This document shows positions 1 through 64,000 of a stretch of DNA of 64,000 bases, piece by piece (the first letter of the stretch is position 1; each line of letters opens with the position of its first letter). The notes beneath the pieces are model-generated. The model had not been told where the DNA came from, did not search any database, and worked only from the letters and a program-made list of their open reading frames with translations. Made by a program: the position numbers and the translations under genes. This stretch comes from Alitta virens (lineage: Eukaryota; Annelida; Polychaeta; Phyllodocida; Nereididae), in the NCBI GenBank assembly GCA_932294295.1, contig OW028581.1, positions 15,777,162-15,841,161 on the forward strand. Direction: 5' to 3'.

Positions 1-1328
1 TGATGAAAGTCAAACTGGTTACGTTCACCTCAGATCAATGTCGGCGGGCATTCAGTAACTCACTAGTTACGCTCAAACAGATTTAGGTCCAATTAAGTAG
101 CATACGAACCCAATAGGAGACTCGTTGCTAACAGAGGGAGCCACGGTCCAAGCCATTGTGTAATGACGTAATCATACAATTAGGTCACTGAGTGCATTTG
201 ATGGCGCCATAGTAGACTGACTCATTCCCGTCTCAAGTAAGGAGACGGGTCGTGTCTGTCAATCGAAAGGTGACGTCACAATGTGCGGATGCTAGATATA
301 GGCCTATACCCCACAATCAGTTGTATACCACATAGAAAAGCCATGTGGTATAGCCTATGTGGTATACATGTGTATACTACATGGCTTACCTTACAAGGAT
401 GGGAAATGTATACCACATACTTCTATTTATGGCAGGCCAATGACAAAAAATCACTTTTTGCAGCTAAGCGCCTCGCCGTTTAAACTAGTGCCGCCGCTAT
501 AAAACAATATTCGTCACAGTTTTACCACCATTCTACAGATAAAATTGTCAGCTCTCTGAGAAAATTTGAATTTTTGAAATCGGACCAGAAGTAACGTTTC
601 TAGAGCCAAAAACTTAACAGAAAGTCAATGGACTGTTCAGTCCACAGATACAAGCTATTGTGTGGCTGTGTTGCTATTGGCAACGTCATAGGAGCATCAT
701 CGCTTCGGTAATACAATCGAATAATACTGAAAAATAAACCATTATCTTTCAAAATCTACTATAAAAACAAATTCTTACAAGAAATATCTAACAACTGGTT
801 TGTAAATATCATTCGTAAATTCCTTTATGATTCTGAAAATGTCCCCGAAAGTTTTGAGGTGATGACGTTGCTGACAGTTAAGCAATGCTCTGATTGGTCG
901 ATGGCAAAAATGAATATTCATGAATTTTTCTATACTGCATGAATGCATAGCCAGGCAGCTCAACTAAAAGTGAACACTGTGGGGTATAAATAAGACCCAA
1001 GTGGATATGTGGTATTTTTTAATATTCCCTCACTTGTGGAAAGATTGGCTTCAGAATTCAATCCTGGCCAATCTGTCCACTCGTGGGGAATATAAAAAAA
1101 TACCACATAACCATTGGGACTTATTATAATATCAACCAATCCGATCACAGAATTCGCCAGACCCAACCTGAGTGTTTTTCCCACAGGGAACCAGGGAGCA
1201 TGTAGATGACGTCATCAAACAATGGTTGTCTCCCTGCGTCAGTTACGAGATTCCCATTGCGAATGTTTACTAATAAAGGCTCTTATTGGCTAATCCTTCT
1301 TTCCTTGATATGGTTTGTTAATATTCAG
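1..1328. other. Non-coding stretch upstream of gene A's first visible exon
   Basis: I see no convincing exon here. The short open frames have no splice context and no recognisable domain. The stretch holds repeats of the word 'gtggtata' around 310-420, a hairpin-forming element at 1004-1108, and several 'gacgtca' words that also occur in dispersed repeats elsewhere in the window. Because the exon at 1329 begins in phase 1, this is probably intron, with the 5' part of gene A outside the window. Confidence 0.6.
1004..1108. repeat. Hairpin-type inverted repeat (MITE-like)
   Basis: The left arm starts 'atgtggtattttttaat' and the right arm ends with its near-perfect reverse complement. An inner pair, agattgg and ccaatct, also matches. 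The short AT-rich arms around a small centre fit a non-autonomous element; no transposase is present. Confidence 0.65.
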
Positions 1329-4026
1329 TTGAGAGTCCAATCTGCAGTGGTTGGCAAGAATGGTCAGAATGTGAAGGAACGTGTGAATCATCTACCCAAT
1401 CAAGAACAAGAACATGTATTCTTTCCACTAATAGTGATGCCACCAATGGTCAAAATATGACAGAGGAAGAGTTCCAAGATTGTGGTCTGGATTCATGTGG
1501 CCTGTCAGGTGAGGAATACAATTAGAGTATAGTAGAACTCGTATACATATAAAATGTTTAGTCCAGACTGAGTTGGATTACTACTTATGCAGTATTGAGC
1601 TACATGTATACCAATACTTATACTTTAATAAGTACCTGAAAATTCTGAGGTTGGTGTTTAACTGCAGCCTGCAACCATGTTCCAGCACAAGCCAAAGCTA
1701 TAATTACTTTTCAAAGTAATTTTAAATTCCAATATGTAAGACTTTCAGTGGTTTAACTGTGAGTTGCCTACAGCTAGTTTTACATTTTGGTAACTTTGGA
1801 TAACATTTTCCTTCTTAGCCTTTGCTAGCTGTAGTTGAAAGTTGAACATTCTTTAAAAGTAACTGCATAGTTTCAGATGTTTTGGTGGCTGTATTTGGCA
1901 GTTAAGCCTATTACATTGGCTTATCATACTTAATGCAGCACAACACAGGACCTGTTGTTGATTTCTGAACGTTTTTAATTTCATTTAATTTTTCTTGTAG
2001 GACTTAACTGTTACTCGTGCGAGTACAATTTTGATGGATCAAGTGTACCCACCGAATGTTCATCATCCATACAATGCAGTGGATCACACGACCAGTGTGT
2101 CTTTGAATATAGTCCAGGGGCTGATGGGGTTGTATCTGCAGTATCTAGGTAAAATTCTTCTGAAATAAATGACAACTCGTAACTATACTATATAACTGGA
2201 AATTACATGTTTATAACAATGAAACAAGTTAACTACTTGTAAGTACAGTATAACTACACTATTTTTGACGAACCTTACTCAAATTCCTCAAACATATTTT
2301 TATGATATTTTCCTCATAAAAAAAAAAAAATGTATTAATTGTAAGAAAAAACAATTTTACCAAGAATGACTTGCAAAAAATCAAGTTGAGGAATTTGTCG
2401 CCTGAAGTTCTCCTTCTTTCAAATCGATTGGAAGATTTAAGACTAAAATACGAATTGACATATTAAATGCTTGAGAAACACTCTAATTATAAATTAATTA
2501 CCTTTTGTTTACAGGTGTGGTTCTGCTGTGGAATGTGATTATGTTAACATAGGGTCATCATGCTCAAGTTTGCTGTTTTTGGGGTAAGAGTCATCATGAA
2601 CTACATTTTCACCAAAAAAAAAACCGAATCCCTATTTGACAATTAAATGTCTAATGTCCCAATGTGACTGGGTCTGAAAGCTGATTCAGCTTATATGACC
2701 AGCTGCCAGAGGCAGATGTAATGATGATATGATAAGGCTTGGAGTCAACACCATGTTACACATTTACCCCATGGGTGGGGTGTTTTACTCGCCTCAGCAT
2801 AGACACCGAGTACGAGGCACCTCCAATTTAACTTAACGTCTCATGCAATCGGCATCCAGCTGGGATGTAGCTCATGAAGAGTGCTCGGCAGAGATGGCCA
2901 ATGTGGAATTGGCAGATGCCTCAACCATAATACTACTTGAATACTTTTTTTAAGTAATAATATGCAGTTTATGTCCAAGCAAACATGGCCCAGAGAGTCA
3001 ACGTGTGGTATAAATATTGTTACCACATAATATAGGCAAGAGTTGACTAAAACACCTTAACACTGAATAGTCAGTTATATAAATTAATTAAATTAAGTGC
3101 AATTCGCTGTTTCTGATCAACAAAATGTCTAATTGTGGCTCAGCACTTTGTGCGACCTATTATGGACATTCTTTGCTTGTTCACTCATCAAAAACTAAAT
3201 TAATAAATTTCTCTTATATAGCCTATTGGCTGGCTTAGAGTAGTAAATGTCTAACAATGAAACTACAGAATAATTAGATGATCATGTGCTGAGTTTATGC
3301 AATTCTAGTAAAAGTGCAAATCTTTCAAGCAGGTAGTTCAGAAAAATTGCCTTAACTAAATAAAATATGAATCTGTGTCTCTTATATTTTCAAAAGAAGA
3401 TTCCTTAAGTCATTACACAGCCTATCGGCTATATGGTTTAACCAATTATTTTGTTTAATTATAGGAAAATAGCAAAACATGTCTAAAATTAGGTTGTTAG
3501 ATTTTGAGGTGACAGCACACAGTGTCAGGGATACACCATTATACTTGATACACAGTGAGATACCAATTGCACTAGTGGAACAAGATTCAAATCATTCGTT
3601 TTATCCGCATTTATTCATACATTTACTGTAAAAAAATAAGTGTATAGTATATCAGAAAACAACAATATAATAATTTGTATTAGGAAACCAAACAATATGT
3701 GTAATGGTAGATGACAACAATATGCGAATTACAAACTCAAAATGTTATTTTCGTTTGTACTTATGTGATATATAAACATGATTTCCATTGATTTATAAGT
3801 TTATTTTATATCTCTTGCAAATAGGTCATCGGCAAGTTCAGAAGAAGTAATGGCTGCCCTGACCAACATCAAGGATTCCTGCACCATCTGTTGTAACTCA
3901 AATCATTGCAACAAAGGGTGGCATGTTAAAGCTTACCCTCATTTAAAAGCAAGCAGTGGTTCAAGATTCAACTTAAAAATCATGGCCTTAGTTTTGCATT
4001 TGACTGTCTTAATGTTTGTATTATGA
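1329..4026 (+). CDS. Gene A (3' part): TSP1 plus Ly6/LU protein with GPI-type tail
   Basis: Four exons are visible: 1329-1508, 2001-2148, 2515-2583 and 3825-4026, with intron phases 1, 2, 2 and a phase-1 entry. Exon 1 encodes a thrombospondin type-1 repeat (GWQEWSECEGTC followed by the usual spaced cysteines). Exons 2-4 encode one three-finger Ly6/uPAR (LU) domain that starts CYSCEYNF and ends CCNSNHCN, the family's CCxxxxCN hallmark. After it come about 20 hydrophobic residues (IMALVLHLTVLMFVL) and TGA, as in a GPI-attachment signal, so the protein is probably held on the outer cell surface. The 5' part lies outside the window. The last three exons match the end of gene B in sequence and intron phase, so the two are tandem paralogues. 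AATAAA lies 135 bases after the stop. Function is unknown; adhesion or recognition is only inferred from domain types. Confidence 0.85.
2690..2935 (-). repeat. tRNA-derived SINE (family A copy) in gene A intron
   Basis: It shares with 15370-15632 and 47650-47810 a run of recognisable blocks in the same order: 'ggagtcaacaccatgtt', 'cccatgggtgggg', 'cagcatagacaccgag', 'aacgtctcatg'. Read on the minus strand, the better copy at 15.4-15.6 kb has A-box-like and B-box-like words at its head, so the family looks tRNA-derived and inserted here in minus orientation. Confidence 0.6.
3045..3540. repeat. Dispersed element (family D), diverged copy in gene A intron
   Basis: The end 'cctatcggctatatggtttaaccaattattttgttt' through 'aggtgacagcacacagtg' matches 15967-16075 and 51480-51570. 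The better-preserved copies start with 'cacctcacagccca' and end with its reverse complement, which suggests a non-autonomous DNA element of about 350-450 bp. Confidence 0.5.
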
Positions 4027-4160
4027 TAGTTTTTTTTTTTTAACAGCATCAATATTTTCCTAAGGCTCGATTTGACGTTTAATTCTTTGCAACATGAAAT
4101 GATTGACAAGTGTTTCAAACAAATTTAAAATTGTATTTTTGGATAAATAAGTTTAATATG

Positions 4161-4166
4161 AATAAA
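4161..4166 (+). promoter_or_regulatory. Polyadenylation signal of gene A
   Basis: A canonical AATAAA lies 135 bases downstream of the gene A stop codon, in the expected orientation. Confidence 0.6.
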
Positions 4167-4259
4167 GATTCATTTTGAAATCTCAGAGTTTGTTGCATAT
4201 TCTCAATGTGTGACAGCATAATTTCATAGAGATGTGGTTACTGCAAACTACTTATGTAA

Positions 4260-5050
4260 AAATGGAAAGGGGTGATCCACATTTTAATCTCAACCACATA
4301 TAGTGGGTCACCGACGAGCATAGATTTATGTTGTGTTAATGACCCATCCGGTGCAGCCGGACTTCTGGTGGTGATAAGATGAAGGGTTGCTGAGATATGG
4401 GGCATTATAGATTTTGCTATTTATTCCAAACTCTTCAACACTTTACAACTTTTGATTGGGTAGCCGAAATTGGACCATCTTTGGGCCATACATAGTACGT
4501 AACAAGTCCATATGAATGACCTCGGATCAAAGGTCAAGGTCACAAGTGACCTCAAAAGTACAAATTATAATTGACTATATCTTCCTTATTTTCGATCAAT
4601 GAGTTGTGAGCAAAGTGTCATGATATGATGTAACAGAGGGCTTTCAGTGTATTATAGGTTATTTGATCTTGATGCGAGTAAAGGACACAATTCCATGTCA
4701 AATGTGAAAAGCTAGCAATTTTGACAACTTTTGTGCCTCAAAATCACTCTAGAGGGTTTGCTAAAAGGTTGGATTACACCTGCATGATATTTAAGGTACT
4801 TCAGTGTAATTACTACCTATAAATGGGGTAATTACCCCCAAATGGGGTAAGTACTATTACCAATTTAGTTTATATGCTGGAGTAGTTGTATCAATTATGT
4901 GCAGCCATTTTGGATGACCTCTGGTCGAAGGTCAAGGTTAGAGATGACCTTGAACATTATCCGATGGTGGCATACCTGAATCTACAAAATTAAAACCTCT
5001 GCCTAGGCTTCTCAGATATTCTGGTAATCATAACAAAGCAACATGTCTTG
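4260..5050. other. Intergenic stretch with old repeat sequence
   Basis: No gene is seen. It contains 'aggtcaaggtcacaagtgacct' and similar words near 4535-4560 and 4925-4950, plus 'aatggggtaattacccc' near 4825. The same style of sequence recurs around 54590-54900 in the cyclase gene (for example 'taattacccc', 'aaccaaatttggt'). This looks like a diverged dispersed repeat. Confidence 0.4.
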
Positions 5051-5105
5051 ATGTATGTAGTTTAACATGTTAACAACATCAATATTTTCCAACATAAAAT
5101 GATTG

Positions 5106-5480
5106 AGAGATGTTTCAAACGTTCAAGATAAGATAAGATAAATCTCTATTTACAGTCGGTTTTACATGAACAATAAAATAAGCAATGATGCATAAAAAGC
5201 ATGAATTGCATTCACAGCTCGGCTTCCAATCCCGAATAGCACTCTTAAAATCAATCAAATTTTGATTCTTAAAATCGGTTGGTAATTTATTATACAACAT
5301 GGGACCATTATACCTAAAAGAATAAAACCATACTTAATAGTATTATCATTTTCTTGGAAGAAATTACACTTAATTGGAGGAAGAACATTTAATTTGACTT
5401 TGTGAACATTGACTAGAATATCTTTTATTCTTCGTACATACAGTGACTCACAGTTTTTTTCAAAAAGGATTTTCTTTTGG
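5106..5480 (-). mobile_element. 3' end of a non-LTR (LINE) retrotransposon
   Basis: Read on the minus strand, an open frame encodes NGPMLYNKLPTDFKN followed by FKSAIRDW. This is the C-terminal signature of many LINE reverse transcriptases (WNxLPxxIR...FKxxL). It ends in a short A/T-rich 3' UTR and a (TTATC)n-type tail, seen on the plus strand as 'gataagataagataaat' at about 5128. Only a few hundred bases remain, so it is a 5'-truncated copy. Related tails lie at about 10.4 kb and 49.2 kb. Confidence 0.7.
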
Positions 5481-5639
5481 AGTAAGTACGATTTTGGTAA
5501 TTATAATATCTTCTTGAAATCTCAGAGAGTTTGTTGCTTTTTCTTAGTTGAAAAAAAATGTTGAAGAAAATAATTGCAGAATGTGTATGCAATGCCTGAC
5601 AAGCATTTAAAAAGGATCTGATAGACTATACATAACTTT

Positions 5640-6230
5640 TTGAAACAAACTGTAAAAACTTCCTGTAGTTTTTACGGTATCTTGCTGGCGAATTTGCTGG
5701 TGAAATTAAAAAAATTACGGTTACAAGTTGGTATACCGTAAACTAGAGCATACAGATTTTGCTGTGAAATGTACAGTACATGCTACTGTTAATTTGTGAT
5801 AATGGCTTACCGTAAAATCTTCCAATCGGCACCTTACAGTAAATTACTGTTCTACTTTGATGTTGGCCCAACCGATGAGCCCCTAAAATAAGCCAGTGTT
5901 AGGCCATCTACTGTAAATTTTGGTATCATACCATATTTGAAATTCACTGCTATTTACCATAAAATGCTGCAGTATCATGGTGTAGTCGTTATATACTGTT
6001 AAATGCTGTATGGTGTATTTTGATCTGTTTTACGGCAATCTACTGAATAAATTATGGTAAACTGCCATTTTCTTTACCTCAGCTGTTAATTTTATAGTAT
6101 TACGCTGTAGAATAGATTCATGTCATCTTGCAGTAAAAAATATTACGCTGCCATGCTGCATACCAAAATAACAGTGTAAAAACTACAGTTAAATTGCAAG
6201 ACAGCTACGGAAACTCTTTACAGTGCAAGT
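5640..6230. repeat. Degenerate tandem array built on TTTACGGTA / TACAGTAAA words
   Basis: About 590 bases are packed with variants of tttacggta, taccgtaaa, ttacagtaaatt and atactgtta at irregular spacing on both strands, with no open frame. It reads as an old satellite or expanded palindromic unit. Flanking sequence lacks these words. Confidence 0.55.
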
Positions 6231-7173
6231 ATCTCATTGTCTGGTTGTCAAGACCCGTGTGTGCTCAGATTTTGGACCAGAGTAGGTATAGTTTTGCATA
6301 AGTCAACTTGCTTGTCAGTTACGTAATATATCAATTATTTTTTCCTTAGTCCTCGCCTTACATGCATGGAAATTGGTCCAGTAGGTGCTGTATTAGAGAG
6401 TACCATTATTTGCAATAATATTTTGTAAAATAATATCGTGAATTATATGTTTTCCCAGTTAAACGCTAGGTGGCAGGGTATGTTGGTAGGGATTAAAGTG
6501 TAGTGTATCTTGCAAAGTATAAGCAGGTGAGGATTGACTTTGTTATGCATAATATAATCCAACATAAAACGCTTCAAAAGTTGATACTTGCTCAAAATGC
6601 CTTAATACTGAATATAGCCTGTTAGACTAAATTAATTCACCGTTTCTGAACCACAAATTGTATATAACACTTGAACAAAAGATATTTAATATAATTTACA
6701 AGTGTACTGCAGTAAACAGGAACAGAACATTTTTGGCTTTTAGTGGAACCAGAGCTTTCCTGAATCTGGCCATTGTCTATGTACTTGTTTTAAGAATACA
6801 ATGTACAATTTTATACTGTATGCATATGTATCAATAATAGTATGAATCAGCTAATGGTATGTTTTGTATTGCTGGTTTTTTTTATACTGTATTGAATGTT
6901 ATCCAAGGACCTAACGTCTGTCAAAAAGAACAGAAAAAAAAAACAAAAAAAAACATACACCAGCTCTCTGTGTTTTACGAAGCAAATGAAATCGCCAAGA
7001 TCCTATCATGTATTTAAAAGAATAATACTTGTAAACATATGATTATAATCAACTATTATTTGCCTGTATAAGTACTTACAACAAAAGCGTAGCCAGATTA
7101 TCGAGCTAATTCAAAGAGGGAGAGTCTTAGGTAACCATGGTAATGCTTACAGATAATTCAGAATAAATATAAA
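6231..7173. other. Intergenic, no gene seen
   Basis: AT-rich sequence with short A/T runs and no frame, splice pattern or RNA structure that I can support. It includes 'gccttaatactgaatat' near 6599, a word shared with family D elements. Confidence 0.4.
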
Positions 7174-7328
7174 TACATGTCCAATTGTGCCACGTGCGTT
7201 TTCCATGCGTTTGGATAAACGCATGGAAAACGCATGGTTTTTGCCTCATTATAATTAGCTAAAAACCATGCGTTTTCCATGCGTTTATCCTTCTCATGGA
7301 AAATGCACGTGGCACATTTGGCCATGTA
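7174..7328. repeat. Palindromic MITE, TACATGGCCAA family, copy 1
   Basis: Long near-perfect palindrome: arms run tacatg(g/t)ccaattgtgccacgtg ... and its reverse complement ... cacgtggcacatttggccatgta, around inner arms of 'ccatgcgtttatcc' type. At least nine copies occur in this window. The ends are palindromic TACATG/CATGTA, and no coding capacity is present. Confidence 0.85.
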
Positions 7329-8050
7329 GTAAACATGTCATTGGTAATGTACTGGTCAGCTCCAACCAATTTGTACTTCATTGTCAGCCAATATTGGTTT
7401 ATGTTTTACAGCAGCTGGACACCAAGCAGGTATAGTGCAGTAGAGCGGAACCAAATGTATGCTCATATTTGGCATCCATGAAATATTAAAAGATATCATT
7501 ATTTTTAGCCAAAATTTGTTCTAGCGAAGGAGAGGAATAATATTTGTGTAGCACAGCAGGGGTTTAGAATTAAAAAATTAAACAATGTCTTGTCTTGTGA
7601 AAATTTAAAAAGCGGTTGTTTTTTGTGACGTCATTCATTGAATTCAGGGATATGATGTCATAGGCATGACAAAAAGGCTCGATATATAAGGTAATAAATT
7701 TGGGTCAGGTATACTGTACTATTTTCCCACCAAGCAATCAGTGGGATTCCTCATCACCCACTATTCTTATAATGTTTTCTGTAATTTGGACATTTGATTT
7801 AATGGCATAAACAATAATTAAAGGTGTATGCCCCCCCCCCCCCTCCCCAACCAGTGTAACCTATATGAAAGTTCTACCCTTGAAGTGTGGACAGTATAAA
7901 CGCATAAGGGCCAACTATCACCATTTCACATCATTGAAAATTAGTAATAAGGTCTTATGAATTATTCAGTAATACAAGTAAAAATTCTTAAGCAGAAGTT
8001 GAAATTGCCGATGCTCTGCATGAAAATGATGATTGTGGAAAAATAACAGC
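7329..8050. other. Intergenic region upstream of gene B
   Basis: No gene is seen. A poly-C run lies at about 7830-7846. 'atatataagg' at about 7681 is a possible TATA-like word, roughly 370 bases before the candidate first exon at 8051, but nothing else marks a promoter. Confidence 0.35.
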
Positions 8051-8102
8051 ATGTCAAGATTATTAATAGTACTCATTATTTTTCAGTATATGATAGATTC
8101 AG
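8051..8102 (+). CDS. Candidate alternative first exon of gene B (signal peptide)
   Basis: ATG opens MSRLLIVLIIFQYMIDS, a short basic start and a hydrophobic core typical of a secretory signal, and the exon ends in phase 1 at a GT donor (gattcag|gtagg). Phase 1 is what the next gene B exons need. It could splice straight into exon 2, or into the acceptor at 9118/9119, where frame continuity is also kept. It competes with the signal-peptide exon at 9130. There is no transcript evidence. Confidence 0.4.
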
Positions 8103-8650
8103 GTAGGTTGGAAGGCTGTAAAACCGCGTGCACATGCTGTATGGCCCTCCTTCTGCGAACTCGGAAGCAAATGAGGGCTATGCTTGCTTGGCTAATGTGG
8201 AACCCTATACCATGGTATTTCAATGGAACTTGAGGTTTTTGAAATACCTATTATGTATGTATTACATATAATTAGGCTAAATCAAACTAGTAGTACAGCC
8301 CAAGGATTCGAACAATATCAAACATTATTGGTCTGATACACATGTTAGGGATATGTAATTGATATTCTGGCACTAAGATCGATAATTTGGACTTGAAGAT
8401 TATATTTCAATTATTGGTTTACTTAATTGGATCTTTTTTTTCATTTTATAATATTTTTCTGAAACCGTAATATTTTTTCATTGAACCATCCACATAGCAG
8501 TAGACAAGAATTTTGGACAAGTATTATTTCAATAGCTCAAGTTTAATCCCAGTAATCGAATTTATATAATAGTCCGAGACTGGCTGAAGCAAACGAAATT
8601 TCATTGAACAAACAAACAAATGCAACATTTCATCTTGGCTTGAACAGGTA

Positions 8651-9608
8651 ATTATTCATATGGTTCATTATTAGTTAAATGTTCATGTTTGTGAATATCA
8701 TTGGTATACTTATTACACATTAGACATTGCTAAAATTTATCACTAGAATTATGGAGACCCAGATAGCATTCCAAGTCGTATCAACGTCGGCGCGATGTTG
8801 GTCCGCTGTCGGCCACATCAAAATGATGGGGAGAGTTTTAAACTTTGAATACTTAGAGCATTGGAAATATATTGTACGACCATTATGTAAAGATTAATAC
8901 AAACAGTTGAATATGCTATAGAAATTTTGACTTTTAAAACATTATCCTATCTTTAGAAGCAAGAACAGGTCCTGCTTTTCTGTCTGTGGCAGAAGGAATA
9001 TCATAATTGACCAAAAAATACCAACTGATGCTTCAATATTGATTTTATTGTCCTCTTAAATATGTTTTATTAATAAATAAATACATATATCTCATACATG
9101 TGTCTTCATTTATTTCAGATAAATTCACAATGAAAATATCGATGTGCTGCTGGCATGGGGTATTGTTTCTCCTGTGCTACATTACTGAAATAGCCACAGG
9201 TTTGAGAATATTTTAAATAAGAATATTTGACTGTTCAGAAATGTCACCTCACTGATTAATGTACACTATGTTTTAAAGACCAAAATCGGTTAAACTGTGC
9301 TGTAAGCCTAACCTAATTACATATAAGCAGAAGTCAAATCGACCGCCCGATTTAAATTCGAGTTCGACAAAGCTACGACTCATGTATCGATAGATAAATA
9401 CATAAATGCTGTCAAGATTTTGCAAGTTCCACCAACTACCATGTGGCCGACAGCGGGCCAACATCGCGCCGACGTTGATACGACTTGGAATGCTATCTGG
9501 GTCTCCATAGTTCTAGTGATAAGTTTTAGCAATGTCTAATGTGTAATAAGTAAACCAATGATATTCACAAACATGAACATTTAACTAATAATAAACCATA
9601 TGAATAAT
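8651..9608. mobile_element. Element with about 168-bp inverted arms around a gene B first exon
   Basis: 8651-8818 and 9441-9608 are near-perfect reverse complements of each other. The inner parts of the arms carry the 'cccagatagcattccaagtcg' sequence of the small palindromic family found at 11956, 14335, 22467 and 37442. The roughly 620-bp interior has no transposase frame. It holds the putative exon 9119-9199 encoding a signal peptide. It may be a composite MITE or an inverted duplication. I could not confirm a target-site duplication. Confidence 0.7.
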
Positions 9609-12600
9609 GACGAGAAGGAAGAAATATTTTTATCAAAAATTTTACTTAAAGGAGAGACGGCATGTGGTGTCATTATGGTTCATGGATACGAAAAGTATGA
9701 AGAACACATGGGACTTTATTATCTGAGAGCCGAGAAAGTGGATGGATTTGTTTCATACATCTCATCCGCAGAAGACAGAAGTTTTATCATAAAAGCTGAT
9801 GGGGCACAATGGGTGTTGCAAGATAATACTGGTTCAAACGTAGGTGAGTGGTATCCTTGGTAAATTAGGTAATTTACAGAAATTGGTTTTGTAATATTAA
9901 AGGTACCGTATACTGGGGAGAACTTGTCATTTGCTAAAATGTTCGCGGACCATAGAGGCGATACCTTGGACATTCCTGGATATTCGAGTATACTACACAA
10001 TTTGTTATCACTATATAGAGCAATGCTGTGAGGCATGAGTTTGCAAGACAATCTATAAGCTACAGGTTCCCTATTAATTTTAATAATATGCCAATTGATA
10101 TTCAGGACAAACTTTATGCTCACTCCATGTGTAGTTTTAAAATTTACATTAAAAAAACAAACAGATCATTGATAATTATTTAAGCCAATGTTACATTTCA
10201 GACTGTTTTGTGTGTCATAACTTGTAATGCCTTATTTGAATAATTATTTTGTTAGTTACCTGAAAAAAGGCTGTAATAGCAATCCATATACTTCATTGTG
10301 GGCATGGACTCCAGGCACTGACATTCCTGTAATTTTCTACAGTTGGTGTTGATTTGTGGGTGGCCCCTGGGCAGCGATGACATGATCATCTTAGAGGGGT
10401 CACCCTGCTCAATGTTTTGTTTAAAATCACTGTATTTGTACCATGTTTTTTTTAAGTGAGCAAAATAAAATTAATCTGAATCTGAATATTCTTAGGAAAT
10501 CACGTTAACTGTTTGTGTTTTGATTGATGTATATACAGGAGCCATTACCAGAGGTGATGAAAAGTACCCTTATAACAATACCGGAGTCTGGGATATGGAA
10601 GGCACATTTTCTTTCTTTGGACTCAAAGCAGACCCCAAATTCAAAGTTGAGTGTATTGGTAAGTTAAATAAGTCTGTTTCAAAATGTCCGTTACCAGCAC
10701 CATGTTATTTCTGATACTGTATTGTATTATGATATTTGTATGATGCGTATTATGTATGTCATATGGCTGCAAAATAAACATCTCCGTCTGTCTGTCTGTC
10801 TGTTTCTTCCAAAATAATGGTAAAAGATGAAATACATGTGTTAAAAAAATTTTCTCAGACTATTACAAACAGAATTTCGTGGTATTTTGGATATGAAGAA
10901 TCACCTGATGAAATATTCCATGACACAAATTGCACCATGCATTGGTGTAGAGCTAGTGTAAACTGTCATTGCCTAAAGACACATCAACTGAAAATTTATT
11001 TATTTATTTATCTGCCTTTGGCACCAGTTGTTCATTGGGGTTGAGGGTAATCACGGAATTAGGTACACTTGTTATAAATTAATGTTCTGGCTATACAAGC
11101 TGTCCTGTCACTATATCATGAACATTTTTCTTTGTTTAAAAATTATCAAAACAGACCAGACACTATGGACAACAGTTGGAATTTGTCAGGATTACAAAAT
11201 TGATGGCACCGGTAGCGACACTCATGCAACTACTGCACAGCAATGCCTAGAAGAGTGTCGTTCCCATCCGGAGTAAGTTGTTACATCATACTGTTCTTGG
11301 TAACATCTTAACACTTTTAGGGGAAAGATCTTCGAATTTAAAAGTGTACCAGGAAAAAAAAATTGTGTTAATTATATACATTTTGATGCATTTTGTAGTA
11401 TGTCCAGGCAAGAATATCTCAGGAGAAATTTTCGGTCCATTCTTTTTTTTTTTTTTTTTTTTTTAAATTTTATCAGGATGCCTGTATAACATGCTAAATT
11501 GCTAGACATGGGCACCAATGTTGAAATGATGTCGAACCAATTTGGTTCATGTTATCTGGGGATGGTTATTTCACAAGTTATTCACAATATATGTCCATTT
11601 AATGGAGGATGTACAGTTGTGCCCAGAAGTTTACCAACTCCTCAGTACTTTTTCAATGCATGCGTTATGCAAAATATTGTTGCTAAGATGATATTTATGG
11701 CATTACCAAAATCTGTCGTATCATTGAAACAGGCTTCCTTGGCAGATTTTACGTTACGTTGTGTGTCTGGGGCTAGGTACAGCCAGATTCAGAAGATTCA
11801 GATTAATTTTTTTTGCCAAATACTTTTAAATTAGGTATACAATTTTATATTAAAAAAATACACATTATCACTGATTTTGCTGAACTTGGCGGGGTGACCT
11901 CCCAAAGATATTTAATATATCGCTGTCGGGAGCCACCCTATAGACATATATTTTACCCTGATAGCATTCCATATCGTTTCAATGCCAGGGCGATGTAAAA
12001 ACGATGTTGTAACGATGGCGGGCGATGTAGAAATGATGCTGGCCCGATTTGGAAGGCTATCTGGGTTACTGTAAATACAGTTAGTTGCCAGTGGCAAGCA
12101 TATTCACACACTCATAAGAGAAAAATTAACATGACCATTCAAGAAGTGATAATATTAAAAAAAGGGGAAATATAAAAATTTACTAATTTTTATAAAGTAG
12201 GGTTCAAATGCACTATTATAAAAGGTACGTGTCAATAATTACAGATGTAACAATTTTCTTGAACATATTTTCATTTACATAGGGGTAGATAAATGAACTT
12301 TCTTATAGCAACATTATCTTTTTTGGTAGTATTTTCATTTTGTAAACATTTGATACATTTATGGCCCCTATGTAAGTTGAACTGCAGCTGGACATACTAG
12401 CTGTCCTTAGCTATATATATACTAAAGAGCAAAAGATAAGCCTATTTTGATTAATAGGACAGGCAAATTGCAATGGAAAATACTGAGTAGTGTGTAAACT
12501 TTTGAGCACAACTGAAGTTTTCTGGGAGCCACTTAATCTTTCAAAACATCAATTATTTCGTTTTTGTCACATATGTCACTGCCAATATTAATGCACCAAT

Positions 12601-15600
12601 ATTGATCGAAAATAATTTATTTGGCAATTAAACAAGAATACAGCTTTTTTGGCATGATCAATTTAATATTATTACATATATTCTATTAGTGTTAAACTTG
12701 TCAGGATACCTCAAAGAACCTCATTGGGTTGTGTTAGGGGCCACCTTAACTTGATACACTATTAATAATACTAGATAAAAAATAAATAAAAAATAATAGT
12801 ATTAAGTTAGTAAAACAAATTTTATCTATGTTATGCACAAGTTCTTAATTTGTTTTGTCTATATTTCAGTTGTGTTGCAATCTCTACATCCACTGAGGGA
12901 TGCTTCCTCCATAGGAAACACTGCCTGACTCTCCAGGATACTGACGGGAAGGGATTTTATGTAGCAGTAGAGCAAAGTATGTTTTATGGATAGATTTCAA
13001 TATATTGCAGAAATATAGTAGGCAAGATGATTGATTTGATAACCAAAGATAACAGCTTATTTGTCACTTCCTAGAAGAAAAATCCGTCATGGGAATTGTC
13101 CCAAGCTATAAATAAAGTTTAACATGCAAAAAATAATGTTTGAGGAATGTTCTCTGTTTTATTAAATTGGATGTTACCCAGTTTCTTGATAATGATAATT
13201 TAGATAAATGAACTTTCATACTGCACCTGTTTTAAAAATGATATTTGCTCACTAACTATGTTTTAAACACTTTGATCGAAAAAACTTACAGTTCAAGTTC
13301 TGACAAGTTCTGACATGTTCTGACAAGTTCTCAATAAATTAGTTTGTAATTTCAGGGCAGTTTCCAGAGGGTTAACTCTGAAAGCAAGAGTTTTATATTT
13401 CTTTCTAGACTGAGATCGAACAATTAGTTTTGCAATGCTTTGGAGATCTATTGTTTGCTAAGCCTGTTTCTTTTTTACATTGCATATCAAATAGCATACA
13501 ACTTCATTGATGCCTTTATCAATAATTTATTATTTTGTCCTTCAGTGAGCCGCATACAAGAAAACAAGCCTGCATACCAAAGCTCCACAGATATGGAATG
13601 GGATGGCTATCCAGAGAAAGCAGTCGATGGGTTTTTTCTGTCTAACCTTGTAAGATACTTGTCATGTTCCTTGACAAAGAGAGAGACTCATCCCTGGTGG
13701 GCAATGGATCTTGGCAGTCAATATGTTCTCAGAGGAATTGTCATTTTGACTCGATTTGATTGCTGTTGTGAGTTGCTGATTATTTCATATTTGGTATAGT
13801 AAAGTGTAAATATATTCATGTCATCCTAGTGTCTGCTGACAGTGGGTATTCCTCAGCTTACTTGTCAAAGTTCCTTCATCATTGCCAAATATTAAATTTG
13901 TCATGAAAAATTTTGAATTTTTCAAAATGTTACGAACACTGGCTTGGCTGTTATACTCTATTCCATACTCCTACATGACAAGAAACCCCATTTATAGAAT
14001 GGGAATAAGATATACATGGTTGTAATAAGAACTACATTTATTCTATAAAATATGTTTTAGTGCATGGTCATAGTTCATATGGATAATCCAAACTTTCATG
14101 CATGGTCAGAAGGGAGCTTTCAGTGGATTTGTGTGGTCAGGGTCTACAATAAAAAAATAAGATTTCTGAACTGTTTGGTAAATTATAGTTTACTCTGAGT
14201 AGGACAAAAAATTACTGTTATCGGCTTGACACTGGCCTAACATTGCTGGCCGATAGTTAACATTGGAATGATATAAACAACTGCAAACCTAAAGAAGAAT
14301 TACAATAAATAAGGCTTTTCTAAGTTTTCCAAGCTCAGATAGCATTCCAAATCGTATCAACATTGGCGTGATGTCGGGGATGTCAAAACGATGTTGTACT
14401 GACGGCGGCTGATATAGAAACGATGCTGGCCTGATTTGGAATGATATCTGGGAGTGACTTCACACTACGTTTATCATATATATATTCATCATTGTTTTTT
14501 TTAAATTATTTTATTTCATGTTATATTTGATGATATTGATATTTCTTATGTTATAAATTTCAGTTAAAATGTTTTGGGGTGTTACCATTGGAGGCGAATA
14601 TGACTTGGATACAAGTGCCACCTTGGCCCGTCTTGCGGCAAAAGATTTTTCCATGGTCAAGATATGCCAGAAGCTTAAGTACCATTACTCGCCAACAGGG
14701 GTAAGTGGTTTCTTTATTTGTATTCCAAGAGAGTTCAAGTTTTTCCATCTTTAATGGAGAACATGCTAACCCAAAAAATAGCTGTATTGATTTTCCTCTT
14801 CTGTTGTTATATATTAGGTTTTTATTGAAGTAAAAGAATCAAGACAAATTATTTTTTTTCCTGTTTTGCCTTAATGTTAAGAAACTGTTACTTAAAACGC
14901 TTGACAAGTATGAAAGTGTTTCAGTGAATCCTAGAGAATAAATCAATTTTACAGCCAAATTCATTGACTTGGAAACTGGTCTCATAGAGTTGGAAGCTGA
15001 ACTCCATACTAGCTCCAGAGGACGTCATGTGGATCCAGGATTCTCATTGGCTAAGGGGCTGCCTTAACCAATGGGAATCCTGGATTCACATGACATCATC
15101 TGGACTTAAGCTTCTAAGTCTATGAGACTAGTTTCCATGTCAAAGAATTTGGCTGTAAAGTCCACGTTATGCCATGTATTCAAAATTGTGAACAAATGTT
15201 CCTGTTGATCAGTTCACTAAATTAACTATTCACAGAACGAATAATTTGCTTTAAATTGATCAGTGTCTGGGCATAGTCCATAATAACTTTGTCTCAGTGA
15301 TGCTTGCCTGAAGCTCAGCCACATGCAATTTTAAAACAAGTGCACTGCAGTGTCACCCTCGAGGGTACAGTTTCCTATCAGTGGACTATCGTAATGATGA
15401 GACGATGAGCCTTGGAGTCCACATCATGTTGCGCATTAAACCCGTATGTGGGTGGGGTTTTATACTTACTCAGCAGAGATACCAATCACTAGGCTCCAAA
15501 TCATTATCTCATGCCATTAAAATCCAGATAAGATATAACTCATGATGAATACCATAACTGGGAATGAAACCCAGGACCTTGAGTGTGGGATTGGTGGATG

Positions 15601-18600
15601 CCTTAACTGCTAGGCCACCCAATTCTATTACTACTCACTGTTAGCAGAGCTCAGATCTCAGAATTTTCTTAAAAATCTGTAAGTGTCATGTATGTCCTTA
15701 ATAAGTGTTGTGTCAACACCTCACAGCCCAGTAACCTAAGTATGAACAGGGTTTGCTCGTTTTGTCATCTATGGTAAATGAATCAATTATCTTATAGTCT
15801 ACGGATGGCTTATGATATTGAAGGTCTTACAATGAAATTACAGAAACATTAGATGTTTGTTTGCTGAGTTTACTCAATTCTTGTTCTGACAAGCAGGCAA
15901 TTTAGAAAACTTGCCTAAACTAAAAAAAAATGCATCCATTTCTCCTGTATTTTTAAGACGATATTGAGCCTATCGGCTACATAGTTTAACCAATCATTTT
16001 GTTTGACTAGGTAAACTAGCAAACAATGTCCATAATGTGGTCGCTGGGCTGTTAGGTGACAGCGCACAGTGTATATCTACAATTTTCTTATTGCAGAGCC
16101 GGAAAGTTATACCATGCTTGACCTCAGTACTTGTGAAGACTTTTGTCATCTACAAACACAACAGTGATGATGATCTCCCTTTGAGTATTTGTGAAATAGA
16201 AATAATAGCTGATGAAGGTAAGTACTCTGGCATGACAGCAATGCTATGTAGGAAAATGTTAATTCATACATGGCCAATTGTGCCACATGCGTTTTCAATA
16301 CATTTGGATAAACGCATGGTTTTTGCCTCATTATTTTTAGCTTAAAACCATGCGTTTTCCATGCGTTTATCCTTCTCATGGAAAATGCACGTGGCACATT
16401 TGGCCATGTAAGATTGAAACAGAATAATATGACAATTCAAAACCTAACAGAAATAGTTCAATTAAAAATATATTCAACCCCAGTGTATTGACTTATTTTC
16501 AGCGAGCACATTAGGTTTCTTTGAGATGAAAGCTCCGTTGGCATTGGCTGGACCAATGTGCAAAGAATATTTTGGCAATGGCTCTCTGCTTGAAATAACA
16601 ACTGAAGAGGCACTGCAAGCACTTAAAACCTACATCTTTCAAGAAAATATTATGACTGAGTTTAGAATTGCAGATCCATCAGCCAGTGGAATAGTAGATG
16701 AGACTGTTTATGAATATGGCAAGTAAAACTGTTATAAAATACAGCCATGGCCAAAAGTTGCTATACGTTTTTTTATTAATATAATAATTACAATAAAATG
16801 CACAGCAGTTACTCATTTCATCAAGTAAATATCCAAACAAAATTTGTAGATGCAGCATAAAGGACACGCCAAATTTTTTGCCTCCGCTGCGGCTGTATAT
16901 TAAAATTGTCTGGCTAAATTATTATGGCGTTTTATATGAAAACGGATGTCATCGTCAAACAACATTTTATCAGACTTAAACTTGCCTTTTTTTGGTAAAA
17001 AAAAAACAACTCACATTATATGGTAAAAAGATAAGTAAAGACATTTCCAAAAATAAAATAAAAAATACTCACCCCTTATTCATTTATTCATTCAGCTGAC
17101 AGCGGTCTAGGAGGAAAGTGATTTACAGGCTTATCAAATTTTGCTTTGCCTTTAATGGTAACTATGGCTCTTTTTTTAACATCAATCATTTCAGGAGAAA
17201 TTCCAGTCCACGCCACATCAGTATATTTAAAAGCAAAATGTGAGGCATCATCAGCTATGGTGAATCATGATTGTGAGAAGGTCTTTGACTCAACCACGTC
17301 TGCATGGATACCACAGAAAAACATAAATTCATGGATAAAGGTGGAAATAAGTTATGTCTACATGGCCAATTGTGCCACGTGTGTTTATCCAACGCACGTG
17401 GCACATTTGGCCATGTACCCATTTAAGAAGACCATTTTGTGTTGCATAGCTATAGTGGACAAAATATTGTACCCAGTGTGGTTTTATGACTAAAAATCTT
17501 AAGAACATTAACACCAAATTATTTAAACACGGTGAATAAGAATTAAAAAACAAGTAAATAAAAATGGACCTTGTTTACCAGTAATTGAAAAATTATTTTG
17601 TACACATTATGATTCATATTATAATGCAAATTTAGCATTACATAACTTAAAGTGAGTTTATTCAACTTAATGTAATCCAATGATACAATTTATTAAAACT
17701 TTACTAAATGATGTGCATATTTGATATTATTTTTGTAGATAACATTCAGATATTATTACAATGTCTACCGTGTTATGTTAAAACAACACTTCCAAACAAG
17801 CAAAGGCTTCAACACTTTAGACCTGGAATTTTCTGAAGGGGAGACATTCCAGGTATTACCTTTATTTGTTGAATATTCATTTCAGCTATAAAGAAAGATG
17901 TTAAGCTGCTCACTGAGTTCATGGCCAAAGGTGCCACGTGCGTTTTCCATGCGTTTGGATAAACGCATGGTTGTCGCCTCATTATATTTAGGCAAAAACC
18001 ATGCGTTTTCCATGGAAAATGCATGTGCCCGCCCTTTTCGCCATGTATGTTTCAGTATGTTTCAATAACATTATTTTTGGAATTTTGGTATTATCATTTA
18101 CAGCAATGTGTTCTGCTCAGATTATTTTTGTTGATATATTTTGAAACTTTACATCTAGATTTCTGTTAATCCTGGTGAGAAAGACAATCTGTATGATCTC
18201 ATGAATTTCAATGGAATTATGTCTAAATCGCTCAATGTCACCATCACATCAATCTTCAACGATGATGCAAATGGCTTTAGTCAAATTAAGGTGTTTTCAA
18301 GGCCACGTGAGTATAATATTAATATAATATTTAAGTATGTGTGGTAATAGATGAAAGTTTCTACAAACCTATTATGAATTAGCTAGCCAGATTTTGGTTT
18401 TACAATCATTGTGTGATTTAAGTTCTTGTTTATTTAGTATTATTATTTCAATCATAAGAGGGTGTTTAAGCACTTATCACCATGGAGATTTGCATTCATT
18501 TGACAGATTCTGTTTTATTACAGCTGTGGCTAATGAAAGAACTTGCCTATGCAGTTCTTGATTTGTGCAATAGTAATGGATTGTATATGATCATGGCTAC

Positions 18601-21600
18601 ATACCTGAAAATTGACCAAATGAGATGATTATATCACAGACTATATTGAAAACCTATTGTTGTTAACATTACATTGTTTAGAATTTTACATGCTTTGCTG
18701 GTAAGAAGCTGGTGAAGCTCAATGGTCACAGTTGTTTCAGTAAATGTATCTTCTCAGGGAAAGCTATTATAATTGACTTAAAATATATTAGGTACCCAAA
18801 AATAAATAGCCGTGAGTATATACAGCCAAATTCATAGACTTGGAAACCAGTCTCATGGAGCAGGGAAGCTAAACCCCAGATGACATTATGTGAATCCAGG
18901 ACTCTTATTGGTTGAGGGACAGCCTTAGCAAATGAGAGTCCTGGACTCACCTGGAGTTCAGCATCCAAGTCTATGGGACTGGTTTCCAACTCTATGAAGT
19001 TGGCTGTTACGTAATATGTATTTTGTGTGTTTCTACTTCTAGGTGGTATGAGGGCCCATGATGGTGACTGTACTGATCCTATTTTGCAAAGTATCGAAGC
19101 CCACGTTGGCGAATGTGAGGTAGCCTGCCTAAACAATATACTATGTGAGTCAGCTACTCACAGAAAGTCAGGTGGCCAGGATGCCTGTGAACTGAGGAGC
19201 GGTCCATGTTCCAAAATCACATCCGCGGATGGATCAACTACATTACGGATGGAAGGTAATTCAACATAAGATGAGACTAGCACAGATAGCATGCAACATT
19301 GTCTACCCCCACAAATGTTATTTAATTCAAGAATGATATCAGAATCACCTGATGCGATGTGGATTTCTCATATCCAAACATTGTAAATGTAAATGTACAG
19401 AGTACTTGCTTTATAGTGGGTGTTATCACCGTCTGAGTAGTTTCTTCCGTCTTTACAATTGGGAGAGAGAAAAGGTAACAGAGCCTACAGGGGGCACTAT
19501 GACCGTAGCATATGGACAATAAGATGACGTCACTGCTTGTTTCACTGATGACGTCACAATATGTATGACGTCATCAAACGAAACCTTTCTGCTACGGTGT
19601 CAGTGACCTCTTGTGGTAATTTTTCTTCCCATTACATCCCTTGGCAGGCTTGTTCAAGCTTGAGCCTTTCTCAACTCCCTGAGGAGTATGCAGTCCGTTA
19701 CACAGAATTACATGCAGGGACTAAGCACTTACATTTGCCATCACTACCTATAGCCAAGTACCTATTTACACCTGGGTGGAGTGGAGCAAAGAGTTGCAGA
19801 GGGTCTACTCATTTCCTCCATGCCATGATGGGGGCTTGAACCTACAACCTTTCAATTTGAATTGGAGTACTTCAAGGCCACGGCACCTCATTGTATTATT
19901 GCACACTCAATTACATGAATTGATATTTTTATTTATCAAAAATCTTTTTGACTTCAGATGATTCGCATGGCTACAATGTTGTCCATTTTACTGATGGTTG
20001 TAACAATGACAAATTGAATTATTATTCATCATTAACCCTGGCACAATGCATGCAGTTTTGTGAAAACGAGCCAGATTGTAATCACTTTACTTACTGTATC
20101 ACTGGAGATTGTTTCGAGGAATGTGAGCTGTATTCTGGAACCTGCGAAAAAAGTGCCTGGGAAGAAACCATGCGATATGAAAGAAGAGGTATCGTGTTTT
20201 ATGTGCTTTCTAATTTATGATACAATTTCGTAGTCAGAATACAAAGATTCATAATCATTGATTGCTAAACTTGGCATGAATGGTACGAAGGTGGCAGTGC
20301 AATCAGGCTCAGTATTCAATAACTAACTAAATAATTTAGATGTGACAATGACCGTTTTTTTTTTACCTTGAGTGAAAAATTAGGTTTTTATTATAGGAAT
20401 ACAAGATTGTGTTGTGATGCAGATAAAAGAATATTTGACCTGGCTCCAAATCAAAAAGAAAATTCATGAAAAGCCTTGCATGGTTAAAACTTTTAGTAAT
20501 ACTGCTTCTCATTAGACTAAACATCTCTTGAAAATCACAGCAACAGTTACTGCTGTCTGCGTGGTCAAAAGAATATTTTGGTTGGAGTAAGCAGTGGTGA
20601 GTGAGTGATATTATGTTTGACGTTTCACTCAGGCTGACAATGATTCTGTCGGGCCGACAACTACGGACTATCAAAAAACATTGTCGCCCTCATAAAACAT
20701 ATTAACATGGCCAATTGCGCCACGTGCGTTTTCCATGCGTTTGGATAAACGCATGGTTTTTGCCTCATTATTATTAGCTTAAAACCATGCGTTTTTTATG
20801 CGTTTATCCTTCTCATGGAAAACGCACGTGGCACATTTGGCCATGTGTACCACTGCTTACTCAAAGCGGATAAAGCACAATTAGATGATGTCATCATTTA
20901 ATGTACACAAGAATGGCATCATGATGTCATCAATGATCAAATAGTTATCTGCTTTGGTGGCACTGGCCTCCCCATTATACCCGTCTAGTACCACACAGAG
21001 CCCTGTGTTGGCCACGGGGGTGTGTGATCTTCACCCATGGTGCAATCGCTCTCGCCATGAGGAGGACCAGGACTTCCAAGGGCGGCTTAGGCATTTAAAG
21101 GCTATCCGGAGCAAAGCTAGTGTAAGAGGATTGGCATATAGATGTGGATATAACCATTACGTGCGTGTTTATGACTTCAGAGAGAATAGAGCAAGATATA
21201 GATACATTTTTAAAAAATTGAGCCGTGTTGTATCAGCAAGCCGATCTATGGGTATTTCTCAGATCTTGAATTGTTGTGCGTGTCTCAGTTTGTGTTTTTT
21301 TTGGTTTTTTTATGTTGTTGTTACTACTGGTGAATAGGAAATAGTTTTTTTCTGATTTACAGGAGGATATTTCCAACGAATAGAGAACAAGTATGTTGGG
21401 TGCTTCCCTTCAGCCACATGGCTTGAAAAGAAAGACATTATTGAAGCAAAGCCAATGTCTCCTCACCTCTGCAATGTGTATTGTTCTGGAGCAAATCACA
21501 AATTTTATGCATTGATGGTAAGTGCATGCACGAATTTGACTTGTTTCAGAGTAGAAATTTGGTAGTTATTGGTAAGTTGATCAATAAGTTAGCTTTCTGT

Positions 21601-24600
21601 GGCATCTTATATAGCATTCAAGCAAACTGACTTAATTTCACTAATGAGATTTATGGAAGTGTTGATGTGATGTCACCATGTTATGTCATTGAGAAACTCT
21701 GGCCAATCCCTAAGTTTGTTGTTTGCCCAAATAATGGTTGATTCCAGGGAGGGTTTTGAAGATGGGTTGTCAGCAAGTTTTATGTATTTTGATTTAGTGG
21801 CCCCCTCCTCAGCAATTAGTTTACTGCTTGCTTTGAGCCCACACTTACAGTTCTTACTTCATCAATTAAAATGTTCACTTACTTTAATATTCCATTTACA
21901 TAGAATGAGCTTAAATGACTAATATTGATTAAGTTTCTTACTCCATGGACTTTTAAGGGCGGTAATACCTGCAGTTGCGGTTCAAGCTTCAACGAATTAG
22001 GCGGAGAGGCGCCAGAATGCAACGAATGGTGCAAGGGCAGCTGGGATGAGGGCTGTGGAGGGTTTGCTCATGCGACAGTCAGATACATTGAAGGTTTGTT
22101 TGTATCTGCTAAGTATCAATGCATTTAAAAAACAACTGATTCAATAGTTCTTAATCAATATATATGGTTTAATTGCCATTACAATGAACCGCTTACTAAA
22201 AACAGTAACTTAGAATGTATTCAGTATTTGCTTAGCATTGGCTAATCTTATATGTTGAACAATGTACTACACTACATATATACTAGTATTATTGACTAAA
22301 TTACATATTTTTGGTGTACCATGACATTGACGTTTCAAAAGTTCACGTAACCCTAGATATTACACTGGATATATGCCATGCAATTTACTATATTGCTATA
22401 CTAATACAATGACTATTTGAGAGCTCGCGTAGCAATAAATATGACTTAATTATATACTATGCCATACCCTGATAACATTCTACGTCGGCTTAATGTTGTC
22501 CTGCTGTTGGCCCGATGTCGCCTACATAGAGCCGACGTCAAAACGATGTCAGATACTATCTGGATATTGCAATAAATTTCATGCATACTATACACTATGT
22601 TTGTACAGCCGTGACCAAAGTTTTCGAACACTTTAAAACACTTAAATTTTGGTCTGGCTTCTGGCTTTACATCACTTTTTTTAGAACTATTTTGTTTAGG
22701 GATCATATTTACTGTCTTGAAAATACATTTGCACAATAATCCCAATAAACAAATTAAGATACGGATGGTGGGTCTTCGGGAAGAGCCACATTTTTCACAT
22801 GTTTAGCTTGTGGGAGATGAGTGAAGAGCCACAAGATTCTGGATGAGTTTTACCCTTGTGACCTAAAAACAGTCTAAGTCGTCCATTTTGTTCTCATGCA
22901 AGGTCTTCCTCTTAGATATGTTATTTTTTGTTCTTTGAGCTTTGCAATAATAGACCTTTAATAAGTTATCATGTCTACATGGCCAAATGTGCCACGTGCG
23001 TTTACCATGAGAAGGATAAACGCATGGAAAACGCATGGTGTTTGCCTAATTAAAATGAGGTGAAAACCATGCGTTTCCCATGCGTTTATCCAAACGCATG
23101 GAAAACGCACATAGCACATTTAGCCATGTAGAATTGAGATTGACAGAGAGACAGATAGACAAAAGGGAGGGACAAACTGTCCAAAATGCAGGCCATCACA
23201 ATATCGTAGGCAATATACATGGCCAAGAGTTATAAAAGCTGTGATGCAAGATCAAGAAAGCGCCATAGTCACCATCTGTAGTGAGTGTATGAAAACTTAT
23301 GGCCACGGCTGTATATGCTATAAGAAATTATTTTTGCTGCACTACAACATAACAACAACATTTCAAAAGCTCGGGTACAATAATTACTGCTTTAACACTG
23401 AATATGTACTATCTAATGCCATCTTACATTTTTCTGTGGTAACTTCTTATACATGTGTATATTTCTTTTTATTTCACAGCTCCCTCTTCATATTGCACTT
23501 CAGTCACTTCAAAATTACCTTACACAGAATCAGCAGAATTGATTGAGTTCCAGAGGCAGTTGTGTGAGAAAGCCTTGCCATTTGTATGTGTTCGAGATGT
23601 AGGTTAGTACCACTGAAGTATTATGTGGGATTCTACATCGATAAATTATGCCTCTCCAAAATGTAGTATGTGATTTGAGATGTATCCCTAAGCTTTTTCT
23701 TTAATTACAGATTTATCGCTATGTTGCAGCATGAAATAATTTGAAATTATGTTTTTGTCTTACATTTCAATTGCTACAAGATACGTTATTATGAAAATGA
23801 CCAGTAAACTTTCTCTCTCTCTTTCTTTACATTATTATTAGAAATATTGATGTTTTATTATAAATTTGTTAATTTCACATAACAGATCACTGTCTCAGCT
23901 TGCCATGCAAGAACAATGGAGTCTGTTCATCATCAAGATTCCATTTCATGTGCACTTGCCAACCTGGATTTACTGGACAAAATTGCGAAACTGGTGAGAA
24001 GCTACCTTGAACAGTTGAAACCTGTTCCACGAAGATTTTAGCTAATGGGGGGAAAAAAGTACCACAAGAGGTCACTGACACCGTAGCAGATAAGTATTGT
24101 TTGATGACGTCATATATATATATATATGAATATATATATATATATTGTAACATCATTAACGTAACAAGTAAGTAGTGACATCATCTTATTGTCATTTCAT
24201 ATGCTACGGTTGTAGTGCCCCCTGTCAGATCTATCTTGCAGCTTGGTCAGCTTTATCATTGTTTATTCAATGTCGAGTAATTCAAACCAATACTTTCTTT
24301 GTTATAAAGCTGAACATTTATCCAAATTGGTGATGTGGGAACAGTCATATTAGACAAAGAAAAAATTTATAAAAATAGTGTAAGAACATTTAAAGAGTTT
24401 CAGTATTTCTAAGGTGTGTATTGTCTAAAAACAAACTGTAGCCAGTACCGTAACGGAGGGTATTATCCTAAAATGTTAAGAACAAAATAACAAGTTGTTA
24501 ACATTTTAATGTGAATGTCGAAAATACCCGCCCTGTCGATAATACCCTCCGTTACGGTATATACTTTATGTATTTATTGTTCCGTCACTAGCATCAGATT

Positions 24601-27600
24601 ATTTATGTTCTTATCTCTTGTGCACTGTAGTGCTTGTCAAAAATCAACCAGAAACTTAATATATCGTTCAAAATTCCATGCGAAGCTTTATCTCGGATGA
24701 CATGTTAGATTGGCTTAAGGTCAGCCACATTATTTTGTGTTATAACAGATATTGATGAATGTGCACTATCTACGTGTCTGAATGGAGCCACCTGCATCGA
24801 CCAAGCGAATGGTTTCTCTTGTGACTGTGCAGTGGGGTATACTGGCGATAATTGTGAAACAGGTTAGTCTTTTTTTGTTACAGTACTCTTTCCACAGATA
24901 TTACTAAAGTGTATCGATTTTTGGCGAAAGAAAGTTATAAACTTAAAGTTCCTCTGCCACAAGTGGGGATCATCTGGAACAACAACATTCAGCATAGTAA
25001 ATGGTTTGAAAACAAGTAGTGACGTTTTAATATTTACAAAAATGTTTCATTCCAATAAGTATTGATATTTTATATTTCAGTTAATTTCTGAATTCAGTTA
25101 ATTTCAGGAAATGCCAATGGCATTTTGTACATATACTGGCCATGTACACACTGCAACAAGAAATTCAATATAAAAACTATTCTGTATGCATAGGCCTACA
25201 TTTAGTTTTATTATACCTTTTAGATTTTGATTTATGCCAACAAAATCCATGCTCCAATGGTGCAACCTGCATTGATGAATTGACCTCCTTTAAATGTCAG
25301 TGCCCACCAGGATATACTGGGGAATATTGTGAAACAGGTAAATTTCTTTTATTTATTTAAGATTCTATTTAAAATTTAATTAACTTATCTATGAACTCAC
25401 TTGGGCGTGTTCAGGTATGCCTCATATGGCCATCAATGACAGCAGGTTTCAGTGACGTAGAGACTCCAGAGGACGTCATGTGAAACTAGGACTCATATTG
25501 GCTCAAGTAATCTATCAACCAATGGGAGTCATAGATTCACGTGACGTCCTCTAGTGTCAAGTTTCCAAATCTATCAAATCTTCTGTAAAGCTCTCTTATG
25601 AAAGTGAGTAATATTCAATCTTAAGTGAAAAAGATATACAATGTTAATGTAATAACACTTTAAAGAGTGATACATTTTAAAATGATACTGTATCTTATTT
25701 GAGAAGTTGTTATGTGGCAATTCATGTTTCCTCACTCTGCGTCATCACTTTATTTAGAATTGAATGAATGCAGCAGTTTTCCCTGTGGAACATTTGGTGA
25801 TTGTGTTGATGAGGTGGATAACCACACCTGTAATTGTCATGAGGGATACATAGGTTCACACTGTGAGATAGGTATGTTTCAACTGTTGGTTATGTATACT
25901 TTGACAAGTTCCAACCTTGGAAGAAAGTTCCAACATATGAGTTTGCGAGGAACCTTCCGAATCCATCCGGTATGCTCTTTAACTTTCGAACAATTTTTTG
26001 TGATAATCTAGTTTTCTCTGCGATGTGTACTTTTCATAATTTTGTGCCGATTATTTATAGTATAATAAATGTATAATATTTCAACAACTTTATCAATTGT
26101 ATCTATCAGGAATCGCTCCAGAAATAATGTTAGGCTGCGATGCTAAAACAGCGAAAAATCAACTTACTAAATTTTTAGCATAATAGTGAACATCATGAAA
26201 TACTTATACTGTTATACTCCACCAAATGACCTTTCTATTGCTCTAAGGATGAATATAATTAACGTAAATGTTACTTTTTGTAATATACTTTTCTTGCAAA
26301 ATACAAGCAATCAAGCAAATCATATATCTCTGAAGAAGCCTAATGATTGTTATATCACTCTAAAGCTTCAAACTTTCCAGGGATGCTCAGATATTATACT
26401 GAGGATGATGCTAAACATGTACACCCGTCACTGTGTGAGAACTGTCTGGCAAGGGAGCTATTCGACCCCATTTCAGACTTCCAATGGTATCAGACAGGGT
26501 GGTGTCATCTCCCAATGTTATTTAGCATATAGATGAGATGTTTTGTTTTGTTTTACCAGATGTTGATGAATGCAACAGTCAACCATGCCTGCACGCGGGC
26601 ACATGTCACAACACGTTCAACTCTTACTTCTGTGAGTGCCAAGCTGGACTGTATGAGGGTACTCATTGTGAGAATGGTAAGGTCATCAATATAATTTTAG
26701 ATAGGATAAATTTGAGTTGCAATCCAACTTGAAAGTACCTATGTCACATTTCTGTCATTGCAGAAGTCGACAACTGTTTTACGGATATTTGTGTGAATAA
26801 CGGCACTTGCGAAAGTGTTCTCAACGGGCATGTTTGTCACTGTGCACCTGGTTTTACTGGATTTGAATGTGAATCAGGTACCTACATTATTTTTTAATAG
26901 CAATTTATGAAATGAATTTATATTCTTCTCTATTGGCTCACTTTTAATCTGTGTTGTTAAGTCTTTCATACTTCTTTCGTACTTGCAGAAATAAATGAAT
27001 GCGCAAGCTTACCGTGTAAAAATGGAGCCACTTGTTATGATGTGATAGACGACTTTGATTGTGAATGCGGAATGGCTTTTACTGGAGAAACCTGTTCTGA
27101 ATGTAAGTAATGGTCATGATATGCAGTAATAAGCAACCGTAACACTCCATTCCACCTTTTCATAGTACTTAGGGCTACTTAGGAGGTATGAAACCATAGA
27201 AAAAGTTAGTAAACTCCCACCTTAGTGAAAACAGTGGCATCAATTGTCTTGCATAATGAATGCAATCAAACACAAACAAGTTTCAGTGACACTTTTAATC
27301 AAACCTGAAATATTTTTGTTATCTTCGTCGTTATTTAGGAATTAAAGTTTTTGACAAACTTGTGCCAGCCAACCTGCCATGTGAATTATTGATCCTAGCA
27401 AATGTTGACTCTGCAAAGATACATTTGATTTCTTGTGTTTATTGTATGTCAAAGCACAGTATTAGAAACAGTCATAGTTGACTTGTGATTACTTTATAAT
27501 CTGAACTGTTGAACAACACGCGACAACATCATTGAACTACCAGATAGCAACACCGTTCCATCATTGGCCATCAGCGACTGTCATCAGGCCAATGAGAAAG

Positions 27601-30600
27601 GCTATCTCGGTAGTCGTCCTTCATATTTGGGGTCTATAATAATTGATCGACAGAAAAAGTAAGATATATATGTCAAACATATTGGCCTTAATTAAAACCA
27701 TATCATGACAAAAACTAAAAAAAATTGTTGTTTTATTGTGAATGCATTTGGTCATTAGATACCGGCAACCCAGCATCCTGGACAAGTTGGACCAGATGGA
27801 GTGAATGTTCGAGTTCTTGTGGAGAAGGATTAAAATATCGATCTAGAAATTGTTCAGGACTTATGCCAGATATGGAACCATACTGTGGCAATGGAGCTTA
27901 CAACGAGGCAGCTCTATGCAACTCTGGACTATGTCCGCCAAGTAAGTAATCAACGACCACAATTTGGTAAGCACTTTGGTTGGCGTTTACCATTCACAAA
28001 TTCAAGGGACACTATGCTGTATTTTAACATCCTTGAAAAGTCTGAGCCGTGACGTTGCAAGGGTGGTAACACTTCGGGTAAAGACCTCCACCCCACTGAC
28101 CAACACAGGGCTCTGGATCCCACTGAGCAACACAGGGCTCTGGATCCCACTGAGCAACACAGGGCTCTGGATCCAACTGACCAACACAGGGCTCTGGATC
28201 CCACTGAGCAACACAGGGCTCTGGATCCAACTGACCAACACAGGGCTCTGGATCCCACTGAGCAACACAGGGCTCTGGATCCAACTGACCAACACAGGGC
28301 TCTGGATCCCACTGACCAACACAGGGCTCTGGATCCCACTGAGCAACACAGGGTTCTGGATCTATAAAGAAGTTAATGACATAATCAGTAATTTTGTCAA
28401 TGAAATGCAAATATTCCGTTATAGGGCAATACAGGTAAACAATAACCAAAATATTCTTAATATTACTTTCAGTTGATGGCAATTGGGGTGATTGGAAGTC
28501 CTCCAAAGAATGTCCCAACACTTGTGGCATGTCGTCGATGGTGATGTACCGCGAATGCGACAAACCGAGACCTCAGAATGGAGGCAAGCCATGCACTGGA
28601 GAAAATGCAACAACTCTTGCTTGTCTTAGTTACTGTGTTGGTAAGTGTTTTGTACCTAAAATATGGTAAAGCTTTGAACTACTACTAATATCGCTTTGAA
28701 TGTGTCATTTTATATGACTTGTTTTAACCATATATATGTTTTAAAACATCTTCAAGCAGTATGGGGTTTCATATTTACTATTTCCAAATTTCCAAATATA
28801 ACATGTCTCCAAATTTAACATGAATGTATTTCATATGGTGTTTAAAAAGAATCACGGCGCTTAATGCTTATCCGGTGTCATTAGTTGCAGTGTTATGTGA
28901 ATTTAAATTTAAATGTCTTTACTTCTCTTCCTAGGTGAGCATCCCATCTGTGGTGAATGGAAAGAGTGGACAGAATGCAAGGGATCATGTGATTTTGCCA
29001 GCCAGTCAAGGACTAGATTTTGTGCTCAGAACATTACAGAAAGCAATGGAGTTGTTACAGATATTACTTTTGAGGAAGAGGAAATCCAGAGTTGTACGCC
29101 AACTGGATGCTCTGGGTCAAGTATGATTTGCACGGGTTTTATATATTACCCAGTACAATGATGCATTTATTAAAACCATACTGTGACCATAGATAATCGC
29201 TGGTTCATTAGATATGCTGATGTCACCCTAAGGTGGACCACTTTCAGTACATATTTTAATTTGCATAAATGTTTTTGAATATGTCTGAATAATATTTTGG
29301 TGTGACTGTAGGATATATATGTTTGTAACAGCTTTCTTTTGTTATCCCAGATCTTCAATGCTACACGTGTGACTACAATTTTGATGGATCAAGTCTACCC
29401 ACAGAATGCTCATCCTCTGTTCAGTGTGGTGGTTCACAAGACCAATGTGTGTTTGAATATAAACCAGGGGCTGGTGGATCAGTCACCTCAAAATCAAAGT
29501 GAGTTGGTTACACTTATGCTATGGGTCTTAAGCTTAACCAGCTGATATTACTGCCTAGCAGAGGCACACTTGGAGGTAAAACTTTGAGTCCACACCATAT
29601 TGCACATTTACCCATAGGTGGGGCCCTTGAACGTCCTGGGCCTTCTTATATATATACTCCAGAGGACATCATGCAAATCCAGAACTCCCATTGGCTATGG
29701 CAGTCTCTCAGCCAATTGAAATCTTAGATTCACATGACTTCTCGCGAGTATATTTCCATGTTTGTGAAATTAGCTGTAAATGACATTGAGTTTATTGTAT
29801 CCTTGTATTTCAAGTAAATTACCTTACCATGGTACACGCTGCTAAACATAATATACCTTACTAACTCTTTTACTCGTCCTAGCATAGTCACCAAATTTCA
29901 TACATTGTCAATTTAACATTGCGATCAAACAACTTCCGCGTGACCCATAGCTAAAAAGTGACCATTGCCCAGTTTGGGTATCAACCCTGGGAAAGCTGAC
30001 TAGTGGCTGTGGTACCTTAACTATTAGGCTGACTGCTCACTGATCAAATGCAGTGAATATTGTCAAGGTTGAATATTGAATACCTTATTTCAGATGTGGA
30101 TCAGTTCATGAGTGTGACTTTTTTCATCCGGGCTCTGCTTGCTCTAGCCTACTCTCGCTGGGGTATGTATCGCTTGTCATACCAGTTGAATAACATGTTT
30201 TCTTTGACGAATTTATAGCAGTAGACAATGATCGTTGAAAATTGAACTTGATATAATGAAATTTTTGTATTTAATTTCTTTACGGTTTGGGTAGTGTGGC
30301 CTGACCAAACCAAAGAGTGTTTTGAACTAAATTTTCACATTTGTAAACTTAAATCACAAATTCAGTAACTCTTTTTGCTGACATTGATTTTTAGCATAAC
30401 CAGATAGAAAAATCAGGTGATAAAGAATAATAGTTCATTTCATTCAACATAAAAAAGTCATGCACAATAATTGATTGCAGATCTTCAGCAAGTTCAGAAG
30501 AAATCCTTGCAGCGCTGATGAATCTGAATGACTCGTGCACCGTATGCTGCAGCTCACCTCTGTGCAATAAGGGTTTTCATATTCAAACTGCACCATATTT

Positions 30601-30616
30601 TAGAAATGGATTTTGA
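9130..30616 (+). CDS. Gene B: large mosaic secreted protein (PAN, F5/8C, WSC, EGF x7, TSP1 x3, Ly6)
   Basis: Exons: 9130-9199, about 9600/9650-9843, 10539-10658, 11155-11272, 12870-12976, 13546-13767, 14564-14700, 16097-16217, 16503-16718, 17195-17340, 17739-17852, 18159-18306, 19043-19255, 19958-20188, 21363-21517, 21958-22093, 23480-23602, 23886-23993, 24749-24862, 25224-25337, 25758-25871, 26560-26676, 26764-26877, 26989-27102, 27759-27941, 28473-28640, 28935-29120, 29351-29498, 30094-30162, 30481-30616. Most introns are phase 1, the usual state for shuffled extracellular modules. The first exon encodes [20 protein letters not shown], a good signal peptide. No membrane segment follows and the C-terminus lacks gene A's hydrophobic tail, so this form should be secreted. 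The exact start of exon 2 and the choice of first exon are unresolved. I know of no described gene with this exact domain order. A lectin-like matrix or recognition role is inference only. Confidence 0.85.
9600..10658 (+). other. Gene B module 1: unrecognised cysteine-bounded domain (two exons)
   Basis: Exons ending 9843 and covering 10539-10658 encode about 100 residues between one early Cys ([12 protein letters not shown]) and one late Cys (FKVECIG), rich in aromatic residues ([25 protein letters not shown]). The pattern suggests a small all-beta module; I cannot name the family. An acceptor for the first exon is unclear: the frame is open from 9600, directly at the edge of the inverted-repeat element, and 'acttaaag|ga' near 9650 would keep phase 1. 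Confidence 0.55.
10000..10495 (+). mobile_element. Possible LINE 3' tail inside gene B intron
   Basis: The stretch ends 'gcaaaataaaattaatctgaatctgaat', an AATAAA-type signal followed by a short direct repeat, as in the 3' ends of CR1/L2-like LINEs. Upstream sequence has only broken frames. The exon at 10539 begins 40 bases later. Assignment rests on the tail alone. Confidence 0.4.
11155..12976 (+). other. Gene B PAN/apple domain 1 (two exons)
   Basis: Exons 11155-11272 and 12870-12976 encode an apple/PAN fold: ICQDYKIDG, then [28 protein letters not shown] and GFYVAVEQ. The C-x-E-x-C helix and the aromatic last strand fit PAN domains, which bind proteins or carbohydrates. The intron is phase 2 inside the domain; both outer borders are phase 1. 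Confidence 0.8.
11956..12065. repeat. Palindromic MITE, CCCAGATAGC family, copy in gene B intron
   Basis: Starts ccctgatagcattccatatcg and ends with a diverged reverse complement, cccgatttggaaggctatctggg. About 110 bases, the same family as at 14335, 22467, 37442 and the arms at 8758 and 9441. Confidence 0.75.
14335..14453. repeat. Palindromic MITE, CCCAGATAGC family
   Basis: Starts ctcagatagcattccaaatcg and ends gatttggaatgatatctggga. The two halves are inverted copies with a 'cgatgttgtactgacggcgg' centre. Confidence 0.75.
14950..15160. repeat. Inverted-repeat element, TACAGCCAAATTC family, copy 1
   Basis: The outer arms 'ttacagccaaattcattgact' and 'caaagaatttggctgtaaa' are inverted, and inner arms around 'ccaggattctcattggct' and 'ccaatgggaatcctgg' also pair. 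Other copies lie at 18821, about 25455 and about 29655. Confidence 0.8.
15370..15632 (-). repeat. tRNA-derived SINE, family A, best copy
   Basis: On the minus strand the head reads GTGGCCTAGCAGTTAAGGCA (A-box-like). After about 25 bases come GGTCCTGGGTTTCATTCC (B-box-like) and a family body shared with 2690-2935, 29560-30040 and 47650-47810. This is the layout of a tRNA-derived SINE. Confidence 0.7.
15714..16075. repeat. Dispersed inverted-terminus element, family D
   Basis: Begins 'caacacctcacagcccag' and ends 'gctgggctgttaggtgacag', so the termini are inverted. The interior matches 51238-51562 over most of its length. It stops about 20 bases before the exon at 16097. Confidence 0.65.
16267..16410. 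repeat. Palindromic MITE, TACATGGCCAA family, copy 2
   Basis: Same arms and centre as 7174-7328, including 'tttttgcctcattat...tagct' at the axis. Confidence 0.85.
17359..17417. repeat. Minimal TACATGGCCAA palindrome (59 bp) next to a donor site
   Basis: Only the outer arms remain: tacatggccaattgtgccacg, a short centre, and cacgtggcacatttggccatgta. It begins 18 bases after the exon border at 17340, so a transcript could fold a stable hairpin beside the 5' splice site. Confidence 0.8.
17919..18047. repeat. Palindromic MITE, TACATGGCCAA family, copy 4
   Basis: Diverged copy with 'catggccaaaggtgccacgtgcg' on the left and 'ttttcgccatgta' on the right. Confidence 0.75.
18821..19010. repeat. Inverted-repeat element, TACAGCCAAATTC family, copy 2
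   Basis: Arms 'tacagccaaattcatagacttggaaacc' and 'ggtttccaactctatgaagttggctgt' pair as inverted repeats. It ends 33 bases before the PAN exon at 19043. Confidence 0.8.
19043..20188 (+). other. Gene B PAN/apple-like domains 2 and 3
   Basis: Exons 19043-19255 and 19958-20188 each encode one module in a single exon with phase-1 borders. The first reads [36 protein letters not shown]. The second reads [41 protein letters not shown]. The C-x3-C-x(4-5)-C core and the closing aromatic or charged strand fit apple/PAN domains. Confidence 0.75.
19480..19905 (-). repeat. Dispersed repeat cluster including SINE family C
   Basis: 19490-19615 carries 'gccccctgt'-type and 'gacaccgtagca' blocks that recur inverted at 24050-24230. 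19620-19905 matches the minus strand of 48368-48660 block by block: 'ggcaggcttgttcaag', 'ctccctg.ggagtat', 'tatagccaagta', 'acctgggtggagtgg'. The copy at 48.4 kb has a tRNA-like head. Confidence 0.6.
20704..20846. repeat. Palindromic MITE, TACATGGCCAA family, copy 5
   Basis: Full-length copy with the usual arms and 'tttttgcctcattattattagct' axis, very close to copies 1 and 2. Confidence 0.85.
20900..21340. other. Intron stretch with open frame of unclear nature
   Basis: A 127-codon plus-strand frame (20954-21337) is open, but it has no domain or splice signals in phase with gene B. The 'cctagtacc..cacagagccctgtgttgg' start shares words with the 27-bp minisatellite at 28.1 kb. I read it as repeat-derived rather than coding. 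Confidence 0.35.
21363..22093 (+). other. Gene B WSC domain
   Basis: Exons 21363-21517 and 21958-22093 encode [40 protein letters not shown], which is the WSC cysteine plan. WSC domains are thought to bind carbohydrate and occur in polycystin-1, fungal wall sensors and many invertebrate mosaics. The internal intron is phase 0 with an AAG acceptor ('ttttaag|ggc'); outer borders are phase 1. Confidence 0.85.
22467..22565. repeat. Palindromic MITE, CCCAGATAGC family (diverged)
   Basis: Starts ccctgataacattctacgtcgg and ends gtcagatactatctggata; the interior keeps 'ctgttggcccgatgtcg'. Confidence 0.6.
22976..23130. repeat. Palindromic MITE, TACATGGCCAA family, copy 6
   Basis: Full-length, with the inner arms in the opposite order to copy 1 ('gagaaggataaacgcatgg' on the left). 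This indicates insertion in the other orientation. Confidence 0.85.
23480..23602 (+). other. Gene B cysteine-bearing linker exon
   Basis: A 41-codon, phase 1-1 exon with three cysteines ([24 protein letters not shown]) between WSC and EGF 1. Acceptor 'tatttcacag' and donor 'gatgtag|gttag' are clear. I do not recognise a domain; it looks like a helical spacer that may carry disulphides. Confidence 0.6.
24050..24235. repeat. Dispersed element with (TA)n centre
   Basis: 'caagaggtcactgacaccgtagca' on the left and 'atgctacggttgtagtgccccctgtca' on the right recur inverted at 19485-19615. A (TA)n microsatellite at 24111-24150 sits in the middle. Confidence 0.55.
25455..25592. repeat. Inverted-repeat element, TACAGCCAAATTC family, internally shortened
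   Basis: The inner arms 'ctccagaggacgtcatgtg' and 'cacgtgacgtcctctag' pair as inverted repeats; the outer arm survives as 'tttccaaatctatcaaatcttctgtaaag'. Confidence 0.65.
26380..26540 (+). pseudogene. Reverse-transcriptase fragment of a LINE in gene B intron
   Basis: A plus-strand frame encodes [13 protein letters not shown] then [14 protein letters not shown], the highly conserved block of non-LTR reverse transcriptases just before the catalytic YxDD region. After VIS the frame shifts by one base to PMLFSI and hits a stop, so the copy is dead. It ends about 20 bases before the EGF exon at 26560. Confidence 0.8.
27759..29120 (+). other. Gene B: three TSP1 repeats
   Basis: Exons 27759-27941, 28473-28640 and 28935-29120 each encode a thrombospondin type-1 repeat: [17 protein letters not shown], then [16 protein letters not shown], then [18 protein letters not shown]. 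The first has the stacked W-x2-W-x2-W of glycosaminoglycan-binding repeats. The third is the closest relative of gene A's TSP1 exon, with matching phase-1 borders. Confidence 0.9.
28090..28366. repeat. 27-bp minisatellite (about 10 units) in gene B intron
   Basis: The unit 'cactgagcaacacagggctctggatcc' is repeated head to tail with only 'gagc'/'gacc' and 'ccc'/'cca' variants. Because 27 is divisible by three, several frames stay open and give 9-residue repeat ORFs on both strands, which I regard as non-coding. The array starts after 'ggtggtaacacttcgggtaaagacctc', a block also found at about 33190-33225 beside a single unit-like sequence. Confidence 0.9.
29351..30616 (+). other. Gene B C-terminal Ly6/LU domain without GPI tail
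   Basis: Exons 29351-29498, 30094-30162 and 30481-30616 encode an LU domain: [59 protein letters not shown]. Exon borders and phases equal those of gene A. The protein stops 16 residues after the last Cys (TAPYFRNGF, then two TGA codons), where gene A has a hydrophobic GPI signal. A shifted frame just past the stop is hydrophobic, so the anchor may have been lost by a frameshift. Confidence 0.88.
29560..30040 (-). repeat. SINE family A copy split by a nested inverted-repeat element
   Basis: 29565-29650 has 'tgagtccacaccatattgcacatttacccataggtgggg' and 29878-30035 has 'agcatagtcacc', 'caatttaac' and a tRNA-like minus-strand head (attgcccagtttgggtatcaaccctgggaaag...ttaactattaggc). Between them, about 29655-29780, lies a TACAGCCAAATTC-family element ('ctccagaggacatcatg' to 'aaattagctgtaaa'). 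The nesting gives relative ages. Confidence 0.65.
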
Positions 30617-30792
30617 TGATGGCCCTTTATGAAGCAGTTTTTGCCTCTTTTCTTTTCTACTTAATACATTGGAATAATCCATTTTTTGCTGTTCTTCTTT
30701 ACTGGGTGGAACTGGTACATGCATTTGCCCAAGAATGGAACCTTATAAAAAAAGTTCTGATATTTATTCATTAAATGTACTTTCGAAATTTA

Positions 30793-30798
30793 AATAAA
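30793..30798 (+). promoter_or_regulatory. Polyadenylation signal of gene B
   Basis: AATAAA lies 177 bases after the gene B stop codon, in a context (taaataaagatattc) like that of gene A. Confidence 0.6.
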
Positions 30799-32008
30799 GA
30801 TATTCTATATTTGACTGAATTGTTTTGCTTTTTAATGTTTTTTACATTTTGATACTATCTGTCATTTGATGTGCACAGGGCTACGCATCCTATAATAACA
30901 GATACTTTTTGAAAGTCAGCCAATAATACCACTGCTACGAAAACAAAAACCCTCTTTCCAGATCACTTCGAAAGATAAAATCCTATTAAAAGCAAACAGT
31001 AAAGACAATTTACCAAATTTATGAAAAATTGTAGACTTGCTTTGATTTTTTTCACCTAAAGGGGAACTAACGGAAGTTTGTATGTTAATTTCAAAAGTTC
31101 AATTAGATGTCACAGAATATATTGCAGTAAAAGGAAATGTCTTAAACTCGGGTTTGATATTATTTTAAGCCAATTAAAAAGTGCAATTCGCACCAACCAT
31201 CAAAATGCTGGGGGCCGCCATTATTGCACACGGCACGCTAGGCCGTGATGTCACTTATGTCCTAATATCCTGCAGATTGCAATCCGTTTCATTGTTCATT
31301 GCAATTATAATGACAGTACAGATAGCACAATAAGTATTGTACATTTTTTGGAATACAGCATAAATATAGCTGATTATAGCATTGATTGCAATGAGCAATT
31401 TGTATCTATCAATAGGTATATCTTTGCATGGGCAAATAAGCAATAACCCTGCTTCGTACATTTTATTATGTATAAGGTTTTCCAAGCATGGGAGTTTTAA
31501 TAGAAAAGGTATTTGATGTAAAATGTTATCACTTATGATTACATTAGGAGTCAAAAGCCAAGCCCCCCCCCCCCCCCTCACAAGGCAAAAAAATGTTTTC
31601 GGTGGCACCTAAAGTATGACAGTCTTAAATCATAGCATTATGTATAGTATATACATTTATCCTCAGTCAATGCCAAATGCAGATCGCTGGTGAGGTGATA
31701 GATATATTTCCGTGTTCACTAAATAGTAAGTTTAGCTACGGCCTCTCCCCTGATATTTTCTGTATTCCCGGATTGACTTCATCCACAGCGTTCGATTTTG
31801 TAGCTTTATACACTTTCACTTATATCTCTGCAACGGAGGGGAGTACAGACAAAATCTTGGCATCTAATTGTTCCAAATTGAATAACTATTTATTTACATC
31901 GCTTTTTGACCGCAATTTCTACTGTGGATCCCACACAGCTCGACATTGTGAGTGATACTGTACTGACAGTGGTTCGAATCCAGCTCAGAAAATTTTTTTT
32001 TCTTTGTA

Positions 32009-32200
32009 AAAAAGAATCTATAGATATCTGGCAACGTGAACAATATTAGCAGTAGACATGGACCATTCAACACTAACTTATCTGCTTAGTTGCCATCATG
32101 GAGCCATCAGAAGGTTCTCCATGGTCCCAATATCATGTACATTGACAGCTACTGCTAATATTGTTCACGTTGCCAGATATCTATTCTTTTTTTTTTTAAA
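32009..32200. repeat. Inverted-repeat element with about 45-bp arms
   Basis: 'tctggcaacgtgaacaatattagcagtag' on the left and 'ctactgctaatattgttcacgttgccaga' on the right are perfect reverse complements over this stretch and continue into A-rich and T-rich flanks. A non-autonomous element of about 190 bp. Confidence 0.8.
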
Positions 32201-33054
32201 GAATTTTCTTGTGTAAGGAAGGGTGCTTTGACAGGGACACCATGGCTATCTTATAAGGGCCCTCCTGAATCAGACTCACAGTCACAGATTCACTTTAAAG
32301 TTAATTATGTTCTTCAATAAAGTCTAAAGATATTAGTAAAATATACCTGTGAGACAGAGGTATGGGTCTCTATCTTGGTCAAAATAAACGTGTTTGGAGT
32401 TTTGAGTCCAATTCCTAAAGACCATGGTCCTGTTGTGTTACATTAGCAGCACAATAGTTTAGCTATCTCAGCATTGCAGATGCTGACAAGTCAATAAAAC
32501 ATTTGCAAACTCAAAAGTTAAGTTCAAATCTAAATTCAATCAAAGGGGTTGAAAGTTGTCATCCTGATTTAGAACTGAATGGGCTATTTATAACCCTGTT
32601 GCCATTAATCATTTAATACCTTTTGATATGATCTTTCTATAAATAACCTCACCTGTGATGTCATTTCTCCCTGTTGGTCTCATGTGGGGTTAATTATGGC
32701 CACCAATCTATAAAGTCAATAAACTAGATCAAAGCATGATTTTATCTTTACTTTTTGGACAAAATTACAACTGCACGAGACATTTGATTCACTCTAAGTG
32801 TCCAACCAGAATGAAGCGTGATGCCCCATTGAATTGATCTTCTGTGTTGGACAATGACCTGTTCCAGTCACGTAGTATCCCTTGCTGTCTGTGTGGTACT
32901 GGGTGATTCATGACTCCAGGACTTATTGTCTCATCATTATGTCTGCCCTTATCAGCTGGTCTTAGTCAGCTTTAGACCAATTAGCATTGAGACTTTGGAC
33001 ATCCAATTAAATTGCATATATCAGCCCTATCTTCGCCATTATAGTAGGGTCAGC

Positions 33055-33250
33055 CTTTTTTAACAGCTATCTAAGGCAAATGTAATGATGAGATGGAAGT
33101 CGAGCATTGACACTAATCGCACTTATTATAATAGATATGCATCTCCATCTCTGACTTATACCGCTTGAAAGTCCAGGGCTTCTTCGTGGCAAGGATGGTA
33201 ACACTGCGGTTAAAGACCTCGAACCCCAGTAGCGAACACAGGTCTCTTGG
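33055..33250 (-). repeat. SINE-like fragment, source-type sequence for the 27-bp minisatellite
   Basis: The minus strand reads 'ctggggttcgaggtctttaaccgcagtgttaccatcc' (B-box-like GGTTCGAGGTC) next to 'cctgtgttcgctactgggg'. The same two blocks flank and form the first unit of the array at 28.1 kb. Confidence 0.5.
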
Positions 33251-33984
33251 CAATGCACACTCAAGTTATGCCTGTCTAGCTCTCCCTATACCTATCCCAT
33301 ACTTAGCACTGACTTAAAGGTCAACAAATTGTTAAACATCAGTTATGTTATGTTTACATAACCACTAAACACTGATATAAATTACCCTATATAGGTTACC
33401 ACATTGTTAAATATATCACTATTACAATATGTAACCACTAAATAACTGATACATCACAAGAAAAGCCTAATAGGCTGACCTGCAAGAATTATCACTATTA
33501 AGACCACAACCTGGCATACTATCTGGGGATATCATTAGATAAGAAAGAGTCATTTTATAAATAGAAATATGCCACCCACAGACAATTGTGGAACCACTGG
33601 TGAATCAATGGAATGACATGATTTGTACACAACTGTCTAGGTATTACATGTTTCTTGCCATGCATATGCATGAGACTGTAACAGCAAGCCATGTCAGTCT
33701 GTTATACACAATTAAACTAATTCATACACACGGTTTACCTGGCATGTGTATGATGTTGACTTCGTGACTTCTGAACTTTTGTCATCATTCAGTTACTATC
33801 GAGCTTCAAACATTTGGCCAGCAGATGCCCGACTTAATTGGAATATGTTTAACATGATGATATAAAATGATCAGCCAATAATGACATTGACATAATCGAT
33901 ATTTTTGCTAGAAAAAAACTACAAATCTGTTGGTCAATAAAAAAACTCAAAATGTGTGAACGTTAGTTGTATTACCAGTGTAGT

Positions 33985-34197
33985 AGGGCTTAACGTCCTC
34001 TATTTCTGAACCTGAGGGGCTAATTAGGACAGGCAGGGACCAAAGTGTGTCCATACAGTATCACTGGTTCCCTAGTCCACAAATATTCCTGTTTTTGATG
34101 ATGGATGAATCAGCTATTCAACTTAGGCATGACCGGGAAATGAACCCGGGACCAAGTGGTTGAAAGCCCAGCATGCTACCACTGAGATAAACTGATG
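33985..34197 (-). repeat. tRNA-derived SINE, family B, copy 1
   Basis: The minus strand starts with a tRNA-like head (atctcagtggtagcatgctgggctttcaaccacttggtcccgggttcatttccc), with A box TCTCAGTGGTAGC and B box GGGTTCATTTCCC. The body 'gtcctaattagcccctcag...aggacgttaagccc' is shared with 55410-55605 and 56106-56290. Confidence 0.8.
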
Positions 34198-34299
34198 TAA
34201 AATGCATGGTTTTTGCCTAATTAAAATGAGGTGAAAACCATGTTTTCCATGAGTTCATCCAAACGCATGGAAGATGCACGTAGTACATTTGGCCATGTA
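34195..34299. repeat. Truncated TACATGGCCAA MITE, copy 7
   Basis: Only the right two thirds remain ('aatgcatggtttttgcctaattaaaatgaggtgaaaacc' to 'catttggccatgta'). It lies directly against the SINE at 33985-34197. Confidence 0.7.
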
Positions 34300-34481
34300 G
34301 CTGTATTACTGACATTTTTTCATCAAAAAGTTTTACAGTGAATATCTTAGTGCACAGGCGTCTCATTGCAGAGAATGAAGTGATCCAATGACCATGTAAA
34401 CAGTGGTCAGTTTGTTACATCACATGCTGTTATTAGCAATTTGACATTAAAAGGAGGCTAGTTTTAAAACAATAGACCCTT

Positions 34482-34690
34482 TTCACACAGCAGCTGTGTT
34501 GGCATTTTTGCCTCATTGACCTCTCTTTGCACTCAGATATAGTACTGCGTCAGTAGAACAATGGCCATGGTGAGGTCACAGAGTGCAAGAACAATGGAGA
34601 AGTAATTATGTCATAATATATGACATAATCAAAATGAGGTCAATGAAGCAAAAATGCCAAAATGGCTGCTGTGTGAAAAGGGTCTATAAG
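34482..34690. repeat. Inverted-repeat element with AGACCCTTTTCACAC ends
   Basis: The left arm 'atagacccttttcacacagcagctgtgttggcatttttgcctcattgacctc' pairs with 'gaggtcaatgaagcaaaaatgccaaaatggctgctgtgtgaaaagggtctat' on the right. About 205 bp, no coding capacity; a MITE by structure. Confidence 0.85.
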
Positions 34691-36258
34691 CAAACAACAA
34701 AGATCCCTAACTTCAGTACAGGAAGACTCCTTTCTACGTAACAATATCTGTCACACCAAACAGGAAGATACACAGGACTCTCTTTGAACAATGCATACCT
34801 CCTGCCTTTTATGGAGGACTACAATTAAATCAATAGTGTGTCCATGCAGGATCTATGGTTCCCGAGTCACAAATGTTCATACCCAAGAGACAGGATCGCA
34901 GCAAAAAACAACTAACATATAACAAGTATAGTCTCAGCAAAACATTAACATGTGGCTTATTTACTTAGTACATATTAGTCCAGTGGTTTAGCTCAAATAC
35001 CAAGAAGAATTGTGCAAAGGGTGAAAAAAGCATGCTGCTGGACTACAAAAGATGTGGACTAAGCGCTCATGTATATGGAATTGTCCATATTTTGCCGACA
35101 TCACCCCAAAACACCCCGAAACACGGCGCAAGTCGGGGCGATGCTGATAGACATTCCTGACTAATTGGCTATAATTAATTTGCGGCTGGTGTCGGCCTGT
35201 AGTGGCTCGTCGCGCCTCCTTGCCCCTTGTCACGGATATGCAACATGTGTTTCTTATCAGTCCCATATTCCAGTTTATAACTCCCCTTGTCTTCACAAAT
35301 TTCAAGGGTTTGGAGTTCTGTTTAGCAGCCAAATTTTATTACAGTGTACATTCAGAAGATAAAAATATATGAAGTCATAAGTCAACCCCTCTTGCCAACC
35401 TGTTTTTTTTTTTTGTTTTTAACTTTTCCTTCAAATATGTTTGTACAATTGACTTTGAAATAGTTTTCTATATCAGATGAGCAGTCCCGAGAACAGTTAT
35501 AAAAGGCTTATTCATTGTTATAAACACTGTATATGAATCTCTGCAAGTTTTTTAAGAAAGGAAATACTGCAGACTTTCTGCGCCCAGCAGTGACCAGTAG
35601 AATTTTTTAATAGCCCCTTAGTGCCCCCCCCCCCCTCCACTACCATGGCCACCTTGTATTTGGGCGTAACAGTCAATTGCCCCAGGCCAGATCAAAGAAA
35701 ATACTTAATTAGTTACTCTGAGTTACCAAAGTTATCTTACAATTTTCTAACTATACACCAATGACTTATTGTTTGTTGGGTTGCTTTAATTTTCTAGATC
35801 AAGAGCATATAAATTGTATTGCATTGTGTTAAGTAGAACCAGAGATATAAAAAATGACAATGCAACAAAAAACGTATTGAATTTAAGTAGTGCTCAATTA
35901 TATTGTGTCCATCTGTATTAATTGCTGTCATATAGCCTACCTTGGAGAAAATATGAGTCCAAAATGTCCTGTTTTCTCCAAGAAGATACAGTCTAAACTT
36001 TAGTAAGAAAAAGGTGAAAAATTTGAATTTATCTACGAGTCATGACACCATTTCCAGAACCAAGTGACCTTATGGAGTTGTGAGTCACATATGATGTATA
36101 TTGCTGTATTCTCATTTGACAGAAGATTCTACTTATTAAAAACATTTCATTGCATTACATAAATTCAAAATAATCCTAAAAAATTAGTTTGACATTCCTG
36201 AAACATTGTTTAATTATGCTAGTACAGACTATTGAATAAGGGCTTTGGTGCAGGCAAT

Positions 36259-36450
36259 ATATGGCTGACTGACTGACTGACTGACTGCTGTATTAATAAT
36301 GCTAGCACAGATTATTAAATAAGGGCTTTGGTGCAGTTGATGACTGACTGACTGACTGACTGACTGACTGACTGACTGACCGACTGACTATTAAACTAGC
36401 TTTGGTGCAGTCAATGACTGACTGACTGACTGACTGACTGATTTTTTTTT
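36259..36450. repeat. GACT microsatellite blocks within a larger repeat
   Basis: Runs of (gact)n are separated by 'aataagggctttggtgcagt(c/t)(a/g)atgactg', which occurs three to four times. So a longer unit containing the tetranucleotide was itself tandemly copied. Confidence 0.85.
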
Positions 36451-36888
36451 TAGATAAGGGCTTGGGTGCAGTCAATACTATGGAGCTAGTAGGTCATAAT
36501 GGTAGAGGGTGGGCCAGTAGCAGGGAAGGGCATGGGGTGTTAAGGAAAGGGTGACCTGATTGGATCAAACTGGTATTGTATGGTGAACCATAAACACTTA
36601 AAAAAAAGGCATTTCCCCAGATACCATGCCACATTGGCCTGACACTGGAACAATGTTAATTCAATACGGACGACATGGGCCTGACTTCAAGCCAACATTA
36701 CAGGTTCTCTTTCTACAATTTAACATCATGGATTTATTTACAAGTAAATGACTTCTTTTCACAAGGATACAATGAGAATATTAAAAAGAGTGATCGGGCG
36801 CATTAACATATGGGACATTTAGAAATGTTCAGGTGATATTGTATTCTATGATGTGTTAACATGAAAAACTAGTCACATCCTTGTTAGG

Positions 36889-37048
36889 TAGGGAGAGCTA
36901 TACAGGCATAACTGAAGTGTTTGGTAGGGAGAGCTATACAGGCATAACTGGAGTGTTGGGTAGGAGAGTTATACAGGCATAACTGGAGTGTTGCATCGGG
37001 AGAGCTATACAGGCATAATTGGAGTGTTGGGTAGGAAGAACTAACAGG
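36889..37048. repeat. 36-bp tandem repeat, about 4.5 units
   Basis: Unit 'ggtagggagagctatacaggcataactggagtgttg' with small variants, ending about 130 bases before the exon at 37178. Units differ by single changes, so the array is fairly young. No coding sense is apparent. Confidence 0.85.
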
Positions 37049-37177
37049 CATAATCGGCTGCTAACAAACTGCATCCATTTCAGATCATTGCATACTAAAC
37101 CAGTCTTTGGTATGCTACTGAGGCTTATATTACACTGATGAAGCAAACATATTTGAATTCTATTTCTTTTATTACAG

Positions 37178-38012
37178 TGGTTGAAAATGCCAAGTGCATT
37201 GATGCTTTGCCAGAAGCATGTAGATCACAGATTCCCCTCAGACCAGAGTTCTGCTACACTTCCTACAACTACGACCTCTGCTGCGCAACTTGTAGAGGAC
37301 TGTCAGAGGGCAGTGACCCAGGTCAGTAAAAGTGCACTAAAACTGTACAAAGTTACTATTCAAGTGGGAAATTTACTTCACAAAATAGAATTAGTCGACG
37401 AGAAAGGGTTAATGGCTTAATCCATAATTGTATCCTTCTATCCCAGATAGCATTTCAAATCAAACCAGCGTCATTTCTATATTGGCCGCTGTCGGTACAA
37501 CATCATTTTGACATTGCCGATATTGAAACGACTTGGAATGCTATATGGAATTATCATTCGTATTAAAACTTTGGGCTAACCCTGATGACCCCAATTTCAT
37601 CCATTGTTACACCCCCGCTGTCAAACAATATATTTGCATGACTTTTTCAACTTTTTCCTAATTTCCAGAATGTCCATATGGCTATCGCAACACTTTGATT
37701 GAAGCAGACGATAAGAGCATGTGGACATGTAACCAATATACCCAGAAATACGGAAGATGGCGCTGCAATGAGCCTGCTTTCAGAAGTACGTGCTGCAGCA
37801 CATGCAAAGGTTTTGCAGGATGGAAGAGAAAGAGAACAAGCTTTTTTGCTAATGACAGCAGAACAAATTATTATGAGATACAATGTGATCATATTCCTTT
37901 TTGTTGGGAAGAATTTTTTCTAGAGACGGCAGTTTCTTATTTTGCTGAATGGAAAATCTCCTGTTTGTCTTATAATGAGGCCGGGCTGGGTGGTTTATGT
38001 TTCCACTTATGA
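37178..38012 (+). CDS. Two 3' exons encoding PLAC/ShK-like cysteine repeats
   Basis: Exons 37178-37321 and 37669-38012 (phase-1 entry, phase-1 intron, stop TGA at 38010). Exon 1 has C-x8-C-x10-C-x8-CC-x2-C (KCIDALPEAC ... FCYTSYNYDLCCATC). Exon 2 starts with a second repeat, CPYGYRN ... TCNQYTQKYGRWRC ... CCSTC. This is the PLAC (protease and lacunin) or ShK plan, usually found at the C-terminus of TSP1-rich matrix proteins such as papilin and ADAMTS-like proteins. No upstream exon of its own is seen before 30.6 kb. The phase-1 start is compatible with splicing from any gene B TSP1 exon, so this may be an alternative end of gene B or the end of another gene. The last 20 codons lie in the 1,940-bp tandem duplication. 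The tail after CCSTC is unlike any domain I know, and a donor-like 'caaag|gttttg' offers another exon end. Confidence 0.7.
37442..37548. repeat. Palindromic MITE, CCCAGATAGC family, in PLAC-gene intron
   Basis: Starts cccagatagcatttcaaatc and ends gaaacgacttggaatgctatatgg. Confidence 0.7.
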
Positions 38013-39889
38013 TGTTTGTGTATTGTAATGTAAAACCACATATAATGAAATGTAAAAATACTAATGGACGGTGCTTCTTAACAATACATTTTTTTATTTT
38101 TTTTAGGCGCATAATAATTATCATTGTACAGTACTTAAAGAGATTATTTTGTAGTGACCAAAAATAAACACAATTACACACCTTCACTATCCTCTTGCTC
38201 TCTGTCCATATTCCAGGAAAACCAACAAAAATAGAGAGTTTATTTATCTAATATGACAAAACAAAAGCTAAATTACAATGCCAATAAATTGATAAAACAA
38301 TAGTTAAAACTGTATAAGTTTATGCAATTTTACAAATCTTAGTATTTTCTGGATACATCAGGCTTTAGCTAAAAGTTCTACAAAAGAAACATGTCTGTCT
38401 TAAAGAAGTTCCACCTTAGAAGTTCAAAACTGATTACTGCGTTGTTGCGGTAATATTCATGTGTTGTTTTAGAGTGGCCTATGTAATATGTCTTTCTTGC
38501 AGCTGAGCAGACCATGTCAAAAGTGCCTGTCTCAAAATACTTAATTGTTAAACAAAGGTGAATTCAAGAATATACAAAACTTAATCAATTGCTATTAAAG
38601 GCAAAATAAAAAACAAACATATTGCAGCAATAGAAATTAAATGTATCTAGGCCAACGCCCGAGTATAGGTTGTCAAAGTTTAAGCAATCAAACCCTTCCT
38701 GGAGAGACTGAATTGCATTGCTACATGGGCACAATCTATTCATAGTCTTGTATTGCTTCATCATACTTGCACATCCATAATTCATTCCTCATCCGGCTCT
38801 CTACTCTACTCCACCAGTTTCCGTTTCGATGATAGTCCGATAATCTGCGCAGATGAGTTATTGTCATTCGGCGGTGCTCAGATATATTTGTTTGTTGATA
38901 TTTTCAGTTGTAGAGCACTTTTGAACAGGGATCGATGAATGCTTTGTAAACCAATACTATTAAAGAAGTTTCCTCAGATGAAACCAGTTTGAAATCTGAT
39001 AATCAGCAAATTTCTTCAACACACGCACATATGCAATTAAATTGTATGGACACATACAGGCCTCATAGGCTGGGCTAACCATCTTGCTTATTGTTCTTTG
39101 TTGGCACTGTCATATGATCTGTAAGTCATAGAAACAATAAAATAATTTTAGCTTGGATTAATTTTCTCCGGTATGTAAATTACCCGGCACTCTCAACTGC
39201 TTTAAACACAAACCAAAACAAAAATTTGGTACAGTTGGTTTCATTAAAAACGGCCTGTCAAATTGAAACTAGAGCTGTCATAGCTGGCTAATCAAAACCA
39301 GATCTAAAAGTAAATATTTATAGTATATTAGATTAGTTTTACATTTACCAAGGTTTATTTATATCTGGTGATAGATGTGAGCCGATTATTAGCTGTAGAA
39401 GTGGACAAAAGCAGCTGGCTTTAGCATGTATAGACCACAGCCAGGTACAGGTTGCTACAGACAGCCAGAGTCGACCGTATTTTATGAAACTAACAGTATG
39501 TACCAACATAGAAATGTTTATACAATTTCATACTTATCACAATGTATCTAACAGCTTGACCTTATCAGTGGCTCTACGCAATACAACATGATCTGTTTTA
39601 TCAATCTCCTTCGTACCATGTGTTTTGCCACTAGGCCTGTCATTTTCAGCTGAGACAGACTCTGGAGCAAGCGTTGCGCTTTGGTCTGACTCACGCTCTC
39701 CCAGCAGCCAGAAAGTTCCACGTGATTTGAACTGATATAACTCTCTATCCTGAAATCATATACATGTCACTAGTGACTCCATGATTAGATTATGTTTCAG
39801 TGCAATGTCAATAACTTTTTTGGTTTAGATGACACAGTACTGTCCAGATAATATCGAAACTGCCCAGTTATTGACACAGTACTGTCACC
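37950..39889. repeat. Tandem duplication, copy 1 (1,940 bp)
   Basis: 37950-39889 and 39890-41829 are head-to-tail copies with an exact offset of 1,940 bases. I counted only about five single-base differences (for example c/t at 37982, c/t at 38827, t/c at 39746). Copy 1 begins inside the last PLAC exon and contains a second, nearly identical terminal exon of the cyclase gene at 39749-39537 (minus). Either a recent segmental duplication or an assembly artefact from two haplotypes. Confidence 0.95.
39537..39749 (-). CDS. Duplicate (alternative or orphan) last exon of the guanylyl cyclase
   Basis: A copy of the terminal cyclase exon 41477-41689 lies in the upstream half of the tandem duplication. 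It keeps the acceptor, the full 71-codon frame and the stop; the only coding change I see is the second codon (AGA against GGA: Arg for Gly). Because the real last exon comes first in transcript order, this copy would be used only by exon skipping. A TTTATT (AATAAA on the minus strand) follows each copy. It could be an alternative 3' exon or untranscribed debris. Confidence 0.6.
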   Translation of the reverse strand, partial: DRELYQFKSRGTFWLLGERESDQSATLAPESVSAENDRPSGKTHGTKEIDKTDHVVLRRATDKVKLLDTL

Positions 39890-41829
39890 TGGAAAATCTC
39901 CTGTTTGTCTTATAATGAGGCTGGGCTGGGTGGTTTATGTTTCCACTTATGATGTTTGTGTATTGTAATGTAAAACCACATATAATGAAATGTAAAAATA
40001 CTAATGGACGGTGCTTCTTAACAATACATTTTTTTATTTTTTTTAGGCGCATAATAATTATCATTGTACAGTACTTAAAGAGATTATTTTGTAGTGACCA
40101 AAAATAAACACAATTACACACCTTCACTATCCTCTTGCTCTCTGTCCATATTCCAGGAAAACCAACAAAAATAGAGAGTTTATTTATCTTATATGACAAA
40201 ACAAAAGCTAAATTACAATGCCAATAAATTGATAAAACAATAGTTAAAACTGTATAAGTTTATGCAATTTTACAAATCTTAGTATTTTCTGGATACATCA
40301 GGCTTTAGCTAAAAGTTCTACAAAAGAAACATGTCTGTCTTAAAGAAGTTCCACCTTAGAAGTTCAAAACTGATTACTGCGTTGTTGCGGTAATATTCAT
40401 GTGTTGTTTTAGAGTGGCCTATGTAATATGTCTTTCTTGCAGCTGAGCAGACCATGTCAAAAGTGCCTGTCTCAAAATACTTAATTGTTAAACAAAGGTG
40501 AATTCAAGAATATACAAAACTTAATCAATTGCTATTAAAGGCAAAATAAAAAACAAACATATTGCAGCAATAGAAATTAAATGTATCTAGGCCAACGCCC
40601 GAGTATAGGTTGTCAAAGTTTAAGCAATCAAACCCTTCCTGGAGAGACTGAATTGCATTGCTACATGGGCACAATCTATTCATAGTCTTGTATTGCTTCA
40701 TCATACTTGCACATCCATAATTCATTCCTCATCCGGCTCTCTACTCTACTCCACCAGTTTCCGTTTTGATGATAGTCCGATAATCTGCGCAGATGAGTTA
40801 TTGTCATTCGGCGGTGCTCAGATATATTTGTTTGTTGATATTTTCAGTTGTAGAGCACTTTTGAACAGGGATCGATGAATGCTTTGTAAACCAATACTAT
40901 TAAAGAAGTTTCCTCAGATGAAACCAGTTTGAAATCTGATAATCAGCAAATTTCTTCAACACACGCACATATGCAATTAAATTGTATGGACACATACAGG
41001 CCTCATAGGCTGGGCTAACCATCTTGCTTATTGTTCTTTGTTGGCACTGTCATATGATCTGTAAGTCATAGAAACAATAAAATAATTTTAGCTTGGATTA
41101 ATTTTCTCCGGTATGTAAATTACCCGGCACTCTCAACTGCTTTAAACACAAACCAAAACAAAAATTTGGTACAGTTGGTTTCATTAAAAACGGCCTGTCA
41201 AATTGAAACTAGAGCTGTCATAGCTGGCTAATCAAAACCAGATCTAAAAGTAAATATTTATAGTATATTAGATTAGTTTTACATTTACCAAGGTTTATTT
41301 ATATCTGGTGATAGATGTGAGCCGATTATTAGCTGTAGAAGTGGACAAAAGCAGCTGGCTTTAGCATGTATAGACCACAGCCAGGTACAGGTTGCTACAG
41401 ACAGCCAGAGTCGACCGTATTTTATGAAACTAACAGTATGTACCAACATAGAAATGTTTATACAATTTCATACTTATCACAATGTATCTAACAGCTTGAC
41501 CTTATCAGTGGCTCTACGCAATACAACATGATCTGTTTTATCAATCTCCTTCGTACCATGTGTTTTGCCACTAGGCCTGTCATTTTCAGCTGAGACAGAC
41601 TCTGGAGCAAGCGTTGCGCTTTGGTCTGACTCACGCTCTCCCAGCAGCCAGAAAGTTCCACGTGATTTGAACTGATATAACTCTCCATCCTGAAATCATA
41701 TACATGTCACTAGTGACTCCATGATTAGATTATGTTTCAGTGCAATGTCAATAACTTTTTTGGTTAAGATGACACAGTACTGTCCAGATAATATCGAAAC
41801 TGCCCAGTTATTGACACAGTACTGTCACC
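39890..41829. repeat. Tandem duplication, copy 2 (1,940 bp)
   Basis: Second copy of the unit described at 37950. It carries the functional-looking last exon of the cyclase (41689-41477) and a stranded copy of the last 63 bases of the PLAC coding exon (39890-39952). Confidence 0.95.
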
Positions 41830-44800
41830 GAGTTCCTTCATAATTGACACAGCACTGAGAGCCATTATTATTGCCAATAATATAATTATTGTTTAACTAA
41901 TAAACTCGAACAATTGACTAAATTGACCATGAAGTTGATTATGACTGAACTGAAGCTTAAATCAGTCTTTTGATATGGAAAATTAAACATTTCTTTCCAA
42001 GTTTCCAAGTCACTCACCTTTGCTTCCAGTGCACTTAGATCACGTCTTTCAACCTCAAATGACCCAATATGATCCAGTAATTCCTTCGTTGTTGGACTGA
42101 TTTGAATTTTCATGGCTGCAACAAACAATGGCTAAGAAGTATGCGAAATCTCCGATAATAGTTTTGCTAACAACCTGTTAATGGTGAATCCCGCATCCTC
42201 TGACTAGTTGACAAGTCAGTGGTCATTGACCAATTTTTAGCAAGAATTCAATGCAATTATTATAAATCTCACTTAATGCCACTAAGCAACAGACCGGGAT
42301 ACATTTGTTTATCTAAAATAGGATGAAATATTCTCTTTCCAGACACATATTACTGTTATTAGATAATTGTACTGCGTAAATGACTCAGACGTCATATTGG
42401 AGATGCTGCAGACTCGTACTCAGTCTGGCTAGTAGTCCTAACACTGCATTTTGATATTACACTAGCAGCCTAAAGCTAATTAGATATATAATATAATTTA
42501 TTTAAATATATCAAAGCCTCGGACTTAATATTTAATAATTCACATATCATGTTATTGGTACCTTCGCCACTAGATTCCATAGCAGATGCAGTAAGCACGG
42601 TGCCACCGAAAAGACAATATCGAGGCATCTTGTGGCCCACTACACCAGCAAGAACGGGTCCTGTAAAAGTATAAGACCAAACAGTGTATTAGACAAGAAT
42701 TCGCCATTAAAAGGAAATACTAGGCCTACAAAGTGATAAGAGATTTATTATTTTCAGACAATAGTTCGAATATGAGTAATAATTTTCTTCACTCAATAGT
42801 CCACCACTAACATAAAAAAACTGGCCGTACATGTAATGCAAGAAATGTAGCTAAATATATAATATGCTTCGTTTCCATACAAGTATTTACCATTAACAGG
42901 AAGATTCTGTTTCTAAAAATGATGGAAAATATGAAATCATAACTTTCAATTAACGGGAAATACTGTTTCATCAAAGTTATGAGTTAACTTGCAAAACTTA
43001 AAAAGCATACATATATTATCAGAAATGAACTTCTGTATACAAAAGGTCCTGCAAATATAAATTTGATATATGAACATTTTTATACAGTTTACACCTGTGC
43101 AAATTAAAGACAAACAAAACACATGAATGACTGACCTGTATGAATACCTATGCGAATTTGCAACTTGTGATCCGGTTTGAACTTAATCTTGAAGCACTGG
43201 ACAGCATTAAGAATACCCAACGCCATCCGGCAAATTTCCCCGGCATGCTTAATTCCATTCTTTACTGGCAAACCTGATGTGACCATGTAAGCATCACCGA
43301 TAGTTTCAACCTAAGAGACAAAAATGATATTCTTAATCTATAACACACACAACTAAATACTACATGGCCAAATGTGCCACGTGCGTTTTCCATGCATTTG
43401 GATAAACGCATGGAAAACGCATGGTGTGTTTTCCATGGGTTTATCATTCTCATGGAAAACACACGTGGCACATTTGGCCATGTACATCTGCATGTGTTGA
43501 AGCCATGAGAATTCTTTGGATGCGGGATCTGTAATTGTAATTATTAGGTCACCTCCAAAAACCATCTCAAAGAAAACGCCTCTTCAAAATATATTGAGAT
43601 CACCCCATAATATAAAAACGGACAGGTGCATTGTAAATGTATATAACATTTATATTAATTTGACAATCTCTTAAGATACTGTAAACATTCCCATTGCTGC
43701 TTATATTGATGTATTTTTATAGGGTACCCAATTTAAGATTCAGGAATTTAGTATCACAAATTGCTTTCACCTTATATACATCCAGTTTGTCTGCAATGGA
43801 GTCAAATGCTTTGTATAAAGCTCTCAACAATTCAACGACCTGAAAATGTGAAATTGACATAGAACATTTCTTGAGTATTGTGCCCCCCATAAAATCGACT
43901 CATCCTTGATATACCAAAATCCCAATTAAAGCCTTCAAATCTAGTCAGAAGTAACAACTTTTCACCAATATTTCTACCTTGACCAGCAGTTAAGCCATCA
44001 GCCAGTTAGAACTTTGTCCAGCTCCACAAAAACTCTTTATGAGCCACTTCTAAGCTGGATGTCAGCTACATTTGTAGCTACTTTTTACTGTAATCCAACT
44101 TAGCTGTTTATATTATATCATTATTCTACAATAACCTTACTTGCATTTTCCCTTCCTTTTCTGAAATTGACCACAATTAATTCCCTTTCTTGTCTTAATG
44201 GAACACTTTTCACATAATTTCAATCTTGTTCGAAAACTTGTATTTTTTAAGCCATTTACCTCTTCGGGGTTAAGTTGAGAACACAAAGCTGTGAAGCCCT
44301 TAATATCAGAAAAGTAAATGGAGACACTGTCAAAACTTTCAGCAGCTACCTTTTTGCCCTCCATCAGCTGTTCTGCCACTGATCTGTAATACATATTTTG
44401 TTAGTACCCAAAAGTGGATTTTCATGGAAGGTTTGCTATACTTCCACCAGATGGCTACAACAGAATACTGCCATTCTATTGGCTGAAAAAGTTCCCGCCC
44501 TTAATTGTGATTGGCTGAAGCAAAGTACATCCTAACAGCAGTATTTTTAGTGCATTTTAATGTATATTTGACACTTTATCATTTAGTTGATGTTTGTTAT
44601 TTTTCTGAGAAAGTTATATTTATGGAATCAGTTAGTTATTACCTACTGCGTCTGAAAATGTTTTTCACATTGTTCAGCGCATCTGAAGATCAGTTTTATT
44701 GAAGATTGTGCCATATAATATAAAAAATTTACAACAATGGGTATTTATTAATGAGCATTTAGTAATTGACACAAGCAGGGACACTGTCCAACCATTGTTT

Positions 44801-45518
44801 GAACAGGTTATGACATCATCAACTGCACTCAATGACTTGATTGTATGCTAACATCATTAAACAATGGTTGCACCGTCCTGCTGATGGCTATTCATGTTAG
44901 TATTTAGATGTTTTTTGTGCAAACAGAGGAAGCTGTCAATGACCATGCCCAAATAATTTGTTGATTTCATCTGGTATGCCCATAATAAACAAACTTACTT
45001 CGGCAACAACAAGTGCAAGACCCTTTCTACTTCCTTCGTTTGCTTTACATAATCAGCAGTCCTTGCCTCAACCTGTTTCTCCAAATCTTCTGCGTAAAGG
45101 TCCATTCGAACTCTGAGATTTTCCAGAATGTTACCTTTGTCTCCTTTTCTGAAAAAATCATCCAGAGATTTTAGTTTGTAGAGCCAATTTGACAGGTTTC
45201 AGTTTCATGATCTTTCTGTTAATTCATGATCTTTCTGTTAATTCATGATCTCAAAAATAGATTCGTCAGTTTAGTATCTTCGATAGAATGTTCAATTCAT
45301 ACACTGATAAGCACCGCAACAGCAACATTCAAATTCCCATGTGGTTCATCAGCTTAACTGAAGTATTTATGTATGTATTTATGTATGTAAGGATGTATTT
45401 ATGTATGTATGTATCTATCTATCTATTTATATATTTATCTATCTATCTATGTATCTATCTATCTATGTAATATCTATCTATCGATCTATCTAACTACCTA
45501 TCTATCTATCTGTCTATC

Positions 45519-45571
<53 letters not shown>

Positions 45572-48500
45572 GTCTATCTATCTATCTATCTATCTATCGA
45601 TCTATCTAACTATCTATCTATCTATCTATCTATCGATCTACCTAGCCAATCTATCAAGATCGATAGATCTATCTATCTATCTAAACAATTATGCAATATA
45701 AGAGTGGCAAAAATTCACCTACTCATTAATGGTGTGGATGGTCCTCTCCAGGGACTGGAAATCTGGACGCCCTGAAGGATCCTCATCCCAACATTGTTTC
45801 ACCATGTTCAACAAAGCTTCTGGAGGGTCTGCATCTGATTCATCTGTGGCTTTTTCATTATTGGCAACTTGTTTTTCCTTCGAATTGGGTGCCTCACAAA
45901 CCATGTTTTCCTTGGTGTTTTGGATGACATCATCCTGGGTTTCCTTTGCCTTTTCTATGGCCTTTTCAGTGAAACCATCTTGAATCACCCAGGAGTTTGC
46001 AGAGTTATTGTCAGACTTGCCGTCCATTGCGTCTTGGTTGTTGTTCGTCATGTCGCCCTTCGTGTTTTTGGCACCATCGGCGAGCTTTTGCTTCCAATCA
46101 AGAATTGGACGGAAGTAAGGTGTCTCACAAGCCTTCACTTTTTTGCAGATTTCTAAAAATATTAAATTAACATACCTGATAAAATTTGCATTCTACAATA
46201 AACACCAACAATGTGCACAAACTTAAGAATACAACTAACCTTTGGAAGTCAGTTCTTCATTATTAAGCCAAAATGTTCCTTTCCTGTAGATGATCTCTTG
46301 ACAAATTATTGCAAAGCTGTACACGTCACCTTTTTGAGTACCCTCAATTGGAGGATCCTGCATCCTTAGCAACTCTGGTGCTGTCCATAGTTTGTCTGCA
46401 ATTAGATAGTTATTAAGATCAATTGGGATGGTGCTTAGGCAGTTTTTTAAGCTTAATTCAGGAGGCCCCTGAAGGAAAAAATTCCAACTGGTGAAGTAAC
46501 TAACGTCTTAACCAAATGTGGTGGTAGTAGTAGTAGGTCGAGATTAACAACGTGTTTACCACCAAAGGGGCCACTTGCAAAGAGGAGGTCAGGTAACTAC
46601 CTATCGGAGTATATATATATGATTGTCAACATGTAACCATACAATCAGTTCATTGAGTGCAGTTGATGACGTCAGATTTTGATGACGTCAGATTTAGATG
46701 ACGTCAGATTTAGATGACGTGATAAACAATAGTTGTATCTGATCTTAAAGTCCCTCATGTTAAACACAAGACATGATTTGCTGCACGATCATTTCAAGTC
46801 AGTGGCCCAGTATTGTTGGACAGTATATACCTAAATAAATTACAGCATCCCAATCTGTACAATCTTTTAAAGCTGCACTCAAATCACACCTATTTAAACA
46901 GTTTTAGTTGGACTGTTAAGTTGGATTATGTCAGTTGGACTGTAAAGCGCATCTGGAGATTGAAATTTTCCTTACTTGGCCAATTGTGCCACATGCGTTT
47001 TACATGCGTTTATCTAAAAGCATGGAAAATGCATGTGGCACATTTGGCCATATAGCTTGCTCTTTATAAATGTTTACATTTAGATTTAATGCCGAGATGC
47101 CCATTGCAATGACTAATGCACTCAAGTCTGTATGGTCATTTCAGTTACCAACTGCCCATGTACTTACAGTTATTGAGAGGGTAATGCAAGAGCTGTATCT
47201 AAAATGTTACAAGTTTGCTATGTCAACATACTTTGGTAATAGAGATGTGGGGATTCCTCATCAAAGACATTGTGATTCCTCAATGATTGAAGACCAAAGT
47301 CAGTGATTTTCAGTTGGAAATGGCGGTCAACCACACAATTGGAACTCTTTAAATTTCCATGACTTCTGATAACACTGCTATGTAAGTATGCCATTCCCTG
47401 GTAAAAGAAGCGAAGGAAATTTAAAAAAAAAAAATACGTTATTGACATTTAATTTAATAGCTCAGGTGACATCACCAATTTCACTTACTGTGATAATATC
47501 CTGAATCAGAGATGATTTAAAGACTGAGTCCAACTTCATCTTTTCATTCTCTAGAACATCCTGCAAGAATAAATTTAATTGCAAGACTTGTTCTGGACTT
47601 TTCATTCTAATCACATGGTATGTATATAGCTAGGTAGATATACATGGGAGGTGCAGCCCTCTTAGGCAAGTTCTTGCCACTTTCGAGGGTTGATTGCTGA
47701 GGTGAGAGAAAGAGGAGGAGTCCACCCTTGTTACATATTTACCTCATGGGTGGGATCTCAGCATAGACACTGAGTGCAAGGGACCGCCAATTTAACGTCT
47801 CATCCGAACGTGTAGAAATCATTAAGGTTTTTAAAGACATCAACTATATCCAATTGACCAAATTTTTTAAAATTTAATTTGTTCAGTTCTCTTTTACTGT
47901 TAAATTATTTTCAAGAGGTAATTACCAAATTGTAATAAATAATTTTTGAAATAGTGTGCCGATGCGTTAGTAAATGATTACCTGCAAACTTCCCCTTGAA
48001 CAGTACTCAGTAAGTATGCATTGATTAGGAGGGTCAAGGCAGGCGCCCATAAAGCGAACAAGGTGGTTGTTGTGAATGTCTATCATCTGAAAAGAATTGG
48101 GAAAACCTAGTAAATATTCGTTGCCTAGAGTGGCAAAAATACAGAAAAAGGTAAAGGAAATTGAACTACCTTAGTAAAATCCTGGAGTAGATGAGTACTG
48201 TTGGGATGTATGTGTGGTTTCTTGAATGTTTTGATAGCCACTATAACATCCTGAAATAGCAGATCACTAAATACCTTGAAGACTTGACGTCGACAAAATG
48301 ATAACTTCATTGGTGGCTTTGCAGAAATATTATTACGGTAATTAGGCCTTTATCATACTAGTTACTTAAGAGGTGCCAAGGCCTAGTGGTCAAGGTGCTC
48401 GCATTCAACCAAAAAGTTCGAGCCAACACCATGGCATGGAGGAACTGAGCAGATCTTTCGTAACTCTTTGCTCCATTCCCAGGTGTAAATGGGTACTTGG

Positions 48501-51500
48501 CTATAGGCAGTCATGGCAATTGTAAGCGCTTAGCCCCTGCAGGTAATTCTGCGTAACCTTGGAAGAAATATTTCTTCCAAGACGTAACGGGCTGTATACT
48601 CCCCAGGGAGTTGAGGAAGGCTCAGGCTTGAACAGGCCTGCCAAGGGTGTAATTGTAAAGTCGGTTGAGACTGCTTGGACAGTGATAACAGACTATAAAC
48701 CACATTTGCATATACATTTCTTATATATCTATTGATTTATTACAGAACATGTCTATAAGGGTAAATTGCCATCATTCCATCACAAATTGTTTCAATTGTA
48801 AAGCATACACAGATAATGAACTACCTAGAAATAAATATAATAAGTTAATGATATTTTACAATGGTTTCAGAGATGTTCCAATTTTTATTCAAATTTGTGC
48901 AAATGAGCAAAATCAAACATTGTTCAAACTCTCAGAGACTTCAATGTTTTGCGGCTAGGATTTTAGCTAATAACTTTGACTATGTAAATCATAGAGGTAA
49001 AATGCTGGTATTTTATGGAACAACATGCCAAATGATTTCAGTGATATTACACTTTTAAATTGTATTCAAAGCATTATGTTTTTGCAAATTTTTTATGTCT
49101 TCTTTTTTAATCTTAATATGTACTCTATATCAACTTTTATATGCTTTATACTGTTTTTACTTATTCTCAGGGCCAATTGTAAAACAGTTTTTGTCTTTGT
49201 AACTGAATTGCTTACCCTGAATAAATATATTTTGTCAATCAATCAATCAATCAATCAATGTTTGTCTAACCACCTAAACTATTCCAAGGTTAAAGATCTA
49301 CACTGGCTCAAGTGCCAACATAAAAATAAACAGTGTACCTTGTAGTTTCCAGTCTTTATGAACACTTGTTTGTTCCCCAAGTCACCCAGATGATCAGTAA
49401 AAATGCTTAACTTTAAAAAGAAAGAAGATAAATGCACACATTATAATAGTAAATTTAGACAATTAGTGTACAGAACAACACAATGTACACCTAAATGATT
49501 TCTTGTATATCATTTTCCCGTGGGCAAAGATTGCCATGCATGGAGTTGGCACAATGACCTTGCCCTGAATGGCCTAATTTTGTGTGGTTATCAGATTAGG
49601 CCTTAAAAAGCACTACCATATTTGGAAATGGCATCATTGCGTCATCATGTAAACTGGCATCTGATTGGCTTAAACACTGATATTATCCACCAGAGGACAG
49701 CGCCTGCAAGGCCTTCCATTGGCCCAAGAATGAGTAATGCTATCTTCCATAATAGATGGCAGCAAACGCAATCCTCTACAGGTGACAGGGAACTGACGAC
49801 TATCCTCTGTTATTTTTGACAAATGTATCATGTATGATATTACTGTGTCAATAATAGCATATGTATATCTACAAATTCAGCTCAAGGGGTCATAGTATTG
49901 CTCGAGCGAGCGGCACTTTGACTTCGTGAAACATATTGTGTGTAGCAAGTAATGTCATCATTGCGCTTGAATGCATTGAAATTTGAATATATACTGTTTT
50001 ACATAGTATTACTTCTTTAACATCACTTATCTACAGTAACTGTAAGTTAGCCTTACACGACTTCCATATCTTCCAGACTTATTGTTTTCCGTACCAAATG
50101 AAATTTCATTCCAGTCCACTATCAGTTTGGCTACTTGAGCTTGTTTCCATTGCATTGCTCTACGTCTGGAAAGTGGGTAAAACTGAGCATTGGTATTCTA
50201 ATAATTAAAATATTCGATTTATTTGAAATGTGCACGATTCTACATGTTCTGTTTCTGACATTCAACATTAAGGAACTAACCGGTGCATGAAGAAAGCCGA
50301 AATTGTGACAATGGGTAACAGGGAACTCAGGAGTATGATTGCAAGTGCATACTGTGGAAAAGGTTCTGGAATGAAATAAAAATAAGATTGCAATTATAGA
50401 AAAAGGATTATATCTGAGTAATTATAGTGTCATAGTGGTCAGGTTGGCCACTTTGAAACCTCATGTTCTACCAATTATATGAGAATTGTTCAGGAAATCA
50501 GAACAACAGTTAGACTTGGGATCATCAAGAGCAAAAGAAGATGCCTACCTTAATTAAGTTAAGCATTTTGTTATAACATTATTCAGCAGATGTGGATGTG
50601 ACCTTTGGACCTTTGAAACAGTATTGGTACATCCAGCAGTTAGAGTCATGAATAAAAGTCAAAATTATGTCTTAAAGGCTAATTTACTATCTGCAACTTA
50701 ATACCAGACCTTCTGTAGGAGTCTACTTGGGGTAACTGTATATATCGCTTTTGCATTATATATGCTGATCTGGAGGAAGTGGATATGTATATTTCTTGAA
50801 ATGTCTTCTAAAATTTCTGATAGGTCTCAAAAACATGGGATTGTGATATAATTTTCTGTTTTGGTTTAGAGTCGGTGCCTGTCTTGAGTGATGTATAACT
50901 CTTTCACAGTGCTGCTTGAAAGTTCGACTAACCAAATCCATTCTACTAGCCTAATCCACATCTGGCCAATACTTTCTCCACAAAATACGTAAGGTAGGCA
51001 TTTTCTTTGCTATTCTGTTGTAATGATCATGACCGTATGGTACAATAAAACACAATGCCAAGTTTTCGAGCCTCAGCTGGGTTAGAGATTATTCCATAGT
51101 ATGTAAGTTTTAACTTGGAATACCCCAGGCTATGATTATAACATGAAGCTTTTATCAATGATAATGTTCAGTGAACCTGAGGTAGGCATCTTCATTTGCT
51201 CTTAATGTTCAGTGAACCTTGCACAACACTGTGTGTCGTCACCTCACAGCCCAGCGAGCTAATTATGAATATATTTTGCTTGTTTACTCATCTAAAGTAA
51301 ATTTATCAACTTCTATATAGGTTGGCTTATGGTCTTAAAAATGCAGAATAAGTAGATGTTCATATGCTGAGTTTACGCAATTCTTGTTCTGACAAGCAGG
51401 CAATTCAGAATAATTGCCAAAACTAAAAAAATACGAATCCATTTTTCTTGTATTTTTAAGAAAAGATTTCTTTAGTCTACATATCTTAGCCAATCATTTT

Positions 51501-54500
51501 GTTTAACTGGGTAAACTAGCAAAGAATGTCCATAATTAGGTCGCTGGGCTGTGAGGTGACAACTAACAGTGACAAACAGGTGGTTACACGGACAATGAAC
51601 TGAAACTGTCTTTGTCTCAATATGGCTACATGGAGTGTTATATTATTAATTTGTATATTTACAATATGAAGAGTAGAATATCTTGCTTTGTCATTAGACA
51701 CTTGAACTTCACTTACTGTCTGGAGTACACAGACTTCCATCGAAGCCGCAATCTGGCTTATCTGGAGGAGGTCCTTCGCGTCCACCCGGCCAGTGCACCT
51801 TTTTGTTTTCAACCGCTTCATATTTCTTTTTATTGCCATAGTAGTTGGCAATGATCTGTAACGTAACATGAAAAGACGATTGTAGCTCTTGCATTAGTAA
51901 TCAGATCACAATGACCATGTTCTCACTAAATCTTCATTTCATGAGACAAAAAGCATTTCACATTAACCTATTCGACTTCTTAGATAACAAGTCATTTTGT
52001 ATTTTTACTGGACCAGTGTTAGCGTTGGTACCTTTTATAAATGTGACATCGTTCTTACAAGGATTACAGTTCGAGCAAGACAGGACTTATTTTAAGCATC
52101 TTACAGCACATTCGGCTCGTGAGTCATTGAGTGCTTGTAAGTTATACACTGTACTTAATGACGTCAAGGATATTAGTAACGGAGTGTGCAAAGTACAGCC
52201 TTAGCAAAATATTATGCCTTGGATCTACATCAACTGACATAGAATGAAACTAAATAAATAAATGTCTATATATATATATCTATATATATATTTAACAAAT
52301 GTATGTAAACAAAACTTAATGCTCATATTACCGTGCTATTGTTCAGCAACTGGGACCATGGATGTGTAGATAATCTATTGATAACGTATACCTTTAACTT
52401 TTATACCATGTATATATATATATTGAATATAGAAATAGTGAGTAGAAGTAGACTTAGTATATGTTTTTATCATAAAAGCATATATATATATGAAGCGTGA
52501 AGTAAAGGATGCTTCGCTTAGGTATAATACTAATGCTCGGTTTCATTCAGGATATTTCAGATAATGATAAACAAGTCATATTGTTGAAGATGGCAAGTTA
52601 TTCAAAATAGCATCTAGTTATATTATTTGTATTGCATCCTATTAAGATACAGTTGTTGTAGGTAGATTCAGGTTTTTATTTCACCCAAGGCTTTTCATCA
52701 ATCATACAATATTTCAATTTTATTTAAAATTTGCTTAAAGTAGGGTGACCCCTTTAAGACATCTTTAATGTCACTGCCAAGGGGCCACCCTAGTCCTAAT
52801 ATTTAAAAAAATATTTTTTTCAAATTTCATTTTTGCAACCAGTGGCAGGGGACAGACACTTAGTGGTAGACATATAAAAAAATGTTAATAAATAATAATT
52901 ACAATAATCGCATAAATGACGGTAAATCCATGCCAGAGTAGACCAATATAAGTTGAAGTAGCCTATTCCTTTATTCTTACCTCTAATTCTCCTAAGTGTG
53001 GATTGAGATCTAACAGCGAGTAATCCATGTTACGATCACCATTATCGTCAATGCTAACTATGCCAGTGATACCTGTAATTCAGAATGGAAAATCTCTTAA
53101 TTAATCAAATGATGATTTTATGCAGTTCAAACATACTATATACATTGTGTGTACTATATACATTCGTGACATATGTGTCACAATGTAAACAGACAATACA
53201 AAGTAAATGACATAGAGTAACAATGAAAGCATAAGCGAAAAGTAGTAAATAAAACTAGGTCTCTGAAATTTCTCACTTATTCAACAGATAATATCTTGAA
53301 CACTAACAAGACTATTATATAGGCTTACCCTGGAATGTCCTGTTCCACATATTCCCTATGATTTCAGATCCATTGATTGTGCCATATCCCAATGCCAATG
53401 TTTTATTCAAAGCCGAAGCATAAACAATGACCGCATCATGGAAGGCCTCAACAAAATGGTTGACCTGTGTAACAAAGGAATTATGCTGAACCATTGAAAT
53501 GGAGTTCTGCTATTTTTCTATAATCTATATTATTGCCTGCTATGGTATTGGATTTCGCAAAAAAATTTAACAATTGTTCGCGTCATTACCAGACAAGTAC
53601 AATTGGTAATCCTCGCAAGTGGCTGTTTCCTCATTTGGCCGTTCTGGAACGGTGGCCGTTTTGGTGATTGGTCGTCTTAGTATGTTGGCCGTTATAAATT
53701 TGGCTGTTTTGACCAACGCCCAATCTGATAACAGGCTATGGCTAAGCATCACTATTGTTTCGAAAATTGAGTTAATATTAAAGGGCAACAATGCAGCATG
53801 CACATAAAGACCACTATTATTCCAATATTTGTATTGGGTAGGAATAGTTATGAAAGATGAAACAGGCAAGCGAGACAAAGATGGCATGAGGACATTGCAG
53901 AATGGTTGATGCCTGTGGAAAAAGCGGGGTGAATATCCATCGAGTCAGGTTTCGCACCATTGTGAGAATGACCATTTCATCATGAATGACGTCGCAGAAG
54001 GAGTGTTTTGATTAAAAGTGAAAGAAATTTCAACTTCAAGCACAGACCAAGTCCTAAAGCCGGTAATCATCATGATGAGAAGATTCTGCTTATTTCCGAA
54101 TGAAATATAATATATTAGAGACTACATGCATAATACTTGCCTTCTCTTCACCATATGTATTGTTTCCATATTGTTCATTGGCTCTCCTCTTGACTTCTTC
54201 TGAAAACCTGTTGTACTCCTCACTGTCTGGTTTGTGTAAGGTCGCTGTCATAAGGGCCTCGTATCCTCTTCTGGCCTTTTCATTCCGTTCCGGAGTATCA
54301 TCATCTCGTTTCCATGGCAATATGTTTTGCTTTTCACTGCATTACAAAGAAATTACAGAGCCCACATAGCTAAATCTCTTTCAGATATTAAATGTGTTAA
54401 AAATGATAGGTGCATGCACTGCAAGACTATTACTTATATTTATGTGCTTAAATTCTATCATTAAAACCGTATTAGTTTTTACAAGCCTTTTTTATAGAAA

Positions 54501-57171
54501 CAAGATCGTAACAGCCTGTAGAGTGTACATTACTGTACAAACCAAATAAGATCAGACCTTCTAAATATAATTTATAGCATTTTACCCAATCATGGGCTAA
54601 TTATCCCATGTCAACCATAAAAGTGTTACAACACTGTAGAGTATACAACCAAAGTTGGTAAAGATCTGATCATCCAAATACAAGTTTTCACAATTTACCC
54701 CCCCCCCCCATAGGGTTATTACTCCTCAGTAACAATACACATGATGCAACATGATGCTAAAACCCTGTAGAGTATTCAAACCAAATTTGGTGGTCATCTT
54801 ATTTGCCTAAACAGAAGTTATAGAATTTACCCCGTCATAGGTAATTACCCCAAGACAACCATAACAGTTTCATAACCCCAACCCTGAATAAAATCCCCAT
54901 GCTATGTTCTTTACTCATAGAAATGACCAATTGACCAAACTTCCATAAAAATAACTTTTTCCCAGAGTGAGTATTTCTTCCACTGAAGAGGTCAATGAAA
55001 GACCTGAAGGTGCTAATAGACAAGCTAAAACTACTGTTTTCATCATTTTTACAACTACGGTAATTTTCAACAGAGTTGTCCCACTTACCTGTGAAGAGGA
55101 TCAATATTGAAAAAAACGTATTCCCCATTGTCGAATCCCAGCTCAGCAGCACTTATCATTATTTCCCTGATGGAGTCATCAGAACCACAGAGTATCATAA
55201 CTGAACAAAGTATAAAAACTTTATGTTAGTTAGTTATATTATGGTAAACAAAATGATGAGCAGTAGGGTCATTCACATCTGTGCTAGGTATTGTGTAGTC
55301 CACAAACTTCCTCACGACGAGAGTCAGATGACATTGCATTGAAACTTTCTTGCAAACCCCTCATCTGGGGCTCCTGCTCTACCATTGAACATTATAGATC
55401 AGCAAACGTGGTGGTTTTGAATTAGGGCTTTATGTCCTGTATTTCTGCACCTGATGGGCTGATTAGGACAGGTAAGGACCATGGCAATGAGACGAAGGAT
55501 GAAACAGCCATCCAACATGCATTTGTAGACTCGACTGGGAATTGAACCCGGGACCCAGTGGTTGGAAGCCCAGTGCACTACCATTGAGATAGGCCCCCAC
55601 CCATCACCAAACGTGTGTTTTACCTATTGTACTGTTTAAATAAACTTATATTTGTATCCTTAACAAAAACAAATTTTTTATCACCTTTTTCTAGTCACAT
55701 ATCTGACATTACAACTGTCAGTTGTGAGATTCAATCGAAATGTCCCAAAATTCCGTATTCACTCTTGATATATGCTATATATTTACCATTTACCATGTGT
55801 TTACTGGGTCATCTGAGTTCTGAAATCAGGTCACAAGACAATCACAATATATTTCTGGGAACCCAGTGTAAAAGTGCTGTGGGCAAGCAAATAATTGATT
55901 TATTAGGTGCGACAAGTTTTGTGTCGCTTCCTGCAAGAATGACCCAATGCAATTTGTTCTGTACAAGCATGCCTATCTTGCTTGCAAATGCCAGTAATGT
56001 TTCAGTTTAGGTATTGTGCATTGCTCAAAGTCCTATGTTGGCCACTTCACCCACAGTAGCTCACAGTGTTACCACAATTACCTACAAGTTGACACACCTA
56101 AAGAACGGGGGGTGGGGGCCTAGCTCAGTTGAAGCGCACGTGGCTTCCGACCCCTGGGCCCCAGGTTAAATACCAGGTCAAGCCTGAGTTGGATGGCTGT
56201 ATCATCAATCATCTCATTGCAATGGTCCCTGCCTGTCCTAATTAGCCCACCAAGTGCAGAAATACAGGATGTAAAGCCTTAATTCACCCAAGATTACTAT
56301 GGAAATCAGTATATATAGCCTATACATAGGCCAAATAATGTACTAGGAAGCTCCCGCTTGACACGAAAAGGCAAAACTGCTGAAGCAGCAGTTCTACAAT
56401 CGCCTGTGAGATATTATATCTTACCCTTTTTGGACATGTATACTTACTCCGAGCATGATTTGATGCATTACGAAGTATGACCCCAAAGTCATAATTTTCC
56501 AGACACCTTTCATCAAATGCTTTATTCCAGATTTCACCATTGGGGTTGTGCTTTATGTCATGTTGTTCCAAGGCATTTTTGACACTTCGCATGGTAAAGA
56601 AGCACGTACTTCTTTCACTTCCATTATTCGGAAGGTCATGATATATCAAAGCTGGAGTGACCCAATCGAACTCCTTGAAAACCTCTATGAAGAACTCGCC
56701 AAGTTTATCATAGGATCCAGACATTCTTGTAAGAAGTTGGTGCCGCGACTTGTCATCAAATGCGTCAGCCAGAGCCCCGGCCGTTATAACAGGGACATTC
56801 CAATGCGGGGAAAGTTTTGCGATACAGGCTACACTGAACTCACACACTGGTCCAAGAAATAAATTAACAGAACGGTTGTAGTACATATCAATAGCTCGCA
56901 AAGGTCCAAATGTCTCAGAACACTGGGAATCTCCATACATTAAGTTGAATTTGTATCCGGCTAAGATATCATTGCTGTTTTCCACACTTTCTACTGCAAA
57001 TTGAATAGCTGGGGCTGTTTTGTTCATGCCCCAAGGATAACTTCCTTCCACAGGTAAGATAACTCCTATATTGATCACTTTGTTGCCTCCATAAGCATCT
57101 TGTGAAAAATTACAAAGTTCCAAAGTAAAAGCGATGAAAATTAAGCAATATTTATCAAGATTGCTAAACAT
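41477..57171 (-). CDS. Receptor guanylyl cyclase (natriuretic-peptide-receptor type), complete
   Basis: 22 exons, high to low: 57171-56448, 55200-55089, 54336-54141, 53464-53329, 53072-52981, 51855-51717, 50365-50281, 50165-50057, 49410-49339, 48250-48170, 48086-47982, 47560-47489, 47397-47232, 46395-46240, 46152-45723, 45148-44999, 44383-44260, 43839-43771, 43310-43136, 42660-42562, 42115-42018, 41689-41477. They sum to 3,603 bases: 1,200 residues plus stop. Order: signal peptide (1-about 25), ANF-receptor ligand domain (to about 460), one membrane helix (about 470-492), kinase-homology domain with VAIK kept, HGNLKSSNC in place of HRD, DFG and WTAPELL, then a coiled dimerisation helix ([19 protein letters not shown]) and the cyclase domain (about 943-1130) ending GTFWLLGE. 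Both metal Asp (968, 1012) and the GTP-selecting Glu1008 and Cys1080 are present, but Leu1087 and Ala1091 replace the usual Asn and Arg. The kinase-homology C-lobe carries an extra polar segment of about 80 residues. Confidence 0.93.
43361..43484. repeat. Palindromic MITE, TACATGGCCAA family, copy 8
   Basis: Arms 'tacatggccaaatgtgccacgtgcg' and 'acacgtggcacatttggccatgta', centre shortened. It sits 51 bases upstream (on the minus strand) of the cyclase exon 43310-43136. Confidence 0.85.
45355..45685. repeat. Compound tetranucleotide microsatellite (ATCT / ATGT)n
   Basis: About 330 bases of (tatg)n followed by (atct)n with occasional 'gatc' and 'ctgt' interruptions, in the cyclase intron next to the exon ending at 45723. 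It produces spurious open frames rich in Tyr, Leu, Ser and Ile. Confidence 0.95.
45723..46152 (-). other. Cyclase kinase-homology exon with about 80-residue polar insertion
   Basis: The exon starts [16 protein letters not shown] and ends [20 protein letters not shown], both as in natriuretic receptors. Between them, where the family normally has only a dozen residues, lies a stretch rich in Asn, Asp, Glu, Lys and Gln (for example [18 protein letters not shown], residues about 770-852). The frame is intact and the flanks align. It is probably a disordered loop in the kinase C-lobe. Confidence 0.85.
46975..47054. repeat. Short TACATGGCCAA MITE, copy 9
   Basis: 'acttggccaattgtgccacatgcg' and 'gcatgtggcacatttggccatat' pair as arms with a short centre; about 80 bases. 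Confidence 0.75.
47645..47810 (-). repeat. SINE family A fragment
   Basis: Shares 'ggagtcca..cc.ttgtta.atatttac.tcatgggtggg', 'cagcatagacactgag' and 'caatttaacgtctcat' with the copies at 2.7 and 15.4 kb. Confidence 0.55.
48368..48665 (+). repeat. tRNA-derived SINE, family C
   Basis: The head 'gtgccaaggcctagtggtcaaggtgctcgcattcaaccaaaaagttcgagcc' has A-box- and B-box-like words (TAGTGGTCAAGG, AGTTCGAGCC). The body runs through 'ggtgtaaatgggtacttggctatagg' and 'ctccccagggagttgaggaagg'. An inverted copy lies at 19620-19905. Confidence 0.75.
48740..49260 (+). mobile_element. 5'-truncated LINE 3' end with (AATC)n tail
   Basis: Broken frames include [10 protein letters not shown] and, in another frame, [12 protein letters not shown], resembling the C-terminal 'WNxLPxxIR...SLxxFK' block of LINE reverse transcriptases. 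The copy ends 'ccctgaataaatatattttgtc(aatc)n' at about 49215-49258, a typical 3' end with simple-repeat tail. Confidence 0.7.
51238..51562. repeat. Dispersed inverted-terminus element, family D
   Basis: Begins 'tcacctcacagcccag' and ends 'gctgggctgtgaggtgaca'; the interior matches 15714-16075. It lies in the cyclase intron between the TM exon and the exon 51855-51717. Confidence 0.7.
54590..54900. other. Intron stretch with repeated 'taattacccc' units
   Basis: Three diverged units of about 110 bases, each with 'taattatccc/ttactcc/taattacccc', then 'aca(a/c)...taaaac/ccctgtagagtat', then 'caaaccaaatttggt', plus a poly-C run at about 54700. Related words occur at 4.8 kb. No exon. Confidence 0.5.
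55410..55605 (-). repeat. tRNA-derived SINE, family B, copy 2
   Basis: The minus strand starts 'ggtgggggcctatctcaatggtagtgcactgggcttccaaccactgggtcccgggttcaattcccagtcgagtc', a clear tRNA-like head with A and B boxes. The body ends 'aggacataaagccctaattc'. Confidence 0.85.
56106..56290 (+). repeat. tRNA-derived SINE, family B, copy 3
   Basis: 'ggggtgggggcctagctcagttgaagcgcacgtggcttccgacccctgggccccaggttaaatacc' is the tRNA-like head; the body 'gtccctgcctgtcctaattagccc...aggatgtaaagccttaattc' matches copies 1 and 2, in the opposite orientation to them. Confidence 0.85.
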
Positions 57172-60100
57172 TTTGTCAAACGCAACTGTTTAGCTGTAGG
57201 TGCATATTAAAAGACACAAGGTAAAGAGACCAGTCCTATTGAAGATAAGATTGCACAAGATTACTTGTTGACAAGTGTTCGAGTGACGAACTCTCGATCA
57301 TTGTTACAGTAAGTACATTACTGATAACACCATCAAAAGGTTGCCCCATTAAAATACAAAGGCATTTTTTGGTTATATGACATACAGTAGATATTACAGA
57401 TCAAAATGCCATAGTTTAGATACATCTTATCAGTCAAAATACCCAAATTAAATTTAAAAAAAAGAGTATTTAAGCCATGTGAGCTAAGTCGTGAATATGA
57501 CATAAACCTCTAGGTATATTTTGGTTTCTTGCCATGCAAGTAAAGGTGATTTTAGAAAGTTTTATGAGACTGGGTGCCTGGGTTAAATGGGCTTTACTTC
57601 CCTTATTATGAGACTGGGTGGGTTAAATGGGCTTTACGTCCCTTATTTTTGCACTGTATTTACTATATACTAGATACTAGATACCTATGTTGTGATTAAT
57701 CTAGCTGAGCTTTTATGATTCCATACAGTTATATAATTGTCGAAATTATTGTCGCTAAATGCATGTCATATTGTCTTCACTATTTCGCTTACTCACTCAA
57801 TGTTGTCCAGTTTTGTGATTAGTTCGTGAACAAAATGATGTAATGTTTTATAGTTGGTACATGGAGATCAAGACAAAGTCCAGTAGTATGCTTGGCAGAG
57901 AGGGTGACCTCTATGTTTATTTAGGAATGGATCAACTCCAAACCCAGAACTGAGGGCTCTAGGGCTCCTCCATGGCTTTTCTTTCTTGCAGGCTACTGCC
58001 TATATTTTTCTTATAGGCTAACTGCAGGCTTCCCTGTCAGTGCTCTATTGGCCAAGAGGTTGTGGCCTCATGACCTTCAACCATGACCTTTGCCAGGTGT
58101 AATGCCTTAAAATTGACTCTTAAGTTTAAGGTTTACACAAGTAACAGGACTTTAAGAGTCTAAAGATATATAATAATACCAGGTCTATGAGATCTGAATA
58201 TAATCTTATTTTTATAACATGACAATTAAAAAAGAAAAAAAGAGAGGTAATTATTTGTTAACTTCTTTAGTTTTGAGAACGAAAATGTTTTCACCCAGGA
58301 GGGATATTGTTATACATATTCTGAAATTACAGAAATGAAAAACTATGATTTAGATCATATTAATGTATACTATGTTAACCATATATCACCTGATATACTA
58401 TATAAATCTAAGTTACAGTGTTGTTAGATTTAGTGTACTGGAGACTCAGTGCAAAGCAATCATATATAATCTCAAGTAGGATCTAAACATGGAATCTTGG
58501 GTGACTGTCTTGGAAAGTCCGATGACAGAGGTTGTGATTCACCAAGAAGCACACTCGTTCTGTTGAGTTATATCTTTACATGTCAAAATGGAATCTTTAC
58601 TTATGTTGAACTTTGTTCATGTCTGTGTTTGTAACTTTGGATTACCAAATAAACATTTTTATATTTCACCTATCACAAGCGAGTTGGATGCTGATTCCCA
58701 CCATATGAGAGGATGTTGAAGGATACGTCAGTGTATAATCTACCATGCCAAGAGCATATTTCACAGGGACAATAACTGCTGCATTTTGTGTTGTTGTTAT
58801 TGGCATTGTCTGTGCATTGATTGAGCTAGGTATGATGATGCTTACAGATACACATTCTTTTAAGACACCAAATTCGGGGAATCACACATCTCTCGGTAGT
58901 TTTCTGGGTTGTCCAACTCTGTGTACCCACTAATATGCTAGGCATTCTAAAGGACAAAAAAAATGTACTCCTGTCTATCCTTGTCCATACATCATTCATT
59001 CGCCGAGCAATTTATGGATAATCATGGTAATCCGTAGAACGCTCCTGGTCCTTCTAGATCACCCCTGAATATTCATAGAGGGCAAAAATTTGATCTACGT
59101 GAAACTGTTTACCTTTTTTATGGGAATCACTAGGAGAGCAGTTGGCGACTGGTTGGCAAATGGCTAGTGAGTGATCTACGGACGTCCGTGGCCATTTGCG
59201 GCCACTTACGTCCACTCGTGGTTACAATGGGGAGGTTGTCCATGCGTGCATACTCGCCATTCACTCGTGTTCACTCTTATACAGCTAGTGGAATGCTCAT
59301 GAGACAGCTCGTGGAACACTCAGGAGATGCCCGTTGGACCTCCGTGGCCTGCCTATCGTTCTTCTGTTGACCATCCGTGCTCATCCATGGCTAACCATGC
59401 CCATCCGTAGACCACTCACCGAGCGATCTATGAGTGCCTCACAGATGCTGGTCGAAATAATATATACTTCTTTAACAGAAGCACGAGTGAGCACGTATAG
59501 TCTCTCTTTGACGTCCGTGGTCACTTGGCTCTCTTACTCGTGCTAGTGTGAATGGGGCTTTAGTGTGACACTCGCCTTGCCATATTAAAATAATTGGTTT
59601 ATTTCACAATATTCAACAACATGCAATATCCAAGACTGTTATGTGTGTCAAAATTCCAAATTTAAATATTTTTTAAACAAAAATGTATCACAATATTTTT
59701 AATTTAACCTACTTTTTACAACAATTTATCTTCAATAGAATATCTTTCAGTCTTCATTTAAGGCTTTTTTAAACTTTAAGTTGCAATATTGATGTTAAAT
59801 GCACCGGTGTGAGGCACCCTCTAGCCTATATAAATGCCGAGAGGGGAAGCCACACACCCGTGGTTAAATGTCATCAAGGGGGAGCCCTCGACAGCAACTT
59901 CTAATTAGTCTTAGAGGGACCCACGCTACTGAAGATTTTTGTCCTAAAATTAAAAATTCTGCTTCTTCAGAGTAGCAAGCTCCAACGCCGGTTTGCCCAG
60001 CATACTAATTCCCAGTCGAATGAAGGTAAGGCCTCCAGCACGTATACTAACACGGACTCATATACGTGCTGGTTGGTGCCTGACCTTCCTAGGTTTGATG

Positions 60101-60650
60101 CTCTCGTAAGACACAAGTAGTAATGACAGTACTAGGCCTAAAATATAGTACTAAAACGTACACCAGAGGACAGTAAAAGCGTCCTACATAGTAGGTACTG
60201 CCATCATACGGTACATAAGTAGTATTGAAAAGATACACCAGATGTCAGTAAAAGCACTATAGATTTGATCTGATGAATTGTACGTGGCCACCTTGTGCAT
60301 AAACGTGCAAATAGAATATATATAAATGTATTATATATGATACAATGTGAATCAAAAACTCGGTATGTAGAATATGGCCACAGGCCACACATGTACAAAG
60401 CATGCATAGTCCCAAAAAAATCAAATAGGGAGATAAAAGTAACCAATGGTACAGCTCTGTAGACTGTCTACTGTATATGATTGGGTGAAAGGATGAAGTA
60501 TAATCTTTGCATGGATCTGAGCATTGCAATGAGAAATCTTTCCATGGATACACATCAGCTGTAATGGACACGTGTGTATAAAGTCTCCCAGGGCATAGCA
60601 TTATGTATATTAAGTAAGAAAGATGTCACAGTGGATTTTTAACAATTTGT
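57172..60650. other. Intergenic stretch between the cyclase and the Polinton polymerase
   Basis: No gene that I can support. It contains a 40-bp near-direct repeat ('gagactgggtg...ggttaaatgggctttac') at 57565-57650 and a block of CCGTGG/ACTCGTG-type words at about 59040-59560. A TATA-like 'cctatataaatg' lies at about 59825, and two related units lie at 60145-60260. Part of the right end may belong to the Polinton element. A lone possible signal-peptide exon (58745-58829, donor 'gctag|gtatga') has no partner. Confidence 0.5.
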
Positions 60651-61030
60651 ATGACAACAAACATGTCTGAAGAGCCACCTGCAAAACGTCGTGTCATATC
60701 GCATGACAAGGAGGAGTATGAGGAGGATGAGGATGAGGATACTGTTCCTTATAGGATTGAACAGATCAATGAGAGAAGAGCCCGAAAATATGGTGTGGAA
60801 GAAGTTACTTTCAAAGCCAAATTTAACAATAACTATCAAGGGAAGAAATTACTTGACATCACAAATGACCTGGGTGCTATGTTTGGTAGTGTAATGGACA
60901 GAGTGAGAGCCAACCATCCAAACCCCAATGACAAAGCACGGTTATCAATCAGACACATAGGGTTAGACAAAGAAATAACTATTCACTGTCAACCCCAACA
61001 TAATATTACATCTGAAGTGATAATGGAGAG
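60651..61030 (+). CDS. N-terminal exon of the Polinton DNA polymerase gene
   Basis: ATG opens 126 codons: a basic, acidic-rich start (PPAKRRVISH, then EEYEEDEDEDTVPY) and a folded-looking part (FNNNYQGKKLLDITNDL, RLSIRHIGLDKEITIH). It ends at a GT donor (gagag|gtgagt), and an acceptor (ggaatacag) follows 99 bases later. The downstream exon starts with residues typical of the N-terminal extension seen ahead of Polinton-type polymerases in animal genomes, so I treat this as the first exon of the same gene. The spliced frame meets TAA at 61161-61163, while the polymerase frame is open from about 61136. A single missing base near 61154 would explain this, so the copy looks inactivated. The intron contains a (TA)n(TTA)n microsatellite. 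A role for this N-terminal part is not known to me. Confidence 0.65.
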
Positions 61031-61198
61031 GTGAGTAATATATATATATTATTATTATTATTATTATATATTAGTACATTACAAATGTTTTTTGTGTATT
61101 CCTGACCATTGTTTTGTTATGGAATACAGATTTGAAGCTGTTCTACAGTCCAACAAGACTTAACTGTAGACGATACATTCGAGGTCAATGTAGGAGTA

Positions 61199-64000
61199 AT
61201 GGAGGCCTCCAATTCTGGTGGAGGGCGAAAAGCCATAGTAAATGTTGATACATTGTCTGACCAGTGTTCAATAAAGCAAAAGAGGAGTATGGTGACCATT
61301 CCTGAAGTGCCTAATGAGTTTATATGCGCAGCACGCGCTATAGTCACATGTATGGCAAAGTTGAATAAAATGCCTCAAGCTAAGTTTAACAAGTTTGTGC
61401 ACAAGAATTCTACAATGTGTAGGAAACCGCATACACAACGTAGTCAAGCGTTGAAACTGCTCAAGGAAGCAGGTTTACCAAATGATGTCTCAGTACCTGT
61501 ACACGATTTGTATAAGTTTGAAGATTGTCTTAATGTACAAATAGTTGTAGTGTCTGGCGATATTGGCGAAGAAATAGTGTACACAGGTAAAACTGAGAGG
61601 AAAAAAAAAATTTATCTGTATTTGAAAGATCAGCATTATCACAGCATTGTTAACATCAAGGGCTTTTTTGTCTATAAAAAATTCTGTGAAGAGTGCTTAA
61701 CAACTTATAGTGAAAAATGGCGACATAGTTGTGAATCAGTATGTGCTACGTGCAACACAGACAAGTGTCGTTATAGGGATGATTCAATGGTTTGTGACAG
61801 GTGTAACAAGGTGTGTAGAAGTATGCAATGTTACTTACGTCATCAAGAAAGCAGAGTGTACAATGCAGGTGTCAATAAAGGTGAGGAGAGATTGTCCCTA
61901 TGTGATACCTACTACAGATGTCTAAAGTGCTATAAAATTCTTGACAAAACCAAACGTGATGCTGCTAAGCATATGTGTCACGAATGGTACTGCTTCTGCT
62001 GCCAGGAGTATGTGGTAGGTGAACATCTATGTTATTATAGAATAAAGAAACCTAAAACAACAGATGGACGTTTCATTTACTATGATTTTGAAACGTCACA
62101 AGATGAGCGCATAACATGTGATAAGGGTTACTTGAACAGACCTAAAAGCGAGTGCAGTGATTGTCTTCCAGAGCAGATGTGTGTAAGGTGTAGGAAATGT
62201 GTTAACTGTAAAAGAGGATATTGTGGGTTGGAGAGACATGTACCTAATTACCTGGTGTGTCAGAGCGCTTGTGACATTTGCAAAGACGACACATTCACAG
62301 CGGAATCAAAATGTGCAAATTGTGGACACCGTTGCAGTAAGTGTAGCACACAGAATAAAGATGGATTCCTTAGAGCATCATGTTCTAACCAACTATGTGG
62401 GCAAAGGGAAATGATCTTTAAGGGTACTGATACATGTGATGCTTTCTGTAAGTGGCTTCTCACCCCACAACACAAAGGGTTTGTAGCCATAGCACACAAT
62501 GCAAAATCATTTGATTCGCATTTCCTCCTGAACCACTGTATCAATAATGGGGTTTTTCCTGAAGTTGTCTATGCAGGGAGCAAAATCATGACCATGACTA
62601 TCAAAAAAGGTGTTGATATACGGTGTATTGATAGCTTAAATTTCCTGCCTATGGCTTTAAAAAAATTACCTGCTGCACTAGGGCTGCAGGCTGAACTGAA
62701 AAAGGGAGATTTTCCACATTATCTGAATACAAAGAGTAATCAGAATTACATTGGTCCCTTTCCTGACCCCAGCTATTATGGTGTACAGTATATGTCTAAG
62801 AAAGACCGAGAAATATTCATGGAGTGGCATGAGAAGCAGACAGATAAAGTGTTTAATTTCCAAACAGAAATACTTGCATACACACGATCAGATGTTACCA
62901 TATTAAGGGAAACTTGCACAAAATTCCATGCACGTTTGATGGACATGACAGCACAAGATGCAAAAGGAGTAGATCCTTTTGCACATGCTACAATAGCATC
63001 AAGTGCTATGCAAATAGTGCGAGAGATGCTTCTCCATGAGGAGCATGAAGTGGAACTCATTGACGGAACGCATGAGGTGGCTATATTGAAAAAAGGTCAA
63101 TGGAGTATCAAAGGGGTTGACATTGACAGTGAACAGATTGTGAAAACTAAATTCTTAAGTTCCCCCATTCCACAGATACCTGCCAGAGGCTACACTAAGC
63201 ACCCCAATGACAGTCACAAGGCTGTGGCATGGCTCGAATGGGTGGCGAAAGTGTCAGAATGTGTCATTCACCACAGTCGTAATGGTGGTGAGTTCAGAAT
63301 TCCAGGGACTAATTATCACTGTGATGGAAAGCGTGAAGGGTCAGATACAGTTTATGAGTTTTTAGGGTGTCGCTGGCATGGTCATACATGTCGGAAAGAT
63401 AGACATGCACGTGACCCCCGCACAGGTGCCACTCTTGAGAAGATTTATCAGAGAACGCTGACTAGGCTTAAAGAAATAGGTGACAAGGGTTATAAAGTTG
63501 TGCACATATGGGAATGTGAGTTTGACAAAATGGTTAAACATAGCAAAGTCATGAAAGCATTTGTGAACTCTGTGGATCTTATGACGCCCTTGAAGATACG
63601 CGACAGTTTCTTTGGGGGGCGTGTATCACCAGTATCCCTTTAACATGAGGCCACAGATGATGAGCTGATCAAATTCTATGATGTGACTTCTCTCTATAGT
63701 TACGTAAACGTTAATACAAAGTACCCTACGTGTCACCCAGATATCATAACAGAACAGTCCAAAATGGACTACACACTAAAAACCTATTATGGGTTGGTGA
63801 AACTTAAAGTGATCCCACCAAGAAAGCTTTTCATACCATTACTACCTGTAAGGTGTAACGGTAAATTGAAATTTCCCCTGTGCTCACAGTGTGCAAGGTT
63901 GGAGAGTGTAGAACCTTGTGTTTGCACTGACGGTGACAGAGCAATTGTGGGTACATGGACAACAGAAGAAGTCAAGGTAGCCGTCCAACATGGTTATAAA
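61199..64000 (+). pseudogene. Polinton family B DNA polymerase (interrupted, 3' end outside window)
   Basis: From 61199 the frame is open for 814 codons. After an N-terminal region (MVTIPEVPNEFICAARAIV) comes a cysteine- and histidine-rich zinc-binding-like stretch (about residues 160-280). Then come the 3'-5' exonuclease motifs: Exo I (FIYYDFETSQDE, about 291-302), Exo II (IAHNAKSFDSHFLLN, about 430), Exo III (YTRSDVTILRETC, about 560). A block around residue 718 (VYEFLGCRWHGHTC) is characteristic of Polinton polymerases. An in-frame TAA at 63641-63643 stops it; the same frame reopens at once and reaches polymerase motif A (63675 onward, DVTSLYS, where most relatives have SLYP), staying open to the window end. 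The product would copy the element's DNA from a protein primer, but this copy is probably dead. The N-terminal part may be joined to the exon at 60651. Confidence 0.85.

Follow-up and report, generated by a model that had tools for sequence, protein, structure and literature searches.

The predicted gene at positions 9130-30616 on the forward strand of the window (the whole 64,000-nucleotide stretch of DNA analysed) probably encodes an extracellular mosaic protein of a six-locus family, with a loop-inserted CTLD and a function in surface or secreted recognition. Exons 9 and 17 appear to be a CTLD cut in two by four modules at the site of its binding loop. The predicted order of modules is signal peptide, N-terminal domain, PAN, F-type-lectin-like domain, CTLD N-terminal half, DUF7402, PAN, PAN, WSC, CTLD C-terminal half, seven EGF, three TSP1, and LU, making about 20 extracellular modules in one gene. 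The families named in a preliminary description of this DNA do occur in the order given there. That description left out two of the PAN units, and three candidate features are new here: the two CTLD halves (exons 9 and 17), the DUF7402 domain (exons 10-12), and the N-terminal domain of exons 2 (9652-9843) and 3 (10539-10658), for which no match was found in Pfam at E ≤ 10 or, with profile A5, in the PDB at E ≤ 1.

The span fits a single gene model of 30 exons (4254 nt, 1417 aa) with consistent phases and one open frame from the ATG at 9130 to the stop codon at 30614-30616. Exon 1 (9130-9199) holds the start codon and a signal-peptide-like hydrophobic leader, recognized from its Kyte-Doolittle core only. 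All 29 introns have an AG acceptor and 28 of them a GT donor; the sole GC donor belongs to the intron after exon 9 (TATG/GCAAGT), and the homologous place is GT in the related loci P1, P2, and P3. Domain borders in the model are phase 1 throughout, and the start of exon 4 was put at 11155, instead of 11176 as initially, by homology with P2 and P3. The upstream boundary is given by the preceding tandem copy, P3, whose 3' end (exons 27-30, + strand, 1329-4026 in window coordinates, C9:15778490-15781187) stops inside the window with exon 30 at about 4026.

The window gene is read as belonging to a six-locus family on a single chromosome and not as an isolated oddity, the five others being P1, P2, P3, the decayed P5, and the divergent P6, which lies 13.5 Mb away. 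Both P2 and P3 hold exons 2-30 complete (29/29 each) in the same order as the window gene. P6 holds 28 of these 29 by tblastn, with exons 23 and 24 assigned by position and exon 26 not found by this search. In the P1 DNA examined, exons 5-22 are all present (18/18), exon 4 was not found, and further matches correspond to exons 25-28 and 30. No counterpart of exon 1 was identified in the paralogues, and the exons of the N-terminal domain are present in P2, P3, P6, and even the decayed P5. In P1-P3 the search for splice sites was made at the expected phase, which in part builds in the phase agreement seen there; what counts as the test is that every exon had such sites, with stop-free sequence between them. 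Over exons 2-30, dN/dS (NG86) was 0.18 for window-P2, 0.14 for window-P3, and 0.16 for P2-P3, with dS of 1.8-2.5 near saturation and values computed with the start of exon 4 before its shift to 11155. The exon sets of P2, P3, and P6 support the exon chain and the gene ends, so that the chain is a model backed by paralogues and the span is taken as one gene. The preliminary description had proposed about 30 exons with matching frames and phases, as borne out here and by the complete sets in P2 and P3, and its placing of one gene at these positions agrees with the end of P3 upstream and the same chain in P2, P3, and P6.

The first PAN unit (exon 4, 11155-11272; exon 5, 12870-12976) matches PAN_3 in the window copy at E 7.9e-4 and 19.7 bits, under the cut-off of 21.1. 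It is followed by the F-type lectin or F5/8C-like domain (exon 6, 13546-13767; exon 7, 14564-14700; exon 8, 16097-16217), which can be assigned to this class by its match to solved F-type lectins in the PDB, such as FBP32 3cqo (6.9e-12) and lectin 1k12 (4.4e-6), together with the fucolectin-related 2j22 (0.0024). The F5_F8_type_C_2 profile falls just under its cut-off of 27.8 in the window copy (7.5e-6, 26.9 bits), and the F5/8C profile is above cut-off in P2 and P3. The fucose motif of F-type lectins is given in a portion of PMC5712786 as H-X24-R-X-D-X4-(R/K). In the PDB alignment of the window copy, the Arg and Asp are retained (RFD), the His is replaced by Leu (SCSL), and the last basic residue by Met; SCSL also occurs in P1, P2, P3, P5, and P6. 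The cation motif h2DGx, where x is small and hydrophilic, reads AVDGF in the window copy, with h2DG present and x being Phe.

Between the putative CTLD halves, the DUF7402 galactose-binding-like domain comes first (exon 10, 17195-17340; exon 11, 17739-17852; exon 12, 18159-18306). Its match covers the full profile length in the window copy (E 1.2e-5, 25.9 bits) and is similar in P2 (6.3e-6, 26.8 bits), both against a cut-off of 27; P3 gave no DUF7402 match at E ≤ 0.1 and has F5_F8_type_C matches in two stretches. The region of the second and third PAN units (exon 13, 19043-19255; exon 14, 19958-20188) passes the PAN_1 cut-off of 21.4 in the window copy (E 1.5e-4, 22.0 bits) and that of PAN_4 in P3 (3.5e-8), with the PAN matches of P2 under cut-off. 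The last of the four is WSC (exon 15, 21363-21517; exon 16, 21958-22093), with E 3.1e-10 and 40.6 bits over profile positions 1-82 of 82 in the window copy, above cut-off, and eight cysteines in all four copies counted.

Downstream lie seven EGF units, one per exon and all phase 1-1 (23886-27102: exons 18, 23886-23993; 19, 24749-24862; 20, 25224-25337; 21, 25758-25871; 22, 26560-26676; 23, 26764-26877; 24, 26989-27102), and three TSP1 units (27759-29120: exons 25, 27759-27941; 26, 28473-28640; 27, 28935-29120). Both families exceed cut-off in the window copy, Pfam EGF at 1.1e-41 in seven stretches and TSP_1 at 9.3e-10 in three, and every unit counted has six cysteines except the EGF of exon 22 in P2 (seven). 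The final Ly6/LU-like unit (exon 28, 29351-29498; exon 29, 30094-30162; exon 30, 30481-30616, including the stop) has 12 cysteines in the window copy, with the LxCYxC start and CCxxxxCN end that we take to be the Ly6/LU motif and that are both present in the window copy, P2, P3, and P6. Its Ly6/LU identity is a motif-level assignment. The window unit matches the CD59 model at E 0.29 and the three-finger model at E 0.85, both weak, the units of P2, P3, and P6 have no Pfam match at E ≤ 0.1, and a four-copy profile against the PDB returned no Ly6 protein, the only match at E ≤ 5 being NFAP (E 0.13). Hydrophobic GPI-signal-like tails end all three sister copies with the C-terminus examined (best 15-residue Kyte-Doolittle mean 2.28 in P2, 2.71 in P3, and 2.51 in P6), with charged residues after the hydrophobic stretch in P2. 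Such a tail is absent in frame from the window copy (-0.55).

The preliminary description had suggested a profile search of the spliced protein, and in Pfam this places WSC, the seven EGF, the three TSP1, and PAN_1 over cut-off, in agreement with the families it named. Its PAN call holds for three units instead of one, PAN_1 over cut-off and the first just under. Its fucolectin F5/8C call is upheld by the PDB matches and the scores of P2 and P3, with the window copy just under cut-off and lacking the fucose motif. Its Ly6 call retains the motif and lacks a supported profile match. As to the idea of a sugar-binding-type N-terminal half, the fucose, EPN, and WND motifs are missing and sugar binding is not to be assumed.

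The putative CTLD N-terminal half is exon 9 (16503-16718, + strand), which carries the GC splice donor, and the C-terminal half is exon 17 (23480-23602, + strand). As they stand apart by exons 10-16, with 381 residues between them, the pair is classed as a split variant and not as an ordinary CTLD. Joined, the two exons of P6 reach 27.2 bits against Lectin_C, where the cut-off is 22.6, and cover nearly all of the profile (2-107, E 6.7e-6); exon 9 alone gives 21.1 bits over profile 2-53, and exon 17 adds about 6 bits. The joined pairs of P2 (18.4 bits, E 0.0039), P1 (16.7 bits, E 0.012), and P3 (16.0 bits, E 0.021) are under the Pfam cut-off and run continuously to profile position 106. The window pair is the weakest, at 12.4 bits (E 0.27) and with an odd placement of its best stretch, and by itself fails the whole-domain profile. 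Exon 17 joined in reverse order before exon 9 scores nearly as high (17.8 bits in P2, 25.9 in P6), since the profile section proper to each half is matched in either order, so that these scores point to two complementary halves and not to co-folding. Other models were also matched: P6 exon 17 alone to DUF7921 (E 0.011, 16.5 bits, under cut-off), and the joined P1 exons to glycosyl hydrolase 31 (E 0.014), about equal to their Lectin_C match.

A profile of the five joined pairs matched 31 distinct PDB sequences at E up to 1, 30 of which bear what we take to be CTLD protein names, with 2ob5 the one that is not a CTLD by name. Several alignments pass through both halves, such as 8k8h_A (4-117, E 0.0012) and 1wt9_A (4-114, E 0.014). 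E-values are lowest for Lymphocyte antigen 75 (2.7e-5), where weak matches over many CTLDs in one chain add up and the one displayed stretch that spans both halves reaches just 12.2 bits (i-E 1.9). Among chains with a single CTLD, 3ubu_A scores best (4.3e-4), and most of its alignment lies in exon 9. A three-pair profile was weaker (13 matches, best E 0.027), and exon 9 alone found similar chains (seven matches, best E 0.059). For exon 9 alone, AlphaFold gave a poor prediction with two helices (pLDDT 55.9).

The cysteine counts also suggest a divided domain. Odd numbers occur in 10 of 72 domain-by-copy cells, eight of these being exons 9 and 17, the only units odd in every copy counted. Exon 9 has one cysteine and exon 17 three in the window copy, P1, P2, and P3 (4/4 each), and likewise in P6, giving the total of four that CTLDs in general use for two conserved intrachain disulfides. 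The break in P6 exon 9 is located after a CTLD-like WIG core (ENIWIGN); at the place of the WIGL core the copies read WIGN in P6, FRIAD in the window copy, FQIAD in P2, FRIAY in P3, and FWIAD in P1. In the part of PMC514892 dealing with fish antifreeze-like CTLDs, an intron is placed downstream of the WIGL motif. The calcium- and sugar-binding motifs of C-type lectins are listed in a section of PMC7618208 as EPN, QPD, and WND; reading the joined sequences by eye, neither EPN/QPD nor WND was seen. The missing halves gave no Lectin_C match in the three + frames of either of the two window introns, and in tblastn across the window copy, P1, P2, P3, and P6 the best match of the missing type reached E 0.067 with a single intron as the database. 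Unexplained is a match of the exon 17 type in P3 (E 0.004), which lies in the intron just after exon 16.

These data bear on whether the exons are halves of one domain. They could instead be remnants of two separate truncated CTLDs, the first without its C-terminal half and the second without its N-terminal half, neither CTLD-folded and both kept as linkers. The weak Lectin_C scores of the window copy, P1, P2, and P3 would fit this, as would the unexplained match in P3 and the rapid change of exon 9, one of the units that diverge most quickly (34-45% aa identity between the window copy, P2, and P3; dN/dS 0.32-0.35). However, that dN/dS is still well under 1, the cysteines sum to the CTLD four in all five copies, the two exons cover complementary parts of the profile, no missing half was found beside either exon, and both are kept even in the divergent P6, which together make the remnant explanation decidedly unlikely. 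Alternative splicing, with exon 9 joined directly to exon 17 in some transcripts to give an ordinary CTLD and the four-domain block retained in others, is unlikely too; both block edges are phase 1 and the join is in frame in the window model, and such splicing would be compatible with a loop-inserted CTLD.

The preliminary description had itself raised a division into two or more genes, for example a lectin-like one (exons 1-17) and an EGF/TSP1/LU one (exons 18-30). With 30 of 30 exons in phase, the order repeated in P2, P3, and P6, and GPI-like tails only at the end in these copies, this is highly improbable. A structural matrix or adhesive protein, with incidental GPI-like copies and the window copy as a secreted matrix component, is possible if doubtful: EGF and TSP1 are common modules of matrix proteins and the window copy lacks an in-frame hydrophobic tail, but such tails occur in three of three sister copies examined at the C-terminus. 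The class proposed earlier, a modular recognition or matrix protein, was sensible, and its account of the architecture was incomplete in missing the split CTLD.

The sequence itself shows a paralogue-backed model of the exon chain, the family, a CTLD signal divided between two exons, and the missing motifs. For the favored reading, a loop-inserted CTLD in a recognition protein, we infer that the halves co-fold, that a disulfide bridges the insert, and how the protein is anchored, what it binds, and what role it has. The two halves would fold together round the standard disulfides, the exon 9 cysteine pairing with the last cysteine of exon 17, and the four-domain block would exit and re-enter at the site of the long ligand-binding loop. 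Since the block would leave and return there, the CTLD could serve as a pedestal projecting a multi-domain arm, the whole architecture being kept through several gene duplications, which we consider reasonably likely. The EGF/TSP1 rod may hold a head made of binding-type domains clear of the cell surface, and this head could bind a partner, whether on cells, in the matrix, or on microbes, other than through classical fucose or calcium-dependent sugar sites. P2, P3, and P6 would be anchored by their GPI-signal-like tails, and the tail-less window copy would either be released or have its anchor encoded by an exon not seen here.

According to a section of PMC7618208, the long loop of CTLDs has a flexible conformation, varies greatly, and may be an independent unit of adaptive evolution; a conserved 381-residue block of four domains acting as the loop would, if confirmed, take this idea to its limit. 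Exon shuffling could then act inside domains as well as between them. The six loci, of which P5 is decayed and P6 both distant and divergent, offer a within-genome series in which a mosaic architecture is kept while the sequence diverges.

A protein search of 2634 candidates, eukaryotic proteomes not among them, gave no match at E ≤ 0.001, and no description of this architecture was found in the literature among the matches listed. Members of the Polycystin-1/REJ family, which are polytopic membrane proteins with PKD/REJ regions, bring WSC and a CTLD together in a single large extracellular portion; the window gene is alike in pairing WSC with its putative split CTLD. With GPI-anchored Ly6/uPAR proteins the family shares the LxCYxC start, the CCxxxxCN end, and, in P2, P3, and P6, the hydrophobic tail, whereas the window LU unit has 12 cysteines, ends a 1400-residue mosaic, and matches no Ly6 model with statistical support. 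The mosaic F-type lectins of the Drosophila CG9095/furrowed type, as presented in part of PMC5712786, likewise hold an F-type lectin domain and a CTLD in one protein, with two basic residues of the fucose triad replaced by non-basic ones and a CTLD unlikely to bind carbohydrate, as in the window gene. Unlike it, they are predicted to have a transmembrane domain and also include complement control domains, and none of PAN, WSC, EGF, TSP1, LU, or a split CTLD is named for them in that part of PMC5712786. The WIG core of P6 exon 9 and the four cysteines of the joined exons resemble CTLDs in general, and the break downstream of WIGL resembles the fish antifreeze-like CTLDs in the portion of PMC514892 concerned, whereas about 381 residues in four domains at the long-loop site and the absence of EPN and WND depart from an ordinary CTLD. 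The N-terminal domain of the bacterial IgAse, a CTLD-like core bearing sizeable additional segments according to a section of PMC12237041, is similar in being a CTLD-type core enlarged by additions; there the domain is doubled by irregular segments, whereas the insert of the putative split CTLD consists of four recognizable domains.

The window covers C9:15777162-15841161, and the window gene lies on its plus strand at window 9130-30616. The final model, assembled by hand by combining open stretches free of stops with splice-site scans and phase matching, and with exon 4 corrected, comprises 30 exons (4254 nt, 1417 aa). Its reading frame shows consistent phases throughout and its sole in-frame stop stands at the end; an AG acceptor is present in 29/29 introns and a GT donor in 28/29. 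The remaining donor, after exon 9, is GC (window 16719-16720) and is read as a GC-AG intron of this copy, not as a broken gene, because the homologous donor is GT in the related loci P1, P2 and P3 of the same chromosome. A first model obtained by dynamic programming, with its start at 9600 and false small exons, was replaced by the hand model, and an alternative lacking exon 9 (1338 aa), also in phase, was dropped because exon 9 is conserved in P1, P2, P3 and the distant, divergent locus P6. The proposal of the preliminary description, a single gene of about 30 exons with matching frames and phases, was borne out, and the exon chain recurs in the paralogues. Exons 25 and 26 are separated by an intron that carries a 27-base minisatellite in 10 copies (window 28092-28362). 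Elsewhere in the window, inspection by eye revealed minus-strand open stretches resembling a receptor guanylate cyclase, with receptor-type extracellular, kinase-like and cyclase parts (about 44140-57189), and a long plus-strand open frame like the family B DNA polymerase of a Maverick/Polinton-type element (61136-64000); two near-identical minus-strand open stretches about 2 kb apart (37852-38247 and 39888-40259) represent a local duplication.

Pfam searches with the window copy placed WSC, EGF, TSP1 and one PAN domain above cut-off, and F5/8C, DUF7402 and the first PAN slightly under it. F5/8C exceeded the cut-off in P2 and P3; DUF7402 was slightly under it in P2 and gave no row for P3. The first F5/8 unit matches F-type lectins in the PDB (FBP32, 6.9e-12; lectin 1k12, 4.4e-6) and is, as judged from these alignments, an F-type lectin. 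The N-terminal domain had no Pfam match, and its profile retrieved nothing from the PDB at E <= 1. The Ly6/three-finger-like (LU) unit contains 12 cysteines in the window copy, and the motifs LxCYxC and CCxxxxCN occur in the window copy, P2, P3 and P6. Among the domains listed earlier, WSC, EGF, TSP1 and one PAN stand on Pfam and the F-type lectin on the PDB, whereas Pfam and PDB profile searches gave no statistical support for LU, which is assigned by motif.

The window gene is a member of a family, not a single gene. Searches covering the 671-Mb genome in 23 pieces, whose counts are lower bounds, returned at least 34 matches at E <= 0.01 for exons 1-9. Of these, 30 fall within an array of same-strand loci on this chromosome (C9), to which the window gene belongs. 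Exons 10-17 gave at least 34 matches (32 within the array) and exons 25-30 at least 117, many of TSP1 type outside it. The other loci are three array copies on the same strand as the window gene, P1 (C9 about 15.682-15.715 Mb), P2 (C9 15.719-15.743 Mb) and P3 (C9 15.753-15.781 Mb, with its last exons at window 1329-4026), a decayed array copy, P5 (C9:15879903-15914279, about 15.880-15.914 Mb), and P6 on the minus strand (C9 29.340-29.366 Mb), exon counts resting on the fetched parts of each locus. Both P2 and P3 have all 29 of exons 2-30, and exon 1 was not identified in their fetched DNA. By tblastn, 28/29 of these exons are present in P6, exons 23 and 24 being assigned by position and exon 26 not found. 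The P6 intron at the expected place of exon 26 contains, by eye, reverse-transcriptase-like open frames (C9 about 29343-29344.5 kb). The fetched part of P1 has exons 5-22 (18/18) and matches to exons 25-28 and 30, and exon 4 was not found there. P5 carries in-frame stops in exons 7, 15 and 19 and has lost 1 of the 3 cysteines of exon 17; exons 9 and 16 were not found in it. Because the splice-site search in P1-P3 looked for the expected phase, phase agreement in these copies is partly built in. Over exons 2-30, with exon 4 as before its correction, amino acid identity is 57% (window-P2), 54% (window-P3) and 53% (P2-P3), and NG86 dN/dS is 0.18, 0.14 and 0.16, respectively, a rough measure only because dS is 1.8-2.5.

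One EGF exon departs from this background. The window copy, P2 and P3 share 94-95% DNA identity in exon 19 (window 24749-24862), where dS is 0.18-0.24; the other units for which dS could be computed exceed 1.1. The introns flanking this exon drop to background immediately. With a near copy of exon 19 as query, the genome matches listed fall at 4 sites, each of them within the array, that in P1 at 73%. This looks like either exon-sized gene conversion or strong constraint at the DNA level.

Two exons resemble parts of a C-type lectin-like domain (CTLD), exon 9 its first half and exon 17 its last, with exons 10-16 (DUF7402, PAN, PAN, WSC) standing between them. Neither window exon alone matched any Pfam family at E <= 10; joined, they reached 12.4 bits (E 0.27) against the Lectin_C profile, and the joined pairs of P2, P3 and P1 scored 18.4, 16.0 and 16.7 bits, each in one continuous alignment, that of P1 also matching a glycosyl hydrolase 31 model (E 0.014). 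The joined P6 pair scored 27.2 bits (E 6.7e-6, profile 2-107), over the Lectin_C cut-off of 22.6; P6 exon 9 alone gave 21.1 bits (profile 2-53), and P6 exon 17 alone matched DUF7921, under cut-off, rather than Lectin_C. None of five wrong joins of P2 pieces (exon 9 with 16, 11 or 10; exon 17 with 10 or 15) matched Lectin_C, and reversed joins of exons 9 and 17 did so, half by half. At E <= 1, a profile of the five joined pairs retrieved 31 sequences from the PDB; going by their names, we take 30 to be CTLD proteins. Chains with several CTLDs, in which weak matches are summed, account for the lowest E-values. For single chains whose alignment runs through both halves, E goes down to 0.014 (1wt9_A); the best chain with one CTLD has an E of 4.3e-4 and is aligned mostly to exon 9. 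A three-pair profile was weaker, exon 9 alone finds similar chains, and the exon 10-17 region retrieved nothing from the PDB at E <= 0.1. AlphaFold modelled exon 9 alone with low confidence. Judged by sequence, exon 9 makes a good case for a CTLD half and exon 17 a moderate one; among the copies, the case is strongest in P6.

The cysteines point in the same direction. Counted by domain in the window copy, P1, P2 and P3, they are odd in 10/72 cells, namely exon 9 (one cysteine) and exon 17 (three) in 4/4 copies, plus EGF exon 22 and LU of P2; P6 likewise has one and three. The two exons sum to the four cysteines of a CTLD, and we infer that the halves co-fold, in which case a disulfide linking the cysteine of exon 9 to the last one of exon 17 would span the block. 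Could each exon instead have a partner nearby, an exon 17 type downstream of exon 9 or an exon 9 type upstream of exon 17? Lectin_C had no match in the three plus frames of the window introns after exon 9 and before exon 17, and tblastn for the missing types in the window copy, P1, P2, P3 and P6 gave a best E of 0.067 against a one-intron database. An exon-17-type match at E 0.004 against one intron, directly behind exon 16 of P3 (about C9:15769643-15769756), is unexplained, being either chance or a remnant.

The C-termini of P2, P3 and P6 have hydrophobic stretches of GPI-signal type, followed in P2 by charged residues; the window copy ends in 17 residues without such a stretch. A frameshift may have removed its tail, as a hydrophobic stretch begins near window 30604, immediately downstream, in a different frame; however, DNA alignment does not establish the homology of that frame. 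Our best guess is that several copies are surface-anchored and the window copy is secreted or otherwise anchored, the protein carrying its binding-type domains as a head on a rod. When the described fucose motif of F-type lectins (PMC5712786) is used as reference, Leu replaces His and Met the last basic residue in the window copy, this Leu being common to it, P1, P2, P3, P5 and P6. Together with the absence of EPN/WND motifs from the CTLD halves, this speaks against classical sugar binding by either domain. Roles in cell adhesion, matrix or immune recognition may be considered.

Neither this architecture nor a CTLD split by whole domains was described among the matches listed from open-licence PMC full text. 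When residues 1-780 of the model lacking exon 9 were searched against a protein database, none of 2634 candidates reached E <= 0.001, which says little as the animal share of that database is uncertain, and the architecture is provisionally considered novel. All domain borders in the window gene are in phase 1, including both ends of the inserted block (1143 nt, 381 aa). The CTLD break comes after the WIGL position, and the long loop region of a CTLD likewise follows WIGL. That region has been described as carrying the calcium and ligand sites (PMC7618208), and an intron downstream of WIGL has been described for antifreeze-like CTLD genes of fish (PMC514892). With a block in phase 1 at both ends, a break at such an intron site and the loop after WIGL, the simplest history would be insertion of the block into an intron of a CTLD by phase-1 exon shuffling.
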